Shown here: piece after piece, positions 1-64,000 of the stretch
How positions within the stretch are numbered: position 1 is the first letter of the stretch
How the letters are laid out: the number at the start of each line of letters is the position of its first letter
Assembly: GCF_010728325.1 (NCBI RefSeq)
Contig: NZ_AP022571.1
Span: 62,001 to 126,000, forward strand
Origin: Mycolicibacterium poriferae
GTDB taxonomy: Bacteria; Actinomycetota; Actinomycetes; Mycobacteriales; Mycobacteriaceae
Direction: 5' to 3'
Length of the DNA stretch: 64,000 nucleotides
Made by a program: the position numbers and the translations under genes
Notes under the pieces: model-generated
Database searches by the model: none
Told to the model about the DNA's origin: nothing
What the model saw: the letters and a program-made list of their open reading frames with translations, nothing else

Positions 1-33
1 AACGACGCCTGGGGCGAGAGGACGTTCACCACG

Positions 34-1185
34 ATGGGCATTCAGTTTCGGCTGGGACCTAACGACCACAAACCGGTCGAAGACTTCCTGTCCCGCGAGC
101 ACGCAGGCACCGAGGCCATCACCCTCGACACCAAGGCTGCGCGTCACCAAGGGGCTGCTGCGGCGGCGGCCGCCGACGCGGGCCTGCAGGTGTACTGGGA
201 GCCCGCAGCGGAGCGGCTGGCCGACGAGGGTTTCGGCCTCGACAAACTCCCGCTGTGGACCGGGCAGCCCTACGATATTGACAACCTCTCCGCTGACCAG
301 GCGGCCCGCGCCGCGCTGGTCGATCTGACCGTTGAGAAGCACCCCGTGCTGGTCACCCACGTCACCGCCCCGCACTTCTATGTGACCGACGAGCGCACCG
401 CTCGCCTCAACGTCGACCTCGCCGAACGCACCCGGCTGGCCGTCGGCAAGGACAAGCCCACCCGGGCCGTGATCACGGTGTCGACCACCGCTCTGGGCCG
501 CCTCGGCATCGATCTCGCCGCCGAATACGCCGGGGCAGGGATCAGCGACGTCGAAATCCGCTTCTCCCCTTTCGGTGGCGACGACGAAGGTATCCGCAAA
601 ATTCGCACCGCCTTTGGGGTCCTTGACCGGTTTCGTGAACATGACCTCACTGTCACGCTGGGGCTGTCGGGCAACATCGGCCGCGCTGCGCTGGCCATGG
701 GTCACGCCGATGCCTACTCAGTCGGCCTGGGGATGCTCGAAAAGGTTAACCACCCCCAAACGATGGCCCGCTACCGCAAGGCCCCCGATCCGGACAAGGA
801 TCAAGGCGGCGGCGCCGCCGGCGGCATTTACCTGCCTCTACTCGGAGCCACCGTATCGGCCAAAGCGGCACGGCAGCTGCTGAGCCACACCGATATTCGC
901 ACTCGCGTCGGGTGTCGTATCGGATCGTGTCGCAACAGCGTGACAGGACCCCTCGACGACCGCCGCGCGCACTACCTGCACTCCCGGTCCAGCGAGGTGG
1001 CCGAGATGCTTCGTCGCCCCGCACCCTGGCGCGGGGCGATGGAAATCGACCGTCTCAACGTGGCGATCGGACTGCGCGAACGCGTCAACGAGCACTACCT
1101 CAGCGACGACGTACACAAACTCGGCACGCGAACCATGCGTAGCCTCATCGACGAGATCCAACACGAACAGCAGCAGGCTTCTTGA
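34..1185 (+). CDS. Conserved hypothetical protein, possible TIM-barrel-like fold
   Basis: This is a 383-residue protein that I do not recognise as a named family. It is soluble, with no signal peptide or membrane segment. Its middle (about 145-260) alternates hydrophobic strands with Gly/Asp-rich turns (AVITVSTTALGRLG, DVEIRFSPFGG, LTVTLGLSGN, ADAYSVGLG), which suggests a beta/alpha barrel. Near residue 300 there is a Cys-rich turn, RVGCRIGSC, which could bind metal. The C-terminus is helical. The start is the ATG at 34, with only a weak purine stretch before it, and the upstream context is cut by the window edge. The gene is not linked to the metal genes by any motif I can see. The coding region is convincing by length and codon use; the function is unknown. 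Confidence 0.75.
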   Translation: MGIQFRLGPNDHKPVEDFLSREHAGTEAITLDTKAARHQGAAAAAAADAGLQVYWEPAAERLADEGFGLDKLPLWTGQPYDIDNLSADQAARAALVDLTVEKHPVLVTHVTAPHFYVTDERTARLNVDLAERTRLAVGKDKPTRAVITVSTTALGRLGIDLAAEYAGAGISDVEIRFSPFGGDDEGIRKIRTAFGVLDRFREHDLTVTLGLSGNIGRAALAMGHADAYSVGLGMLEKVNHPQTMARYRKAPDPDKDQGGGAAGGIYLPLLGATVSAKAARQLLSHTDIRTRVGCRIGSCRNSVTGPLDDRRAHYLHSRSSEVAEMLRRPAPWRGAMEIDRLNVAIGLRERVNEHYLSDDVHKLGTRTMRSLIDEIQHEQQQAS

Positions 1186-1299
1186 AAGGTCGAAGGCCGC
1201 CGGTTTGATGGGCTGTCGCCCTTGGCTGTGGTTCAGTGTCCGTGTCGTACGGCGGGAGTAAATTGTGAACAAGCGATCCAGTCGATAAGGAGCAGCACC

Positions 1300-1533
1300 G
1301 TGGCTGACTACGACGTGCAGTACGACAAAGACTCAGGTGACTGGAGCGCCAAACGCTCCGGTGCAGAAAAAGCTGCGGGACGTTACGACACCCAGGGTGA
1401 GGCGCATGACGCCGCCCGGGGCTTTGCGGAACGAAGCGGCGGCGGCGAGGTTCGAGACCACCGCAAGGACAACAACCAGATTCGGAACACCGACACAATC
1501 GGCAAGAAGGACCCCTACCCACCGAAGGGCTGA
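1300..1533 (+). CDS. Small DUF2188-like protein
   Basis: A 77-residue basic protein with the pattern of DUF2188: a beta strand (YDVQYDKDSGDWSAKR), Gly-Ala linker, a helix carrying ARGFAERSGGGEV, then IRNTDTIGKKDPYPP. These proteins are small, cytoplasmic and of unknown role. The GTG at 1300 is chosen because AAGGAG lies about 8 nt upstream; a longer in-frame reading from 1222 has no such site. It stands alone after the unknown gene at 34-1185 and shows no operator motif. Confidence 0.7.
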   Translation: MADYDVQYDKDSGDWSAKRSGAEKAAGRYDTQGEAHDAARGFAERSGGGEVRDHRKDNNQIRNTDTIGKKDPYPPKG

Positions 1534-1619
1534 CGCGGCAGCGCGGAAGAAACAATAGGGCAACTCGCGCACAGGCCGTCCCGTTCCTCGAGAACGAGCC
1601 GGTCAATCCGGCGGGGTCT

Positions 1620-2036
1620 TCAGGTGCCGAGTGCCTCCCTTTCAAATCGCTCGTCTTCGGCAGCGCTGAAGTCGGCTTGGGCGCCGCGGTAGTCGGCATC
1701 GCGGGCGATGCGGTGTTCGGCGGCTGCAGCACGGTGCTTTTCGGGGTCGCCGATGTTGTCGGCGGCGGCGCGCTCATGGGTTGCGGCGGCCTTTTCGTGC
1801 GCATCACCAGATCGTTCGTGGCGTTCGGCAGCGGAATGGTGCGCTTGACGAGCCCGTTCGTGGGCCTCGTGAGCGCGTTGGGCAGAAAGCTCGGCGTCGC
1901 GGCGCCGCGATCCTGCACCAGCCTTCAAGGCGGCTTGGCGAACCCTTAGCTCGGCTGCACGTGCACCAGCGCGTTCGCCTCGCTGAGCGGAATTGTGGAG
2001 GGATTTATCGGGTTGGCTTTCCGGCATGCGGCGCAC
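1620..2036 (-). CDS. Ala/Glu/Arg-rich helical protein
   Basis: A 138-residue, highly charged protein dominated by Ala, Glu, Arg and His, with repeated short blocks such as AHEARERA-like and HEKAAATHERAAA. It should form one long helix or coiled coil. It has no signal peptide and no membrane segment. A second Met at about 2024 is an alternative start. Similar repetitive helical proteins of unknown role occur in mycobacteria. The opposite strand carries only low-complexity shadow reading frames, so this frame is preferred. Function unknown. Confidence 0.6.
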   Translation of the reverse strand: MRRMPESQPDKSLHNSAQRGERAGARAAELRVRQAALKAGAGSRRRDAELSAQRAHEAHERARQAHHSAAERHERSGDAHEKAAATHERAAADNIGDPEKHRAAAAEHRIARDADYRGAQADFSAAEDERFEREALGT

Positions 2037-2312
2037 CCATCACGTCTTCTCAGCGTCACATTGCTCGGCAAGCGGCACAATCGCCTTGCCCTCAGCATGC
2101 ACCTCATCCGTCGAGACACTCCGGTTATGTCATTAGTCGAGCGAACGACTGTGCTCACAGCCCTGTGCCGAGCGGGGTAGTGTCACCCTCAGGAACGGCA
2201 TCGCGCCGTTGCGTCGCGTCCTGTGGTTAGGACAGTCGAGAAATTAGCTCTTCGCGACTTGTTTACCGCCCCCCTTTTCGCTTCACCTAACGAGCGAAAA
2301 CAGGGTCCGCGC

Positions 2313-2621
2313 ATGGACGACCACGAATGCGCTGCGGGGCTTCGCGCCACCATGGCCGAACTCACCTCACAGTTCTTCAACCCCACCGATATTGCGACCA
2401 CGCTCCACGGAGTGACCAGCGCCGCCGTCGAATTGATCGACGGCGTGGACTACGCCGACGTCCTGCTGATCTCTGGGGCCGACACGTTCCGATCGGTAGC
2501 GGCCACCGGCCAGGTCGCCATCGACCTCGATGATGTTCAGCACCGCTTCCGAGAAGGCCCGTGCCTGGATGCGGCCATCGCGGACGTGGTAACCCGGTGT
2601 AACGGTCCCACCGGCGTCTAA
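2313..2621 (+). pseudogene. Truncated GAF-domain protein (remnant of GAF-ANTAR regulator)
   Basis: The 102 residues from ATG 2313 match the front of a GAF domain of the actinobacterial GAF-ANTAR type: helix ECAAGLRATMAELT, strand DYADVLLISG, and the typical RFREGPCLDAA. Full-length members are about 230-250 residues and end in an RNA-binding ANTAR domain. Here the reading frame stops soon after the GPCLDAA motif with an unrelated tail (CNGPTGV), inside a segment (2598-2640) that looks like the end of a lost mobile element. I infer a truncated, probably inactive gene. A reading from 2223 is possible but lacks family similarity at its start. Confidence 0.6.
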
Positions 2622-2767
2622 GCTAGAGGTTGAGCGTAATTTGCGGTAGGTCGCCGCCTACGACGTAATACACATATCGCCAACACCGGTAGTCAGTCGC
2701 TTTGAATCTGGGCGCCCGCCCTTCTGCTATGTCGCCATGCCGGAACGGCAGTTGGTCGTTCCACCAA

Positions 2768-2786
2768 CTACTATGTGGGTACGTAA
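2768..2786 (+). promoter_or_regulatory. BlaI-type operator upstream of L,D-transpeptidase
   Basis: CTACTATGTGGGTACGTAA, a match to the 19-bp inverted repeat that recurs in this window. It ends 31 nt before the ATG of the transpeptidase at 2818. Confidence 0.6.
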
Positions 2787-2817
2787 TAGCAGGAGCGCGA
2801 CCCGACGGATTGTTGTG

Positions 2818-4089
2818 ATGAAAGTGTTGACTGGACGCCGACAAGTAGTAGCGCTGAGCGTGTTTTCGGCTGTCGCGGTGCTCGTGACGGCATCGCAGAC
2901 GAGTGCGGTCAAGTCTCGGCTGTCGAATACGGTGACTGCGCCCGGTGCTGTGGAGGTTGAGCAGACGCCGCAGGCTGCGCCCGAGCCTCCCGCAATCGAG
3001 ATTCTCCCCAGAACAGGCGCGAGCGATGTGGTCCCTGTCGGAGCAGTGAAGGTGACCGCGACTGTTGGGACCCTGACCGATGTGCGTATGCAGAACGAAC
3101 AGGGCAGGGTTGTTGCCGGTCGAATGGTGGGGGGCGGACGCGCCTGGGAGCCCGCCGAGCCACTCGGATACGGACGGTCCTACAGGCTCAGCGCGACGGG
3201 CCGGGGCTCTGACGCCCGCACCGTCACGTCCATTTCGGAGTTTTCTACCGTCGCGCCGCAATCCCAGGTCGGGGTCAGGCTGGGCATGACTAACGGAGCG
3301 TCGCTGGCAGACGGCGGCGTCTACGGTGTCGGAACCGTGATCGTGGCAACCTTCGACGCCGACATCCCGGACCGAGCTGCGGCCGAATCGCGCCTCCAGG
3401 TCAAAACGTCGCCCCAAGTAGCCGGTTCCTGGATGTGGGTCAACGATCGCAAGGCGCACTGGCGGCCCCGTGAATATTTTCCTTCCGGGACCGAGGTCAC
3501 GGTCAAAGCCGATCTCTACGGCACTGATCTGGGTGGTGGGTTATTCGGAGAACAGGACAAGCAAGTCGGTTTCCGGATCGGGCCATCTCGGGTGGCGATC
3601 GCCGATGACACGACCAAACAGGTCAGTGTCTACGAGAACGGCCGTTTGGTCCGCACGATGCCGACATCGATGGGCAGGGGCGGGACGCAGACTGTTGGGG
3701 GCAAGACGATTGCTTTCTGGACACAGCCTGGGGTTTACACGGTGATGGAGAAACAGAATCCGGTCTTGATGGACTCGTCGACCTACGGATTGCCCGTCGA
3801 TTCTGCATCGGGATACAAGATCAGCGTCCCGCACGCAGTGCGGATCAGTCCCGACGGCATCTACCTCCATGACCGCGAAGCGACGGTGTGGGCGCAGGGA
3901 AACACCAACGTTTCGGCGGGCTGTTTAAATCTGAGCGCGGAAAACGCCGAGTGGTACTACGACTTCGCAAATCCGGGCGATGTTGTCGAGGTCCGCAATA
4001 CCGGCGGCGCCCCGCTGGAACAGTGGCAGAACGGAGATTGGTCTGTGCCGTGGGACGAATGGGTGAGTGGCAGCGCGTTGCGTCCTTGA
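2818..4089 (+). CDS. L,D-transpeptidase with altered active-site motif
   Basis: A secreted peptidoglycan cross-linking enzyme of the mycobacterial Ldt type (423 residues; forms 3-3 links between stem peptides outside the membrane). A signal peptide spans about 1-30 (basic start, hydrophobic VVALSVFSAVAVLV). Two Ig-like domains (about 60-270) precede the YkuD catalytic domain (about 280-400), with MDSSTYGLPVD and the LHD motif. The usual SHGC-x-N is here SAGCLN, so the His just before Gly-Cys is replaced by Ala, while the catalytic Cys remains. Activity may be changed. ATG 2818 is chosen because the signal peptide follows it directly; an in-frame start at 2737 would put the operator inside the gene. 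Likely under BlaI control. Confidence 0.9.
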   Translation: MKVLTGRRQVVALSVFSAVAVLVTASQTSAVKSRLSNTVTAPGAVEVEQTPQAAPEPPAIEILPRTGASDVVPVGAVKVTATVGTLTDVRMQNEQGRVVAGRMVGGGRAWEPAEPLGYGRSYRLSATGRGSDARTVTSISEFSTVAPQSQVGVRLGMTNGASLADGGVYGVGTVIVATFDADIPDRAAAESRLQVKTSPQVAGSWMWVNDRKAHWRPREYFPSGTEVTVKADLYGTDLGGGLFGEQDKQVGFRIGPSRVAIADDTTKQVSVYENGRLVRTMPTSMGRGGTQTVGGKTIAFWTQPGVYTVMEKQNPVLMDSSTYGLPVDSASGYKISVPHAVRISPDGIYLHDREATVWAQGNTNVSAGCLNLSAENAEWYYDFANPGDVVEVRNTGGAPLEQWQNGDWSVPWDEWVSGSALRP

Positions 4090-4109
4090 CCAGTGTGTGA
4101 TAAGCCGCA

Positions 4110-4584
4110 CTACGTGCGCCAGTCCGCGCGGTTCAAGCCTGAGGATCGGTGAACGGCTTCAAGCACGGGGCGGATGACAGTTTGACGGCCTGCTGACCCG
4201 GGGAGCGGAGTGTATCTGTGCCAACGGTAGCGGCAGGCTGCGGTGAGGTAGACGGAGCGCAGCAGGTATCGGCGGGCGAAGGCATCGGACTGATGTCGAC
4301 ATAATTACCGCAAAGGTTTTCGAAACGCCCCCGACATCGAGCCCGGCAGTGATTGGTTCCGGGTGTGCTCCGAATCGTGGTGATGAACAACCAGAATCGG
4401 CAAGCACGGGGACGCAACACGGTGGTTAGATCGACCTCTCCAACGCTCCCTCGCCAAAAGGCGATAAGCATGTGTGCATGTCGCCATGAACCCTGATCCG
4501 CGGTGCACTCCGAACGCTTGAGCGGAGTAGGAAGCCAAGCGAGGGACGCTTGAACGTTGAGAAGAGCTATCGTGGTAGAACTAT
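4110..4584. other. Intergenic region, no supported gene
   Basis: Between the transpeptidase and the DsbA-like gene. The reading frames here are short, arginine-rich or Cys/Pro-rich and lack family features. The only site I support is the operator at its right edge. Confidence 0.5.
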
Positions 4585-4603
4585 TTACGTAGATACACCG
4601 TAG
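4585..4603 (+). promoter_or_regulatory. BlaI-type operator upstream of DsbA-like gene
   Basis: TTACGTAGATACACCGTAG, an imperfect copy of the recurrent 19-bp repeat, 46 nt upstream of the GTG at 4650. Confidence 0.55.
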
Positions 4604-4649
4604 ATTGCTCAGGCTCAGAGAGCGCTGCGGAGCGAAAGGAACTCCCGAC

Positions 4650-5315
4650 GTGAATCCAATGACTCGAATTCTGCTGACTGTGTTTGTAGTCATCACTGCG
4701 GTGATCGGCGCCGGTGTGTACTTTTCAAGTCAAGATGGCGGTACAGCAGGAGCGGGTGGAACACAGGGTGACGGCGAAGCCCAGGTGGTGCGCGAGAACA
4801 GTCATCGCCTCAGTTCCCCGCCCGACAGCGATGTGACCTTTGTCGAATTTCTCGATTTCGAATGTGAAGGCTGCGGCGCGGCGTTCCCCGCCGTTGAGCA
4901 GTTGCGCGCACAGTACGGTCAGCAAGTCACCTTCGTCGCCCGCTACTTCCCGATGCCCGGACACTTCAACGGAGAACGAGCGGCACGTGCGGTAGAAGCA
5001 GCAGCGCAGCAAGGCCAGTTCGAACCCATGTACAAGAAGATGTTCGAGACGCAGAGTCAATGGGGCGAACAGCAGGTCCCGGCAGACGAGGTGTTCCGCG
5101 GATACGCAACCGAACTGGGTCTCGACGTAGCTGCGTGGGATGAGGCGTACAACGCTCCGGCCACACTTGAGCGAATCAAGGACGACATCGCCGACGGCAC
5201 CGCCCTCGGCGTGCAGGGCACGCCTACCTTCTTCGTCAACGGGAAGCAGTTAGATATCAAAACTTACGCCGACCTGGGCGCTGCGATACGAAACGCTCTC
5301 GGCCAGCAAAAGTAG
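4650..5315 (+). CDS. DsbA-family thioredoxin-like oxidoreductase, membrane-anchored
   Basis: A 221-residue extracytoplasmic thiol oxidoreductase. An N-terminal membrane anchor or signal (about 4-25) is followed by a Ser/Gly linker and a DsbA-type thioredoxin fold with active-site CEGC (Cys72, Cys75), a helical insertion (about 105-175) and the cis-proline loop GTPTFFVNG. It probably forms or exchanges disulfides in exported proteins. GTG 4650 has GAAAGGA about 10 nt upstream. TTG 4605 is possible but lies right after the operator. Its place beside copper, oxidase and cell-wall genes suggests a role in folding exported enzymes or in oxidase CuA-site redox chemistry; that is inference. Confidence 0.88.
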   Translation: MNPMTRILLTVFVVITAVIGAGVYFSSQDGGTAGAGGTQGDGEAQVVRENSHRLSSPPDSDVTFVEFLDFECEGCGAAFPAVEQLRAQYGQQVTFVARYFPMPGHFNGERAARAVEAAAQQGQFEPMYKKMFETQSQWGEQQVPADEVFRGYATELGLDVAAWDEAYNAPATLERIKDDIADGTALGVQGTPTFFVNGKQLDIKTYADLGAAIRNALGQQK

Positions 5316-5479
5316 ACAGCGCCTGGCAGGATCCCACCCCGGTTCGGCATATTCGACCGTGACTGTGGAGTGCTACGCCAACACGCCCGGCCTAACCCCG
5401 GGCGCAGTTCTGTAAACGACGGCTCTCACGGCGCCGGCACCAAACCTATTGGCCTTCTCATGGAGCGGTCCCGGGCCGA

Positions 5480-6076
5480 TTAGCTGCCAAGTGAAGGCCC
5501 GGGTTCAGAGCCGGGGTGATTGGCAGCGTTCTTCCGACGGCGCCTGTGTTGCCAGAACGCGATCACACCTCCAAGGGCCAGGCCGACGCCGGCCGCTGTG
5601 AGTACGGATGCTTTGGTGTCCGAACCGGGCGCCGGTACTGACGGCTCATCGGTGCTGGGTGCTGCAGGGGATGGCGCAACTGTGGGTGAAGGCTGTTCGC
5701 CAACGCCGGCAATGGTGAACGAGTACGAGCCGGAGACGGGGTGGCCATCTGCTGAGACCACGCGGTAGCCGACGGTGTACAGGCCGTCGGTGAGCCGGTC
5801 GGGTCCGAGGGCGACAGTGAGGCGCGTACCTTCGACGCTTGCCGAGCCGGACACCCAGTTTCGACCATCAGCGCTGGTAACGGCGACGTCAGCGAACGCT
5901 GGATTGATTTCTTCGGAGAAGTTCAGCACGACGGCGGTCAATGGGGAGGCGACGGTCGCGCCGTTCACCGGATCAGAACCAACCAGTGAGGTGTGCGCGG
6001 CAGCAACCCCGACTCCGGACAGCAAGAACGCCAGCGCCACCAGTGTGGTCATGACGGCGCGCGTGGCCAGGTACAC
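5480..6076 (-). CDS. CopC-domain copper resistance protein, membrane-anchored
   Basis: An exported copper-binding protein of the CopC/YobA family. After a hydrophobic signal (MTTLVALAFLLSGVGVAAA) the mature protein begins with His (AHTSLVGSDP), the usual amino-terminal Cu(II) ligand of CopC. The beta-sandwich (about 28-125) ends with SADGHPVSGSYSF, typical of the family. A Pro/Ser-rich spacer and a C-terminal membrane helix (about 165-185) followed by a basic tail anchor it outside the membrane. GTG 6076 is chosen because AAGGAGG lies directly upstream, though only 3-4 nt away; ATG 6052 is the alternative. No BlaI-type site is visible upstream. Confidence 0.88.
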   Translation of the reverse strand: MYLATRAVMTTLVALAFLLSGVGVAAAHTSLVGSDPVNGATVASPLTAVVLNFSEEINPAFADVAVTSADGRNWVSGSASVEGTRLTVALGPDRLTDGLYTVGYRVVSADGHPVSGSYSFTIAGVGEQPSPTVAPSPAAPSTDEPSVPAPGSDTKASVLTAAGVGLALGGVIAFWQHRRRRKNAANHPGSEPGPSLGS

Positions 6077-6318
6077 GGTCCTCCTTGAGCCTCGTGTCCT
6101 TCGGACCCACCCGGGGTCCGCGCGAATGAGTTTATGTTCCGGTCTGGCAACGCCAAGGTCAGTCACGCCTCTGGTCACTCCTTGAGATGGCAGGTGCTCC
6201 TGCGACAACGATTGCCGCGATGTCGTCGACACGGTGGGCCCCCTTGCGGATGGCCGACGCACTCGGCCACTGAAACATTGCCTGGGCAGGTGAAGGCGGG
6301 CAACGCTACGGTAGCCGG

Positions 6319-7443
6319 CTAGTAGCGGCGCACGTTGTAGATCGGCGCCGACGAGATCGGCGCCACTTTCACCGGAGTGCCGTACGTCGAGGCATGCACC
6401 ATGTTCCCATCGCCAATGTAGATGCCCGCGTGCGAGGCGTCCGAGTAGAAAGTGACGATGTCGCCGGGCTGCACTTCGGCCGTCGCCACGGGTTCTCCGC
6501 CCGCCGCCAGCGCCTGACTAGATCGCGGCAGCGACTTGCCGTTCTGCAGGAACGCCCACTTGATGAGCCCCGAGCAGTCGAACGCATCTGGTCCTGTCGC
6601 ACCCCACGAATAGGGCGCACCCACACGGGTCAACGCCGCCTGCACGACCGCTGCCCCACCGGGCGCATTGGACGGACCCGGCCCCGCCGGCGCTATCGCC
6701 TCGGGCAATGCCATGATGGCGGGGTTTGCCGCTGGTGGGGCCGGCGGCGCGGGCGGCACCGGCCCGGGATCGGCGAGCGCCGCACGCTGGTCGGGAGTCA
6801 GTGCGCGGTAGAGCGCCTCTACTTCTGCTATCTGTGTTCGCAGCCGACTCTGCTTGGATTGCAGGCCTGCGCGGACGGCTGATGCCTGCTCCGCGGCGGT
6901 ACGGGCTGCCAGCGCCGATGACTGCGCCGCGCGCGCTGCGTCGTCGGCCCGGGCCGATGCAGCGCGAAAGGCCTTGATGCGGTCCGACATCTGAGCCGCC
7001 ATCACCTTGCTGGCCGAAAGGTCGTCCAGTAGGCGTTGCGGAGACTCCGCGTTCAGCGCCGCGCTGATTGTGCTGGTGGAACCGCCCATGTACGACGCGG
7101 CCGCCACCTGGTTCACGGCGGTCTGATACTCGGCGAGATTGGCCCGCGCCACGGTCATCGCCTCCAGTTCGGAGCGTTGACGATCCTCAGCCGTGCGCTG
7201 CGCCGCTAGTTTCGCCTCGAGGTCTAGTTCGGCCGAATACACGGCCTCTGTGGTCTGCTCGGCCTCGCGAGAGAGCTCCGTCAAGCGGGCCAGGGCATCG
7301 GAAGCCGGATCGGCCCGCCCGATACCCGCCGAATCGCCGAGTGTCAGTGCCAACACTACCGCCACGACGAGAGCACCCGCCGATCGGCATACTGCGGCAG
7401 GGCGGTTCATCCTCAAAACATCAATCCTCACACGCAGGGACAT
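6319..7443 (-). CDS. NlpC/P60 peptidoglycan endopeptidase, RipA-like
   Basis: A secreted D,L-endopeptidase that cuts stem peptides during cell-wall remodelling and division (374 residues from ATG 7443). It has a signal peptide (hydrophobic VVAVVLALTL), a long helical coiled-coil segment rich in Ala/Arg/Glu (about 50-215), a Pro/Ala linker and an NlpC/P60 domain in the last 110 residues. The catalytic Cys sits in DCSGLIKWAF and the His in DASHAGIYIGDG. This is the order of mycobacterial RipA. ATG 7410 (MNRPAAV) is an alternative start. ATG 7443 abuts the operator at 7444-7462, so either the message is nearly leaderless or 7410 is used. Confidence 0.9.
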   Translation of the reverse strand: MSLRVRIDVLRMNRPAAVCRSAGALVVAVVLALTLGDSAGIGRADPASDALARLTELSREAEQTTEAVYSAELDLEAKLAAQRTAEDRQRSELEAMTVARANLAEYQTAVNQVAAASYMGGSTSTISAALNAESPQRLLDDLSASKVMAAQMSDRIKAFRAASARADDAARAAQSSALAARTAAEQASAVRAGLQSKQSRLRTQIAEVEALYRALTPDQRAALADPGPVPPAPPAPPAANPAIMALPEAIAPAGPGPSNAPGGAAVVQAALTRVGAPYSWGATGPDAFDCSGLIKWAFLQNGKSLPRSSQALAAGGEPVATAEVQPGDIVTFYSDASHAGIYIGDGNMVHASTYGTPVKVAPISSAPIYNVRRY

Positions 7444-7462
7444 CTATGGTCTAGCTACGTAG
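7444..7462 (-). promoter_or_regulatory. BlaI-type operator upstream of RipA-like gene
   Basis: On the minus strand CTACGTAGCTAGACCATAG; the CTACGTAG half is perfect. It directly precedes ATG 7443 and lies 33 nt before ATG 7410. Confidence 0.55.
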
Positions 7463-7638
7463 GTCACGGAAAGATTACGAGCAACCGCGTCCAATGTCCA
7501 CGCGCATGGCAAGGATCATCGTCTGCACGGTTGCATCTCGCGTGCTCCACCGCAAGGAACGCGGTCCAAAAAGCATTCTCCCGCTTCGCCTTCCGGACGA
7601 CTCAAATCGGGGTCCCCCAACGCGCAACTATCGCACAA

Positions 7639-7657
7639 CTACTATGTGCAATAGTAG
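7639..7657 (+). promoter_or_regulatory. BlaI-type operator 1 upstream of ctaE
   Basis: CTACTATGTGCAATAGTAG, a perfect 7-bp inverted repeat (CTACTAT/ATAGTAG) with a 5-nt centre, 48 nt before the ctaE start. Confidence 0.7.
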
Positions 7658-7672
7658 GTAGTGACTCAGTAG
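7654..7672 (+). promoter_or_regulatory. BlaI-type operator 2 upstream of ctaE, overlapping
   Basis: GTAGGTAGTGACTCAGTAG, a weaker copy overlapping the first by 4 nt and ending 33 nt before the ctaE ATG. A tandem site would suit cooperative binding. Confidence 0.4.
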
Positions 7673-8649
<977 letters not shown>

Positions 8650-9067
8650 CATGAAGGCGCGTGGATGTTCAGCCGAGCAACAAAATCGTGATGACCGCCA
8701 ACGATGTACGGGCGGCCCTTGTTCGCTCGCGATTTTTCGGCGGAGGGGTGCCCCTATCCTCTGCCTCGGATTGCCGCATGGTCGGTCCGGCTCATCACTG
8801 TCGTCGTCGTCCCGGCATTCGTCGTGAGTGGTTGCGCTAGGCTTCTACGTAGTCTCTACGTAGAAGGCGCCGTGCTGACCGGGCCCCGCCGGCGCCGCAC
8901 GCCCAGTCACGGAGGTCGTCGGGTCGATGCGCAGCATGCTCCGCGCGAGTGGCACTTGGACTGACCCATCGACTCAACGGGGCGCCCGGAGGGTTCCCCC
9001 GAAGCGGCACATGGACATGGGCGCTGAGCGTTGGCGACGGCGGCGATCTCCGATACTTTGGCCACCG
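8650..9067. other. Intergenic region with one operator
   Basis: Between the ctaE operon and the TlpA-like gene. It holds the operator at 8845-8863 and a GGAGG site before ATG 8927, which is in frame with the next gene. I support no separate gene. Confidence 0.5.
8845..8863 (+). promoter_or_regulatory. BlaI-type operator, perfect palindrome, upstream of TlpA-like gene
   Basis: CTACGTAGTCTCTACGTAG: two perfect CTACGTAG blocks separated by TCT, extended on both sides by TT/AA. It lies 64 nt before ATG 8927. Confidence 0.75.
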
Positions 9068-9688
9068 ATGATACGGCGTTGCACCGCGGCGGGCCTGAGC
9101 GCGTTGCTGCTGGGTGTCGCAGTGTCAGGATGCTCCAGCGGAGACGACGCCGTCGCGCAGGGTGGCACGTTCGAGTTCGTGTCGCCAGGGGGGCAGGTCG
9201 ACATCTTCTACGATCCACCTTTGAGTCGTGGTCGACCGGGGCCGATACGCGGACCCGACCTTATGGACCCCAACCGCACGTTGTCACTCGATGACTTCGC
9301 CGAGCAGGTGGTGGTGATCAACGTGTGGGGTCAGTGGTGTGGTCCCTGTCGGACCGAGATGCCCGAATTGCAAAGGGTGTACGACGCGACCCGAAACGAG
9401 GGGGTCGCCTTCCTTGGTATCGACGTCCGCGACAACAACCGCCAAGCTGCGGTCGACTTCATCGTCGATCGCAAGGTCACCTTCCCATCGATATACGACC
9501 CACCGATGCGCACGATGATCGCCTTGGGCGCGAAGTATCCCACTACCGTGATCCCGTCCACCATCGTCTTGGACCGGTCGCATCGCGTTGCCGCGGTGTT
9601 CCTGCGGGCGCTGCTCGCCGAGGACCTCGAACCGGTGGTCCGTCGCCTCGCCGCCGAGACCGCATCCGGCTCAGGACCCCCGCGGTGA
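9068..9688 (+). CDS. TlpA/ResA-like thioredoxin lipoprotein
   Basis: A 206-residue exported thiol-disulfide reductant. The lipoprotein signal (LLLGVAVSGC, Cys22) is followed by a thioredoxin fold with active site WCGPC (Cys91, Cys94), a central DVRDNNRQAAVDFI region and the cis-proline PSTIVLD. Such proteins reduce apocytochrome c or the CuA cysteines of cytochrome oxidase. ATG 9068 gives a clean signal peptide but has no clear ribosome site. ATG 8927 in the same frame has GGAGG 11 nt upstream and would add a 47-residue basic leader; the start is therefore open. It is followed by CtaG. Confidence 0.85.
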   Translation: MIRRCTAAGLSALLLGVAVSGCSSGDDAVAQGGTFEFVSPGGQVDIFYDPPLSRGRPGPIRGPDLMDPNRTLSLDDFAEQVVVINVWGQWCGPCRTEMPELQRVYDATRNEGVAFLGIDVRDNNRQAAVDFIVDRKVTFPSIYDPPMRTMIALGAKYPTTVIPSTIVLDRSHRVAAVFLRALLAEDLEPVVRRLAAETASGSGPPR

Positions 9689-9758
9689 ACGGCGACCCCG
9701 CCTCGGCTCCACGTCGCCCCTGGGCCCGGCGTACACCCGGGCGCGCCAATGTGACTCG

Positions 9759-10754
9759 ATGGTGGGCGGAACCGTGATCGGTCAGGTAGTGCTCCCCACC
9801 TCACCGCCTACGATTTGGGCGATGCTCGGTTGGTTACCGCCACCGGTTCCGTTACTGCCCGTATTGGCAATGGTATTGGCGGTGTGGTACGTGCTCGCCG
9901 TTCGAGTCGTCAGATCGCGAGGCCGCCAGTGGGCGTGGACGCGGACGGCGAGCTTCCTGGGAGGGTGTATCGCCTTGGCGGCGGTGACGGGCCTGGCCAT
10001 CGACGGCTATGGCTACCGTTTGTTCAGTGCCTTCATGTTTCAGCACCTGACGCTGTCGATCCTCGTTCCGCCTCTGCTGGTTCTGGGTGCGCCTGGCCGG
10101 TTGCTACTCAGGTCCACACCCCACAGTGGCCTCGGACGTTACGTCGTGATGTCCGCGCTGGCTGGACTTCGGTGCCGGGCGAGCAGGATCGTGTTGCACC
10201 CCGGCTTCACTATTCCGGTTTTCCTCTTGAGCTACTACGGCCTGTACCTCTCCGACCTATTCGATGCGGCGGCGGCCAGCGTGGCCGGACACGTAGCCCT
10301 GCAGGTGTTCTTCCTCGTCAGCGGCCTGTTGTTCATCCTGCCGATACTGTCGACCGGTCCCTTGCCGGTCCGGCAAAGCAACCTGGGCCGCTTCTTCGAC
10401 ATCTTCGTCGAAATGCCACTGCACGTGTTCATCGGTGTCATTCTGATGATGGCACCGCGGACGCTCACTGAGACCTTTGCCAATCCTCCACCGGACTGGA
10501 ACGTCGACCCCGTCGCCGACCAGGCGGTGGCCGGCGCGTTGGCGTGGTCTTATGGCGAGCCCGTCGCTTTGCTGACCACAGTGATCTTCGCCATCCGCTG
10601 GCGCCGTGACGAGGAGTCGGAGACGGCGAAAAGGGAGGCCGACGTCGAACGCGAGGATGCGGAACTTGCTGCCTACAACGCGTTTCTGCGCGGATTGCAC
10701 CAACAGCCGCGACGGCCTACCGACCTGCCGAGCACCGCCGACAAGGATGACTGA
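9759..10754 (+). CDS. ctaG: Cytochrome c oxidase assembly protein, caa3 CtaG family
   Basis: A 331-residue polytopic membrane protein of the CtaG (caa3 oxidase assembly) family, with about seven helices. Diagnostic parts are the MFQHLTLSILVPPLLVLGAP region, HPGFTIPVFLLSYYGLYLSDLFD, and HVFIGVILM with its conserved His residues. It acts in oxidase or copper-centre assembly in the membrane. ATG 9759 is preferred (GTG 9774 is possible). The charged C-terminal tail (EESETAKREADVEREDAEL) is cytoplasmic. It lies 70 nt after the TlpA-like gene, probably in one transcript with it. A second CtaG domain is fused to CopD at 27252. Confidence 0.9.
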   Translation: MVGGTVIGQVVLPTSPPTIWAMLGWLPPPVPLLPVLAMVLAVWYVLAVRVVRSRGRQWAWTRTASFLGGCIALAAVTGLAIDGYGYRLFSAFMFQHLTLSILVPPLLVLGAPGRLLLRSTPHSGLGRYVVMSALAGLRCRASRIVLHPGFTIPVFLLSYYGLYLSDLFDAAAASVAGHVALQVFFLVSGLLFILPILSTGPLPVRQSNLGRFFDIFVEMPLHVFIGVILMMAPRTLTETFANPPPDWNVDPVADQAVAGALAWSYGEPVALLTTVIFAIRWRRDEESETAKREADVEREDAELAAYNAFLRGLHQQPRRPTDLPSTADKDD

Positions 10755-11184
10755 CACCGTGGCGACGACGCGGCGGCACCCAGTTCGACGCCAAACCCAG
10801 CTCGCTGCAGCGACATTCGTCACTGCCGCGGTGACTTCATTGTGGAGATGTCGACTTGATGGCATTCGATGAGCGATCCTGCGGTCATGGTGAATTCCCA
10901 TTTGTGAGGAGCGGCGACAGCTCGTTGACGTAGGTGCTGCTGCTCGCGCTGATCTGTCTGGCGACGTCACGGATACCGTGCGCGGTGCTTTGCCTGATGT
11001 AGCCAGGTTGCTCAGTGTGACAGCTTGAGCGCCACCTTCGATGGTGTCGCGGGTCCCGTTCGTCGCCGCGATTCTGTGGGGACGGCGGCGATCGTTGCCG
11101 TAGAAGTGGAGCAGAAGGCCGCCAACACAGTGTTGGTGAACCGACGCCGTGCCCCACATCGGGTGAAAGCGAAGCGATGGTCAC
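10755..11184. other. Intergenic region, no supported gene
   Basis: About 430 nt between ctaG and the small 67-residue gene. Reading frames on both strands are short and lack recognisable features. I see no hairpin or repeat. Confidence 0.5.
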
Positions 11185-11203
11185 ATACGTAGTGACATAG
11201 TAG
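11185..11203 (+). promoter_or_regulatory. BlaI-type operator upstream of a 67-residue protein
   Basis: ATACGTAGTGACATAGTAG, a good match to the 19-bp repeat, ending only 9 nt before the GTG at 11213. Confidence 0.65.
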
Positions 11204-11212
11204 ATTGGTCGT

Positions 11213-11416
11213 GTGAAGAGTTCGCTCGCTGTGTCCTGCCGCGGACCGCGGTCGCGGTGGCCTCAGCAGCATCAAACGCAGTCGAATGGTCGACTGGGTC
11301 GTCGACGGATCGTGACGTCGCTACTGTTAGCCCTGGGCTTGGCGGTGTTGGCCTTGCTGGTGGCTGAACCGGTCGCCGCCCATGTTGCGTGCATGGCCAC
11401 CTTCCCTCACGCGTAG
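11213..11416 (+). CDS. Small single-helix protein with His/Cys/Met tail
   Basis: A 67-residue protein from GTG 11213. It has a basic Gln/Arg-rich N-terminus, one hydrophobic helix (TSLLLALGLAVLALLVAEPVA, about 36-55) and the short tail AHVACMATFPHA. The helix could be a signal peptide that releases an 11-residue peptide rich in metal-binding side chains, or a membrane anchor. I do not recognise a family. The operator immediately upstream argues that it is a real, regulated gene. It may be leaderless, since there is no room for an ordinary ribosome site after the operator. Confidence 0.55.
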   Translation: MKSSLAVSCRGPRSRWPQQHQTQSNGRLGRRRIVTSLLLALGLAVLALLVAEPVAAHVACMATFPHA

Positions 11417-11528
11417 CCGGCTGCGGAAGCACCACGACATTGCCGCAGTCGTAGTGACGCAATCATGGCGTGCCGCAACACATTGGGCCGCGTCGAATGT
11501 CCGGGGGTCGGTGATCACGGGGACCCGC

Positions 11529-12473
11529 TTACGCGAAGCAGATCAGTACGCCCGTCAGGGACAGAGTGACGATCGCGAACGGTGTGGCGGCCATCGCCGC
11601 TACGGCTCCGCTGAGCGCGACTTGGGTCTGGATGCGGGCGAACCGTCGCGGTGGCTTCGATAACCGTTCGGCACGGGTGAGTACGGCGATACCGGCGGCG
11701 GCCAGACCGTGAGCCGGGGTGGTGGCGCCTGACAGGGTCAACAGGCCCGCGAGCAGGGGCTGACGGCCGTGGCGACGAGCGGCCGCATCGTCGGCGCACA
11801 TCTCCAACAGAGAATTGATGTGCGTGGCTGCGCCCGAGAACAGCCTGCAGGTGGGCAGCACAGCAGTCAGGCAGCGCGCCGCGGCGATGGCGTAGGCGTG
11901 ACGGCCGTCGAGGTGAGCACGTTCGTGGGCGACGACAGCTGCAAGTTGGTTCCCATCGAGTGCGGCCAGAGCTGCGGTGGTCACCACAATCGCCGGTGGG
12001 CGGCCCGCCACACAATACGCCGCAGGCTCCGATGCCTCGATGACCACGACGTCGCTGCCGTACGACCTGCCAACCAGGCGCACGGCGTCGGCATGGGCGA
12101 AAGTGTGGGAGCGCATGCGGCCCAGAGCGCGGCCTATTCGTATGACTATGGCGATCAAACTTCCGACGGCGAAAGCCACCGCGATGGTCGCCACGATTCG
12201 TGCCGGCAACCCGCCGTGGCCGAGGAGAATGGCGCGGAGACGTTCCAGGCAAGAGACGATCAGCGCGTCGGGGCTGTCCCAGTGTCCAGCGGCCTCGATG
12301 AGGAGCAGCGCGACGGCGGCAACCGAGCAGCCGAGCACCGCTACCACAGCGGTGGCCCACGCGGCTATCGCCAGGCGCGGAGCCTCGCCGTCGGCGGTGA
12401 TGTGGACCAGAAGTTTCGGTGCGATCGTCAGTACCGCCGCGACGTACAGCAGCAAAGCCGCTGCGACGGTCAT
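11529..12473 (-). CDS. BlaR-like M56 membrane zinc protease (sensorless)
   Basis: A 314-residue membrane metallopeptidase of the M56/BlaR1 type. It has three or four hydrophobic helices (about 1-22, 38-60, 92-115 and a C-terminal one), a zinc motif HERAH (about 183-187) and a third-ligand region SLLEMCADDAAAR (Glu near 224). In BlaR1 proteins this domain inactivates the partner repressor. Here the extracellular penicillin-binding domain is absent, as in the mycobacterial Rv1845c type, so the signal is unknown. Its start overlaps the end of the blaI gene by 4 nt, so the two are co-translated. A paralogue lies at 56296. Confidence 0.88.
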   Translation of the reverse strand: MTVAAALLLYVAAVLTIAPKLLVHITADGEAPRLAIAAWATAVVAVLGCSVAAVALLLIEAAGHWDSPDALIVSCLERLRAILLGHGGLPARIVATIAVAFAVGSLIAIVIRIGRALGRMRSHTFAHADAVRLVGRSYGSDVVVIEASEPAAYCVAGRPPAIVVTTAALAALDGNQLAAVVAHERAHLDGRHAYAIAAARCLTAVLPTCRLFSGAATHINSLLEMCADDAAARRHGRQPLLAGLLTLSGATTPAHGLAAAGIAVLTRAERLSKPPRRFARIQTQVALSGAVAAMAATPFAIVTLSLTGVLICFA

Positions 12474-12856
12474 CGGCGGCCTGACTTGCGGGCCAGGCGC
12501 CGCAGCGCAGCGCGCAAGTCAGCGGATTCCTCCGGATCGATTTGCGCCACGAAATGACTCAGGACCGCCTCGGATCGACCGCCGCCGCTCAGAGCCTCCA
12601 GCATGAGTCGTGCACTGTGCTCCTCGCGCGTCAGGGTGGGGCGGTAGCGGTATGCCTTGCCGTCGCGTTCACGCGACAGCCAACCCTTGCCGTGCAAGTT
12701 GTCCATCGTCGACATGACCGTGGTGTAGGCGATATGCCGTTCGGTGCTCAACTCATCAAAGATCTCCCTGACTGTGGTGTCGCTGTCGGGATCACGATTC
12801 CAGAGGCGATCCATGATCGATGCCTCGAGTTCTCCGAAGCCACGCACCCGAGCCAT
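12470..12856 (-). CDS. BlaI/MecI/CopY-family transcriptional repressor
   Basis: A 128-residue winged-helix repressor. The N-terminal DNA-binding domain includes VREIFDELSTERHIAYTTV with the recognition helix TTVMSTMDNLHGKGWL, then the wing DGKAYRYRPTLTREEHSA. The C-terminal helices (about 80-128) form the dimer and hold the region cut by the M56 protease in related systems. ATG 12856 has AGGAGG about 8 nt upstream; an in-frame reading from 12967 lacks one. Two candidate operators lie upstream (12880-12892, 12972-12990), consistent with self-repression. I propose that it and its paralogue at 55934 read the recurrent CTACGTAG sites. Confidence 0.92.
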   Translation of the reverse strand: MARVRGFGELEASIMDRLWNRDPDSDTTVREIFDELSTERHIAYTTVMSTMDNLHGKGWLSRERDGKAYRYRPTLTREEHSARLMLEALSGGGRSEAVLSHFVAQIDPEESADLRAALRRLARKSGRR

Positions 12857-12879
12857 GATCGAACCTCCTGAATTGGACA

Positions 12880-12892
12880 GTAAGTAGCTTAC
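12880..12892 (-). promoter_or_regulatory. Candidate autoregulatory operator of blaI
   Basis: GTAAGTAGCTTAC: GTAAG/CTTAC inverted repeat with a 3-nt centre, 23 nt before the blaI ATG. It is shorter than the other sites. Confidence 0.4.
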
Positions 12893-12971
12893 GGCGTTCG
12901 TCGGCGTGGCGGCGCTGAAGTGAGCGCATGGCGCCGCTGATCGAGCGGCGGCCAGCCGGCTCGGCATGATC

Positions 12972-12990
12972 TTACTGAGAAAGTCAGTAG
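12972..12990 (-). promoter_or_regulatory. Degenerate BlaI-type operator upstream of blaI
   Basis: TTACTGAGAAAGTCAGTAG. Its right half GTCAGTAG equals that of the ctaD operator. It lies 116 nt before blaI. Confidence 0.4.
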
Positions 12991-13144
12991 CTGAGCTGGG
13001 AAGCCTTCGCCGCGGATATGCACTCGCGAGCTGACGCTGACGGCCCCCGAGGCGGGCTTTCGACCCCTCGGAATGCCCGGCCTCTCCGGAGAAGGCGCCT
13101 TCAGAGGACGACTGTGCTCGCCTGGTGGAACCGGTCGGCTGCCG

Positions 13145-14251
13145 CTAGTAAAGGTTTGACACTCCCCGTTCCCCTAACCACGCCATCGGGTCGGCCTTGT
13201 CCGACCCGTTGCGATGCACCTCGAAGTGCAGGTGCGGTCCGGTCGAGTTGCCTCGGTTGCCCATGGTGGCGATCTGGTCGCCGGCCATCACCAGCTGGCC
13301 GGTTTGCACCAGTGTGGTTTCGACGTGACCGTAGAGCGTGACCGTGCCGTCCGCGGCGCGGATCTTGACCCACATGCCGAAGCCCGGTGTCGGACCGGAG
13401 GCAATCACCTCTCCATCGGATGCAGCGTAGATCGGAGTACCCACGGCGTTGGCGACGTCGAGTCCGGCGTGCAGGGTGCCCCACCGGGCTCCAAAGCCCG
13501 ATGTCAGCATGCCTTGGGCGGGAAAAGTGAACTGTGGGCGCAGAAGTCGCGCCTCCCGCTGCGCCCGCTCCTCAGCGAAAGCCGCGCCTCTGGCCGATTC
13601 CTGTCGATGGATCCCGGCATCAAAGCTGTTTGCCACAGGGATGATCTGCATCCCCGACGCTTCGGGGCGGGCAGCCAGTGACGCAGCAGTGTCGGCGACC
13701 AGAACTGGCTGCTGCGTCTCGGCTGCGTTGACCGCGGTGTTCGCTGCGGCGGCGACCGCGCCGGCGGCGACAGCCGTGATGACCAGCCTGCTGTGCGCCG
13801 CGCCGGTGGCCTCAGAGGTCCTTCGATGCGCCCCCCGAGAAGAACGGACGGAAACACCCTTCAACGCCGCCCGGCCAGACAACCGCTGACCTTCCCTAGC
13901 GCTTGCCCCGTCGATGGGGATCGGCACCGCCGGCGTCGCCGCGTTCGATTCACCTTTCGGTAAGAGCAGCAGTCGTGGCGACTCGTCGGCAACATCGTTG
14001 AGGTCGTCGAGTTCAGGTGCGCTCAACACCTCGTAGTCGATGGCGAACGGATCGCCGTGAGAACCGGCCACATCCACCATCGCGCCGAACTCATCGAAGG
14101 CGATGATCTCGGTGACGTCGGTGCCACGATCGAGCGACGCATCCGGTCGCGCGATCCGGTGATGAACCACTTCGAGACGATCCTTTGCCGTTACCAATTC
14201 GTTATCTGGTTGGCGAGACGCTAACCCAACACTCGCGATCGGGCAAGTCAT
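13145..14251 (-). CDS. M23-family (LytM) peptidoglycan peptidase
   Basis: A 368-residue zinc endopeptidase acting on peptidoglycan. The N-terminal ~150 residues are acidic and unrecognised. A hydrophobic segment (about 155-175, ITAVAAGAVAAAANTAV) anchors or exports the rest. The M23 domain (about 245-355) shows FGARWGTLHAGLDVANAVGTPIYA with the first zinc ligands and the GPHLHFEVH motif with the last His, so the active site appears intact. It may open the wall for division or envelope growth. Translation from 14251 is uncertain, as no clear ribosome site is seen. A CTACGTAGTAGAT half-operator lies about 113 nt upstream. Confidence 0.87.
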   Translation of the reverse strand: MTCPIASVGLASRQPDNELVTAKDRLEVVHHRIARPDASLDRGTDVTEIIAFDEFGAMVDVAGSHGDPFAIDYEVLSAPELDDLNDVADESPRLLLLPKGESNAATPAVPIPIDGASAREGQRLSGRAALKGVSVRSSRGAHRRTSEATGAAHSRLVITAVAAGAVAAAANTAVNAAETQQPVLVADTAASLAARPEASGMQIIPVANSFDAGIHRQESARGAAFAEERAQREARLLRPQFTFPAQGMLTSGFGARWGTLHAGLDVANAVGTPIYAASDGEVIASGPTPGFGMWVKIRAADGTVTLYGHVETTLVQTGQLVMAGDQIATMGNRGNSTGPHLHFEVHRNGSDKADPMAWLGERGVSNLY

Positions 14252-14621
14252 CGACTTCCGACGAATGTCGCCACGCGACAGAGCGCGTCACTAAAAGCGT
14301 TGAGGTCCAATCGGTTCGGTCACGACATGCGCAAGGTCGCAAACGGTCTCCCCGACTCGGTACCTACGTAGTAGATGCGGAGTCGGGACGATTGCCCAGG
14401 ATGGAGGCGTCGTTCGACGATCCACCTCGAACCAGCTCCCGCTGTCGCTAGGCCTTGCAACGCCGCCGCGCCGAAGGTCGGCCCGATGCGCCAGGGCCGC
14501 AGCGGGTGCGAGTGCTCTGCACCCGCCCCGGCGGGGCACCCGTCACCGGGCGATGCGGCGCACTTCTGGGCCCGGAACTTCGCAGCTACGCGAGTAGTCC
14601 TAAACACCACCGTAGAGTAAC
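14252..14621. other. Divergent intergenic region between M23 peptidase and ctaD
   Basis: It contains the partial operator at 14364-14376, set within an inverted repeat CCGACTC...GAGTCGG (about 14352-14386). No supported gene. Confidence 0.5.
14364..14376. promoter_or_regulatory. Partial BlaI-type operator between M23 peptidase and ctaD
   Basis: CTACGTAGTAGAT: one perfect CTACGTAG followed by a shortened second half. It could serve either of the divergent genes. Confidence 0.45.
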
Positions 14622-14640
14622 CTACGTAACTAGTCAGTAG
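14622..14640 (+). promoter_or_regulatory. BlaI-type operator upstream of ctaD
   Basis: CTACGTAACTAGTCAGTAG, followed by AT as at the other sites; 40 nt before ATG 14681. Confidence 0.6.
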
Positions 14641-14644
14641 ATAA

Positions 14645-16426
<1,782 letters not shown>

Positions 16427-16588
16427 ACGGCCCGCCATGATGTCGAAAGGCGCGAAAGGACGCTATTCCATTCTGATGCAACGCCATTCGCAGGACGTTC
16501 GAGTTCTATCGCAGATACGCCCGCGGTCGAAGCCAAGGTGGGTCGGCGAATCGCCTGGGCCGTCGAAGTGATTAGGGGAGACTTCGAG

Positions 16589-17071
16589 ATGGCTGAGGTG
16601 ATGTGGGAGGCCGCCGAACCCTGCCTATCAGAAGAGCAGCGTTTGGCGGCGCTCACGGCGCTGCATGTTGGTGAGCCGAGCCAGGCCCTACTGGTGGTGG
16701 TCACAGCCCTGTCCCGCAGCGGGCACCCCCTGCCGTCCGACTTGCACGTGGAGTTCCAGGAGTGGTTGCGCCATCGTCCAGGTTCAGGATCGCCCGTCGA
16801 TTGGACGCTCCTCGAACTTCGCGTCGCGGCGGCCGAAGTTAGGGCAACTACCGACGTGGGCATGATCGACGGTCGATACGGCGAAGCAACCCTCTGTTAC
16901 TTCGTTCTCGACGAGGCCGGCGTGGCGGACGCATCCCCCAAGCACCAAGCTGCCGCGCTCAGGAAATGGCTATCAGCTAATCGACCGAGCCCATCGCTTC
17001 GAACGGATAGGCGGCTCAATGGCTTTGGACATCTTCTTGACACTTCCAGACCTTCGTCACCGATGGGCTAG
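16589..17071 (+). CDS. Hypothetical protein
   Basis: A 160-residue soluble, mostly helical protein that I cannot assign. The start ATG 16589 has AGGGGAG about 10 nt upstream, and the composition is that of a coded protein (LSEEQRLAALTALHVGEPSQALLVVV, then ALRKWLSANRPSP). There is no signal peptide, Cys pair or repeat. It lies between ctaD and ccsA on the same strand, with about 160 nt on each side. Function unknown. Confidence 0.55.
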   Translation: MAEVMWEAAEPCLSEEQRLAALTALHVGEPSQALLVVVTALSRSGHPLPSDLHVEFQEWLRHRPGSGSPVDWTLLELRVAAAEVRATTDVGMIDGRYGEATLCYFVLDEAGVADASPKHQAAALRKWLSANRPSPSLRTDRRLNGFGHLLDTSRPSSPMG

Positions 17072-17248
17072 GCATGTCGTCAAGTCTGCGGGTCGCGGCG
17101 GCCGACCACACACCGACCGAATCGGCAATTCGACAATGCACTCGCCGAAACGGTCGCAGGAAGGCGAGACGCGCGGAGGCAGACCAGCGAGGTTGTGGTT
17201 CGGCTACGCTGCGTCGCGAATTCTCCACGGCAGGTTAGGAATTCAGAC

Positions 17249-18230
17249 GTGAACGTGGTTGGCACACGGGAATCGCTTGCGCTCTATTCGGACTGGGCGT
17301 ACACATCAGCGGTGGCCGGGCTGACTCTCGCATTGTTGCTACTTTCGGCGACTTTTGCGATCGCTCGGACTCGGACACTCGAAAAGTCGACGGCGCCTGG
17401 AGTGGTTGCACGTGACAGCGCGAGCCCGGGTGTCGTCGTCGAGATGCCACGGCGATCGCGCACAGAACGTCTGGAGCGCGCTGGAATAGCCGTCGTCTTC
17501 GTTAGTGCCGTCTTACTACTGATGTGTATCGTGCTGCGCGGCCTGGCCACCTCACGTGCCCCATGGGGCAACATGTACGAGTTCATCAACCTGACCAGCT
17601 TCTGCGGCCTCATTGCCGCGGCAGTCGTGTTGCGCCGCCCGCAGTTCCGCGCGCTGTGGGTGTTCGTCCTAATCCCCGTGCTGATCCTGCTCGCGGTATC
17701 GGGCAAGTGGCTGTATACCGATGCCGCGCCCGTGATGCCTGCGCTGCAGTCGTATTGGTTGCCCATTCATGTGTCGGTGGTGAGCCTCGGCTCCGGGGTG
17801 TTCCTCGTCGCCGGAGTCGCGAGCGCTCTGTTCCTGGTCAAGACCTCGACCCACGGAGAGCAGCGGGCCGACGGCAGAAATGGGTACGTCGCGGGCCTCA
17901 TGTCCAGGTTGCCCGATGCGCAGATTCTGGACAGGATCGCCTACCGCACGACAATCTTCGCGTTCCCCCACCTTCGGATTCGGCGTCATCTTCGGTGCGA
18001 TCTGGGCCGAGGAGACATGGGGACGCTTCTGGGGTTGGGACCCCAAGGAGACAGTGTCGTTTATCGCATGGGTTGCCTACGCGGCCTACTTGCATGCCAG
18101 ATCCACCGCAGGGTGGCGTGACAGGAAGGCTGCATGGATCAACGTGGTCGGCTTCGTGGCGATGGTCTTCAACCTGTTCTTCATCAATCTGGTGATTGCG
18201 GGGCTGCACTCCTACGCCGGGGTGGGCTGA
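17249..18230 (+). pseudogene. ccsA: Cytochrome c biogenesis protein CcsA/CcsB (heme handling), frameshifted
   Basis: Membrane protein of the System II cytochrome c maturation pathway, which delivers heme for attachment to apocytochromes. The frame from GTG 17249 (ribosome site GGTTAGGA) covers about 240 residues with helices and the PWGNMYEFI region. It then leaves frame in FAFP and continues in another frame as TFGFGVIFGAIWAEETWGRFWGWDPKET, the tryptophan-rich heme motif, to the stop at 18230. The break lies at a run of five C (17965-17969) where four would keep the frame. This is either a single-base insertion or a consensus error. With it corrected the protein is about 326 residues and looks complete. 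Confidence 0.85.
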
Positions 18231-18691
18231 CCTCGAGGCCAGAGCTTGCGCGCGTACCCGACGCACCAGTTCCGTCTCGCCACGTCACGACTCTGGCAAA
18301 ACTCAAGACTTGCGCGGTGTCGTCCCGTCGACGCGCAGGTCGCAATTATGGGTTGACGAGTCATATCGCAACGGCGAGAGGGTGACCCGGCTCGGCGATG
18401 CTCCGGCGACCCCGGAGGTCGTCGCAACCTCGAGGTCTCGGGCTCAAGACTAAGACTAAGTGCTCACCCGGGAGCAAGGGGGCTCTCGGACCTGTGGACC
18501 GTGGCCGCAGCGTGACGAACCCTTAACCGAATCGAAGGCGCGTAAGTGCTTTCGCGACATAACCTCGCCGCCGTACCATTAGCTACGATGAACAATGCGA
18601 TACCGCAGAGTGTGATAGGAGCCCTTCGTAGCGCTTCAGCCGTTGTGGGACTTTGTTGCCCGGTGTTCGGGCGGGAAGAATCAACAACGAC
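18231..18691. other. Intergenic region, no supported gene
   Basis: About 460 nt between ccsA and the IS3 remnant. Only short, arginine-rich frames; no repeat recognised. Confidence 0.5.
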
Positions 18692-18823
18692 ATGGCGTCG
18701 AACAAGCTCCGGCGGCACACGCCGGATCAGACTATCCGCGAGCTCGCCGAGGGCAACAAGCTCCTCGCGTCAGCCAAGAACTCGACGAGGTATGCCGAAA
18801 CCCATGCGCGTGACTATTCGTAG
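18692..18823 (+). mobile_element. Remnant of IS3-family transposase OrfA
   Basis: The 43-codon frame from ATG 18692 begins MASNKLRRHTPDQTIRELAE, then GNKLLAS, close to the N-terminus of IS3-type OrfA (RRHTPDQIIRKL pattern). After about 27 residues the similarity moves to another frame (QELDEVCR, the expected continuation), so one frameshift has occurred. Everything beyond is lost. The remnant runs directly into the next transpeptidase: the ATG 18792 and its GAGG lie inside the IS-derived bases. Confidence 0.6.
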
Positions 18824-19634
18824 CGTTCTCGCCGCGGCCATGTTGGCTGCGAGCGTGGTTGCGGGCCCCGTGGACATCAGTAGGGCCGCGAGTTCGTCCA
18901 ATCGACCCGATGTCGCGTCGCTGCTACCTGCGGAGGGCGCGGTCGTGGGCGTAGCCCATCCTGTGGTGATCACGTTCAACCGCCCTGTCGCCGATCGGCG
19001 CGCGGCCGAACGCGCCGTTGACATCAAGTCGGTGCCGGCGATGACGGGCAAGTTCGAATGGATTGAAAACGATCTCGCGCAGTGGATACCTGACCAGTTC
19101 TGGCCTGCACACAGCACGATCTCCCTTTCGGTGGGCAACTTGCCAACCAGAAACTTCCAGACTGGTGCCGCCGTCGTCGGCGTCGCCAACGTCTCGGACC
19201 GCACTTTCACTGTGACCATCGACGGCGTACCGCCCTCCGAGCTACCAGCGCCGCACCACCGACCCAATTGGGGACAACCGGGCGTGTTCCCAGCTTCAAT
19301 GGGACGCCCTGAATACCCGACCCCGGTTGGTGTCTATTCAGTATTAGCGAAAGAACGTGACATCGTTATGGATTCGAGTAGTGTCGGCATCCCCATCGAT
19401 GACCCCGACGGCTACCTGCTGGACGTGGAATACGCAGTCCGTTTCACGTGGCGTGGCCTATTTGTGCATTCAGCTCCATGGGCTGTTGATCGAATGGGCT
19501 ACGAGAATACAAGCCATGGTTGCATCGGGCTCAGCACCCAGGATGCCGAATGGTACTTGAATACAGTCAACCTGGGTGACCCAATCATCGTGCGGGAGAA
19601 TGGTACCGAGGTTCCGCAGACCGTTTCTGGCTAG
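18792..19634 (+). CDS. L,D-transpeptidase, start within IS3 remnant
   Basis: A 280-residue secreted YkuD-type L,D-transpeptidase. The signal peptide (RVTIRSVLAAAMLAASVVAG) is followed by one Ig-like domain (about 35-135) and the catalytic domain with VMDSSSVGIPID, LFVHSAPWAVD and SHGCIGLS. The catalytic Ser-His-Gly-Cys is intact but the Asn two residues after the Cys is Gly here. It is shorter than the other three copies, with only one Ig-like domain before the catalytic one. ATG 18792 has GACGAGG upstream, both within the IS remnant, so its native promoter and possibly its true start were lost. No BlaI-type operator precedes it. Confidence 0.85.
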   Translation: MPKPMRVTIRSVLAAAMLAASVVAGPVDISRAASSSNRPDVASLLPAEGAVVGVAHPVVITFNRPVADRRAAERAVDIKSVPAMTGKFEWIENDLAQWIPDQFWPAHSTISLSVGNLPTRNFQTGAAVVGVANVSDRTFTVTIDGVPPSELPAPHHRPNWGQPGVFPASMGRPEYPTPVGVYSVLAKERDIVMDSSSVGIPIDDPDGYLLDVEYAVRFTWRGLFVHSAPWAVDRMGYENTSHGCIGLSTQDAEWYLNTVNLGDPIIVRENGTEVPQTVSG

Positions 19635-20015
19635 CTCCGAAGCTTCATGTCTTCTTAAGGTCCACCAACTCGACCAGGCATCCGAATCCAAACTCGCGTT
19701 GCCGCCCACACGCTTAGAAGCATTCGGAATTACCTTTGCCCCTCGTCCGGACCCGCGCAGGGTGCGACTCTTGGCTTAGAGAACACGGAAACTGGGGAGG
19801 GAACCATGCACACGTTCCCTGCTGCCTGTTCGCCGGGTTCGCCTTCACCCACTTCGGTTTCGCGTTCTCCGACATGAGTTCTCGGCAATTCTTCGGCAGG
19901 ACTTGGAGCGTCGCCCGCCGATTGGAATCTGCCTGGTCGAAGCATCCGTCTCGCCGACCCCAGCGTGATTGAGCCCATCGACGCGGTGGGACTTCGCGGC
20001 CGGGGTTGACGCATC
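19635..20015. other. Intergenic region, no supported gene
   Basis: About 380 nt between the transpeptidase and the metal-type operator. No family-like frame or hairpin recognised. Confidence 0.45.
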
Positions 20016-20041
20016 ATATGCAAACATGCGTATTATTGCAT
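20016..20041 (+). promoter_or_regulatory. ArsR/SmtB-type operator upstream of P1B-4 ATPase
   Basis: AT-rich stretch with ATGCAA (20018-20023) and TTGCAT (20036-20041) as an inverted pair around ACATGCGTAT (20024-20033). The core recurs upstream of 33539 and, with changes, upstream of 37099. It ends just before ATG 20044, which suggests a leaderless message. Confidence 0.55.
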
Positions 20042-20043
20042 GC

Positions 20044-22584
20044 ATGGCAGATCTTAACGGCGGGACGGCGAAGGGACACGGTGCCGACGGAACGCCCACG
20101 AGTAGGACCCTGGCGCTCGACCTGACAGACCTGCTTCCCGGTAGCGACGAGCGCTGCGCTGACCGCCTCACGCGCGGCCTGGTGGGTGACGGGATCATCG
20201 AGCAGGCCCACGTCATCGATGGCGACACGACCAAACCCCGCCTGTGCGTGCACTACGACGCCGCGGCTATGTCCCCAACAGAAGTGCAGCGTCGAGCTCT
20301 GCAGGCGGCTGACACCATCGCGTCGAAGTACGGCCATCTGCGGTGGTTGACCACAGACACCCAAGACGATGAGGCCACACGTGCAGCACTCGTCGACACG
20401 CTGTCGGCAATGCCTGGCGTGGTCTCAGCAGCAGCGACACCCGATTCGATCGAGCTGGAGTTCGAGCGGATGACGGTAACCGCCCAGGAACTCGTGGATG
20501 TCATAGCCGCGCAGGTGGCGCCGCACAGGAGAGCAGTCGACGACGAAGCCGCCGTCGCGCACGACGGAGACGATGCCGACCATCAACACGGTCACGGCGG
20601 GATCTTCGGCGAACGCACCGAATTGGTCTTCGCTGGACTGGCGGGCGCGCTGCTGCTCACGGGCTGGCTACTCGCCGCCTTCGCCGATACGCCGCGCGCG
20701 GCTGAGGTGGTGGTCTACGGCCTGGCGTTCTTCTTCGGCGCGTTCTTCACCGTGCAGGAAGCCTTCGCCAGTGTGCGGCAGGGCCGGTTCGAGATCGACT
20801 TCCTCATGCTGGTCTCCGCTGCGGGTGCGGCGGCGCTCGGCGAAGTCGCCGAAGGCGCACTCCTGCTGTTCCTGTTCAGCGTCGGGCACGCGCTCGAAGG
20901 CTATGCGATGGGCCGCGCTCGACGGGCGATCGAAGCGCTCGCCGAACTCGCCCCGAAAACGGCACTGGTCCGACGCGGCGGCACCGGCGACACCGTCGAG
21001 GTGTCTGTCGCGGACCTGCGCATCGGGGACATCGTGGTGGTGCGCCCGAACATGCGCCTGGCCGCAGACGGCTTCGTGGTGGCAGGAAGTAGCAGCATCG
21101 ATCAAGCCCCGGTGACCGGGGAGAGCGTACCCGTTGACAAGAATCCGGTTCCGGATGTAGCGGTCGCCGCCGCCGCTCCTGAGCTCATCGACGCCGCATC
21201 ACGCGTGTTCGCCGGCACCATCAACGGCGCCGGCGCCATCGAGGTCCAGGTGACCCGGCTGGCCGGGGACTCCACCCTGGCCCGGGTAGTGCGTCTGGTG
21301 GCCGAGGCGCAAACCAAAACCACCGCCGCACAGCGCTTCACCGACCGGTTCCAGCGCATTTTCGTCCCGGTGATCCTGATCGGGGTATTCGTGCTGCTCT
21401 TCGCCGGGTTCGTGGTTGACGAGCCGTTCAGCGACACGGTGTACCGGGCTCTCGCCGTTCTGGTGGCGGCGAGCCCGTGTGCGCTGGCGATCGCCACACC
21501 GAGTGCGGTGTTGTCGGCGGTGGCGCGGGCAGCGCGTGCCGGCATCCTCGTGAAAGGCGGCGGAGCCTTGGAGGAACTCGGTCGGGTCCAGGTGCTGGCC
21601 TTCGACAAAACCGGCACCCTCACCGAAGGGCGGCCCAGGATCGCCGATGTTTTTGCTACCGCAGACAGCGATGACGCCGAACTGCTGAGAATTGCCGTGG
21701 CCGTCGAGGAGCAGAGCGACCATCCGCTCGCCCGCGCCATCGTCCGTGACGGCCGCCAGCGGTTGGCCGGAGTGGCGACGCCCCGAGCGTCCGACGTCCG
21801 TGCGGTGATCGGCCGCGGCATCGTCGCATCCGTCGAAGGTGTCGAGGTCTGCATCGGCAAGACCGAATTGTTCACCGATCTTGCCCAGCCCCCGCCGGCT
21901 GAACTGGCGGCGGAGGTGGATCGTCTCGAACAGGCCGGCCGCACGACGATGCTCGTCCGCGCAGGAGACCGCTGGTTGGGCGCGATCGGATTGATGGATC
22001 TTCCCCGACCGGAGGCGTCGGCGGTGGTCGCACGTCTTGCCGAGCTCGGCTTGACGAACACCGTGATGCTGTCGGGGGACAATCAGCGGGTGGCCGACGC
22101 CGTCGCCGCCGAAGTCGGTGTCACCTACGCGCGCGGCGATCTGATGCCCGAAGACAAGGTGGCCCAGATAGCCGCACTCCGGGAACGCCACGGCCGCGTC
22201 GGGATGGTCGGCGACGGCGTCAACGACGCACCCGCAATGGCCGGTGCGAGCGTCGGTATCGCGATGGGGGCGGCAGGCTCCGACGTGGCGTTGGAGACCG
22301 CTGACGTTGCGCTGATGGCCGACGACCTGCGCGCGTTGCCGTTCGCGGTGAGCTTGAGCCGGCGCTCGTCGCGCGTGATCAAGCAAAACCTGTGGGCGAG
22401 CCTCGGAATCGTCGCGGTGCTCATCCCAGCCACGATCTTCGGCTTGGGCATCGGTCCCGCCGTGCTCATCCACGAAGGCTCCACACTCATCGTCGTCGCC
22501 AATGCGTTGCGCCTCCTCGGACTGCCGATGCAGTCGATAACCCCAGCAGCGCCACGCGTCGAGCGTGCAGTGGAGACGCAATGA
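20044..22584 (+). CDS. P1B-4 type metal-exporting P-type ATPase
   Basis: An 846-residue membrane ATPase that exports transition metal ions. The N-terminal ~190 residues contain HMA-like folds without CxxC and a His/Asp-rich stretch ending HDGDDADHQHGHGG. The core has TGES, the membrane motif SPC (Cys about 479), phosphorylated Asp in DKTGT (about 521), HP in SDHPLARA, and GDGVND. SPC together with HEGST in the last helices is the signature of the P1B-4 group (Co, Fe, Ni or Zn export; CtpD/CtpJ-like). ATG 20044 is chosen because the operator ends just before it. It overlaps the cyclase gene by ATGA, so export and signalling are coupled. Confidence 0.92.
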   Translation: MADLNGGTAKGHGADGTPTSRTLALDLTDLLPGSDERCADRLTRGLVGDGIIEQAHVIDGDTTKPRLCVHYDAAAMSPTEVQRRALQAADTIASKYGHLRWLTTDTQDDEATRAALVDTLSAMPGVVSAAATPDSIELEFERMTVTAQELVDVIAAQVAPHRRAVDDEAAVAHDGDDADHQHGHGGIFGERTELVFAGLAGALLLTGWLLAAFADTPRAAEVVVYGLAFFFGAFFTVQEAFASVRQGRFEIDFLMLVSAAGAAALGEVAEGALLLFLFSVGHALEGYAMGRARRAIEALAELAPKTALVRRGGTGDTVEVSVADLRIGDIVVVRPNMRLAADGFVVAGSSSIDQAPVTGESVPVDKNPVPDVAVAAAAPELIDAASRVFAGTINGAGAIEVQVTRLAGDSTLARVVRLVAEAQTKTTAAQRFTDRFQRIFVPVILIGVFVLLFAGFVVDEPFSDTVYRALAVLVAASPCALAIATPSAVLSAVARAARAGILVKGGGALEELGRVQVLAFDKTGTLTEGRPRIADVFATADSDDAELLRIAVAVEEQSDHPLARAIVRDGRQRLAGVATPRASDVRAVIGRGIVASVEGVEVCIGKTELFTDLAQPPPAELAAEVDRLEQAGRTTMLVRAGDRWLGAIGLMDLPRPEASAVVARLAELGLTNTVMLSGDNQRVADAVAAEVGVTYARGDLMPEDKVAQIAALRERHGRVGMVGDGVNDAPAMAGASVGIAMGAAGSDVALETADVALMADDLRALPFAVSLSRRSSRVIKQNLWASLGIVAVLIPATIFGLGIGPAVLIHEGSTLIVVANALRLLGLPMQSITPAAPRVERAVETQ

Positions 22585-23402
22585 TGATCGAAACGTCCAA
22601 TTCAGCAGGCGGATTCGAGCATGCCGACGTAGACACAGTGGTCGTCTTTGTGGACATCGCTGGGTTCACGGCTTTCACCGAAGCTCACGGTGATCATCGT
22701 GCTGCCGAGCTGGCAGATCGGTTCGCCACCATAGCGGCCAGCAACCTCGGACCCGGCGACGACATGATCAAGACCCTCGGCGACGCCGTGATGATCACCA
22801 GTTCGGACCCCACTGCGGCGCTGGCCTTCCTTCGGCGACTTCACCACGAGACCCGTCGCATCGACGGATTTCCGTTGCTGCGCGCGGGCATCTGTGCTGG
22901 GGCAGTGGTGAAGCACCGCGGAGACGTCTTCGGGGCGACGGTCAATACCGCAGCCAGACTGGCCGCTGTCGCCCGGCCAGGTCAGATCGTCGGTGACGCC
23001 TCGTCCGCGTCCGCGCTTCGAGGAACGGACCTTGTCGCGATGACGTCGTTGGGCCCGCTTCGACTGCGAAACGTCGGTGCCCTGGTGGAAGCGTTCGCCC
23101 TCGACGTCGGAACCCGTCACCAGGAGCACGTCGATCCGATATGTCGGATGCACGTCACGACGGATGTCCACCCGCTGACGATCACGCATGAGGAAGGGAC
23201 CTACCGATTCTACTTCTGTTCGACGGCCTGTTTACGCCAATTCGCTGACCGTGTCGGCGATTTGACCATGTCGCCTGGTGACGTGGATTTGCAGTCCACT
23301 CAGTCGTTTTTCGGTGAGGTCGCGACCCACTTCGGCAGGCTAGAGGCCTCTCCGGGCGGGCGGGAGGCTGCACCGATGTCTACTCGTTCAACTTCCTCGT
23401 AA
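22581..23402 (+). CDS. Class III nucleotidyl cyclase fused to YHS-like metal-binding domain
   Basis: A 273-residue cytoplasmic protein. The class III cyclase domain (about 18-178) keeps the two metal-binding Asp (VDIAGFT Asp25, LGDAVM Asp68), the Lys before the second (Lys64) and the transition-state Asn/Arg in VNTAARLA (Asn123, Arg127), so it looks able to make cAMP. The C-terminal part (about 184-225) is YHS-like: HVDPICRMHV, then a strand and FCSTACLRQF, with Cys189, Cys214 and Cys218 as likely metal ligands. It is translated from ATG 22581 overlapping the ATPase stop. I infer a metal-sensing cyclase that reports on the exporter's substrate. A paralogue lies at 33539. Confidence 0.88.
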   Translation: MMIETSNSAGGFEHADVDTVVVFVDIAGFTAFTEAHGDHRAAELADRFATIAASNLGPGDDMIKTLGDAVMITSSDPTAALAFLRRLHHETRRIDGFPLLRAGICAGAVVKHRGDVFGATVNTAARLAAVARPGQIVGDASSASALRGTDLVAMTSLGPLRLRNVGALVEAFALDVGTRHQEHVDPICRMHVTTDVHPLTITHEEGTYRFYFCSTACLRQFADRVGDLTMSPGDVDLQSTQSFFGEVATHFGRLEASPGGREAAPMSTRSTSS

Positions 23403-23423
23403 AATGTGTGTGCTTGCTTTGGT

Positions 23424-23993
23424 TCAGCGGGTTGGTCCCATCATTCCGTGACCCATGCCGGGTTTCATCATCCCGCCGCCCATCATTCCACTCATCATCG
23501 CCGGCATTCCTTCGACGACGAATCCGGTGACTTCGCGGGCGTGTTCGCGAATGGCGTTGGCCAGTTCGGGATCGCTGGAGGTTTCGACGACGACCACGCC
23601 GCCGGGTGTGAACGTTATCTGACGTTGATAATCAGCAGCGCGGCGGAACAGCGTGGGCAGGCTTGAGCTCATGCAGGTGACTTCGCTGCCTTGATCGAGG
23701 TGGGTATACATCGATGAGACGTGGGCCTGCAGTTCGGCGACGAGGTCGGCGGAGTCAGTCTCGGTGGTGGTGCGCACACCTCCGGGAATCTCTTCGACGT
23801 TGCGTCGAAGCTCGGTATGGCGCATGAACATGTTCAGGTAGGCGCGCATGTCCATTCCCGTCGCGCCACCCATCCCGGGTTGGGCACGGCTGACCGGTAT
23901 GTCGATGATGGTGCGCAAGGCGTGCCCCAGGCCGAAGAGGGCCGCACCGGTGACGAGCATTCTCAGCGCCACTCGTCTGCTCATTCCGTCCAT
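23424..23993 (-). CDS. Exported Met-rich protein, twin-arginine signal
   Basis: A 189-residue exported protein. MSRRVALRMLVTGAALFGLGHA looks like a Tat signal, which fits a protein folded with cofactor or metal before export. The middle (about 45-150) is helical and contains a TCMSSS Cys and a strand ITFTPGGVVVV. The C-terminus is a run of Met with Gly and His (GMPAMMSGMMGGGMMKPGMG), typical of Cu(I) binding. ATG 23993 has AGGAGG 10 nt upstream. No named family is recognised. It is followed upstream by another Met-rich protein, so the pair probably works together in copper handling outside the membrane. Confidence 0.72.
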   Translation of the reverse strand: MDGMSRRVALRMLVTGAALFGLGHALRTIIDIPVSRAQPGMGGATGMDMRAYLNMFMRHTELRRNVEEIPGGVRTTTETDSADLVAELQAHVSSMYTHLDQGSEVTCMSSSLPTLFRRAADYQRQITFTPGGVVVVETSSDPELANAIREHAREVTGFVVEGMPAMMSGMMGGGMMKPGMGHGMMGPTR

Positions 23994-24155
23994 CCCTGAG
24001 GTTCCTCCTCGTGCTGAACATGTGTCGTGGGAATCGCGTTGTCGGCGGACGCTTGGTGCGAAGCTTCTTCGGGCATTGGCCGCTTCGTGCCGACGATGGC
24101 CCTGCCCAACGAACTCTGGAATCGCTTCTGCTGCATCATAATCAGCCATTGCACG

Positions 24156-24482
24156 CTACGGCCGAGGTGTGGTCGGTGTGATTGTCGGCGGCTGTGACTG
24201 GCCGGGACCCCAGGGACCTGAAGGCCCCATGTTTCCGTGGGGCCACGAGCCCTGCGGCCCCATCATGCCGGGCCCCATCATGCCGGGCGTTCCTTGACAA
24301 TGTCCCCGATTGCCGCCGAAATCGTCGGTCGCCCTGCCGATTAAGAACCCGGAAAAGAACACCACCGCAACGATGAACACCGCAGCGGCGGCAATGCCAC
24401 TCCACGCCAGTGCATGGTTGACCCCTTGGCGCTGTCCGGCGACAGCGATTCGATCGCTCATCGATTCAGGTGTATCGGTCAT
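24156..24482 (-). CDS. Single-helix membrane protein with Met/Pro/Gly-rich tail
   Basis: A 108-residue protein from ATG 24482, with AAGGAG 9 nt upstream. A short cytoplasmic part, one membrane helix (AWSGIAAAAVFIVAVVFFSGFLIG, about 28-50), then an exposed tail containing GHCQGTPGMMGPGMMGP and HGNMGPSGPWGPG. The Met, His and Cys residues suggest a surface copper site. It is the first gene of the minus-strand pair with the Tat-exported Met-rich protein, 160 nt apart. No family is recognised. Confidence 0.68.
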   Translation of the reverse strand: MTDTPESMSDRIAVAGQRQGVNHALAWSGIAAAAVFIVAVVFFSGFLIGRATDDFGGNRGHCQGTPGMMGPGMMGPQGSWPHGNMGPSGPWGPGQSQPPTITPTTPRP

Positions 24483-25282
24483 GCTTGCAATCTCCTTCGC
24501 TACACCCAACTCTTGAGGTGCTCGGTCGACCGGCGCCGCGCTATCCGCCGACCGTGAGCCCGCGGCACTTGAGTCATCGCGATTCCTGGTGTTCACCCAG
24601 CGGCGTCATTTGCCGCCGAAATCCATCCTTGCCGGTGTGGCTGCGCGCAAACCCGGGTGCTACAGCGGCTTGGGCCACGACCAAGCCGCTGAACTCGCGC
24701 GCTTGCGCTGTACATCGATACCAGCGAAATGCCGGACGGCTAGCGCGCCCGCGGTGATCAGGGCGGCAGACACAGCACAGTCATCGCGTCAATGAGCATC
24801 CACCCGCCCCGTACGTCGCCGTCTGTGCCATACATCGTGGTTGCGAGATCCTTTCACTTGACTGGCCGGGAAATTTTCCTGAAACCCACGATGTACTGGC
24901 AGGGCGTCCCGACAGTAGGGTCAAAGTGCCTCAACATGCCGGCAAAGAATGCGAAACCGTGAAGTGACTGTGTCCGTGGAACGGCATCGACCGACGAACA
25001 TTTTCCCTGCAGATTTGCCTCGGCGCTAATCTGCAATACCCCGGCGGGTATATCGGCGATGCTCTCGGGGCCGGATCCAAGCAAGGATTGGCAATACATG
25101 GGCCGCGGCAACCGCACAGTCGGGGCGAGAAACGCCCTTGACCGCTTCCAAACGTGAAGCAGGGCCATCGGCGCCGCACCTGACCGCCGGGCGATCAGCG
25201 CCGCGAGCCGGGAGACGCGCGCTGCGGACGTTCGACTATTCACCGGGTGCCCCGTGCGACGCGACCGGCGCCATTGTGTACG
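24483..25282. other. Intergenic region, no supported gene
   Basis: About 800 nt. A 129-codon minus-strand frame (24854-25243) exists but has no recognisable feature or ribosome site. The palindrome ATACCCCGGCGGGTAT (25036-25051) resembles a copper-repressor site but has the wrong spacing and no gene close by. Confidence 0.45.
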
Positions 25283-26239
25283 TCAGATCTGCCAGTCCTG
25301 GGCTCCGTCGTTCTCGTCGTATATACCGACGGAATTCTTGACGACGACGGGGTCCCCACTGCCGAAGTTGTCGTAGAACCACTGCGCGTTCGCTGGGCTC
25401 AAATTGGGGCACCCGTGGCTGACGTTGCGCTTGCCCTGATCGGCGACTGACCAGGGCGCGCCGTGAACGAAAATGCCGGCGTTGTTGATGCGCACCGCGT
25501 CTTTGACCTCGAGCTTGTAACCTTCAGCGGCGTCGACCGGCACACCATAGGTGGAGGAGTCCATCACCATGTCGGCGAACTTCTCGAGCACGTAGTAGGT
25601 GCCGTTGGGCGTTTCGTATCCCGGCTTGCCCAAGGACACCGGCATGGTCTTCTCGAGTACGCCGTTGCGCATGACCTCCATTTGGAGGGTGGCGTTGTCG
25701 ATCGTCGCCACCAACGAGTCGCCGGTGCGGAAACTCGATTTCGTGCCGCTGGCATCGATGCTGACCGTGGTGTTGGCGGGCCAGAAGTCGATGGGTCGCC
25801 ATCGGAGTTGGGTCGTGCTCATCCAGTAGAACTTCCCGGGGACCGCGGGGGTGGAGGAGATGTGGACGGCTTGTTCGGCCAGCGCGCGGTCGGCGATAGG
25901 TCTTTGGAAATTGATGATGATTGGTTTGGCGACGCCGACCATCGAGCCGTTTGTCGGGTTGAACGTGGGGGGCGCGAAGACGGGCGGCCCGAGGTAGGGC
26001 GCCGGGTTCTGGCCGGCCGGCGGGTCCTCGGCAGCTGTCGGCGATGAGCCGGGGGGCGGCCCGGTTGGCGGAGGGAGGAAGGGAGTCGGTGCTGTCGAGC
26101 CGGGGGCGGTGAGGGGGTCGCCGGGTGCGGGCAGGGGTGTTTTGGGGTCGGCGGTCGCCGACGGGCCGGCCAGCACCGTCACGGCGGTTAGTGCGGCCGT
26201 CATCATTGCAACGGCCAGCTTGGGGGGCGGGCGCCCCAT
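25283..26239 (-). CDS. L,D-transpeptidase (YkuD), canonical active site
   Basis: A 318-residue secreted enzyme forming 3-3 cross-links. Signal peptide (about 1-30), a long Pro-rich linker (about 30-90), one Ig-like domain (about 95-180) and the YkuD domain with [26 protein letters not shown] and [10 protein letters not shown]. All catalytic residues of the family are present (His, Ser-His-Gly-Cys, Asn). The start ATG 26239 has GGAGGAGG about 5-8 nt upstream. It is divergent from ccdA, and a strong BlaI-type operator lies 29 nt upstream, shared by both genes. Confidence 0.93.
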
Positions 26240-26268
26240 GCGGACCTCCTCCCTTCGACGATTTGTTG

Positions 26269-26287
26269 CTACGTAGTTTCATAGTAG
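26269..26287. promoter_or_regulatory. BlaI-type operator shared by L,D-transpeptidase and ccdA
   Basis: CTACGTAGTTTCATAGTAG, followed by ATG. It lies 29 nt from the transpeptidase start and 79 nt from the ccdA start, so one dimer could control both divergent promoters. Confidence 0.75.
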
Positions 26288-26366
26288 ATGATGGGCGTCG
26301 GATGCGGCATTACGGCCGCGGAACTGGGTCGTTGTCGAGCGTTATCAGACCGGTGGGTACGAAGGG

Positions 26367-27149
26367 GTGTCGGGCTTCGTGAACGGTGTCACCACAATCG
26401 CCACGTCTGGTCACTTCCTCCTCGCGGTGTTCGTAGCTGTTTTGGCCGGGTTCGTGTCGTTCGCCTCGCCCTGCGTCGTCCCTCTCGTACCCGGCTATCT
26501 GTCTTATCTGGCCGCGGTCGTCGGCGTGGATGACCGGGCTCGTGCCCAGCCGCACGCCAGTGCACGTCTGCGGGTGGCGGGGGCCGCGGGACTGTTCGTC
26601 GTCGGGTTCACCGCAGTGTTCCTGATGGGAACCGTCGCGATTCTGGGTCTGACGACGACAATCATCACCAATGGGGTGTTGTTGCAGCGCATCGGTGGAG
26701 TCATCACGATCGTGATGGGTCTGGTGTTCCTGGGTTTCTTCTCTCCGCTACAACGCGACGCACGGTTTACGCCCACGTCGTTGTCCACGCTGTGGGGTGC
26801 GCCGCTCCTTGGGGCGGTGTTCGGGCTGGGCTGGACCCCGTGTTTGGGACCGACGCTCACGGGTGTCATTGCCGTGGCATCTGCCACCGAGGGGCCCAAC
26901 GTCGTGCGCGGCATCGTGCTCGTCATTGCCTACTGTGTGGGTCTGGGCGCTCCGTTCGTGCTATTCGCGGTGGCATCCGGACGGGCGGTGCGTGCCCTGG
27001 GCTGGCTGCGAAGAAACGCCCGGCAAATTCAGGTATTCGGCGGCGTGCTCCTTGTCGCGGTCGGCATCGCCCTGCTGACCGGGCTGTGGAACGAGGTGGT
27101 GTCGTGGGTGCGCGATGCGTTCGTCAGCAACACCACACTTCCGATATGA
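26367..27149 (+). CDS. ccdA: Cytochrome c biogenesis protein CcdA (thiol electron carrier)
   Basis: A 260-residue membrane protein with six helices that carries electrons from cytoplasmic thioredoxin to exported thioredoxin-like proteins. The two reactive cysteines sit in [16 protein letters not shown] (Cys36) and [10 protein letters not shown] (Cys159), the classical CcdA/DsbD motifs. GTG 26367 is used; GTG 26379 is possible. It would supply reducing power to the TlpA-like lipoprotein at 9068, and so to cytochrome c or CuA-site maturation. It lies about 100 nt before the CopD-CtaG gene on the same strand. Confidence 0.93.
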
Positions 27150-27251
27150 CTCACACGCTTTCGAGCGCGGCGCATCTTCGCTGTTTCCGGGAACCCCCGT
27201 GTTGACTGTGATGCTCCGGAGTCTTGACGGCGAAGACACCGCCGGTTCGGA

Positions 27252-29183
27252 GTGGTGATGGCCACGTCCGCCTCTCCCCGGCGCGGGACGGTGCGAGCTG
27301 TGTTGCTCGGTGTTGCAACGATTGCGGGCGTTACCGCTGCGGCGATCGGCGCTTTAGCTTTGCCTGAGGTACTTGCGGTGACCGGGCTGAGCGATCCGGG
27401 GCCCTTCACTACCTACGGCCTGTCGTTCGTGCGCGCTGCCGGAGAGATCGCTGCGATGGTGGCGATCGGACACTTCCTGTTCGCGGCGTTCCTCGTGCCG
27501 CCGCAGTCCAGTGGAGTGCTCGACGCCGACGGTTACCGGGCGCTCAGGGTCGGGGGTGCCGCCTGTGCCGTATGGGCTGTGTGCGCGGCGCTGTTGGTGG
27601 CGCTGACGATCTCCGACGTGTCGGGGGTACCGTTGACCGAGCTCACACCGCTGGACGTATGGTCGGCGGCCGACCTCGTCGAAACCAGCGCGGCATGGCG
27701 CACCACCTCGATTCTGGCGGCGGTCGTCGCCGTAGCGAGCCTGACGGTGCTGCGGTGGTCGTGGACTCCCGCCCTGCTGGCGGGCGGCTTGATGACGTTG
27801 ATGCCGCTGGCCGTGACGGGGCATTCCTCGTCGGGCGGCTCACACGACATCGCAACCAACAGTCTGATCATTCACCTGGTTGCCGGAACATTGTGGGCGG
27901 GCGGATTGCTGGCGCTGCTCGGGCACGCGCTGCGCGGCGGCAGCCACACCGACATTGCCGCCCGGCGGTTCTCGGGTCTGGCGCTGTGGTGCTTTGCGTC
28001 GATGGCCGTGAGCGGAATCGTCAATGCGGCGGTGCGGATCGATGTGTCGAACATCTACGACAGCAGCTACGGGCTCCTCGTCGTGGGGAAGGTGGCAGCG
28101 CTCGCCGGCCTCGGTGTGATCGGCTGGTGGCAGCGACGGACTTCGATCGTTGCGCTCCAGCGCGATCCGACGTCGCGCCGACCGCTGCTGCGCCTCGCAC
28201 TCACAGAAGCCGCCCTGTTTGGCGTCGCAGTCGGCGTCGCGGTCGGGTTGGCTCGCACGCCTCCGCCGCCCGCGACGCGCGAACCGCTTCCGGCCGAGTC
28301 TGTGCTCGGCTTCGATCTCGCCGAGCCGCCGACGATCGCGCGGGTGTTCGTCGAATGGCGGTTCGACCTGATCTTCGGCACGGCTGCGATAGTCATGGCC
28401 GGCATCTACCTTGCTGCGGTGTATCGGCTGGCTCGCCGCGGCGCCCCGTGGTCAACGCGACGCACCGTATCATGGCTGATCGGTTGCCTGGCTTTGCTGT
28501 TCGCCACTTCATCGGGGCTTGGCATGTACATGGCGGCAATGTTCAGCATGCACGCTGTCGCTCAGTTGATACTCACGATAGTGGTGCCGGTGTTGCTCGT
28601 GCAGGGCGCACCGGTGACCCTGGCGCTGAAGGCATTGCAGGCAGTCGACCCCAACGGGGTGCCTGGCCCACGCGAATGGCTGGTCATCGCCTTGGATTCG
28701 TCACTGCTGCGTTTCATCACGCATCCGTGGACGGCGCTAACCCTTCTCGTAATGGGTGTCTACGGTCTTTGCCTCGAAGTGGTGTTCGATGCCGCCGTGA
28801 GCGAACACGCCTCGCACATGCTGATGATCGGGTACTTCCTGCTCAGCGGCGCATTGTTCTTCGCCTCCGTCAGCGGCGTCGAATCGGTGCCACGGATGAT
28901 GCCCGGGCGGGGCCGGATCGCAATACTGTTGTGCGCGTTTTCGCAGTTCGCCATTGCCGGGGTCGTGGTGTTGAACATGCGCGAGGTTCTCGGCGACGTC
29001 TTCTACCGCTCCTTGAAACTGAGCTGGCATGCGGACTTGCTCGGCGACCAGCGGCTGGGAGGCCAAATGATCGCTGCCGGCGGGCTTCTGGCAGTGGGGG
29101 CGACGCTCGCGGTGCTGATCGTCCAGCGCCGCCGCTCGACTGCGACCGAACTGAGGACGGCCGCGCCAAGCCCTGGCTCATGA
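27252..29183 (+). CDS. CopD-CtaG fusion membrane protein (Rv0102-like)
   Basis: A 643-residue polytopic membrane protein. The N-terminal half (about 15-330) is a CopD-type copper import/transfer domain with the HFLFAAFL and HLVAGTLWAGGLLAL helices carrying conserved His. The C-terminal half (about 355-625) is a caa3 CtaG domain (MFSMHAVAQLILTIVVPVLLVQGAP, FITHPWTALTLLVMGVYGL, EHASHMLMIGYFLLSGALFF). The same fusion is known in mycobacteria (Rv0102 type). It probably moves copper into the membrane for oxidase assembly. The start is GTG 27252 or the ATG at 27258. It follows ccdA and is probably in the same transcript, hence under the 26269 operator. Confidence 0.92.
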   Translation: MVMATSASPRRGTVRAVLLGVATIAGVTAAAIGALALPEVLAVTGLSDPGPFTTYGLSFVRAAGEIAAMVAIGHFLFAAFLVPPQSSGVLDADGYRALRVGGAACAVWAVCAALLVALTISDVSGVPLTELTPLDVWSAADLVETSAAWRTTSILAAVVAVASLTVLRWSWTPALLAGGLMTLMPLAVTGHSSSGGSHDIATNSLIIHLVAGTLWAGGLLALLGHALRGGSHTDIAARRFSGLALWCFASMAVSGIVNAAVRIDVSNIYDSSYGLLVVGKVAALAGLGVIGWWQRRTSIVALQRDPTSRRPLLRLALTEAALFGVAVGVAVGLARTPPPPATREPLPAESVLGFDLAEPPTIARVFVEWRFDLIFGTAAIVMAGIYLAAVYRLARRGAPWSTRRTVSWLIGCLALLFATSSGLGMYMAAMFSMHAVAQLILTIVVPVLLVQGAPVTLALKALQAVDPNGVPGPREWLVIALDSSLLRFITHPWTALTLLVMGVYGLCLEVVFDAAVSEHASHMLMIGYFLLSGALFFASVSGVESVPRMMPGRGRIAILLCAFSQFAIAGVVVLNMREVLGDVFYRSLKLSWHADLLGDQRLGGQMIAAGGLLAVGATLAVLIVQRRRSTATELRTAAPSPGS

Positions 29184-29406
29184 TGCCGATGACGGTATTG
29201 TCAGCATGTCCGCCGCCTCAACGCTCGTCCCCGGGGTGGACCATGTGCCGTGGCACTGGCTCGGTGTCGAGTAGGGCGATCGCCCATCACGAGGACGCCC
29301 TTCTGTAGCAGATGATATGGCGCGGCACCCGCTTACGCCGAACGGGCAACGAGCCGATGTCGCACCACTAGCTGCGACAGCTAACAGGTCGTCATCAAGC
29401 GTCCAC
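29184..29406. other. Intergenic region before beta-lactamase-like gene
   Basis: No supported gene. Together with the operator and leader that follow (to 29488) it forms a gap of about 305 nt. Confidence 0.45.
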
Positions 29407-29425
29407 GTACGGAGGTGGATAGTAG
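29407..29425 (+). promoter_or_regulatory. Degenerate BlaI-type operator upstream of beta-lactamase-like gene
   Basis: GTACGGAGGTGGATAGTAG keeps TACG, AG and ATAGTAG of the consensus at the right spacing, 63 nt before GTG 29489. Confidence 0.4.
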
Positions 29426-29488
29426 GAATCGGGGCTTACCCGGCGTGCCGTCGGCCTTGATTGCCACTGGGGCTGACAAGCTACGACC

Positions 29489-30280
29489 GTGAAAGCCGTC
29501 GTCACCGGACTGGTCGCCATAACCGTTCTGCTCTTCGCGCCGACGCCCGTCGCGGTGGCTGAGACCGGACAGCGCATCGCACAGGCGGACGCTTACCTTG
29601 CCACTCGTCCGGGCACGGTCGGGTATGTGCTTCGCGACCGGACGACCGGACAGGCTCACCGAAACAACGCGGCCACCACGATGATGTGGACCGCATCCAC
29701 CATCAAGCTGGCGATGGTGGTCGACCTGTTGACTCGGGCACATGCCGGGAAGATCACCTTGACCCCGGCCGACCGCCAACTCATGGCCGACATGATGCAC
29801 TCTTCGGACAGCGACGCTGCAGATACGCTTTGGGAACGCTACAGCGGACCTGACAACATGGCGTTCAACCGCAATTTTGCCACGTACGGACTCACCAGCC
29901 TGCAACCGCAGCAGGGTTTCAGCGGCACGTACCCGTACTGGGGTTTTCAGAAGGCCACGAGCGACGACCTCGACCGGCTGATGAACTACACCCTCACCAG
30001 CTTGCCTGCGGCCCAGACCGCGGCCATCGTTGCGGAGATGCAGCACCTCGACGCCAACCAGCAATGGGGCGTGTGGGGAGCGGGCCCGGCCATGACTCCC
30101 GGAAACAAGAACGGGTGGTCCCGAGAACAGGGCGGCTGGGTCGTCAACAGCGTCGGTTTCGCCGGCCCTCGACAGCGCTACACATTGGCGATCATGAACT
30201 CGCTCGACGGGGAAGGCGGCTACGACGATGGCGTGGAAACGACCACGCGCCTCGCGCAGATTCTGCTGGCCTCCACCTAG
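29489..30280 (+). CDS. Beta-lactamase-like serine hydrolase, exported
   Basis: A 263-residue exported protein of the class A beta-lactamase/DD-peptidase fold. Signal peptide about 1-24 (VTGLVAITVLLFAPTPVAVA). The SxxK motif is STIK (about Ser70), the second motif corresponds to SDSDAAD, and the KTG position is KNGW. The changed KTG and the short length point to a non-lactamase member of the family, perhaps a peptidoglycan hydrolase; hydrolysis of beta-lactams cannot be claimed. GTG 29489 is the start by position of the signal peptide. A weak BlaI-type site lies upstream. Confidence 0.85.
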   Translation: MKAVVTGLVAITVLLFAPTPVAVAETGQRIAQADAYLATRPGTVGYVLRDRTTGQAHRNNAATTMMWTASTIKLAMVVDLLTRAHAGKITLTPADRQLMADMMHSSDSDAADTLWERYSGPDNMAFNRNFATYGLTSLQPQQGFSGTYPYWGFQKATSDDLDRLMNYTLTSLPAAQTAAIVAEMQHLDANQQWGVWGAGPAMTPGNKNGWSREQGGWVVNSVGFAGPRQRYTLAIMNSLDGEGGYDDGVETTTRLAQILLAST

Positions 30281-30666
30281 CCAAATTCACCACCAGTGGG
30301 CCTAGGGCCCAGTCGCGAGACCCAACCGCAGTAAGCGTTCGGCCACCGTGGACCTCAAGTCTGACCGCGGCCGAGAACCGGTCCTGGAGTTTGTCGCCGA
30401 CGCGTTGTCCGTTCGATTCGGCATAGCCGCGCAGCCGGGTCCTCTTCGAGTTAGCGCGTCGGCGGCGCGACGGAAATAGCTCGCACGGGCGCAAGCCAGT
30501 CATGGCATGCACCCTCTACAGCAACGTGAAAGTGATTACCTGACCGTGCATATGGGCCTGCGGCCCAGTGCAATACGGTGAAAGGCGATGACCGCCTCCG
30601 CGGCGCGGACGTCGAGACGGCGAACCCTGATAGCGCCACGACACCGTACTCGCCCAAGAAATCAGG
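30281..30666. other. Intergenic region between convergent genes
   Basis: About 386 nt between the beta-lactamase-like gene and the monooxygenase. No supported gene and no clear hairpin. Confidence 0.45.
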
Positions 30667-31848
30667 TCAGGGCGCCAGAAGCGGAAGCTTGAGGATGCGC
30701 CGAAGTGTCCATAGGCGAGGAGCGTGGCCCGATACCGCCAGGGCGATCGCCCTGGCGTCGCCCTCCAGGTAAGGAAGTAACGCGAATAACCCGAAACGGA
30801 ATCCGGCGAAGAACAGGCCGGCGGCAGCGGGGTGCTGTGCACCGGCGGTCACGGCGGGCTCGCCGTAGTCGTCGAGTACGCCGAGGTGGCCGACGAGGTG
30901 TTCGAGACCGGGCCGAAAGCCCGTGGCAGCGATGACGACGTCGAAGGCATCGGACCCGCCGGTCTCGAAAATGACGGCGGCGCCGTCGAACCCGGCGATA
31001 GCCGACCGTAGGTGAATCGCGCCGCGCTGCACGGCGGCGGCGAAGCCGCTATCCAAGGGTGGGGAGTAGTAGGTGTGGCGCATCGTTGAGAGTCGTTTGG
31101 CAGTATCGCCAAGCCCGTAGGGCGCCAGGTTCTGCCACATCCACCGGTGCGCGCTGAGGCCTACGAAGTCGAGGACAGCATCAGGCAGGAAGCGGCCAAT
31201 CTCAGCGAGCACGGTGACCGGTATCCCGCCGATTTCTCGTTTCAATAGCAGTGGGGGGCTGCGCACGCTCAACGAAACCTGCGTGGAAGGCTCATCGGCG
31301 AGCAAGGTGGCGATCTCGACCCCGGAGTTACCGGTGCCCACCACGAGAATCTTCTGTCCGCGAAAGTCCTGGGCGCGACCATACTGCGACGAGTGAATCA
31401 GCGTCCCCGAATAGCTCTGAACTCCAGACCATTTCGGTATCTGCGGCACCCGGTCATGGCCGGTGGCGACAACGACGAAACGCGCCGACATCGCTCCGAT
31501 GTCCGTCTGAACCAGCCACCCGGCGGACTTCTTGTTCAGGCGTTGAGCCGTCACACCGAAAGCGGTGTCACCTAGCGTTGCGGCGTAATCCTCGATATAA
31601 GCGGCCCAATCTTGGCGATGCGGCCACCGTCCGTATCTCGCCGGCATTCGTGTCAGCGGGAGATCGGAAAGCCAACGAGTCGTGTTGAGCCGCAAACCGT
31701 CGTAACGCATCCACCAGCTGGCTCCTGCACGTTCGGCCTTTTCAAGCAGGCGGACCGACAATCCGGAATTCTCAAGCACGCGGGCGACGGCAACACCGGC
31801 AGCACCGGCACCGATCACAATCACGTCGCAATCAAATGACGTCGCCAT
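30667..31848 (-). CDS. Flavin-containing monooxygenase-like NAD(P)/FAD oxidoreductase
   Basis: A 393-residue FAD enzyme. The N-terminal Rossmann motif is VIVIGAGAAGVAVARVLE (about 10-27). A second nucleotide-binding motif, ILVVGTGNSGVEIA (about 166-180), fits NADPH. The region WPHRQDWAAYIEDYA and the ATGHDRVPQIPKW motif are typical of the YczJ/flavin monooxygenase group. It oxygenates N, S or ketone groups; the substrate is unknown. The C-terminal part returns to the FAD fold (VIAATGFRPGLEHL). It stands alone on the minus strand beside the ZIP transporter, without a BlaI-type site. Confidence 0.88.
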   Translation of the reverse strand: MATSFDCDVIVIGAGAAGVAVARVLENSGLSVRLLEKAERAGASWWMRYDGLRLNTTRWLSDLPLTRMPARYGRWPHRQDWAAYIEDYAATLGDTAFGVTAQRLNKKSAGWLVQTDIGAMSARFVVVATGHDRVPQIPKWSGVQSYSGTLIHSSQYGRAQDFRGQKILVVGTGNSGVEIATLLADEPSTQVSLSVRSPPLLLKREIGGIPVTVLAEIGRFLPDAVLDFVGLSAHRWMWQNLAPYGLGDTAKRLSTMRHTYYSPPLDSGFAAAVQRGAIHLRSAIAGFDGAAVIFETGGSDAFDVVIAATGFRPGLEHLVGHLGVLDDYGEPAVTAGAQHPAAAGLFFAGFRFGLFALLPYLEGDARAIALAVSGHAPRLWTLRRILKLPLLAP

Positions 31849-31977
31849 GGAGATTCTGCTCCTTCCTGGTGGCTTCTGGGGGATAGCCGTGGTGCAATCA
31901 CGCCAAGCTCCTGGAGCGGCGGCCGAGCCGCTCGACGCCGATAGGCGGGCCGTGGTCGGAACGTGAGTCGAGCAGGA

Positions 31978-32709
31978 TCATCCGGCGTACACCGAAATCA
32001 GCGCGAAGAGGGCAAAGCCGGCCGTCAAGAACACAGGATCCCAGCGAGAGGTCGCTCCAGAATGGGCCTCGGTCAGCATCTCCTCCACGACCACGCTCAA
32101 CAGCGCACCCCCGGTGACAGCGAGGATGGTCAGCGTCACAATCTCCGGCGCGTCTCTCAAAGCGAAGTACCCTAAGGACGCCCCCACCAGGATCGGCACA
32201 GCGAACGTCAGCGCCATGAGGAGGCGTTTGACACGCTGCACATTCGCCCGGCGAAGTGTCGCGACTGCAGCGAATCCCTCCGGAATATCCGCTGGGGCCT
32301 GCCCCAGCGCGAGCAGAAGCCCCAGAGCAGGATTGAGTACCGTTCCGGTGCCGATCATCACGCCGTCGCTGAACAAGTCGAGTGAGACCCCGGAGAAGAT
32401 GGCCAACGGCCCCGTCCTAGTTTCGCTGCCATCGCGGCGCGCCTGCAGATAACCTATGGTCCGCTCAAGTCCTATGAAGAAGGCCCCTCCTGCGACGAAG
32501 CCGACGATGGGTATCCAGGCAGGCGATGCTCTCAGTGCCTCGGGCATGAGCTCGAGGCCGACGACAGCGAGCACGATTCCGGCTGCCATATGAAGTGCAA
32601 TGCTCAGCGCCTGCGCCGACACGTTGAACAGCTCAGCGACCACCGCGCCCAGGAAATTGCCGGCAGCGGGCAGACCGGCCAGCGCAAGAACTAGAGCGAA
32701 ACCCTCCAC
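31978..32709 (-). CDS. ZIP-family divalent metal transporter
   Basis: A 243-residue membrane protein with about eight helices, similar to the GufA-like ZIP group. Conserved features are the His and Glu in LHMAAGIVLAVVGLELMPEAL, the SLDLFSDGVMIGTG helix and ADIPEGFAAVA (the Glu-Gly metal-site motif). ZIP proteins bring Zn, Fe or related ions into the cytoplasm. The GTG start 32709 is near the convergent or following ICMT-like gene. In this metal-rich region it could supply zinc, or be a leftover import route; the ion is not fixed by sequence. Confidence 0.87.
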   Translation of the reverse strand: MEGFALVLALAGLPAAGNFLGAVVAELFNVSAQALSIALHMAAGIVLAVVGLELMPEALRASPAWIPIVGFVAGGAFFIGLERTIGYLQARRDGSETRTGPLAIFSGVSLDLFSDGVMIGTGTVLNPALGLLLALGQAPADIPEGFAAVATLRRANVQRVKRLLMALTFAVPILVGASLGYFALRDAPEIVTLTILAVTGGALLSVVVEEMLTEAHSGATSRWDPVFLTAGFALFALISVYAG

Positions 32710-32753
32710 GGGACCCCCTCAATGTCGAGCCGGTGCCTCATCTGCACAGCGAG

Positions 32754-33293
32754 CTAAAGTCGTCGGCCCCACCATCGGCGCACCTCGCGTACGTACCGTC
32801 TGTAGTCCTCGCCGTAGAGGACCTCGACCTGATGTTCCTCAACAGGTACCCATAACGCGTAGGCGCCAGCGATTGCAGCAGTGAGTCCGGCGGCGGTGAG
32901 GCTACGCCGACCCACCGCCGCGCCGCCCAGGGCGACGACGTATCCCAGATACTGCGGGTTGCGGGAGTAGCGATAGATACCCCTCGTGGCGAGGGCGTCG
33001 TTGCGGGTTCCCTCTACTTCAGCTGCGCTGGCGAAGCGGCTCATCGCTGCGACGCATAGTCCAGCCCCACCTGCGGCAGCAGCCCAGCCGACCGGAATTG
33101 CCCACCGCGGGGACTTCAATTGTTTGTCTGGTTTCGCGAGTGCCCATACTGTGACCGCGGCGTGAGCAGCATATGCACTCCACATGAGAATGGCGGTCGA
33201 GCGACGCAGCGAGCCACCGTTTTGCACGTCGTCTGCCATCCGAGACAGGACCGGTATCCGGAGGTTCATGCGATGCAGTTTCTGGGTCGGCAT
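32754..33293 (-). CDS. Isoprenylcysteine carboxyl methyltransferase-like membrane protein
   Basis: A 179-residue protein of the ICMT/PEMT-like methyltransferase group. Helices at about 35-55 and 65-85 are followed by the family motif TRGIYRYSRNPQYLGYVVALGG (about 122-143) and the terminal EEHQVEVLYGEDYRRYVREVRRW, which hold the S-adenosylmethionine site. The substrate in actinobacteria is not known. The start is uncertain: ATG 33293, 33269 or 33239 are all without a clear ribosome site. A second, distinct family member is at 34390. Confidence 0.8.
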   Translation of the reverse strand: MPTQKLHRMNLRIPVLSRMADDVQNGGSLRRSTAILMWSAYAAHAAVTVWALAKPDKQLKSPRWAIPVGWAAAAGGAGLCVAAMSRFASAAEVEGTRNDALATRGIYRYSRNPQYLGYVVALGGAAVGRRSLTAAGLTAAIAGAYALWVPVEEHQVEVLYGEDYRRYVREVRRWWGRRL

Positions 33294-33518
33294 TACGCGG
33301 TAGACCGACTCTGACGGCCGCCATTTGCAATGGACTCGAAGCGAACGGCATGCGCCCCGTGGACCAACGTTGTTGTGTCAGGTTGGCGGATCTCTGGCAT
33401 GAAGGCGCCATTGCCACTATTGCGAGGTGGCAAACCACTTCAGGCGGTGAGAACTGCGGTGCATAGCGGTCGGCGTTCCCGGCCTTCATGGTTCGCTCGG
33501 CACCACGGCGCGGCAACT

Positions 33519-33543
33519 ATATATAGACACATGCGCATATGGC
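33519..33543 (+). promoter_or_regulatory. ArsR/SmtB-type operator at second cyclase gene
   Basis: AT-rich site containing ACATGCGCAT (33529-33538), of which ATGCGCAT is a perfect 8-bp palindrome. The core matches the site before the P1B-4 ATPase. It overlaps ATG 33539. Confidence 0.5.
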
Positions 33544-34345
33544 TATGTATCGTGATCTCATGAAGCGAGCGACGACACCCACGACGGTCACTGCGCCGAA
33601 CCGCACGGGGCGGCCTGCGAGTCCGCGGACGGGGACACAGCTCCAGGCGGTGACGGCCAAGGCAAGTGCTGAACCGACTCTCGACCATGTCGACACCAAT
33701 GCGGCCATCGTGTTCGTCGACATGTCTGGCTACACCGCACTCACCGAGATTCATGGCGATCACGTCGCTGCCCAGTTCGCCGAGGACTTCGCAGGCATGG
33801 CAGGCGAAGCGCTGGGGCCCGGCGACGAGCTGATCAAGACGATGGGTGATGCCGTCATGGTCGCCAGTGCGGACGCACCTGCGGCGCTGGCTTTCCTGCG
33901 CCGCTTGGGCGTTGCGGCCAGGCGTGCCGAGGGCTTCCCGATGCTTCGTGCGGGGGTCAGCGCGGGAACGGTGGTGAGACGGCGCGGCGATGTGTTCGGG
34001 ACGATTGTGAACGCCGCGGCGCGGTTGGCAGCACTCGCTGCACCTGGGCGAATCGTATTCGGCCGCGACGTCGCCGCGGCCGCCGCCGATCTCGGACTTC
34101 CCGTCGAAGCGCTCGGGCTGGTCGGCATCAGAAACATGGCTAACCGGATGGAACTGTTCGCAGTGGACATCGGCGAGGAACACCAGCAGCACGTCGACCC
34201 GGTGTGCCGGCTACATGTGACCGCCGCGTCCGCCGCGATCACCCGAAGCCGTGGTGACCGAACCTACCGCTTCTGCTCGGCGGCTTGCGCCGACCGATTC
34301 GACACACTGGCCCGATCTGCAAGGGACTCTTCGGTCGCGGAGTAG
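33539..34345 (+). CDS. Class III nucleotidyl cyclase fused to YHS-like domain (second copy)
   Basis: A 268-residue paralogue of the 22581 protein with a longer N-terminal tail. The cyclase domain (about 55-210) keeps both metal Asp (VDMSGYT Asp61, MGDAVM Asp104), the Lys (Lys100) and VNAAARLA (Asn158, Arg162). The C-terminal YHS-like part has HVDPVCRLHV and FCSAACADRF with Cys223, Cys246 and Cys250. ATG 33539 lies inside the operator-like site, so ATG 33560 is a good alternative. It is not next to an ATPase but lies 3.5 kb before the ArsR-CtpG operon, whose operator resembles its own. Confidence 0.85.
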   Translation: MAMYRDLMKRATTPTTVTAPNRTGRPASPRTGTQLQAVTAKASAEPTLDHVDTNAAIVFVDMSGYTALTEIHGDHVAAQFAEDFAGMAGEALGPGDELIKTMGDAVMVASADAPAALAFLRRLGVAARRAEGFPMLRAGVSAGTVVRRRGDVFGTIVNAAARLAALAAPGRIVFGRDVAAAAADLGLPVEALGLVGIRNMANRMELFAVDIGEEHQQHVDPVCRLHVTAASAAITRSRGDRTYRFCSAACADRFDTLARSARDSSVAE

Positions 34346-34389
34346 TCGCTCGTGCGCACAACGGTTACGAATTGAATGGAGGGGCCACG

Positions 34390-35013
34390 ATGGCAACGGC
34401 AGCACTGATGCTTTACGGGATATTTATCGTTTTGGGGTTCGGGTGGCGCAGCTATCGGCAGTGGCGCCGTACAGGGTCCACGGGTATGCGCGGCTTCCAT
34501 GGACGGCCCGGGTCGTTAGAGTGGCTCGCCGGTGCCGGCTTCGTGGTCGCGATGGTGGTGGGTGCGCTCGCGCCGATCCTCCAGGTAGCCGGTTGGCTGT
34601 CGCCTATCGCCACGCTCGGCGCCCCCGTATTTGGGGCGCTGGGAACCGTGGCGGCGGTGGTCGGTATCGCCACGACGTTGTGGGCGCAAGAGTCGATGGG
34701 TGACTCGTGGCGCATCGGCGTCGACGCCGGCGAAACCACCCAACTCGTGGACCGTGGAATGTTTGGCTGGGTCCGCAACCCGATCTTCACCGCAATGCTG
34801 ATTTTCGGTGCCGGCGTAGCGCTGATGGCGCCAAATCCGCTGGCAATCATAGGGTTTGTTCTGTTGTTGACGTCGATCGAGCTGCAGGTCCGCTTCGTGG
34901 AGGAACCGTATCTGCACCGCACGCACAGCGAGCGCTACCGCGATTACGTCGGCCGCGTCGGACGTTTCGTTCCCCGCATCGGTCGGTCACCTGTCAGGGG
35001 ACCGTCGGCTTGA
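34390..35013 (+). CDS. ICMT-like methyltransferase family membrane protein
   Basis: A 207-residue membrane protein. Three or four helices (about 4-22, 45-65, 70-90, 130-155) surround the family pattern LVDRGMFGWVRNPIFTAMLIFG and a terminal EEPYLHRTHSERYRDYVGRVGRF. This is the isoprenylcysteine carboxyl methyltransferase-like fold. ATG 34390 has GGAGGGG about 8 nt upstream. It follows the cyclase-YHS gene by 44 nt on the same strand and may be co-transcribed with it. The methyl acceptor is unknown. Confidence 0.82.
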   Translation: MATAALMLYGIFIVLGFGWRSYRQWRRTGSTGMRGFHGRPGSLEWLAGAGFVVAMVVGALAPILQVAGWLSPIATLGAPVFGALGTVAAVVGIATTLWAQESMGDSWRIGVDAGETTQLVDRGMFGWVRNPIFTAMLIFGAGVALMAPNPLAIIGFVLLLTSIELQVRFVEEPYLHRTHSERYRDYVGRVGRFVPRIGRSPVRGPSA

Positions 35014-35176
35014 TGGCGCTCACGCCCGTCCGAGCCCTATCGTTGCGCAGGTATCGCCGTGCGCGACGGCGCCCAACAGTGACCCGTGCATGCGGAGCGA
35101 TACGTCTACGACGCCTGTTCCTCTGGACTCGCGTTCTGGCAATTACTACGGCACCGCCGCCTGAACACCTCGAACG

Positions 35177-35956
35177 ATGATCGACCCGGAGACGAATAAC
35201 TCCGCAGACGCCGTCCAGCCGCGCTGGCGCGGTGCGGCGCTGCTCCGGTCGGGAGTGCTGGCCTTCGCCGGGTCTATCGGTGCCACCGATACCCACGCCC
35301 ACCACGCAGTGCAGATCATCATGGCGACAACGCCTTTGACGGTCCTCGATGAGCAGGGAGCGCCACACACGGGCACGAAGGTAGTGGTGCCTGCCGACAC
35401 GGTCCATCGAATCTGGGGCGGTGCCGAGGACGGCACAGTGATCTTCCTGGAGCCGGAATCAGCGCCGGGACGAGCTGCGCATCTGCGGGCGATCGACGCT
35501 GGATGGGTCATCAGCTCGGCGTTCGCCTCCGCTGCGCGCCGACCGCTTGCCACCGTGGTCGCCGACGTAGCCGCGCACCTTGCACCCGCTACCTCCGATC
35601 GCGATGTCCCGGCGCAACACTCCTCGGTCGACCATGCATTGCGGTTGCTGCCAGCTCTTGTAGCAGCCGGTCCCGTTAGCGGTACCAAACTCGCGGCGCA
35701 GGTGGGCCTTTCGGCGAGCCGCTTCACTCACCTGTTCACCGAGCAGGTTGGAATCCCGCTTCGGCGTTATGTGTTGTGGTCACGGCTGCGGATTGCGATC
35801 ACTCTGGTCCAGGGCGGGGACGACTTGACTGGCGCCGCGCACGGTGCAGGCTTCGCCGACAGCGCCCACCTCACTCGCACCACCCGCGAGATGTTCGGCC
35901 TGCCGCCCTCGGTGCTGAGTCGCCACGTGTCCTGGGACCTCGACCCCAGCAGCTAG
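35177..35956 (+). CDS. AraC-family transcriptional regulator
   Basis: A 259-residue regulator. The N-terminal half is a cupin-like sensor (HAHHAVQIIMATTPLTV, VVPADTVHRIWGG) and the C-terminal ~95 residues carry two helix-turn-helix units: GTKLAAQVGLSASRFTHLFTEQVGIPLRRYVLWSRL and LTGAAHGAGFADSAHLTRTTREMFGLPPS. The His-rich sensor start (ATDTHAHHA) could bind metal but that is speculation. It precedes the hydroxylase-like gene by 47 nt on the same strand and may control it. Confidence 0.88.
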   Translation: MIDPETNNSADAVQPRWRGAALLRSGVLAFAGSIGATDTHAHHAVQIIMATTPLTVLDEQGAPHTGTKVVVPADTVHRIWGGAEDGTVIFLEPESAPGRAAHLRAIDAGWVISSAFASAARRPLATVVADVAAHLAPATSDRDVPAQHSSVDHALRLLPALVAAGPVSGTKLAAQVGLSASRFTHLFTEQVGIPLRRYVLWSRLRIAITLVQGGDDLTGAAHGAGFADSAHLTRTTREMFGLPPSVLSRHVSWDLDPSS

Positions 35957-36003
35957 CCGAATCATTCAAGCCCTGGCCCGGTGGCTACCGCGACGATCAA
36001 GGC

Positions 36004-36972
36004 ATGCGTACAACTTCCCGTGCGGCTTCGCCGTCCACCACCGCGCTCCAGGCAGTGGCCCGCTACGGCTACGTGCCGTTCATGCTGGTCGGACTCAACG
36101 GCGCAGGCATCGCCGTAGCCGCCGCTGGCGCCCCAAAATATTGGCTGCTCGCGATTCTGGCAGTCGCAATCGCAACCGCGCTCCTGGTGGAGCGAATCAT
36201 CCCGTACGACTCAGAGTGGAACCACGATCGCGCCGATGGCATGCGCGACCGCATCCACGTCGCAGTCAACGAAACCCTCATTCTGGCCAGCGTCGCCGCG
36301 ATCCCGCTGCTCGCCGCCATCGTCCCCGCGCCCCAGTTGTGGCCACACAGTTGGCCATTCGTCACGCAAGTCCTCGCCGCGATCCTGGTCGCCGACTTCG
36401 GCATTACCGTGGTACATCTGGCCAGCCACAAGGTCGGCGTGCTGTGGCGCTTCCACGCGGTGCACCACAGCGTCACCCGCTTCTACGGCCTCAACGGCCT
36501 GATGAAACACCCGCTGCACCAAACCGTGGAGATGGCCGCCGGCGTCGCACCTCTGATCCTGATCGGGCTGCCCGTCGATGTCGCATCAGCCCTCGCCCTG
36601 GCCGTCGCTATTCAACTGCTGCTGCAACACTCCAACGCCGAGTACCGCATCGGCCCTGCCAAGTACGTCCTGGCCCTCAACGAGGGCCACCGATTCCACC
36701 ACCTGAAGTGGGCCGGCATCGGCGACGTCAACTTCGGGCTGTTCACCTTGCTGTGGGATCACCTCATGCGGACCTTTTCCTATGATCCCGCAAGGCGATT
36801 CGACTCCAGTCAGCTGGGTATGGCCGCCAAGCCTGATTACCCCAACAGTTATCTGCGCCAGATGATCTACCCGTTCACTCGACGCGGCGGGTGTGCGTCG
36901 GAGGCCACCACAACGCCGACCGGCGCCACTCAGACGTCGATCTCCGACCCGCTCTCGAAGAATCGCTGCTGA
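36004..36972 (+). CDS. Sterol desaturase/fatty acid hydroxylase-family membrane protein
   Basis: A 322-residue membrane di-iron oxygenase. Histidine motifs of the family are visible: HLASH (His138, His142), FHAVHH (His151, His154, His155) and HRFHH (His229, His232, His233). Four hydrophobic helices (about 25-62, 92-108, 122-140, 190-210) frame them. It hydroxylates or desaturates a lipid, substrate unknown. ATG 36004 is used, with AAGG nearby. A Thr/Ser-rich tail follows the domain. The downstream gene is the ArsR regulator, in a separate operon. Confidence 0.87.
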   Translation: MRTTSRAASPSTTALQAVARYGYVPFMLVGLNGAGIAVAAAGAPKYWLLAILAVAIATALLVERIIPYDSEWNHDRADGMRDRIHVAVNETLILASVAAIPLLAAIVPAPQLWPHSWPFVTQVLAAILVADFGITVVHLASHKVGVLWRFHAVHHSVTRFYGLNGLMKHPLHQTVEMAAGVAPLILIGLPVDVASALALAVAIQLLLQHSNAEYRIGPAKYVLALNEGHRFHHLKWAGIGDVNFGLFTLLWDHLMRTFSYDPARRFDSSQLGMAAKPDYPNSYLRQMIYPFTRRGGCASEATTTPTGATQTSISDPLSKNRC

Positions 36973-37078
36973 TGGCTGGCCCACGGGCGGCAACCGGACG
37001 TCGCGCGGTGGCGCCGCAGATCCTCCGACTAAACCCGGTGTCGGTCAGGATTGCCCCGACCCCGTCGAATTCATATAA

Positions 37079-37094
37079 ACATACGTTAGTATGT
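37079..37094 (+). promoter_or_regulatory. ArsR-type operator of the metal regulator gene
   Basis: ACATAC-GTTA-GTATGT, a perfect 6-bp inverted repeat with a 4-nt spacer, ending 4 nt before ATG 37099. The message may be leaderless. Confidence 0.65.
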
Positions 37095-37098
37095 GGGT

Positions 37099-37485
37099 AT
37101 GACGGAGCCGGTAGATGCCTGCGATCTTCTCTGTTTGGACCTGCCGCACGCGGAGTCCATCCGGGCTACGGTGCCCGACAGTGCCACCATCCAAGCCGCC
37201 GCCGCTGCGGCGCGCGGCCTGAGCGATGCGACCCGGTTGTCCATCGCGGCCGCGCTTTCGGCCGGTGACGAGTTGTGCGTGTGCGATATGGCGTGGGTGG
37301 TGGGACTGCCTCAGGGCTTGGTGTCGCACCATCTGCGCCAACTCAAGAACGCTTCGCTGGTGTCCTCGCGGCGTCAGGGCAAGTTGGTGATGTACCAGCT
37401 GACCGAGCGCGGGCGCCAGTTGACCGACTTGGTGCTCGGCGGCGTTGACACGGTGGCTGCTGGAAAGGAACCCGATCGTGTCTGA
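37099..37485 (+). CDS. ArsR/SmtB-family metal-sensing repressor (CadC/CmtR-like)
   Basis: A 128-residue winged-helix repressor. N-terminal cysteines (ACDLLCLD, Cys8 and Cys12) and the CVC motif in the alpha-3 helix (DELCVCDMAWVVG, Cys60 and Cys62) match the CadC-type Cd/Pb/Zn site. The recognition helix is GLVSHHLRQLKNASL. It would release DNA on binding metal. ATG 37099 follows the operator by 4 nt. The next gene, an ATPase, starts 8 nt before its stop, so the two are co-translated. I infer control of its own operon and perhaps of the cyclase and P1B-4 ATPase units. Confidence 0.93.
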   Translation: MTEPVDACDLLCLDLPHAESIRATVPDSATIQAAAAAARGLSDATRLSIAAALSAGDELCVCDMAWVVGLPQGLVSHHLRQLKNASLVSSRRQGKLVMYQLTERGRQLTDLVLGGVDTVAAGKEPDRV

Positions 37486-39604
37486 TGCATGCTGCGGGCC
37501 GCAGGGTGCCGCCGAACCCGAAGCGGGTCCCGAAAAACTGTGGCAGGTTCGCGAATTGCAGTTCGCGACGCTGGCTGCAGTCCTGCTCACCGCGGGCTGG
37601 TTCGTCGGGCGGGCCGGCTTCGAGGGTGCCGCGCACGCCGTCGAGCTGGCTGCGGTAGCCGCCGGTGCGATCACGTTCGTGCCAGATGCGATCCGCAATC
37701 TGCGGCACGGTCGCATCGGGGTGGGCACGTTGATGACGATCGCCGCGATCGGTGCGGTGGCCTTGGGCCAGTTCGCCGAGGCCGCCCTACTGGGCATCTT
37801 GTTCTCGATCGCTGAAGGCCTGGAGCACTACGCGGTGAGCCGCACCCGCCGCGGGCTGCGCGCCCTATTGTCCCTGGTGCCGCCCAAGGCCTCGGTACTG
37901 CGGGACGGCGGTGAAATCACCGTTGCTCCTGGTGATCTCGTCGTCGGTGACGTCATGGTGATCCGGCCCGGTGAACGCGCCGCCACCGATGGCACCATCC
38001 GATCCGGACAGACGAGCCTCGACCTGTCGGCGATCACCGGCGAGTCAGTACCCGTCGAAGCCGGCCCCGGCAGCGACGTGTTCGCCGGCGCCATCAACGG
38101 CGGCGGAGCGATCGAGGTCGAGGTCACCGCCCTGGCCGCCAACAGCTCACTGGCGCGGATCGTGCACATCGTCGAGCAAGCCCAGGAACGCAAGGGCGCC
38201 GGCCAACGACTGGCCGATCGGATCGCCCGACCATTGGTACCGGCGATCATGGCATTGGCCGTAGGTATCGCCGTAGTGGGCGCGGTTTTCGGTGACCCGA
38301 TGCTGTGGCTGGAGCGGGCGTTGGTGGTGCTCGTGGCCGCCTCACCGTGCGCGCTGGCGATCGCTGTCCCGCTGACCGTGGTCGCGGCCATCGGGGCCGC
38401 CAGCCGCCACGGCGCCCTGATCAAGGGCGGCGCCGCAGTCGAGGAGCTCGGCCGTATCAAGGTCGTCGCCCTGGACAAGACCGGCACGCTCACCCGCAAT
38501 AAGCCCCGTGTCATCGACGTCGTCACCACCGACGACTTCAGCGCCGATGAGGCGCTGAGGTGGGCAGCCGCCTTGGAGGCGCGCAGCGAACACCCACTCG
38601 CCCAAGCGATCATGACTGCCGCCGGGGACGCACCGACCGCCAGCGACGTGACCGCAATACCCGGGCACGGCCTGCACGGTGACCTCGACGGCCGCCGGCT
38701 GCGCCTCGGGAAACCCACCTGGGTACCCCCCGGGCCACTCGCCGCCGACGTGGAGCGGCTGCAGGCCGCCGGCGCCACCGTGGTGGTACTCGCCCGCGAC
38801 GACGTGCCAGTCGCCGCCATCGCGGTACGCGATGAACTTCGCCCCGAAGCCGCCGAGGCCGTCAGTCTCTTGAAGCGATTGGGGATCACGGTGGCGATGC
38901 TCACCGGTGACAACACCCGCACCGCCGAAGCAGTGGCCGCCGAGGCCGGCATCACGAACGTGCACTCCGAGCTGCTTCCCGAGGACAAAGCAGCTCTACT
39001 GCGAACCATTGCGCAAGGTCGCCCGATCGCGATGGTCGGCGACGGCATCAACGACGCTCCTGCGCTAGCCACCGCCGACATCGGCATCGCCATGGGCGCC
39101 ATGGGTACTGATGTCGCCATCGAAACCGCGGATGTCGCCCTGATGGGTGAAGACCTTCGCCACCTACCCCAGGTACTGGCCCACTCGCGGCGCGCCCGGC
39201 GAATCATGGTGCAGAACATCGCGTTCTCGCTGGCCATCATCGCCGTCCTGATACCACTGGCCGCATTCGGTGTCCTCGGCCTGGCCACCGTGGTCCTGAT
39301 CCACGAAACCGCAGAAGTCTTCGTCATCCTCAACGCCATCCGCGCCGCCCGCATCACCGCCCTGCCTGGCGTGTCGGCTATTGCCGTGCGGTCAACAACT
39401 CACTCGATCGACATAGGCCCGGCACCCACGCTCGACGACCCCTGCTGCGGCCCACAGTCGACGCAGTCGCCAGCCGCCAAACTCAACCTCCCATTGGTCG
39501 CGGCAGAAGCTGCATCAAACGACCACGGATGTGACTGCTGCGCTCCCGCCGGACCTCCACCGGCCGGTGACCCGACCGCATCCACAGAGACCAACCGCCG
39601 ATAA
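37478..39604 (+). CDS. ctpG: CtpG-like P-type metal exporter
   Basis: A 708-residue P1B ATPase. It starts at GTG 37478 with AAAGGA upstream, overlapping the regulator by 8 nt. N-terminal Cys pair (ACCGPQ) without an HMA domain; TGES; membrane motif SPCALAIAVP (Cys about 291); phosphorylated Asp in DKTGT (about 333); GDGINDAP; a final HETAEVF helix. The C-terminal tail carries another CCGPQ and CDCC, so metal ligands sit at both ends. The organisation regulator-ATPase is that of mycobacterial cmtR-ctpG, linked to Cd/Pb or related soft metals. The substrate assignment is by analogy. Confidence 0.9.
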   Translation: MSDACCGPQGAAEPEAGPEKLWQVRELQFATLAAVLLTAGWFVGRAGFEGAAHAVELAAVAAGAITFVPDAIRNLRHGRIGVGTLMTIAAIGAVALGQFAEAALLGILFSIAEGLEHYAVSRTRRGLRALLSLVPPKASVLRDGGEITVAPGDLVVGDVMVIRPGERAATDGTIRSGQTSLDLSAITGESVPVEAGPGSDVFAGAINGGGAIEVEVTALAANSSLARIVHIVEQAQERKGAGQRLADRIARPLVPAIMALAVGIAVVGAVFGDPMLWLERALVVLVAASPCALAIAVPLTVVAAIGAASRHGALIKGGAAVEELGRIKVVALDKTGTLTRNKPRVIDVVTTDDFSADEALRWAAALEARSEHPLAQAIMTAAGDAPTASDVTAIPGHGLHGDLDGRRLRLGKPTWVPPGPLAADVERLQAAGATVVVLARDDVPVAAIAVRDELRPEAAEAVSLLKRLGITVAMLTGDNTRTAEAVAAEAGITNVHSELLPEDKAALLRTIAQGRPIAMVGDGINDAPALATADIGIAMGAMGTDVAIETADVALMGEDLRHLPQVLAHSRRARRIMVQNIAFSLAIIAVLIPLAAFGVLGLATVVLIHETAEVFVILNAIRAARITALPGVSAIAVRSTTHSIDIGPAPTLDDPCCGPQSTQSPAAKLNLPLVAAEAASNDHGCDCCAPAGPPPAGDPTASTETNRR

Positions 39605-39639
39605 CACCACCATTTCTCCGCGCGACAGGAGTCAGCTCA

Positions 39640-39981
39640 ATGCCAAGGATTAGTGAGCGTGCTCGGCGGGTCTATCGAGGTGAGATGACGGCTGCGAAGT
39701 ATGCGACCGACCCCGCGGCCAGGTGGCGACATCTGGAGCGCGCACACGTTGTCTCGCAACCGGATCCGTGGCTGCACACCTGCAACCACGCCGCGATGCT
39801 TGCGTTGGCGCTACGCCAGCACGACCGCCGCGAAGCCATCGGCCAAGTCGTGCGACTCATCGTCGCTGCCCCCGGCTCACTGACTGGCCGCTATCCCGTC
39901 GGCAACACCGGCCGCGTCACGGCCGGCCTCATGACACCCATGCCCATTCCCGACGACCTCGCCGCCCTCACCAACAGATGA
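39640..39981 (+). CDS. DUF3703 protein
   Basis: A 113-residue soluble protein of the DUF3703 family (RRHLERAHVVSQPDPWLHTCNHAAMLALALRQHDRREAIGQVVRL, then PGSLTGRYPVGNTGR). Such proteins are often found in heavy-metal resistance operons, function unknown. His and Cys residues (RAHVVSQ, LHTCNHAAML) could hold metal. ATG 39640 follows the exporter by 35 nt with GACAGGAG upstream. It overlaps the following gene by ATGA, placing it third in a four-gene operon. Confidence 0.85.
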   Translation: MPRISERARRVYRGEMTAAKYATDPAARWRHLERAHVVSQPDPWLHTCNHAAMLALALRQHDRREAIGQVVRLIVAAPGSLTGRYPVGNTGRVTAGLMTPMPIPDDLAALTNR

Positions 39982-40559
39982 AACCGACGGCGCCGCTTAC
40001 CAAACGCCTGCCGGAACGACCCCGCTGGGCTGTCGCGGCCGCAACGGGGATCACCGCTGCGACGCTGGGCCTGGGATGGTGGGCCTTCGACCTACTGACA
40101 ATGACGATCTTCACCGCCGGATTTGCCGGCGGCCTCCTGCTGTGGCTGTTCTTCCCCGCCGGCGGGCACTGGGCAGATGTCCGAATGCCATTCTGGATTG
40201 CGTTGAGCCTCTTCCTACGTCACCGCGTCGAAGAAAAGCAGATGGAGTTCTTCGCGTTTATGGCGACGGTTACCGGAACCTCCAAACCCTCCGCGACATC
40301 CCTGCCAGTCCTGCTGCTCGTCGCGGTGTCGGTTGGCGCTTGGCTGCTGACACCCATCCTGATGCGCCGCAACCACCCCCTAGGTCGTTACCTGGCCTGG
40401 ACATTCTTCGCCTCCATGGGTCTGACTGAACTCGCTCACTTCGCCGTCTTTCCCTGGCTGAACCCCAGCGGAATCACTGCCTACGTCCCTGGAATGTGGA
40501 CCGTCCTCGCTCTTGCTCCCGTCGCATGGTGGGGCATGTGGCGACTTGTTCCCGGCTGA
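39978..40559 (+). CDS. HXXEE-domain membrane protein
   Basis: A 193-residue membrane protein of five or six helices. It has the HRVEE (HxxEE) motif (LRHRVEEKQMEFFAF, about 75-90) and later TFFASMGLTELAHFAVFP, giving the family its name. Function is not established; conserved His and Glu suggest metal or lipid chemistry in the membrane. It is the last gene of the ArsR operon and is coupled to the DUF3703 stop. No further gene follows for 780 nt. Confidence 0.75.
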   Translation: MKPTAPLTKRLPERPRWAVAAATGITAATLGLGWWAFDLLTMTIFTAGFAGGLLLWLFFPAGGHWADVRMPFWIALSLFLRHRVEEKQMEFFAFMATVTGTSKPSATSLPVLLLVAVSVGAWLLTPILMRRNHPLGRYLAWTFFASMGLTELAHFAVFPWLNPSGITAYVPGMWTVLALAPVAWWGMWRLVPG

Positions 40560-41180
40560 GGGACGGGCGTCTTGACAACCCCGAAAGCCACATGCCGAGG
40601 CTGGCGTCATCCCAGATAAGGTCGGCCGCCAGAGCGGCAACATGGAGCGGATGCGCCCCGGTGGCCGCTATGCGTTGCGGCGCTTCGACAGTCGCGACGT
40701 GCGGCGCGAACCATCGGTGCCATAACGCGACGCGGTGCGGCACGGCTGGGATCCGCCGCAGTGCAGGCAGCGCTGCTTGGCGAACAGCCCACGCCGTGGT
40801 GAGTCTGGCCCTCACCTGGAGGGGCGTGGCTGGTGTGTCGGCTGGGGGCAGGCTGGGCGGCGGTACGTGGCCGTAACGGGCGGTGTCGCAACACGTTGTT
40901 TACGAACTTTCCCGACGCTGCGGCGGCTGGCAGGGTGCGTAGTCTCGATGGCGTGGGGGCTCATGACAGAGAGGCGACACCGCAGGCACCGGCGGCGATG
41001 CTGGCTACTTTGGGACATCCTCCGGCTGGGGGCGAGTTTCGCTGTAGTGGTGAAGCACGGCGGGCAGCACATCTGAACCTCGCCGAGCGCACCTGAGTCT
41101 CCTAGCCCGCGCGGCCATGTGGGCCGTCATGCTGGCTTTCGTCTCGGCCACAGGAAATTTTCGTTGCGTGTTGCGCGCAA
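40560..41180. other. Intergenic region, no supported gene
   Basis: With the regulatory stretch after it this gap is about 780 nt. Frames on both strands are arginine/alanine-rich without motifs. Confidence 0.45.
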
Positions 41181-41198
41181 TCTTCATCGAATCTTTGT
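41181..41198 (+). promoter_or_regulatory. Response-regulator direct repeat upstream of CopB-like ATPase
   Basis: TCTTCAT-CGAA-TCTTTGT: two heptamers 11 bp apart, the spacing typical for OmpR-type regulators. 144 nt before ATG 41342. Confidence 0.6.
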
Positions 41199-41341
41199 CG
41201 AACCAGCACTGCAGGCTTATCGATCACCGGAAGGGTGAGCGATTGAGATGACTAGCCTTAAGGATGCGGGATGGGGATGGCGAGGACAGCGCAGGTCGCA
41301 GGGCATCGGAGCCGCTCTGGTAACACTGAACGAGAGACGCC

Positions 41342-43732
41342 ATGACGAAGTCGACGATTCTCGACGTACACGGATTGAACTGGGCAAGTTCGACGGCGGT
41401 GGTGGAGGCCACTCTGCTTAGACGTCCGGGCGTGACTTCGGTCGAAGCCAATGCGGTAAATCAAACGGCGACAGTTGTTTACGACCCGGCGACGACCTCG
41501 GTCGCTGACCTGGCCGGGTGGATACGTGACTGCGGCTTCCACTGCGCGGGGCGGTCGGTGCCAGATCACGTCTGCGATCCGATGTCCGAGCCCCATCACG
41601 ACCCATCGGCCACCCTGCACGAGCAGCCAACGTCGGCTCCGTCGCCGACAGCCGGGGAGGTGCATGCGCATGAGGCCGCGCCGGCACGAACTCCGCAAGA
41701 AGCGATGGGTCACGGCGGCGGACACGCCGGCATGTCGATGGATCACATGGTCCGCGATATGCGCAACCGATTCCTAGTAGCGCTCGCGTTGTCGATCCCG
41801 ATCATGCTGTGGTCGCCGATGGGCCGCGACATGTTCGGGTTCACCGTGCCTGCGCCGTTCGGGCTTCGCGATGACGTGTTCACCCTGTTGCTGAGCCTGC
41901 CGGTCGTCTTCTACTCGGCGTGGATCTTCTTCGACGGTGCCTGGCGAGCGCTACGGGCCCGCACCTTGGACATGATGGTGCTCGTTGCCGTGGCGGTCGG
42001 CGCAGGCTGGCTCTACAGCCTCGGGGTGACGCTGACCGGCGGCGGTGAGGTGTTCTATGAGGCCGCCTCGGTGCTGACGGCGTTTGTTCTGTTGGGGCAC
42101 TGGTTCGAGATGCGAGCTCGCGGTGGCGCGAACGATGCAATTCGCACCCTGCTCGAGCTGGCGCCCCCGATGGCAGTTGTTCTGCGCGACGGTGAGCCGG
42201 TGGAAACTCCCACCGCCGAGGTGGCAGTGGGTGACCTCCTGCTCATCCGCCCAGGTGCCAAGATTCCCGTCGACGGCACGGTGGCCGAGGGAACGTCAGA
42301 CGTCGACGAGTCGATGGTCACCGGGGAAAGCCTGCCGGTGTCAAAGGCGCCGGACTCGAAGGTGATTGGCGCCTCGATCAACACCACCGGCACGTTGCGG
42401 GTCGTGGCAACGAAGGTCGGCTCCGACACGGTGCTGGCACAGATCGTCGCGATGGTTCAGGAAGCGCAGAACTCCAAAGCCCCCGGGCAGCGGTTCGCCG
42501 ACCGGGCAGCGTTCTGGCTGGTTCTGGTGGCGCTGATCGGCGGCACTGCCACCTTCCTGGTGTGGTGGGCGGTCGGCGCCGGTGTCCAGACCGCGTTGCT
42601 GTTCGCCATCACCGTCGTGGTGATCACCTGCCCCGATGCGTTGGGGCTCGCGACTCCGACCGCGATCATGGTGGGCACCGGGTTGGGCGCCAAGCGGGGA
42701 GTGTTGTTCAAGAATGCGACCGCGCTGGAGACGTCGGCGCGCATCGATACCGTCGTCATGGACAAGACCGGCACGTTGACCAAGGGCGAGCCTGAAGTGA
42801 CCGACGTCGTCGTCGACGGCATTCCAGAGGATCAAGTACTCGCCATGGTGGCTGCGGTCGAAACTGAGTCCGAGCATCCGCTGGCGGGGGCGATCGTGCG
42901 TTACGCGGCCGCGCACGGGATCGCTTCGGCGTCACTGACTGGTTTCCGTAACGTGCCCGGTCACGGAGCTGTCGCGACGGTAGATGGGCGCCGCGTTGCC
43001 GTCGGCAATCGCAAGCTGATGGTCGAGGAGGACGTCGAGTTCGGCGTGTTGATGCAACGCCGCGACGAACTCGCCGCCAGCGGACGCACGGCGGTCTTGG
43101 TGGGCGTCGACGGCCGGGGAGTCGGTGTCATCGCCTTGGCGGACGCTGTGCGCGAGACGTCTGCCGAAGCGGTGTCCGCGCTGCACGACCTCGGTGTCGA
43201 GGTGGTCATGCTCAGTGGCGACAATCAGGCCACTGCCGATCGCATCGCCGCGCAACTGGGAATCGACACGGTCATCGCCGAGGTGCTGCCAGGTGATAAG
43301 GCAGCCAAGATCGCTGAATTGCAACGACAGCGCAAGAAGGTCGCCATGGTCGGCGACGGCGTCAACGACGCACCGGCGCTCGCCCAAGCTGATCTCGGCG
43401 TGGCGATCGGTGCAGGCACCGACGTCGCCATCGAAACCGCAGATCTGGTGTTGATGCGATCAGACCCGCTCGACGTCGCGATCGCGCTGCGGATTGGACG
43501 GGGCACGCTACGAAAGATGCGGCAGAACCTTGGATGGGCGGTCGGCTACAACGTGATCGCATTGCCCATCGCGGCTGGGGTTTTCGTACCTTCGCTCGGC
43601 TTGGTGCTGCGGCCCGAGATCGCTGCCCTCTCGATGTCAGGTTCCAGCTTCATCGTGGCCGTCAATGCGTTGATGCTGAAGAGATTGAAGCTTCCCGTAC
43701 CGGCGTCAGCGGAGGCGGGCGCCAAGTCGTAA
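41342..43732 (+). CDS. CopB-like copper-exporting P-type ATPase with CPD motif
   Basis: A 796-residue P1B ATPase. The N-terminal ~70 residues resemble an HMA fold without CxxC (GLNWASSTAVVEATL). A His/Met-rich stretch follows (EPHHDPS, then HGGGHAGMSMDHM), a CopB/P1B-3 trait. The core has TGES, DKTGT (Asp about 474), SEHPLAGA and GDGVNDAP. The metal-passing motif in the fourth core helix is TCPDALGLATP (Cys430-Pro-Asp432), where CPC or CPH is usual. The protein otherwise looks complete. It probably exports copper, but the Asp may alter the ion or oxidation state. A direct-repeat site lies upstream; DUF302 is convergent. Confidence 0.9.
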   Translation: MTKSTILDVHGLNWASSTAVVEATLLRRPGVTSVEANAVNQTATVVYDPATTSVADLAGWIRDCGFHCAGRSVPDHVCDPMSEPHHDPSATLHEQPTSAPSPTAGEVHAHEAAPARTPQEAMGHGGGHAGMSMDHMVRDMRNRFLVALALSIPIMLWSPMGRDMFGFTVPAPFGLRDDVFTLLLSLPVVFYSAWIFFDGAWRALRARTLDMMVLVAVAVGAGWLYSLGVTLTGGGEVFYEAASVLTAFVLLGHWFEMRARGGANDAIRTLLELAPPMAVVLRDGEPVETPTAEVAVGDLLLIRPGAKIPVDGTVAEGTSDVDESMVTGESLPVSKAPDSKVIGASINTTGTLRVVATKVGSDTVLAQIVAMVQEAQNSKAPGQRFADRAAFWLVLVALIGGTATFLVWWAVGAGVQTALLFAITVVVITCPDALGLATPTAIMVGTGLGAKRGVLFKNATALETSARIDTVVMDKTGTLTKGEPEVTDVVVDGIPEDQVLAMVAAVETESEHPLAGAIVRYAAAHGIASASLTGFRNVPGHGAVATVDGRRVAVGNRKLMVEEDVEFGVLMQRRDELAASGRTAVLVGVDGRGVGVIALADAVRETSAEAVSALHDLGVEVVMLSGDNQATADRIAAQLGIDTVIAEVLPGDKAAKIAELQRQRKKVAMVGDGVNDAPALAQADLGVAIGAGTDVAIETADLVLMRSDPLDVAIALRIGRGTLRKMRQNLGWAVGYNVIALPIAAGVFVPSLGLVLRPEIAALSMSGSSFIVAVNALMLKRLKLPVPASAEAGAKS

Positions 43733-43768
43733 CGCTCCGCGTGCCGTCGCTGTTCTGTGTTTGAGGGA

Positions 43769-44182
43769 CTAGGCGGGTGCGGCCGCAGTCTGAAGTGAGT
43801 CGATGGCGGCCTGCATCTTTCGCGTCACTTCGTCGGCGACGTCACGCAAAGCCGGCTCTCCGGTCACCTCGACCAGTATCTGCGGGTTCATCGCCTCGAC
43901 GATGACGGAGGTGTCGTCTGCACGGTCGGCTCGGACAACGACGTTGCAGGGCAGCAGCAGGCCGATTTGACGGTCCACATTCACTGCCCGGTGAGCCAAT
44001 GGTGGGTTGCAGGCGCCCAGAATGAGGTACTCCTCCATGTCCTCGCCCAGCTTCGCCTTGAGCGTCGCCTTCATATCGATCTCGGTCAGGACGCCAAAAC
44101 CCTGCTCTGTCAGGGCGGCTCGGGTGCGAGCGACAGCGTCGGCGAACGACGTCTGCAGCGCTGTCGACAGTGCGATGGTCAT
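43769..44182 (-). CDS. DUF302 protein
   Basis: A 137-residue protein of the DUF302 family: helix SFADAVARTRAALTEQGFGVLTEIDMKATL, then YLILGACNPPLAHRAV and IGLLLPCNVVVRAD. No signal peptide. Cys and His in ACNPPLAH and LLPCN are the conserved positions of the family. Function is unknown but members are common in copper and redox regions. It is convergent with the CopB-like ATPase. Its start is about 80 nt from the direct repeat at 44263, so it may share that control with the divergent DUF305 gene. Confidence 0.88.
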   Translation of the reverse strand: MTIALSTALQTSFADAVARTRAALTEQGFGVLTEIDMKATLKAKLGEDMEEYLILGACNPPLAHRAVNVDRQIGLLLPCNVVVRADRADDTSVIVEAMNPQILVEVTGEPALRDVADEVTRKMQAAIDSLQTAAAPA

Positions 44183-44262
44183 GCCGGTCCTCTCGATGGT
44201 CCTGTGGGGCGAACACAGCCAAGGCTGCGCCGCGGACCTCCCGACGCCAAGGGCGGTTGCCG

Positions 44263-44281
44263 TTCTTTATCGAATCTTCAT
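44263..44281. promoter_or_regulatory. Response-regulator direct repeat between DUF302 and DUF305 genes
   Basis: TTCTTTATCGAATCTTCAT: TCTTTAT-CGAA-TCTTCAT, heptamers 11 bp apart. 121 nt before ATG 44403. Confidence 0.65.
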
Positions 44282-44402
44282 AGAACGACTAGTCGGGCCA
44301 TACCGGCGGCGCGAATGCTCGAAGACAGGTCGGGATACCCGCGCGTCAACTGGGCGCGCTGCAGCCGCATCGACCGTGAAACCCGGGAAGGGACTTGTTG
44401 TG

Positions 44403-45116
44403 ATGAAGAGGAAGACGCTGGCCGTCGGTGCGGCCACCTTGGCGGCGCTGGTCACCGTTGGTGCCTGTAGTAATACCAGCACTATGCAGGGAGCTTCGTC
44501 GTCGTCGGTGTCGGCGCCTTCGTCGACATTGGCCACCGAAGCCCACAATCAGGCTGATGCCATGTTCACCCAGCACATGATCCCGCATCACCAACAGGCC
44601 ATCGAGATGAGCGACATGCTATTGGGTAAGCAGGGAATCGACCCGCGAGTGGTGGACCTGGCCAAGCAGATCAAGGCTGCTCAGGCTCCCGAGATCGAAC
44701 AGATGCAGGCCTGGCTCACGCAGTGGGGCATGTCCACGATGCCGATGATGCCCGGGATGGACGACATGCCCGGTCACAGTGGGATGCCCAGCGCCAGTGC
44801 CGCGCCCAGCGAATCCGGTACGCCGACTCAGTCGATGATGCCTGGAATGCCGGGCATGCCCGGTATGGGTGATATGCCGGGGATGGAGGGCATGATGTCC
44901 GAGGCGGACATGGCCGCCTTGCAAAACGCCCAGGGGGTGGAAGCCTCCAAGTTGTACCTGACGCAGATGGTCAAGCATCACGAGGGTGCAATTACCATGG
45001 CGCAGAAAGAGATCAAGGACGGCCAGTTCCCCGAAACGGTCGCGTTGGCACGCTCGATCGTCACCAGCCAGCAGCAGGAAATCGACACCATGAACAAGAT
45101 CCTGGCCTCGTTGTAG
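44403..45116 (+). CDS. DUF305 lipoprotein, Met/His-rich, copper-linked
   Basis: A 237-residue exported protein. The lipobox VTVGAC (Cys22) follows a basic, hydrophobic signal. Two DUF305 helical repeats carry HMIPHHQQAIEMS (about 58-72) and TQMVKHHEGAITMAQ (about 185-200). The linker between them is a Met/Gly/Pro run (MMPGMDDMPGHSGMPS and repeats), which may bind Cu(I). Role: metal handling at the outer face of the membrane. ATG 44403 is preferred; GTG 44400 precedes it. It lies after a direct repeat and beside the two-component genes. A broken copy is at 53477. Confidence 0.9.
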   Translation: MKRKTLAVGAATLAALVTVGACSNTSTMQGASSSSVSAPSSTLATEAHNQADAMFTQHMIPHHQQAIEMSDMLLGKQGIDPRVVDLAKQIKAAQAPEIEQMQAWLTQWGMSTMPMMPGMDDMPGHSGMPSASAAPSESGTPTQSMMPGMPGMPGMGDMPGMEGMMSEADMAALQNAQGVEASKLYLTQMVKHHEGAITMAQKEIKDGQFPETVALARSIVTSQQQEIDTMNKILASL

Positions 45117-45177
45117 AAGTCGGGTCATGGCAGCGTGTCGCGCGAGTCATATTGCATGACAACGCTGTCGAGTTCCA

Positions 45178-46323
45178 TTAGTCGTCACGGCGGTCCGTGC
45201 GTGCGGGTAGCTCGATGGTGAAGGTACTGCCCAGGCCTGGTCCGCGGCTGGCCGCCGTGATGCGGCCGCTGTGGGCTTCGGTGAGTGCTTTGGCGATGGC
45301 CAACCCGATCCCCGCGCCGCCGTGGCTTCGATCGCGGGCCACATCGGCGCGGTAGAAGCGTTCGAACACGTGCGGGAGGTGCTCGGCAGCGATGCCATCA
45401 CCATTGTCGCGCACCGTGATGATTACTGCGCCGGGCTTTGCCGCCGCGTCGACCTCGACGCGGCCTCGCGCGGGGGTGTGGCGCAGAGCGTTGTCGAGAA
45501 GGTTCCCGATCACCTGTGCCAGGCGCAGAGGGTCTACCCACACCTCGGGCAGCGGGTTCGCGGCATCGAAGGTCAGCGCGACGTCCTTCTCCGCGTATCG
45601 GTCGACTGCGGCAGACACGGTGGTGACGATCGCGGCCTGGGGGTCGATCCACTGCGGTGTGACCGCGCCGGGACCTTCCTCGGCTTGAGCGAGCGCGGCG
45701 AAGTCATCGGAGAAGCGCACCAGCCGGCTGGCTTGATCGTTGAGCACGGCAACCGTCTCGGGGTCAAGGGTTTTCACTCCGTCCTCGACGGCCTCGATGT
45801 AGGCCTTGAGTACCGAGACGGGTGTCCTAATCTCGTGGGCGAGGTCACCGAAGAGTTGGCGCCGGGTGGTCTCGACCGATTCGAGCCGTTCGGACATCCG
45901 ATTGAACGCGCGGGACAGGTTCCCGAAATCCTCCCCCAAGCGCAGCGGCGACACACGGATGTCATAGCGGCCGTCGGCGACTGCAGTGGCGGCCGATGCG
46001 ACCTCGGCGATAGAGCGCTGCAGGCGACGGCTGAAATACCAGGTCACAACCAGCGCGGTCAATGCGGCTACGCCGATCGCCACCGCGACGGAGATTGCGG
46101 TGGCGTACCGGTAGGCCTCCTCGGCATGGAACTGTTCATTGGATGAGTGAGGAAGTCCGGCGCGGTTCAGGTGTTCCCGAAACAGCGGCGGACCGACGAT
46201 GACGGCGACGACCCCGGTGGTTGCGCCGCCGGCGAGGAGCACCAAGGCTTGCGCCAGCAGGAGTCGCGCCCCGACTCCAGGACTGCGCCGCGACCTGGGT
46301 TGAATGCTCGTGTCTGTCCTCAT
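45178..46323 (-). CDS. Sensor histidine kinase (copper-type)
   Basis: A 381-residue membrane kinase. Two helices (about 18-45 and 77-97) enclose a short exposed sensor loop (about 46-76) with FREHLNRAGLPHSSNEQFHAEEA, His and Glu residues that could sense metal. HAMP (about 98-150), phospho-His in LAHEIRTPVS (His163), N box NLLDNALRH, G boxes DNGDGI and HGGAGIGLAIAK follow. It phosphorylates the regulator whose stop codon its start overlaps by 4 nt. No second kinase survives in the decayed copy at 53.5 kb. Confidence 0.92.
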   Translation of the reverse strand: MRTDTSIQPRSRRSPGVGARLLLAQALVLLAGGATTGVVAVIVGPPLFREHLNRAGLPHSSNEQFHAEEAYRYATAISVAVAIGVAALTALVVTWYFSRRLQRSIAEVASAATAVADGRYDIRVSPLRLGEDFGNLSRAFNRMSERLESVETTRRQLFGDLAHEIRTPVSVLKAYIEAVEDGVKTLDPETVAVLNDQASRLVRFSDDFAALAQAEEGPGAVTPQWIDPQAAIVTTVSAAVDRYAEKDVALTFDAANPLPEVWVDPLRLAQVIGNLLDNALRHTPARGRVEVDAAAKPGAVIITVRDNGDGIAAEHLPHVFERFYRADVARDRSHGGAGIGLAIAKALTEAHSGRITAASRGPGLGSTFTIELPARTDRRDD

Positions 46324-47060
46324 TGGCCGCTTCCCATTCGGTATCCGACTCCGCGGACCGTGATCACATAGCGCGGGTCGGCGGGGTCATCCGACAATTT
46401 GCGGCGCAGATGTCCAATGTGGACGTCGACGAGATGTTCGTTGCCGCCCCAGGAGTCTCCCCAGACGGCCTCGAGGAGTTGGCGGCGGCTGAAGACCACG
46501 GCCGGCCGCGACGACAACGCCGCTAAAATGTCGAACTCGGTGCGGGTGAGCAGAACTGGTTCGTCGTCGATGAATACCTGTCGGCCCGCTACGTCGATGG
46601 ACAACGGCCCGAAGGCCCGCGGCGGGGGTTCGTCGGCCGCGGCCGCAGCACTGGTCGGCGCTGCGACGGTGCGAGGCCGGCGCAACATTGCGCGGATCCG
46701 CGCGACCAGTTCGCGGGGACTGAAAGGTTTGGTGACATAGTCGTCGGCACCGACCGACAGGCCCACGATGGTGTCCATTTCGGTATCGCGTGCGGTCAGC
46801 ATCACCACGTAGGCATCGGAGAACGTGCGAAGTTGGCGGCATACCTCCACGCCGTCGATGCCCGGCAACGCGAGGTCCAAGATGACCACGTCCGGGTCGA
46901 TCTCACGGGCCTGGGCCAAGGCGTCGGCTCCGCTGTGGGCGAGGCTGACGTCAAACTGCTCGCGTCTGAGGTAGCTCGCCACGACTTCGGCCAGCGGCAC
47001 CTCGTCGTCGACCACCAATGCTCGATATCCCGCCGAAGGGGTGACCGCAGGCTTGTCCAT
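46320..47060 (-). CDS. OmpR-family response regulator
   Basis: A 246-residue regulator. Receiver with Asp18-Asp19, phospho-Asp62 (VVILDLALPG), Lys in VTKPFSPRE; an Ala/Pro linker; a winged-helix DNA-binding domain (about 145-243) with LTRTEFDILAALSSRP and HIGHLRRKLSDDP. ATG 47060 is followed upstream by a direct repeat (47108-47125) shared with the divergent oxidase operon, suggesting self-regulation. I propose it binds the five TCTTCAT-type repeats of this window. Confidence 0.93.
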   Translation of the reverse strand: MDKPAVTPSAGYRALVVDDEVPLAEVVASYLRREQFDVSLAHSGADALAQAREIDPDVVILDLALPGIDGVEVCRQLRTFSDAYVVMLTARDTEMDTIVGLSVGADDYVTKPFSPRELVARIRAMLRRPRTVAAPTSAAAAADEPPPRAFGPLSIDVAGRQVFIDDEPVLLTRTEFDILAALSSRPAVVFSRRQLLEAVWGDSWGGNEHLVDVHIGHLRRKLSDDPADPRYVITVRGVGYRMGSGQ

Positions 47061-47107
47061 GTCTTCATCGTGCCGCCCCGAAAAGATTCAGGAACCCGCG
47101 ACCCAAG

Positions 47108-47125
47108 TCTTGAGTGAATCTTCAT
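47108..47125. promoter_or_regulatory. Response-regulator direct repeat between regulator and oxidase operon
   Basis: TCTTGAG-TGAA-TCTTCAT, heptamers 11 bp apart, between the divergent regulator gene (start 47060) and the small membrane protein gene at 47189. Confidence 0.6.
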
Positions 47126-47188
47126 AAAACCATCGTCGATTCGCTACTCGGCGGCATGAGTGTGGAATGCGAAGAAGGAGACGACCCG

Positions 47189-47416
47189 ATGACGTGGTGG
47201 AACGAAGCCGGCGCCCACTGGGCTTGGGGCGGCTGCCTGCTGGCCATCGTGATGCTCCTTGCGTTTTGGGGAGCTGTGATCGCCGCGCTGGCGGCGCTAC
47301 TCGGGGCGAACAGACCGCAGCGTCGGGAGGACATCGAAATTCAGCGCGACGCACAGGTACCCGGCCTCACCATTGATGATTGCGTCGCAACGACGAAACC
47401 CCCGCATTGGCGATGA
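47189..47416 (+). CDS. Small membrane protein upstream of multicopper oxidase
   Basis: A 75-residue protein with one membrane helix (GGCLLAIVMLLAFWGAVIAALAALL, about 14-37) after a Trp/His-rich start (MTWWNEAGAHWAW). The cytoplasmic tail is charged and contains RREDIEIQ. ATG 47189 has AAGGAG about 9 nt upstream, better than the other in-frame starts (47156, 47114). It overlaps the oxidase start by ATGA. A related gene lies at 53903 in the decayed copy. Function unknown. Confidence 0.75.
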   Translation: MTWWNEAGAHWAWGGCLLAIVMLLAFWGAVIAALAALLGANRPQRREDIEIQRDAQVPGLTIDDCVATTKPPHWR

Positions 47417-48951
47417 ACGGTGGGAGCGTCGGCACGACGATATTGACACGACGCACGTTCCTGGCGGCCACCCTCGCCGCCAGTACCGCCGCCATGGCCG
47501 CGTGCGGAAAGCCTACAAATGTCAACCCGGCTACGGATCCGATCGCGGTCGCTGAAGCCGCGCGGCCCCACACCGGGCGCACCGTCACCGCGGCGTTGAC
47601 ACCTGGGCCGGCGGACATCGACCTGGGCGGACCCGTCGCCCGCACATTGGCGTACAACAACAGCGTTCCCGGACCGTTGATCCGCGCCAACGTCGGCGAC
47701 GAACTGGCGATCAGCGTCACCAACGGTCTGGACCACCCGTCTTCGCTGCACTGGCATGGCATCGCGCTGCGCAACGACATGGATGGCGCAACGCCGGCGA
47801 CCCCGAACATCGACCCGTCATCGAACTTCACCTACCGGTTTTCCGCGCCTCATCCCGGTACCTACTGGGCGCACCCGCACACCGGCCTCGACGCCGACTA
47901 CGGGCTCTACGCGCCGGTCATCATCGACGATCCGGCCGAGCCGGGACGCTACGACGCCGAGTGGATCGTGGTGCTCGATGACTGGACCGACGGAATCGGT
48001 TCCAGCCCGCGGCAGCTCTACGAGGGGCTGCGTCCCGTCTCGGGAGCCGGCGGCCACTCGGGTGGCATGCCCGGTATGCCCGGCATGAGCGGAACACCAG
48101 GAATGCCAGGGGTTCCCGGTGTCGGAGGCGTTGGCGCGAGCGCACTTCTCGGGGGCGACGCGGGTGACGTCAGCTACCCCTTCTACCTGGCGAACGGTCG
48201 CATTGCGGCGGCACCGACCACTTTCACCGCTCGCCCTGGGCAGCGGATAAGGATGCGGATCGTCAACGCGGCATCCGATACCGCTTTTCGGGTCGCGCTG
48301 GCCGGGCACCGGATGACTGTCACCCATACCGACGGTTTCCCTGTGGTGACGACCGAGGTGGACGCGCTGCTGATTGGCATGGGTGAGCGCTATGACGTGC
48401 TCATCACCACCGGTGACGGCGTGTTCCCCTTCGTCGCCTCGGCCGAAGGGAAGAACGCGCTCGCGCGAGCCCTACTGTCCACCGGCGCCGGTGCCGCACC
48501 CGATCCGACGTTCATGCCACCCGAACTGCAGCGCCGGGTCGGCACCGTCGGCGTGTTCACCGCCGCGCCCGAGGCGGTCTTGGATGTCACCAGGGCCGAT
48601 GTCGCTCTGTCGGCCCGGCTTTCCGGTTCCATGGCGTCCTACGACTGGACGATCAACGGCAGACCGTTCGAAGACACCGTCCCACTGACTGTAAGGCAAG
48701 GCCAGAAGGCGACGTTGACCTTCACCAATACCACCATGATGTGGCATCCCATGCACCTGCACGGCCACACCTTTCAAGTGATCAAGCCGGACGGGACTCC
48801 GGGCCCACGCAAGGACACCGTCATAGTTCTGCCGATGCAGGAGCTGACGGTGGCGCTCGCCGCCGACAACCCGGGCGTCTGGATGATGCACTGCCACAAC
48901 ACCTATCACCAGGAAGCCGGCATGATGACGAGCCTGAACTACTCGCCCTAG
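47413..48951 (+). CDS. mmcO: Multicopper oxidase lipoprotein (MmcO-like)
   Basis: A 512-residue exported copper oxidase, which oxidises Cu(I) to the less toxic Cu(II). A twin-arginine signal RRTFLAATLAASTAAMAAC gives a Tat-exported, lipid-anchored protein (Arg13-Arg14, Cys31). Copper ligands: HWHG (His113, His115), AHPHTG (His154, His156), HPMHLHGH (about 450) and HCHNTYHQEAGMM (about 495), covering T1, T2 and T3 sites. A Met/Gly run (about 205-235: GGMPGMPGMSGTPGMPG) may hold Cu(I). ATG 47413 overlaps the upstream stop. It is followed by the SHOCT gene. Close in plan to mycobacterial MmcO. Confidence 0.94.
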   Translation: MNGGSVGTTILTRRTFLAATLAASTAAMAACGKPTNVNPATDPIAVAEAARPHTGRTVTAALTPGPADIDLGGPVARTLAYNNSVPGPLIRANVGDELAISVTNGLDHPSSLHWHGIALRNDMDGATPATPNIDPSSNFTYRFSAPHPGTYWAHPHTGLDADYGLYAPVIIDDPAEPGRYDAEWIVVLDDWTDGIGSSPRQLYEGLRPVSGAGGHSGGMPGMPGMSGTPGMPGVPGVGGVGASALLGGDAGDVSYPFYLANGRIAAAPTTFTARPGQRIRMRIVNAASDTAFRVALAGHRMTVTHTDGFPVVTTEVDALLIGMGERYDVLITTGDGVFPFVASAEGKNALARALLSTGAGAAPDPTFMPPELQRRVGTVGVFTAAPEAVLDVTRADVALSARLSGSMASYDWTINGRPFEDTVPLTVRQGQKATLTFTNTTMMWHPMHLHGHTFQVIKPDGTPGPRKDTVIVLPMQELTVALAADNPGVWMMHCHNTYHQEAGMMTSLNYSP

Positions 48952-49092
48952 CCCGGTGCCGCGCCCTTCGACGGTCAGCGGCAATGAGGCCCAAAGACCT
49001 TGAAGCGCAGTGCTCTTGACTCTGTCGGGACGAGACGCAAACCGTAAGACTGTGGCCAATCGGCCACGGATACATCAAGAGGAGGAACGGTC

Positions 49093-49347
49093 ATGATGTT
49101 TTGGTACGACCACGACATGGGTTGGTGGGGATACGCGGGGATGGGCGTCGGGATGGTGCTGTTCTGGGGCTTGATCATCGTCGGTATCGTCGCTCTGATC
49201 AGATACACCACGGGCAGCTCACAAGCGCCACGCGGTGACGCGCCCACAGCCGAACAACTGCTAGCGGCGAGATTCGCCAGTGGCGAGATCGACGAAACGC
49301 AGTACCGCGAACGATTGGCGATACTGCGCGAGGCTGTGCGCCGATAA
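49093..49347 (+). CDS. SHOCT-domain small membrane protein
   Basis: An 84-residue protein with a Met/Trp/His-rich start (MMFWYDHDMGWWGYAGMGVGM), a membrane helix (LFWGLIIVGIVALIRY, about 23-40) and a SHOCT helix at the end (AEQLLAARFASGEIDETQYRERLAIL). SHOCT domains are short oligomerisation motifs. AGAGGAGG lies just before ATG 49093. It is the last gene of the copper oxidase operon, ahead of a hairpin terminator. Exact role unknown. Confidence 0.88.
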   Translation: MMFWYDHDMGWWGYAGMGVGMVLFWGLIIVGIVALIRYTTGSSQAPRGDAPTAEQLLAARFASGEIDETQYRERLAILREAVRR

Positions 49348-49363
49348 CTGACGCCAGCGCCAA

Positions 49364-49394
49364 GCCCGCGGCGGGGGAGTTCCGCGCCGCGGGC
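49364..49394. terminator. Bidirectional hairpin terminator
   Basis: GCCCGCGGCG and CGCCGCGGGC form a perfect 10-bp stem with an 11-nt loop, between the convergent SHOCT and ctpV genes. Confidence 0.6.
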
Positions 49395-49428
49395 GTATTC
49401 GCTAAAGCGTGAGGTACCCAGCCTGGGG

Positions 49429-51777
49429 TTATGGTGCGGTGTGGGCACTGCGGTACTCGTCGCCCCCTGGCGGCACTGTCGCAAGGTGGACGTCTTCCGT
49501 CTGCCCAGGGGATGCGCTGCTGGTGAACCGGCGAAGCCGCAGGCTGTTGCTGACCACGAAGACCGAGCTGAAGGCCATTGCGGCGCCGGCGATCAGCGGA
49601 TTGAGTAGGCCCAGTGCCGCTAAGGGAAGTGCGGCGACGTTGTAGGCGAAGGCCCAGAACAGGTTTCCCTTGATGGTCCTCAGGGTTGACCGGGCCAATC
49701 GAATGGCGTCGGCGGCTGCGCGCAGATCACCACGTACCAGTGTCAGGTCGGATGCCTCGATGGCGACGTCGGATCCGGTGCCCATCGCCAGGCCCAGATC
49801 GGCCTGTACCAGTGCGGCGGCATCGTTGACGCCGTCGCCGACCATGGCGACGGTTCGCCCCTGCGCTTGCAGGCTTTTGATGGTGTCGACTTTGTCGGCA
49901 GGGAGGACTTCGGCGATCACGTCGTCGGGGTCGATGCCGACCTCTGCGGCGACGGCGAGGGCGGCGCGCCGATTGTCGCCGGTCAGCAGAAACGGACGCA
50001 GACCGAGCTTGCGGAACTGGCCGATGGCGTCCGCGGAGGTGCCCTTCACCGTGTCGGCGACGACGATGACGCCGCGCACCGCCCCGTCCCAGGCCACCCA
50101 TACCGGGGTGTGGCCCTGGGACTGAGCGTGTTCGGCGGCGGAGGTGAGGTCGTCGGGGGCTGTCAGCGACCAGTCGTCGGTAAGCCAGCTGAGTCGTCCA
50201 ACCAGGACCGCATGGCCGGCGACGACGCCGCTGACGCCGTAGCCGTTGTGGTTGGAGAAGTCTTCGACCGCTGGCAGCGTGCCGCCGGCGGCTGCTGAGG
50301 CGGCGATCGCTTCCGCGATGGGGTGTTGAGACGCGCTCTCCAAGGCTCCGGCGAACTCGAGGAGCTCATCGGAGTTCTGGCCTGCGCCGGGATGCACCCC
50401 CACGAGACTCATGCGGCCGGTGGTGACGGTTCCGGTCTTGTCGAGCACGATGGTGTCGACTCGGCGGGTGGACTCGAGCACCTGCGGTCCCTTGATCAGG
50501 ATGCCCAGTTGGGCGCCGCGGCCGGTGCCGACCATGAGGGCGGTGGGGGTGGCCAGGCCGAGCGCGCAGGGGCAGGCGATGATCAGGACAGCGACTGCCG
50601 CGGTGAATGCGACTGTCGCTGAATGGCCGGTGAGCAGCCAGGCCGCCAGCGTTGCGACCGACAGCGCCAGGACGATGGGTACGAAGACCGCCGAGACCCG
50701 GTCGGCCAGGCGCTGTACTGATGCCTTGCCGTTCTGGGCGTCTTCGACCAGGCGCGCCATCTGCGCGAGTTGGGTGTCGGCGCCGATTCGGCTGGCGCGG
50801 ACGAGCAGTCGCCCACCGGCGTTGACGGTGGCACCGGTGACGTGGTCGCCGGGACGGACCTCGACGGGCACGGATTCCCCGGTGAGCATCGATGCGTCGA
50901 CTGCCGACGAGCCGTCGGTCACGACCCCGTCGGTGGCGATCTTCTCACCCGGTCGCACCACGAATACGTCTCCGACGCTAAGTTCTGCTGTTGGAATGCG
51001 GATTTCGGTACCGTTGCGCACGACGGCGACGTCTTTGGCGCCCATGTCGAGCAGGGCCCGCAGCGCGGCACCGGATCGTGTCTTGGCGCGCGCCTCGAAG
51101 TAGCGGCCGGCCAGAATGAACACCGTCACCGCGGCGGCGACTTCGAGGTAGATGTGCTCGGTCTCGGAACCCGCGTCGGGTAGCAGACTGAAGGCCATCC
51201 TCATCCCCGGCATGCCGGCGTGTCCGATGAACAGCGCCCACAGTGACCACAGGTACGCCGCACCGACGCCCAGTGAGATCAGGGTGTCCATCGTGGCGGC
51301 GCGGTGGCGGGCGTTGGCCCAGGCTGCGCGGTGGAATGGCAATGCACCCCACACCACGACGGGAGACGCCAAGGTCAGCGCGAGCCATTGCCAGTTGGTG
51401 AATTGCAGTGCGGGGATCATCGACATCGCGATCACGGGCACCGTCAGAATCAGGGAGATCAGCAATCGGCTCCGCAAGGAGTCGGCTTCGCCTGCGTCCG
51501 GGCCGGAATCGGTCGGGGCCGCGTCGTTCGGCGCGGCGGGGGCGGTTGCGGTGTAGCCGGTCGCTTCCACCGCGGCGATCAACACTGCTGGATCGACGGA
51601 GTTGGGGTAGGCCACCTTGGCCTTTTCGGTCGCATAGTTGACGCTGGCCTCGACCCCATCGATCCTGTTCAGTTTCTTTTCGATCCGGGCTGCACACGAT
51701 GCACAGGTCATCCCGCCGATCGACAGCTCGATGCTGTGGGGTTGATCGACACCGACGACGTGATTCGGCAGGCTCAT
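49429..51777 (-). CDS. ctpV: Copper-exporting P-type ATPase (CtpV-like)
   Basis: A 782-residue P1B-1 ATPase for Cu(I). One HMA domain at the N-terminus with GMTCASC (Cys25, Cys28); TGES; metal motif CPC (Cys402, Cys404); DKTGT (Asp446); [16 protein letters not shown]. All key residues are intact. With the adjacent HMA chaperone and CsoR it forms the csoR-HMA-ctpV order found in mycobacteria. It exports copper from the cytoplasm. Convergent with the SHOCT gene. Confidence 0.95.
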
Positions 51778-51815
51778 GCTCTGTCCTTTGGTTCGGGTTC
51801 GCGCGAAGTCGAGCG

Positions 51816-52058
51816 CTAGCGAGGTTGATCGGTGGATAGGCGGTAGTCGCCGGCCTCATCGAGTGCGGAGGTGATCTGCTCCGTGGTCAGTGGTGTGTCG
51901 CTGGAAACCGTCACGGTGGAGATGCCTCCGGTAACCAGATCGACATGAACGTCGGTGACACCGGCGAGTGCGCCGAGTTCTGCGCTCACCGCGGCGACGC
52001 AATGGCTGCAGGTCATGCCGGTCACGGCGTAGGACTTGGTGGTTGTGGTCGTGCTCAT
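51816..52058 (-). CDS. HMA-domain copper chaperone
   Basis: An 80-residue metallochaperone with the ferredoxin-like HMA fold: [25 protein letters not shown], then a strand and [17 protein letters not shown]. The CxxC (CSHC) binds Cu(I) for delivery to CtpV. ATG 52058 has AAGGAG upstream. The same frame continues upstream to ATG 52166 and would add 36 residues with the Cys cluster SGCSCCAP; that could be an extended form or a separate leader. It sits between csoR and ctpV. Confidence 0.9.
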
Positions 52059-52211
52059 GGCGTTCTCCTTGACCGATGCTGGTGGGTGTGACCTCGGTGC
52101 GCAGCAACTGCAGCCCGAGGAGGTGGACGGGACCAGGGGCAGGGTGGTGGTGAGCTGTCGGGTCATTTCTGGCCACTTTCGCTTGCGGGATGGGCGGTTT
52201 CGGATGTGTGC

Positions 52212-52505
52212 TCAGGAACGGACGAGACGCGCGATTGCTGCCGAGGCTTCATCGATCTTCTGCTCGGCGATGTCGCCGCCCTGGTGGACTGCGTCACGGA
52301 CGCAATGGGACAGATGTTCGTCGAGAAGCGACAACGCCACCGACTCCAACGCTTTGGTTGCCGCCGATATCTGGGTGAGCACGTCAATGCAGTAGGCGTC
52401 CTCGTCGACCATGCGTGCAAGGCCGCGGACCTGCCCCTCAATTCTGCGCAGTCGCTTGAGATGTGCGTCCTTCGAGGCTGCATACCCGGGTGTCGCCGCT
52501 TCCAT
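52212..52505 (-). CDS. csoR: Copper-sensing repressor CsoR
   Basis: A 97-residue all-helical repressor. The Cu(I) ligands of the family are present: Cys39 (DAYCIDV), His64 and Cys68 (DEHLSHCVRD). Binding of Cu(I) releases it from DNA. ATG 52505 has GAGGAGG upstream; the in-frame upstream start lies inside the operator. Two copies of its expected palindrome lie immediately upstream. It controls the csoR-HMA-ctpV operon. Confidence 0.95.
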   Translation of the reverse strand: MEAATPGYAASKDAHLKRLRRIEGQVRGLARMVDEDAYCIDVLTQISAATKALESVALSLLDEHLSHCVRDAVHQGGDIAEQKIDEASAAIARLVRS

Positions 52506-52522
52506 GACTCCTCCTCGGTGGT

Positions 52523-52565
52523 ACCCCATAGGGGTATAAGAAGCAATATACCCCTATGGGGTATC
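52523..52565. promoter_or_regulatory. Double CsoR operator
   Basis: Two palindromes, TACCCCATAGGGGTA (52523-52537) and ATACCCCTATGGGGTAT, about 27 nt apart, of the CsoR type, directly before csoR. Confidence 0.85.
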
Positions 52566-52608
52566 AATCTGTCAAGGGGCCAACGTCACCAGAAGTGCGA
52601 CGGATACC

Positions 52609-53291
52609 TCAGCTGCATAACCGGGCACCACTGACTGCGTCGAACGTCATTGCGCCGTCTGTGCTTCGGAGGAGCCCTTGGCGTGTGGTCGCGAGGATCT
52701 CGTCGGCGTCCGCGGGTGATACTGCTAGGTCAGAGGCGGGGATTTCTGCTCGCCGCTGCCAGGACTGCTCATCGAGGCTGACCACCACAGCGCCCGACTG
52801 GCTGTCGTGACCGTAGACCCGGCTGTGGCGGTACTCGAGTGCGTGAAAATCGGCGCTGCCGTGCAGCGACAGGGATTCCCAGGATTGGCCGGCGTCGCTG
52901 CTCTTGATCAGGCCCAGGTGTGGCAGTTGTTGACGGTGCCGGATCAGGGTGACCGCTGGCCAAGAATTCGTCAGGCCCGGCGATGGTGAAGCCCATGAAG
53001 TCCTGGGCGAGACCGCCGACTCGTTGTGGCGCCCGATGGGGCTCTACTGTGTAGAGGCCCGTAATGAGTAGCTACATAGAGGGTTTCGTCGGACGGGTTG
53101 ATGCCGAGACCGTGGATGTGCACCATGCCCGGCACTATCGCGGGCGGCGCACTGTCGGGGGCGTTCGACGAACACGCCGCGACGAGGGCTCCGGTCAGAA
53201 TTGCGGCAACGAATCTGCGGAGCTGAACGGTGAAACCTTCCGGTCGCGGACTATCTACGTAGTGCAATAGTAGATGGGCGGCACAGGGCAA
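52609..53291 (-). pseudogene. Broken glycosylhydrolase-like (F510_1955-type, sialidase-fold) lipoprotein gene
   Basis: The start reads as a lipoprotein (FVAAILTGALVAACSS), then VHIHGLGINPSDETLYVATHYG, the opening beta-propeller blade of this family. The frame then shifts near 53054-53060 to LYTVEPHRAPQRVGGLAQDF, then FMGFTIAGPDEFLASGHPDP, and again near 52935-52942 to LPHLGLIKSSDAGQSWESL, then FHALEYRHSRVYGHDSQSGAVVV, up to a stop at 52609. Family members are about 300 residues, so the end is also lost. A BlaI-type operator overlaps the apparent start. Function of intact members is not firmly known. Confidence 0.7.
53255..53273. promoter_or_regulatory. BlaI-type operator before the broken glycosylhydrolase-like gene
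   Basis: CTACGTAGTGCAATAGTAG, followed by ATG, close to the consensus. Confidence 0.65.
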
Positions 53292-53352
53292 CGGCGCGAC
53301 GCTGGTATGACGCCCTGGGCAGGGCTGCGCGTACCGACAGGACAGTGAGGAT

Positions 53353-53370
53353 TCTTCATCAAGTCTTCAT
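53353..53370 (+). promoter_or_regulatory. Response-regulator direct repeat before DUF305 remnant
   Basis: TCTTCAT-CAAG-TCTTCAT: two identical heptamers 11 bp apart, 107 nt before ATG 53477. Confidence 0.65.
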
Positions 53371-53476
53371 CGGGACACGAACCGACCCATACTCGGAATC
53401 TTGAGGCTGGACCGAGGCGGCGAGAGCGCCTCCCGCGTGGCCTGGTGTCACGAAGTTGTATGGACAAGGATGCGCG

Positions 53477-53665
53477 ATGCAGCACAAGCGATGTGGAACT
53501 GGGTTTGCGGCGTTGGCGGCGTCGGCCCTGTTCATCACTGCCTGTTCGAATGCGACAACAGACTCTCAGTCATCGCCGAGCGCTGCGAGCAGCGACGCGG
53601 CCCACAACGACGCTGATGTGACCATCGACGCCGGCCACGACCGCCTCGAACTGCTCGCGTTCTAA
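53477..53665 (+). pseudogene. DUF305 lipoprotein remnant fused to antisense regulator fragment
   Basis: From ATG 53477 the product starts like the intact DUF305 protein at 44403: basic signal, lipobox ITAC, Ser-rich linker and AAHNDAD. After about residue 50 it runs into DNA that is the reverse of a response-regulator N-terminus and stops. The two DUF305 repeats and all His/Met motifs are missing. A deletion joining DUF305 to the regulator would explain it. Confidence 0.75.
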
Positions 53666-53765
53666 ATAGCTGGCCACCACTTCGGCCAGGGGAAGTTCGT
53701 CGTCAGACGACCAGGACGCGGTATCCCTTCGCCTGCTCAGGTGATGTACCCGGGTGGTGCCCCAT
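53632..53765 (-). pseudogene. Response-regulator N-terminal remnant
   Basis: Minus strand from ATG 53765: GYRVLVV, then after a one-base insertion DDELPLAEVVASYLEREQFEA, nearly the same as the start of the regulator at 47060 (DDEVPLAEVVASYLRREQFD). Everything after the third structural element is lost at the junction with the DUF305 fragment. Confidence 0.75.
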
Positions 53766-53824
53766 GTCTCATACCGTGCCCGCTGACGCGGCCGCGGCGG
53801 CGCACGACTGCCGGAGCGGAGCGA

Positions 53825-53842
53825 TCTTCAGCAGATCTTTAC
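53825..53842. promoter_or_regulatory. Response-regulator direct repeat before small membrane protein
   Basis: TCTTCAG-CAGA-TCTTTAC, 11 bp apart, between the regulator remnant and the gene at 53903, the same place as 47108 in the intact block. Confidence 0.55.
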
Positions 53843-53902
53843 GAGACTCATACCGATTGCGTCCTGCGGCTGGGGGATGCTCACTGTGGAGGAGGGCCTG
53901 AC

Positions 53903-54103
53903 ATGCGCTTGCTGATGGACGTCTGCCCGAACAGTCTCGGATGGCAAACGTGGCTGATCCTGTGCGCCGTCATTGTCGTGCTGTGGGCCGCCGCCATCGC
54001 GGGCGCGACGGCCCTGTTTCACGCTTCTGGGCGGCCGTGCCGCAGCGGGCGGCGTGAGGTACTGGAGGAGCCTGTTCGCAGCGGCCACACCGGAGCGGAC
54101 TGA
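53903..54103 (+). CDS. Small membrane protein, paralogue of 47189 gene
   Basis: A 66-residue protein from ATG 53903 with GGAGGAGGG upstream. A Trp-containing start, one membrane helix (LILCAVIVVLWAAAIAGATALF, about 18-39) and a basic tail with RREVLEEP, resembling the small protein before the multicopper oxidase. Here no oxidase follows; the next gene is convergent. It appears to be the surviving part of a duplicated copper block. Confidence 0.65.
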   Translation: MRLLMDVCPNSLGWQTWLILCAVIVVLWAAAIAGATALFHASGRPCRSGRREVLEEPVRSGHTGAD

Positions 54104-54144
54104 CTGGTCTGCGACGCGGCCGAGGTAGCGCTCGCCGCGAGGTG

Positions 54145-55554
54145 TCAGTATTCGATCAAGCGCGTGACGTAGGGCGTCATCCCGGAGCTGCGTACGGGTG
54201 AGATTTTGACTACTGACCCGGTGTAGGGGGCTTCGAGCATCATGCCGTCGCCGAGGTACATGGCTTCGTGCTGGCTGGCGTTGGGGCCGTAGAAGATGAG
54301 ATCGCCGCGCTGCATCTGCGATGACGGCACTTTGCGGCCGGCGTTGTACTGAGACCCGGAGTAGTGGTCGAGTTTGATGCCCACGCCTGCGAAGGCGTAG
54401 AGCATGAGGCCAGAGCAGTCGAAGCCGACGGTGTTGGCTCCCTGATCGATTCCCCGAGAGGGCCCGTTGGCGTTGCCGCCGCCCCAGGAGTAGGGAACGC
54501 CGAGTTGCGACATGGCTCGTCGGATCACGAATTCAGAGGCTTGACGGCCGTACAGGCGGGGAATGCGTCCGTTGGTGATGCCGGGATCTGCGGCGGCGGT
54601 CGCGGGGGAGAGGATGCCGAGTTTGACGAGGAAGTTTCGGCCCATGTCGGCGGTGAGTTGCAGCGAGGTCGCCATGATTTTGAGGACGGCGTTGATGATG
54701 GCTATCGGGTCGCCGGCCACATTGGCGCTGGGCACCATCGGCAGCGTGGTGTCCCACTGGCCGGCGCGCGAGCTGTCGGCCGGTGCCGGACTGGAGCGGT
54801 CCCATTGGCCGCTCGGCGGCACTGCGGCGCCGGGTTGCGCGGCCGTGGGCTGGTGTGCGGTAGCTGCTACCGGTCGGGCAGTAGTCAGTCGGGTTTGTGC
54901 GGAGTCGCGTTCGGCGGCCAACCGGGTGAGGTCGGACTGTTGATCGGTGAATGCGCGTTGCGCGGCAACGAGTTCGGTGACTGCGGCGTCCTGTCGCCGT
55001 TGCGCTTCGGCCGCTGCGGCGTCGGCGTCCAGGCGGGCTTGCTTGGCGGCTGAGAGTCGGTTGGCGCGTTCGGTCTGGCTTCGGCGGAGATCGTCTTTGA
55101 CCCTTCCGAAGGCAAGGAGATGGGTCTGCTGCGTCGAGGCTGCCGAGAGGATGTCTTCAGGGCTGCTTGCCAGCGGCAGTGAGCGGGAGGGACCGTTCAT
55201 GTAGGTCGAGGCGGCGAACTCGTCGAAACGCTGCTGCGTGGCGTCGATGGCGGTTTGGCTGTCGGCGAGTGCTTTCTCGCTGTCGGCGAGTGTGCGGTGC
55301 GCCTCGGTGACCGCCTCGCGGGCGGTGGCAAGCTCAACCAGGGCCCGATTGACGCTCTCCTGCTGGTGTTGGATGTCCGCGCCGATATCGGCGACTTGCT
55401 GGTTGGCTTCGGCGACGGCGGCGACAAGTCCTGCGACCGTTTCGCTGTCACCATCAGGTTCGCTTCCGTGGCCGGCCATTGCGATGCCGGAGGTGTGAAG
55501 CACCAGCACCGCAAAAATCACCCCGGTGGTGAGAAGTGAAGTGAGGCGCCGCAT
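54145..55554 (-). CDS. NlpC/P60 peptidoglycan endopeptidase, coiled-coil type
   Basis: A 469-residue secreted peptidase. Signal peptide (about 1-28), long coiled coil (about 40-230, with SEKALADSQTAIDATQQRFDEF, RRQDAAVTELVAAQRAF), Pro/Ala linker, a helical stretch about 265-310 (AIINAVLKIMATSLQLTADMGRNFLVKLGI) and the NlpC/P60 domain (about 335-469) with DCSGLMLYAF and QHEAMYLGDG. The latter part, including the MGRNFL segment, is like the shorter protein at 58400. ATG 55554 has AGGAG about 7 nt upstream. A BlaI-type site lies 94 nt upstream. Confidence 0.9.
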   Translation of the reverse strand: MRRLTSLLTTGVIFAVLVLHTSGIAMAGHGSEPDGDSETVAGLVAAVAEANQQVADIGADIQHQQESVNRALVELATAREAVTEAHRTLADSEKALADSQTAIDATQQRFDEFAASTYMNGPSRSLPLASSPEDILSAASTQQTHLLAFGRVKDDLRRSQTERANRLSAAKQARLDADAAAAEAQRRQDAAVTELVAAQRAFTDQQSDLTRLAAERDSAQTRLTTARPVAATAHQPTAAQPGAAVPPSGQWDRSSPAPADSSRAGQWDTTLPMVPSANVAGDPIAIINAVLKIMATSLQLTADMGRNFLVKLGILSPATAAADPGITNGRIPRLYGRQASEFVIRRAMSQLGVPYSWGGGNANGPSRGIDQGANTVGFDCSGLMLYAFAGVGIKLDHYSGSQYNAGRKVPSSQMQRGDLIFYGPNASQHEAMYLGDGMMLEAPYTGSVVKISPVRSSGMTPYVTRLIEY

Positions 55555-55647
55555 CAATTCTCCTGAGTGGGGCGGCTGCCGGGTGGCCGCGAGTCGGACG
55601 GGGCAGTGCGCCGAGGTGTCATGTGCAACGGCCTATGAGCGCTGTAA

Positions 55648-55666
55648 CTACGTAGTTTCTTAGTAT
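55648..55666. promoter_or_regulatory. BlaI-type operator between NlpC/P60 gene and second blaI
   Basis: CTACGTAGTTTCTTAGTAT, 94 nt from the peptidase start and 268 nt from blaI. Confidence 0.6.
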
Positions 55667-55933
55667 GTATTTGGAACGTACATCACTGCAGCATCAGGAG
55701 AAACGCCTGTCACAGTCTCAACTCGGTAACACCTGACCGGCCGGCAAAATCTGCTGTTGGCCCGAGGTGCCGGTGCCTTGGATCCGATTCAATGGCGCGC
55801 GCCGGGGCGCGATCGGTTGCGCATCACGGCGAGGTCCCCGGCATATGGGCTGTCGGCGGCTAGATTAGGACGCTGCAGGGTGCCGCGCTGTGCGCATCGG
55901 CCACCTCGTCAGAGCGAGCAGGAGTTGCGGCGG

Positions 55934-56299
55934 ATGGAACAGCGAGGATTCGGCGATCTCGAAGCGGTGGTCATGGACTGGGTGTGGGATCACCAGGAAC
56001 CGGTCACCGTGCGCGACGTGTTCGAGGACCTGTCTGAGCAGCGGCCCATCGCGTACACCACCGTGTTGTCGACCATGGACAACCTGTATCGCAAGCGGTG
56101 GCTCAAACGGCAGCGAAACGGCAAGGCCTATATGTACCGGGCGGCGATGAGTCGTGAGGAGCGGTCAGCGCGGCTGATGAAAGCTGCCTTTGACTCCGGC
56201 GGCGACACCAACACCGTGCTGGCATTCTTTGTCGAGCAGATGAGTACAGAGCAATCAACGCAACTCAAGGCGGCGCTGCGTAAGGGGCGGCGATCATGA
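55934..56299 (+). CDS. BlaI/MecI/CopY-family repressor (second copy)
   Basis: A 121-residue winged-helix repressor. The recognition helix TTVLSTMDNLYRKRWL differs little from that of the 12470 gene (TTVMSTMDNLHGKGWL), so both should read the same operator. Wing NGKAYMYRAAMSREERSA and C-terminal dimer helices follow. ATG 55934 has AGGAG 7 nt upstream; the longer frame from 55757 lacks similarity. Its end overlaps the M56 gene by ATGA. Together with that gene it is the second repressor-protease pair. Confidence 0.92.
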   Translation: MEQRGFGDLEAVVMDWVWDHQEPVTVRDVFEDLSEQRPIAYTTVLSTMDNLYRKRWLKRQRNGKAYMYRAAMSREERSARLMKAAFDSGGDTNTVLAFFVEQMSTEQSTQLKAALRKGRRS

Positions 56300-57216
56300 C
56301 GACGGCTCTGTGGCTGGTGCTCTACGGCGCGGTGTTGGCGTGGCTTGCTCCACCGGTACTGCGGCGCCTTACTGGTGGCGGGGTCAGCCCGTCCATGGGT
56401 GTGGCCGCCTGGCTGGCCACGGTGGCCGCCGTGCTTGCGGCATGGCTGGCGGCAGTGGTACTCGCGGTCGACGCGACGTCAAACAGCATCCTCGACGGCT
56501 CGGTCGTGACCCTCTGCCTGGAACTGTTCGGGTTCTCCGATCACACCCCGCTGGCGGGACGCCTCGGCTCTATTGCGCTCATCGGCGGGGGGCTATTGAC
56601 CTCGGCGGTTGTGGCGCTGCGACTGGGACGCTGCCTGGCCAGGCTTCGCACTCGAAGTCACGAGCACGCACACGCCGCGCGGATCGTCGGTCGGCCCACC
56701 GACCATCCCCACGTCGTTGTCGTCGAGGCGGACCTTCCCGCCGCTTACTGTGTCATCGGCCGCCCCCATGCCATCGTCGTGACCTCGGCGGCCGTGAAAT
56801 CGTTGAACCGAGCGCAACTGAAAGCGGTTCTGGCCCACGAGGATGCTCACCTAACAGGGCATCATCACCACATCCTCATGGTGCTGCGTGCCCTCGCAGC
56901 CACCCTTCCTCACCTGCCCTTGTTCGCCTGCGCGCATCAGGCTGTGGCGGAACTGCTGGAGATGTGCGCCGACGATACCGCCGCTCGTCGCGTCGGCACT
57001 CGTCCTCTACTGGCGGGGTTGCTCGCGCTGGCCGGTCACCGACCTCCGGTGGCCGAAGGTCTGGCCGCGGCGGCAACGGCGGTCATCACCCGCGCCGAGC
57101 GACTGGTCACCCCGACGCGTCGGCACGTGCAGTGGCGTCATCGCGCTGTCCTGGTTGCCGCCATCGCCACGATGCTCGCCACACCGGCATTCATCCAGGT
57201 GCTCTGTCACCACTAG
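56296..57216 (+). CDS. BlaR-like M56 membrane zinc protease (second copy)
   Basis: A 306-residue membrane metallopeptidase. Helices at about 1-22, 35-58 and 90-112, zinc motif HEDAH (181-185) followed by LTGHHHH, and the LLEMCADDTAAR region with the third ligand. The C-terminal helix ends the protein; no penicillin-binding domain is present. Partner of the preceding repressor by 4-nt overlap. The run HHHH after the zinc motif is absent in the other copy and could tune metal response. Confidence 0.88.
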   Translation: MTTALWLVLYGAVLAWLAPPVLRRLTGGGVSPSMGVAAWLATVAAVLAAWLAAVVLAVDATSNSILDGSVVTLCLELFGFSDHTPLAGRLGSIALIGGGLLTSAVVALRLGRCLARLRTRSHEHAHAARIVGRPTDHPHVVVVEADLPAAYCVIGRPHAIVVTSAAVKSLNRAQLKAVLAHEDAHLTGHHHHILMVLRALAATLPHLPLFACAHQAVAELLEMCADDTAARRVGTRPLLAGLLALAGHRPPVAEGLAAAATAVITRAERLVTPTRRHVQWRHRAVLVAAIATMLATPAFIQVLCHH

Positions 57217-57342
57217 GTGCCCCTAGCTCTGATCCGGGTTCGGGTCGGCCAATGCGCAGATCGACGGACGAGAACCCTTCGACGGTCGGGTATCGGCCCA
57301 CCCAGCAAAGTCTTCGCTGACCGCCTGACGCCTGCGTCCACA

Positions 57343-57372
57343 CCGTAGATCATCTACGGAGTCAAACCGTAG
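57343..57372. promoter_or_regulatory. Two overlapping BlaI-type palindromes
   Basis: CCGTAGATCATCTACGG (57343-57359), a perfect palindrome, overlaps CTACGGAGTCAAACCGTAG (57354-57372), an operator with G for T in both halves. Confidence 0.55.
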
Positions 57373-57498
57373 ATGACCAGTGCAAAGGCTTGCTGTCGGC
57401 GGTTGCGCTGTACCGCCTGGATCAGCGAGGACGGCTGGGATCAACGCCGAAGGCCGTTGATGACGCGAGCCGGCGCTAAATGTCCCGATCGGCGCGTC

Positions 57499-57521
57499 AT
57501 CTACGTAGTAACTACGTAGAT
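57499..57521. promoter_or_regulatory. Best BlaI-type operator, 23-bp perfect palindrome
   Basis: Centre CTACGTAGTAACTACGTAG (57501-57519), extended by AT on each side to a perfect 23-bp palindrome with one central base. It is the best site in the window and defines the consensus. Confidence 0.8.
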
Positions 57522-57667
57522 TGAGGTAGACTATCTCGCGAGGGCGGCGCAGGATGCATGGGCGTGCTCGAGTTTTCGTGAACGGCTAGGAGGATGCCAC
57601 GACGATCGAGTCGCACCGTGTTGTCGCCGGTTCCGTACCGCCAGCGGCGGCCGCCGGCCGCATCCGC

Positions 57668-58336
57668 GTGCTCCTCGTTGAGCCTCGACGCATCTATGCG
57701 GCCACCGTAGCGCGACACCTTCGTGCCGACGATTTCGCGGTGGAGGTGGCGTACTCGCCCCGTGCCGCGAGCATAGGTCTGCACGAGGGCGATCCCGATG
57801 TGGTCGTGGTGTGCGTCGGCACTCAGGGGCTGGGCACGGCCCTGCTTGACCGCATCCGTCAGGAGACGCAGGTCGGCGTGGTCGCTCTCAGCGACGGCGA
57901 TATTACGCCGCTGCTCGTGAGTACCGCGGCCGTCTGCGGGGGCGACATCGAGGCGCTGAACGTGCGAATTCGGCTGGCGCTGAGGCGCTGCGGTGTCGGC
58001 GGCGAACCACGTGGCGGCGACTACGGCGACGAGATGCATCGCCGTGCATTCGGGGATCTCCGTATCGATGTGGCCGCACGCCGGGTGTCTCTGCGCGGCG
58101 AGGCACTGTCACTTACCCGCACGGAGTTCGAGATCTTGTGCACGCTGGCGGAGAGTCCGGGTGAACCGGTGACGTGTCGTCAACTGCAGCTGAGCCTGTG
58201 GGGGGATGCCTCCGACGGTGGCCGGTCCACGCTGGGGGTGCACGTGGGCAATCTTCGGCGCAAGCTGGGTGAGGACCCACGCTCGCCGCGCTATCTGCGT
58301 ACGGTGCGCGGTACCGGTTACTGTCTGACCGGCTGA
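57668..58336 (+). CDS. Atypical response-regulator-like winged-helix protein
   Basis: A 222-residue protein. The receiver-like part (about 1-110) keeps the fold (RIYAATVARHLRADDFAVEVAYSP, DPDVVVVCVGTQGLG) but lacks the acidic pair and the phospho-Asp, which is Cys/Val here. The OmpR-type DNA-binding domain (about 125-220) is intact: LTRTEFEILCTLAESPG, HVGNLRRKLGEDP, RGTGYCLTG. So it probably works without phosphorylation. GTG 57668 is the first in-frame start but lacks a ribosome site; in-frame codons continue upstream to an AGGAGG at 57588, followed by an ACG in frame. No kinase is adjacent. Confidence 0.75.
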   Translation: MLLVEPRRIYAATVARHLRADDFAVEVAYSPRAASIGLHEGDPDVVVVCVGTQGLGTALLDRIRQETQVGVVALSDGDITPLLVSTAAVCGGDIEALNVRIRLALRRCGVGGEPRGGDYGDEMHRRAFGDLRIDVAARRVSLRGEALSLTRTEFEILCTLAESPGEPVTCRQLQLSLWGDASDGGRSTLGVHVGNLRRKLGEDPRSPRYLRTVRGTGYCLTG

Positions 58337-58399
58337 GTGGGTGCAGCGAGTGCCGGCTGCGGCGCAGTGATGAAGGCGGTGACAGATTGCGGCGAAGGC

Positions 58400-59170
58400 T
58401 TAGCTTTCGATGATGCGAACGACGTAGGGCGTCATCCCTGACAGCCGCACCGGGGAGATCTTGATGGGCACGCCGGTCTGCTGCGCCTCGAGCATCTGCC
58501 CGCCGCCGAGATAGATGGCTTCGTGCTGGCTCCCGCCCGGGCCCCAGAACAGCAGATCGCCCCGCTTTGCTTGCGAGGGTGGGACCTTGCGACCGGCGTT
58601 GTACTGGTCACCGGACCATCGCGGGAGCAGCACTCCCACGCCGGCGAAGGCGAACCGGGTCAGGCCTGAACAGTCAAAGCCCACAGTGCCGGCCCCCTGG
58701 TCGACGCCGCGGCTGGGACCGGTGAGGCTTCCGCCACCCCACGAGTAGGGAACGCCGATCTGCGTTCCCGCCCTGCGAATCACGTACTCGATCGCTTGCG
58801 CACCATTGATCCGGTTTCCGCGCACGCTGGTCGACGGATTAGCGGCCGGACTGACAATTCCCAGGCTGCTGAGAAAGTTGCGACCCATACTCATGGCCGT
58901 CTGCGTCGCCATGGCCGTGGCCTGAAGAGAGGCGTTCGCGATGGCAACCGGATCACCGGGAGCGCCTGCGCTCGCCACCTTCGGCAGCAGGGGATCCCAC
59001 GGACCGGCAGCAGGTTGGGCCGACGCGACCGGTGCACACGCGACGAAGAGCAGCACGACGATGCTGATGACACCGGGGAGCCGCCGAACGCGTCTCGCAC
59101 CGCGCATCGCCGGGTCAGACCGGTCGGAGACGGCAATTGCCGCACTCCTGCTCCGGACGTCTGATTCCAT
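58400..59170 (-). CDS. NlpC/P60 peptidoglycan endopeptidase, short form
   Basis: A 256-residue secreted peptidase without coiled coil. Signal peptide with VISIVVLLFVACAPVASA (about 35-53), a helical segment like that of the 54145 protein (MGRNFLSSLGIVSP), then the NlpC/P60 domain with DCSGLTRFAF and QHEAIYLGGG. Catalytic Cys and His are present. ATG 59170 has GAGGAG about 6 nt upstream; 59215 is an alternative. A near-perfect operator lies 87 nt upstream. The two similar peptidases flank the second BlaI-M56 pair. Confidence 0.9.
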   Translation of the reverse strand: MESDVRSRSAAIAVSDRSDPAMRGARRVRRLPGVISIVVLLFVACAPVASAQPAAGPWDPLLPKVASAGAPGDPVAIANASLQATAMATQTAMSMGRNFLSSLGIVSPAANPSTSVRGNRINGAQAIEYVIRRAGTQIGVPYSWGGGSLTGPSRGVDQGAGTVGFDCSGLTRFAFAGVGVLLPRWSGDQYNAGRKVPPSQAKRGDLLFWGPGGSQHEAIYLGGGQMLEAQQTGVPIKISPVRLSGMTPYVVRIIES

Positions 59171-59688
59171 GTCTTCTCCTCGGTGCGCCGCGCGGTGTCC
59201 TACTTCGTTCACCAATAGCGGGGCTGAAAAAACGCATACGTACGGCGCAACACCAAAATACGTAGCTCCTACGTAGAAAAGCGTAACTCACAAAAGCCCC
59301 ACCAGTAACAGTAGCCACATAATTACAATGGTGAAATTCGCTGCGACAGGGTGTCTTCAATGCGGCAAGCACTGGTCTAGATTCGTTTCCGGGCGGGAAG
59401 ACGCGCGTGAATGGTGCGCGGATTAACTAACTGCAATGTGCGAGCTTCTCGGAAAGGAACTCTATAGGCCGTCCGGGGTGAGCAAAATTCTGCCCCGAGC
59501 GCTACATGAAGCCCCGTCGGCGGTAGCTGATCGCCATCGGTCATCGGGAGTCGATGGCCCCAGCGACGGCGGCAACCGCCCGTAAGGCAGGATCGTCCAA
59601 GGAGTGAACCGAATGTGCTGCGGGGAAACGGGTTTCAGCGATGCCGCGCGCCGCGCCATGTCGGCGCGGTGTCAAGAACTTCCGTCGC
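59171..59688. other. Intergenic region with one operator
   Basis: About 518 nt between the NlpC/P60 gene and the broken transpeptidase. No supported gene apart from the operator. Confidence 0.5.
59258..59276 (-). promoter_or_regulatory. BlaI-type operator upstream of short NlpC/P60 gene
   Basis: On the minus strand CTACGTAGGAGCTACGTAT, almost perfect palindrome, 87 nt before ATG 59170. Confidence 0.75.
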
Positions 59689-60911
59689 TTAGAGGTTGGC
59701 GTTTCCGGCTTTCCATTGCTCCCAGGGGATGTTCCAGTCTCCGAGGCCGTCGGTTCCTGAAAGGGTGGGGCCTGTCGTGTTGATGACTTCCACGATGTCG
59801 CCGCGTCGGGTGTTGCCGTAGAACCAGCGGGCATTGGCTGGGTTGACGTTAAGGCATCCGTGGCTGACGTTGGCGATGCCTTGGCTGCCCACCGACCATG
59901 GGGCAGAGTGCACGTAGATGCCGCTGTAGGACATTTGCGTGGCCCACTCGACTTCGGTGCGGTAGCCGTCGGGCGAGTTGACGGGAACTCCGTAGGTGGA
60001 CGAATCCATCACCAGGAAGGAGTAGCGGTCTCCGATGATGTAGGCGCCGTTGTCGGTGGGCGTTTTGGCTTTGCCCATGGAGATGGGCATGGTTTTGATG
60101 ACTTCGCCGTTGCGCCGCACGGTCATCGTCTTGGTGGCGTCATCGGCGGTGGCGATGATGTGGTCGCCGATCGTGAATCGTGTGGTGACGTCTTCCTGGC
60201 CGAAGAGTCCGTCGCCGAAGTCGACGCCGTAAGCCCTGACCGACACCTCAACGTGCGTTCCGGGCTCCCAGTATTCGGCGGGGCGCCAGCGAACCTCGCG
60301 ATTACTCAGCCAGTAGAAGGCACCCTGGACCGGGGGTTCGTGGTCACCGTGATCGCCTGCTGCGCCGCTACCCGGTTCGTGATGTTCTCGTCAAAGCGAA
60401 TTGCAAGGGGTTGACCCACGCCCACCGTTTCGCCGTCGTTGGGCAAGACGTAGGGCATCGTCAGGTTTTCGGGGGAATGGGTTTCGAATGTTGCGCTGGT
60501 GCTTGTTGTTCCGCCAAGCCCTTGTGCTTGGGCCTGCAGGGTGTACTGCTTGTTGTAGCCCAGCGGTTCCGCCGATGACCAGGTAACGCCGTCGGGGCGC
60601 AGCTGCCCGTCGACAAGTTCGCCCGCTTCGTTGGTCAGCGACACTTGGCCGAGGACACCGTCGCCGGCGGTAACGGTCACGGGGGCATCGACAGCGACGC
60701 CGATGGCACCATCAGTTACGGACGCTTCCAGTTTCGGTACGAGCAAGTCTGCGTAGGGCGTGCCCTTGTCGGTGATGACGTCGGGAGTGGGCGCCGGCGT
60801 CGGGGACGAGGTGCAGGCTGTCGCGATCAGCAGCACCGCCACCGCGAGGACGGTCGTGCGCAGCCAGTGCGTCGTCGCTCGAAACGGTAGGGGGCAGCCT
60901 ATCTGCGGCAT
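59689..60911 (-). pseudogene. L,D-transpeptidase, frameshifted in a G run
   Basis: A lipoprotein-type L,D-transpeptidase (lipobox LLIATAC near the start of the 60911 frame) with two Ig-like domains and a YkuD domain ([36 protein letters not shown], all catalytic residues present). The frame breaks at about 60332-60336, where five G on the plus strand replace the six that would continue [19 protein letters not shown]. With the missing base restored the protein would be about 407 residues. It is either a recent one-base loss or a consensus error. The upstream half starts at ATG 60911; no BlaI-type operator is seen before it. Confidence 0.85.
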
Positions 60912-61323
60912 GAGTGAGGCTCTCCGTATCGGGTTGTCGTCATCGGCTAACGGGCGGTGGCACCGCCTGGTGCGTCGCGAGGGCCGGTCGCGGGCGACGG
61001 TGCACCGTTCACGGGTATGCCTTCAAGAGTGCTCTTGAGTCGTTTAGCTTTCTTAGTCCTTCGATGAATATTCGATAAAGCTGGCACTAAAAGCTGGCTC
61101 CTCGGGCTTGCACAACCGCCAAAATCGGGGGCGCGTCCGTCTGTTGGTCCCAGCCGAAAGTGGTGGAGCCGTCTGTCGTTGCCGTCGACCGCGGCGAGGC
61201 CGGCTAGACGGTATGAGGGCTGACTCGAGGCCGAAGGCCTCGGGCTGCAATCGGACGTGGGTTGCCGGTGACGAGTGAACACTCGCACTGGTAGAGCCAC
61301 AGTTGCAGATCAGGAGGCCTCCG
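60912..61323. other. Intergenic region and left flank of IS110 element
   Basis: About 410 nt without a supported gene; the last ~120 nt before 61324 are probably the left end of the IS110 element, including a GAGGCC/GGCCTC inverted repeat. Confidence 0.45.
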
Positions 61324-62405
61324 GTGAGTTTCAACGGTACGAGTGTCGGGTTGGACGTGCATGCGCTTTCGGTGGTTGCGCATGCATTTGATGAAGAGAC
61401 GGGTCGGGTCGAGCGGGCGCGATTGTGTCCCGATCACGGCGAGATCCTGGACTGGTTGCACAGACTGCGAGGTCCCTTGCGGGTGGCCTACGAGGCCGGG
61501 CCGACGGGGTTCGGGCTGGCCCGGGCATTGACTGATGCCCAGATCGACTGCGTGGTCGCGGCACCGTCGAAGTTGATCCGCCCGGCTGGGGATCGGATCA
61601 AGACCGATGCCCGCGATGCCGCGCACCTGACCCGGCTTCTGCGGTTGGGCGAAATAACCGCGGTCACGGTTCCCGAGGCTGAGGTGGAGGCGGTGCGCGA
61701 TCTGGTGCGGGCCCGCGAGGACGCCCGCGCCGATCTGATGCGGGTGCGGCACCGGCTGTCCAAGCTGCTGTTGCGCCAGGGCCGGGTGTACTCGGGCGGG
61801 AACGCCTGGACCGGGGTCCACGAAACCTGGCTGCGGCGGCAACGATTCGATGACCCCATACCAGGGCGGCCTTCGACCATCACTTTGACGCGGTCCTGTC
61901 GGCGACTGCGGCGAGGGATCGTCTCGACGAGCAGATCGTTGCGGTCGCGGCCTCATCGCGATGGTCTGATCCGGTTGATCGGCTGGGGTGTTTGCGTGGG
62001 ATCTCCGCATTAACCGGGCTGGCGTTGTCGGTGGAGATCGGTGATTGGACCCGGTTCACCGGTGCCTCGATCGGCGCCTACGTCGGATTGGTGCCCACCG
62101 AATACTCCTCGGGGGCCTCTCGGGTGCAGGGTTCGATCACCAAGGCCGGCAATGCCCATGTCCGGCGGTTGTTGATCGAATCGGCCTGGCACCACCGGGC
62201 GGCGTACCGCAATCCCGGTCCTGCGATGCGAGCCCGCTGGGCCAAGGTCGACCCCGCGCTCAAGGACCGCGGCCATGCCGGCAACCGACGCCTGCACCAA
62301 CAATGGTGCCGATTCAACGAACGCAAGAAGCCTCACGTCGTGGCCAACGTCGCGGTCGCCCGTCAACTGGCCGGTTGGTGCTGGTCGCTGGCCACGCTGG
62401 CCTAA
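61324..62405 (+). mobile_element. IS110-family transposase, frameshifted
   Basis: A DEDD-type transposase of the IS110 family. GTG 61324 has AGGAGG upstream. N-terminal RuvC-like part with GLDVHA (first Asp), VAYEAGPTG (Glu), KTDARDAAHLTRLL (Asp pair), then the frame changes near 61855-61875, where a C and a G appear inserted, and the C-terminal part (from about 61880: GISALTGLALSVEIGDWTRF, YVGLVPTEYSSG, KAGNAHVRRLLIESAWHHR) continues in another frame. The element looks inactive unless the two inserted bases are errors. IS110 elements have no long terminal inverted repeats, and I see none here. Confidence 0.8.
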
Positions 62406-62518
62406 GCGTGGCCGTCCAAACTTGATTGGAGTCGGTCGGTCGACGGCGAGGTAGGCGAACTGGATCTGCGTTACAGCTATGAGCAACAACAGCATTCGAT
62501 GAATGTTGATGTGACGCC

Positions 62519-62726
62519 CGTCCCTAGAGAGCAGCCACCGTTCGCGCCGAACCATCGTCTTGCGGTATCCAACCCGCGTATATCAGTCTGACACCCACCG
62601 TCGTTGATCAACGACCGCCGCGACACCGACTGACCCCGATCAAACGAAAGCCGCCCCGGCATCAAAACCGGGGCGGCTTTCACCTGCCTATTGACAAACG
62701 ATGCCTACATATCAGCTGTACTGACC
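62519..62726. repeat. Left arm of 208-bp inverted repeat
   Basis: Exact reverse complement of 63793-64000 as far as I can read it. It contains the hairpin GAAAGCCGCCCCGG/CCGGGGCGGCTTTC at 62646-62681. The right partner runs to the window end, so the true length may be greater. Confidence 0.85.
62646..62681. terminator. Strong hairpin in the inverted repeat
   Basis: 14-bp stem GAAAGCCGCCCCGG with an 8-nt loop; a mirrored copy is at 63838-63873. No long T run follows, so termination is inferred from stem strength only. Confidence 0.5.
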
Positions 62727-63695
62727 TGAGAGGTTAGGTACGCGGGTGGCTGGTGGTTGGCCGCCGAGTGCGGTGTGGCCGCGGTGGTGATTGTAGGTGT
62801 GTAGCCAGCGCGGGTATTCGGCGCAGCGTTCAGCATCGCTGGTGTAAAGCCGCGCGTAGGCCCATTCGTCGGCCAGGGTGCGGTGAAATCTCTCTACCTT
62901 GCCGTTGGTCTGCGGCCGATACGGTCGAGTTCGGCGGTGTTGAATCGGACCCAGGGCCTCCTTGAAGGTATGCGATCGGTAGCAGGAACCGTTGTCAGTC
63001 AATACTTTTCGAACAGTGATACCGCATTCGGTGAACCACGCGTGCGCACGCGACCAGAATGCCGCGGCGGTTTCCTTGCGTTCGTCAGCGAGCATCTCGC
63101 TGTAGGCCAGTCGCGAGTGGCCATCGATGGCGGTGTGTAGAAAGTGGTAGCCAATCGCAGGATGGCGCGAGGTGCTGCGTACCGAACGGTGGGCTTGGGA
63201 ATGACGCCTACCTACCGAACGGCCCAGCATCCGCCAGCCTCCACCGTCGGGGATCTTGCCCAGTTTCTTCACATCGACATGGACCAGATCGCCGCACCGA
63301 GCAGGCTCTATCCGCCGGATCACCGCACCGGTGGGCCGGTCCAGCCAGCGCAGCCTGGCCAGTCCGTAGCGGGTCAGCACCCGGTGCACCGTGGAGGGAT
63401 GCAGTCCGAGCAGGTAGCCGATCCGATGCGGACCCCACCGGCGGATGACCCGGACCTTGATGATCCGCCGTTCGGTGCGCGTGGGAGTGCGGCCAGGACT
63501 GCGATGCGGTCGTGAGCTGCGATCGACCATGCCCGCCTCACCGAGCTCGCGGTAGCGGCCGGCCCAGCGGGCCGCCGTGGTCACCGCGACCTGGAACCGT
63601 TCAGCGGCTCGGCGTAGCGACCAGCCGTCCTCAACGATGCATCGAGCCAGGCGCAGACGACCAGTTTCTGACAGAGGGGCATTACGGTGAGACAC
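62712..63695 (-). CDS. IS481-family transposase
   Basis: A 327-residue DDE integrase. N-terminal helix-turn-helix (WSLRRAAERFQVAVTTAARW), a Pro/Arg linker, then the rve fold with Asp in LVHVDVKKLGKI, Asp in VLTDNGSCYRS, and Glu in GKVERFHRTLADEW. The gene is complete and in frame, so it could be active. It starts at ATG 63695, and its stop lies inside the left 208-bp repeat arm. A hairpin (CGAAGACCTCCGA) lies just upstream of the start, at about 63700-63756, possibly the element's own terminal structure. Confidence 0.92.
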   Translation of the reverse strand: MSHRNAPLSETGRLRLARCIVEDGWSLRRAAERFQVAVTTAARWAGRYRELGEAGMVDRSSRPHRSPGRTPTRTERRIIKVRVIRRWGPHRIGYLLGLHPSTVHRVLTRYGLARLRWLDRPTGAVIRRIEPARCGDLVHVDVKKLGKIPDGGGWRMLGRSVGRRHSQAHRSVRSTSRHPAIGYHFLHTAIDGHSRLAYSEMLADERKETAAAFWSRAHAWFTECGITVRKVLTDNGSCYRSHTFKEALGPIQHRRTRPYRPQTNGKVERFHRTLADEWAYARLYTSDAERCAEYPRWLHTYNHHRGHTALGGQPPATRVPNLSGQYS

Positions 63696-63792
63696 GAAGA
63701 CCTCCGAAGTGAGTTGGTGCGTTCCTAGACAGCTCGCACTTCACTCGGAGGTCTTCGTTATGTCACCACGCCACGCCGTACCTAACGTCCGT

Positions 63793-64000
63793 GGTCAGTA
63801 CAGCTGATATGTAGGCATCGTTTGTCAATAGGCAGGTGAAAGCCGCCCCGGTTTTGATGCCGGGGCGGCTTTCGTTTGATCGGGGTCAGTCGGTGTCGCG
63901 GCGGTCGTTGATCAACGACGGTGGGTGTCAGACTGATATACGCGGGTTGGATACCGCAAGACGATGGTTCGGCGCGAACGGTGGCTGCTCTCTAGGGACG
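63793..64000. repeat. Right arm of 208-bp inverted repeat
   Basis: Reverse complement of 62519-62726, cut by the window edge. See the left arm. Confidence 0.85.

Follow-up and report, generated by a model that had tools for sequence, protein, structure and literature searches.

The window analysed here is a stretch of 64,000 nucleotides from Mycolicibacterium poriferae, found on a plasmid-like contig of 216 kb. It contains genes for cell wall enzymes, thiol-disulfide proteins and cytochrome oxidase subunits, the identities of which, as given in the original prediction, are upheld by Pfam and NCBIfam. At its left end a predicted operator (2768-2786, 21.1 bits) precedes an L,D-transpeptidase with Big_10 and YkuD domains in Pfam (2818-4089, plus strand), and another (4585-4603, 30.2 bits) precedes a DsbA-like thioredoxin (4659-5315, plus strand; Pfam Thioredoxin_4/DSBA). 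A RipC-type NlpC/P60 hydrolase (6319-7410, minus strand; NF038345, 547 bits, cut-off 425) has its predicted operator at 7444-7462 (23.3 bits). Two predicted operators 15 bp apart (7639-7672, 23.5 and 19.0 bits) lie before ctaE, which encodes cytochrome c oxidase subunit III (7706-8299, plus strand; Pfam COX3), and are kept in seven aligned ctaE promoters. The predicted operator at 8845-8863 (29.0 bits) is 214 bp from the called start of a TlpA/ResA-like thiol-disulfide oxidoreductase identified by profile matches (9068-9688, plus strand); a longer frame begins at 8927, and the start may be nearer the operator. This gene is followed by a CtaG-type oxidase assembly protein (9759-10754, plus strand; Pfam Caa3_CtaG).

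The first of two BlaI modules, module A, comprises an M56/BlaR1-like membrane protease (11529-12473, minus strand; Pfam M48) with a Cys74-equivalent and a C-terminal cysteine, and a BlaI repressor (12470-12856, minus strand; Pfam Penicillinase_R, 85.6 bits), before which lies a weak predicted operator (12972-12990, 17.4 bits). On one side of the module a predicted operator (11185-11203, 29.1 bits) precedes an unnamed small frame and has no called target; an identical or near-identical site is present in L097, L100, L120 and L121. On the other side are an M23 peptidase (13145-14170, minus strand; Pfam), with a doubtful operator at 14364-14382 (15.6 bits), and ctaD (14681-16426, plus strand; NF050116, 1013 bits, cut-off 880). 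The ctaD operator (14622-14640, 27.1 bits) is kept in seven aligned ctaD promoters. An alternative oxidase had been proposed here, but the ctaD product is an extra copy of the aa3-type subunit I, 89-96% identical to three chromosomal copies.

Further right, a predicted operator (26269-26287, 26.7 bits) lies between divergent genes for an L,D-transpeptidase (25283-26239, minus strand; Pfam) and a CcdA/DsbD-type membrane protein (26367-27149, plus strand; Pfam DsbD_TM). A weak one (29407-29425, 18.7 bits) precedes a beta-lactamase-like gene with a weak PF13354 match (29489-30280). The site at 53255-53273 (29.8 bits), also present in L019 and L020, has no called target within 350 bp and a 62-residue frame downstream at 53477. 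A RipA-type NlpC/P60 endopeptidase (54145-55554, minus strand; NF033741, 763 bits, cut-off 625) is separated from the BlaI of module B (55934-56299, plus strand; Pfam Penicillinase_R, 90.3 bits) by an overlapping array of predicted operators (55637-55681; 17.8, 27.4 and 20.7 bits), of which the site at 55637-55655 is weak. The M56/BlaR1-like protease of module B (56296-57216, plus strand) is followed by a predicted operator at 57354-57372 (30.7 bits). In relatives, L012 among them, an lpqS-like gene follows at this place; no open lpqS-like frame is seen between the M56 and regulator genes of the window. The best predicted operator (57501-57519, 38.2 bits) precedes a response-regulator-like gene (57668-58336, plus strand) that matches Trans_reg_C and has a receiver match below cut-off. 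The last (59258-59276, 28.3 bits) precedes a RipB-type NlpC/P60 endopeptidase (58400-59170, minus strand; NF033742, 371 bits, cut-off 335).

All of these sites are forms of one 19-bp inverted repeat with CTAC/GTAG as dyad arms and CTACGTAGTAACTACGTAG as its best-scoring form. The original prediction had counted about 18; an iterated palindromic matrix finds 19 at the same places, scoring 15.6-38.2 bits and running from one end of the described region to the other. Noise was gauged from the reversed sequence of contig C2 and of a chromosomal island, where maxima were 16.1, 13.5 and 11.9 bits, so the weakest site, at 14364-14382, is not above it. The P1B-4/cyclase, ArsR and copper blocks had been described as free of sites, and the final matrix indeed gives none of at least 13 bits in 14.7-26.2 kb or 29.5-53.2 kb. 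For CTACGTAG the window has 10 copies where chance would give 0.23, and 0 of 100 shuffles reached this number.

A motif equally frequent inside genes and elsewhere in the genome would have spoken against the regulon; this check by frequency was run on the same genome and did not refute it. None of the 19 window sites lies within a called gene. Close matches are restricted to the window, one further place on the 216-kb contig and a chromosomal island carrying a divergent version of one of the BlaI modules (seven, one and four of 12 whole-genome matches to TCTACKNWNNNNNWNMGTAGA with at most one mismatch, none in the remainder); with up to two mismatches there are 35 matches, against 35 in a backward-read control. 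The 28 genomic occurrences of CTACGTAG comprise 10 in the window, one in the rest of the contig, four in the island and 13 others, 12 of which fall short of 4 bits under the final matrix. The thirteenth (L011, C1:5,079,184) scores 20.5 bits, so sites also exist away from BlaI loci. Separate -10 boxes on the 3' side of the operators were sought and rejected, TANNNT being frequent only within the operator arms (31% at -8 and 30% at +7 over 118 flanks); the predicted operator may or may not overlie the -10.

The matrix, trained on this genome only, was then run on 40 regions from other genomes, 38 picked by BlaI and two (L099 and L111) by the 19-mer, with some near-duplicates (L120/L121, L094-L096). 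All 40 contain at least one site, 146 in total; 20 random regions, taken irrespective of plasmid or island content, contain none, and the reversed sequence of all 60 contains one. In 25 of these regions the best-matching local BlaI is less than 75% identical to a window BlaI, and all 25 have sites; one of them, L085, is adjacent to a more similar BlaI in L086. No site lies inside a gene in a set of 165 that omits some tandem neighbours, compared with 5682 of 8400 random positions. The full count is 170 sites, 17 with no called target within 350 bp. The distance from operator centre to gene start has a median of 100 bp and a lower quartile of 59 (219 site-gene pairs).

The exact 19-mer is found in 20 of 198 genomes of the genus, all 20 of which have a strong island-type BlaI match. 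The cut-off of E<=1e-44 for this co-occurrence was set after the data were seen, and the result at E<=1e-30 is given alongside (Fisher 6e-9, 198 genomes). A family-wide scan finds the 19-mer in two of 151 genomes, both within the genus, and none of 141 genomes from 30 other genera has it. In L099 and L111 it precedes an L,D-transpeptidase and a DsbA-like gene, respectively, with no BlaI in its 20 kb. Operators are better conserved than the rest of the promoter for ctaD (0.85 versus 0.57), ctaE (0.87 versus 0.54) and CcdA (0.98 versus 0.64); TlpA promoters are less clear (0.64 versus 0.47), the site being in two of seven rows of a 220-bp stretch. The linkage to BlaI, the intergenic positions and a conservation mostly above background support a role for the repeats as putative operators of the resident BlaI type.

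Both window BlaI proteins belong to PF03965 (BlaI/MecI/CopY; cut-off 22.6 bits). A single mobile regulon had been proposed; instead there are two separable modules of BlaI and M56 protease, able to occur apart and with nearly the same operator. BlaI matches structure 2g9w (E 2.5e-17), which we take to be M. tuberculosis BlaI (Rv1846c). The M56 partners are membrane zinc proteases of BlaR1-like fold with HExxH. The longest of 45 (44 encoded at module loci and the Rv1845c-type protein of the chromosome) has 315 residues, and the C-terminal penicillin-binding sensor domain is absent. Two cysteines, Cys74 and Cys304, are invariant in 92 of 92 near homologues; among the 45 aligned proteins Cys74 is present in 38 and Cys304 in 40, and the chromosomal protein lacks both. 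One is in the helix 2-3 loop and the other at the C-terminus, often as Cys-His-His, and by analogy with BlaR1 both should face the outside of the membrane. Segments 70-79 and 81-85 of the predicted structure have pLDDT below 50, so a Cys74-Cys304 contact is not established by the model. Plain Foldseek against the PDB gave no match below E 0.001, and VIA-align was a second look at the same candidates.

These modules share a BlaI fold and a short M56 protease without penicillin sensor with BlaI-BlaR of M. tuberculosis (Rv1846c-Rv1845c). The regulon of that BlaI reportedly covers blaC together with genes for ATP synthase and cytochrome bd; unlike the window set, the targets named in the available text comprise no Rip or L,D-transpeptidase genes. 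The chromosomal BlaI of this genome, 2g9w-like by eye, is less than 40% identical to window BlaI, and its Rv1846c-type promoter is probably not the source of the motif, there being no site of at least 8 bits in the one 15-kb region scanned. BlaR1-BlaI and MecR1-MecI of S. aureus differ in having the penicillin-binding sensor, in their TACANNTGTA core, which is absent from the window, and in that the sites here precede many separate genes. CopY/CopR of Firmicutes share the superfamily and a copper context with these proteins. However, Cys-X-Cys occurs in none of 50 BlaI proteins here (42 are cysteine-free), module B BlaI scores 36.2 bits against a TIGR02698 cut-off of 121.95, and the window has no match to the TACANNTGTA operator; CopY-type copper sensing by BlaI itself is therefore rejected.

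Genes that recur as targets are those for RipA/B/C-type NlpC/P60 enzymes, L,D-transpeptidases and DsbA/TlpA/CcdA proteins, ctaD/ctaE and the LpqS family of copper homeostasis. Enzymes of the wall are combined here with redox and oxidase functions, as had been predicted. The LpqS-family target, the sensor-less M56 partner and its conserved cysteines go beyond that prediction. LpqS-family genes count as targets at 11 loci, spread over 10 genomes. One protein (L095) scores 132 bits against the NF052429 cut-off of 35 and the others were assigned by similarity to it; NCBIfam supplied the name, Pfam giving nothing useful even at E 10. In the available text of PMC10961391 lpqS is a member of the RicR copper regulon of M. 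tuberculosis, whereas the lpqS-family genes here carry a predicted BlaI-type site. A copper- or metal-type gene, a class that takes in P1B-ATPases that may not be copper ones, is present in 27 of the 38 BlaI regions and in none of the 20 controls, which were taken irrespective of plasmid or island content.

From the computed sites, neighbouring genes, BlaI linkage and cysteine conservation we infer binding, repression, proteolysis and a signal. A BlaI dimer would bind the CTAC/GTAG dyad near the target gene start and repress the target. The likeliest envelope signal, copper or thiol stress, would be read at the M56 cysteine pair, and the activated protease would inactivate BlaI. Loss of BlaI would turn on the extra RipA/B/C-type enzymes, L,D-transpeptidases, DsbA, TlpA, CcdA and aa3 subunits, joined in relatives by LpqS. 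These would form a spare set of cysteine- and copper-dependent envelope enzymes that copper would poison; L,D-transpeptidases are reportedly inhibited by copper in the available text of PMC11390936. We give a probability of roughly 0.7 to this reading, in which the repeats are BlaI operators and a copper- or thiol-activated M56 protease releases the spare set.

The same operators could instead answer to beta-lactams or wall damage, with inducible sets of L,D-transpeptidases and hydrolases and copper genes as fellow travellers on plasmids. After BlaI and M56 themselves, an L,D-transpeptidase is the gene met most often (30 of 38 BlaI regions), and a beta-lactamase-like gene is present in five. 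Some modules, L102, L105 and L106 among them, hold little beyond BlaI, M56 and L,D-transpeptidase among the families sought, and such near-bare modules equally suit a beta-lactam response. Copper-type targets besides lpqS account for about eight of 170 sites (two each of DUF305, CopC, P1B-ATPase and DUF1775; DUF305 is found in seven loci under a looser 400-bp rule) and the final matrix finds no operator in the copper block of the window itself, so the copper genes may simply accompany the modules. In the available text of PMC5473688 BlaI of M. tuberculosis represses blaC and amoxicillin-clavulanate raises blaR-blaI expression. Against this, the protease is too short for a penicillin-binding domain, an LpqS-family gene is a recurrent target, copper- or metal-type genes accompany most regions, and oxidase subunits are not obvious beta-lactam responders. 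We consider a beta-lactam or wall-damage signal rather unlikely.

Binding of the response-regulator-like proteins (57668-58336 and 46320-47060) to the sites in place of BlaI is very improbable. The best site does precede such a gene, and 10 sites, in nine loci, have a response-regulator gene as their target; a regulator like that of the window is, however, present in 18 and missing in 20 of the 38 site-bearing BlaI regions, and the sites are long dyads, unlike the direct repeats usually bound by OmpR-type proteins. Still less credible is a non-regulatory nature of the repeats, as a mobile palindrome or a terminator-like sequence, since the sites, short, palindromic and repeated on a plasmid-like contig as they are, lie outside genes and close to starts, are conserved in orthologous ctaD, ctaE and CcdA promoters and are associated with BlaI in other genomes.

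Returning to BlaI control by an M56 protease that reads copper or thiol stress, a more specific version is tentative and somewhat doubtful. The penicillin sensor of a BlaR1-like protease may have given way to a pair of extracytoplasmic cysteines responsive to copper or disulfide stress. Through BlaI, this protease would release a mobile spare set of copper-vulnerable envelope enzymes, namely L,D-transpeptidases and NlpC/P60 hydrolases along with Dsb-type thiol proteins and the aa3 oxidase. Tolerance would come from replacement of the poisoned targets, beside efflux genes on the same plasmid, and the modules would have multiplied in many mycobacteria.

Among the matches listed in our literature searches, no title or abstract describes a plasmid BlaI regulon with Rip, L,D-transpeptidase or oxidase targets, or BlaI-M56 copper control in mycobacteria. 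Mycobacterial BlaR reportedly lacks a drug-sensing domain, and the route of the M. tuberculosis beta-lactam response is called unknown in the available text of PMC5473688. A testable answer is offered by the BlaI/M56 group described here, with its recognisable operator, its dozens of loci, its recurring targets and its two conserved cysteines. Operator and BlaI are paired again elsewhere in the genus, in many cases close to copper-resistance genes, and this suggests an envelope-stress response common to them. A single circuit may connect copper stress with 3,3-cross-linking, hydrolysis of the wall and respiration.

Ten copies of the pattern CTACGTAG lie in the window, where 0.23 would be expected. 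An iterated palindromic matrix of 27 columns, trained only on C2 (the contig that holds the window) and on L012 (a chromosomal island with a diverged copy of one BlaI module), finds 28 of these 19-bp inverted repeats, the predicted operators of BlaI-type repressors: 19 in the window, two elsewhere on C2 and seven in L012. The window sites score 15.6–38.2 bits, and none of the 19 lies within a called gene. The reversed sequence of C2 and L012 reaches 16.1 bits, so that for the weakest window sites (centred at 14373, 12981, 55646 and 29416) position counts more than score. Outside the window, C2 has a strong site at 129,377 (30.5 bits) and a noise-level one at 196,215 (13.6 bits). Allowing at most one mismatch, a looser pattern occurs at 12 places in the genome (seven in the window, one elsewhere on C2 and four in L012), with none in the chromosome outside L012; at two mismatches chance matches dominate, with 35 places and 35 in the backward control. 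An additional site of 20.5 bits stands alone in the chromosome (C1:5,079,184, region L011), upstream of a gene for a membrane protein. This protein ends in a His-rich tail, and its N-terminus looks, by eye, similar to that of an operator target in another region (L104:12743-13513).

The assembly consists of two contigs, a chromosome of 5,712,830 bp and C2, which has 216,341 bp, includes the window as bases 62,001–126,000 and is taken to be a plasmid. DNA resembling the window is found on four Mycolicibacterium plasmids, from vanbaalenii JOB5, gilvum Spyr1 (pMSPYR101), rufum and chubuense NBB4. The first three were fetched for comparison; the NBB4 plasmid matches over only 10% of a 10-kb query.

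The sites are linked to BlaI. Of the genome's four BlaI genes, two lie in the window and one in L012; the fourth resembles 2g9w. L012 contains diverged copies of the window's LDT (L,D-transpeptidase), RipB, response regulator, M56 (a BlaR1-like membrane protease), BlaI and RipA, as well as two-component genes similar to the window's 45–47 kb pair, all with 56–94% protein identity. The 15-kb region of the 2g9w-like gene has no site of at least 8 bits in the matrix scan. Across the genus the 19-mer CTACGTAGNNNCTACGTAG is found in 20 of 198 genomes, and its backward control in one. All 20 also have a BlaI match, both at E<=1e-44, a cut that 38 genomes pass (Fisher p 3e-17), and at E<=1e-30, passed by 83 (p 6e-9). 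Among the BlaI matches listed, one lies within 5 kb of 22 of the 26 19-mers; the other four are upstream of LDT (L099, L041), a DsbA-like gene (L111) and a response-regulator gene (L050). In L041, BlaI-like fragments lie at the edge of the region. The most BlaI matches in any of the 198 genomes is 16 (G096).

The motif recurs beyond this genome: in 40 regions of other genomes the frozen matrix finds 146 sites, and no region is without one. It finds none in 20 random regions from the same genomes, and one in the reversed sequence of all 60. Sites are present in all 25 regions whose best local BlaI match is less than 75% identical to the window's, one of which (L085) adjoins a closer BlaI in L086. 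The motif is not equally frequent inside genes: 0/165 sites fall there (more than 60 bp from gene ends) against 5682/8400 random positions. Operators are more conserved than the remainder of the promoter for ctaD (0.85 versus 0.57, seven aligned rows), ctaE (0.87 versus 0.54, seven rows) and CcdA (0.98 versus 0.64, three rows); for TlpA (0.64 versus 0.47) only two of seven rows have the site. Over the window, L012 and 40 regions, 33 pairs of adjacent operators lie within 60 bp of each other; they favour a step of 15 bp (19 pairs), seen also in the array upstream of module B blaI.

Where the original prediction had one mobile regulon, we find two BlaI/M56 modules that can occur separately. Module A (BlaI at 12470-12856, minus strand) comprises RipC, ctaE, TlpA, CtaG, M56, BlaI, M23 and ctaD; module B (BlaI at 55934-56299, plus strand) comprises RipA, BlaI, M56, a regulator, RipB and LDT. 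Module A is found in L097, L100, L120 and L121, and B in L082, L089, L091 and L094–L096. L096 and L097 belong to one genome, more than 1.3 Mb apart; in G034 the modules adjoin (L091, L092), and the pMSPYR101 stretch also has module B. Operators of both modules are alike in make-up, cross-talk between them in this strain is therefore predicted to be likely.

The target count covers the window, L012 and the 40 regions, 42 stretches with 170 sites in all, and includes a second gene if its start lay within 150 bp. The most frequent are NlpC/P60 enzymes (44 sites, 21 loci) and LDT (22, 19), followed by LpqS-like proteins (11, 11), response regulators (10, 9), and DsbA-like proteins, ctaE and ctaD (9 sites and 7 loci each). 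A BNR-repeat protein, TlpA and BlaI have six sites each, CcdA three, DUF305, CopC, P1B-ATPase and DUF1775 two each, CcsA and a beta-lactamase-like gene one each; 25 unlabelled genes occur once each, and for 17/170 sites no target lies within 350 bp. For the three NlpC/P60 enzymes of the window NCBIfam gives RipA, RipB and RipC, and for the one member of the small LpqS-like family tested, from L095, LpqS (putative copper homeostasis). It assigns the window ctaD (14681-16426) to the aa3 type, and the chromosome has three further ctaD, 89–96% identical (four in the genome), which argues against the alternative oxidase first proposed. With a RipA/RipB-like pair at about 3.19 Mb, the chromosome has its own versions, so the plasmid ctaD and RipA/RipB-like genes are extra copies.

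In the window, an LDT at 59689-60911 (minus strand) is in two frames, catalytic (59689-60246) and Ig-like (60306-60911), and is annotated as a single gene in all three fetched plasmids; it looks broken or mis-sequenced. At 53255-53665 a strong predicted operator precedes only a 62-aa lipoprotein-like frame; on a related plasmid (L019) the same site is followed by a DUF305 gene, so the window gene looks truncated. The predicted operator at 57354-57372 is kept, and the lpqS-like gene behind it in relatives such as L012 is not seen in the window.

According to three papers (PMC5473688, PMC12565901, PMC5874750), blaC of M. tuberculosis is repressed by BlaI, which is also said to bind genes for ATP synthase and cytochrome bd, and mycobacterial BlaR lacks a sensor domain. 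Given these reports, neither the sensor-less BlaR nor the joining of respiration to resistance, wall or division genes under BlaI is new. A literature search, with subscription papers mostly outside it, did not find among the papers listed the operator and its genus-wide BlaI linkage, the Rip/LDT/thiol/oxidase/LpqS target list, BlaI modules on plasmids and islands, or the M56 cysteine pair (Cys74 and Cys304).

Copper is our leading guess for the signal, because 27/38 BlaI regions and 0/20 controls have a copper- or metal-type gene, a gene of the LpqS family recurs among the targets, and copper is reported to inhibit the L,D-transpeptidases of several bacteria (PMC11390936). Against copper, copper-type genes other than LpqS are targeted at only about 8/170 sites, and the window's copper block is without sites, as originally observed and as the matrix scan agrees. 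A beta-lactam or wall-damage signal would suit the small LDT-BlaI-M56 modules equally well. LDT and NlpC/P60 enzymes have a catalytic cysteine, DsbA, TlpA and CcdA have thiol sites and the oxidase contains copper, the predicted targets may therefore form a coherent copper-vulnerable set.
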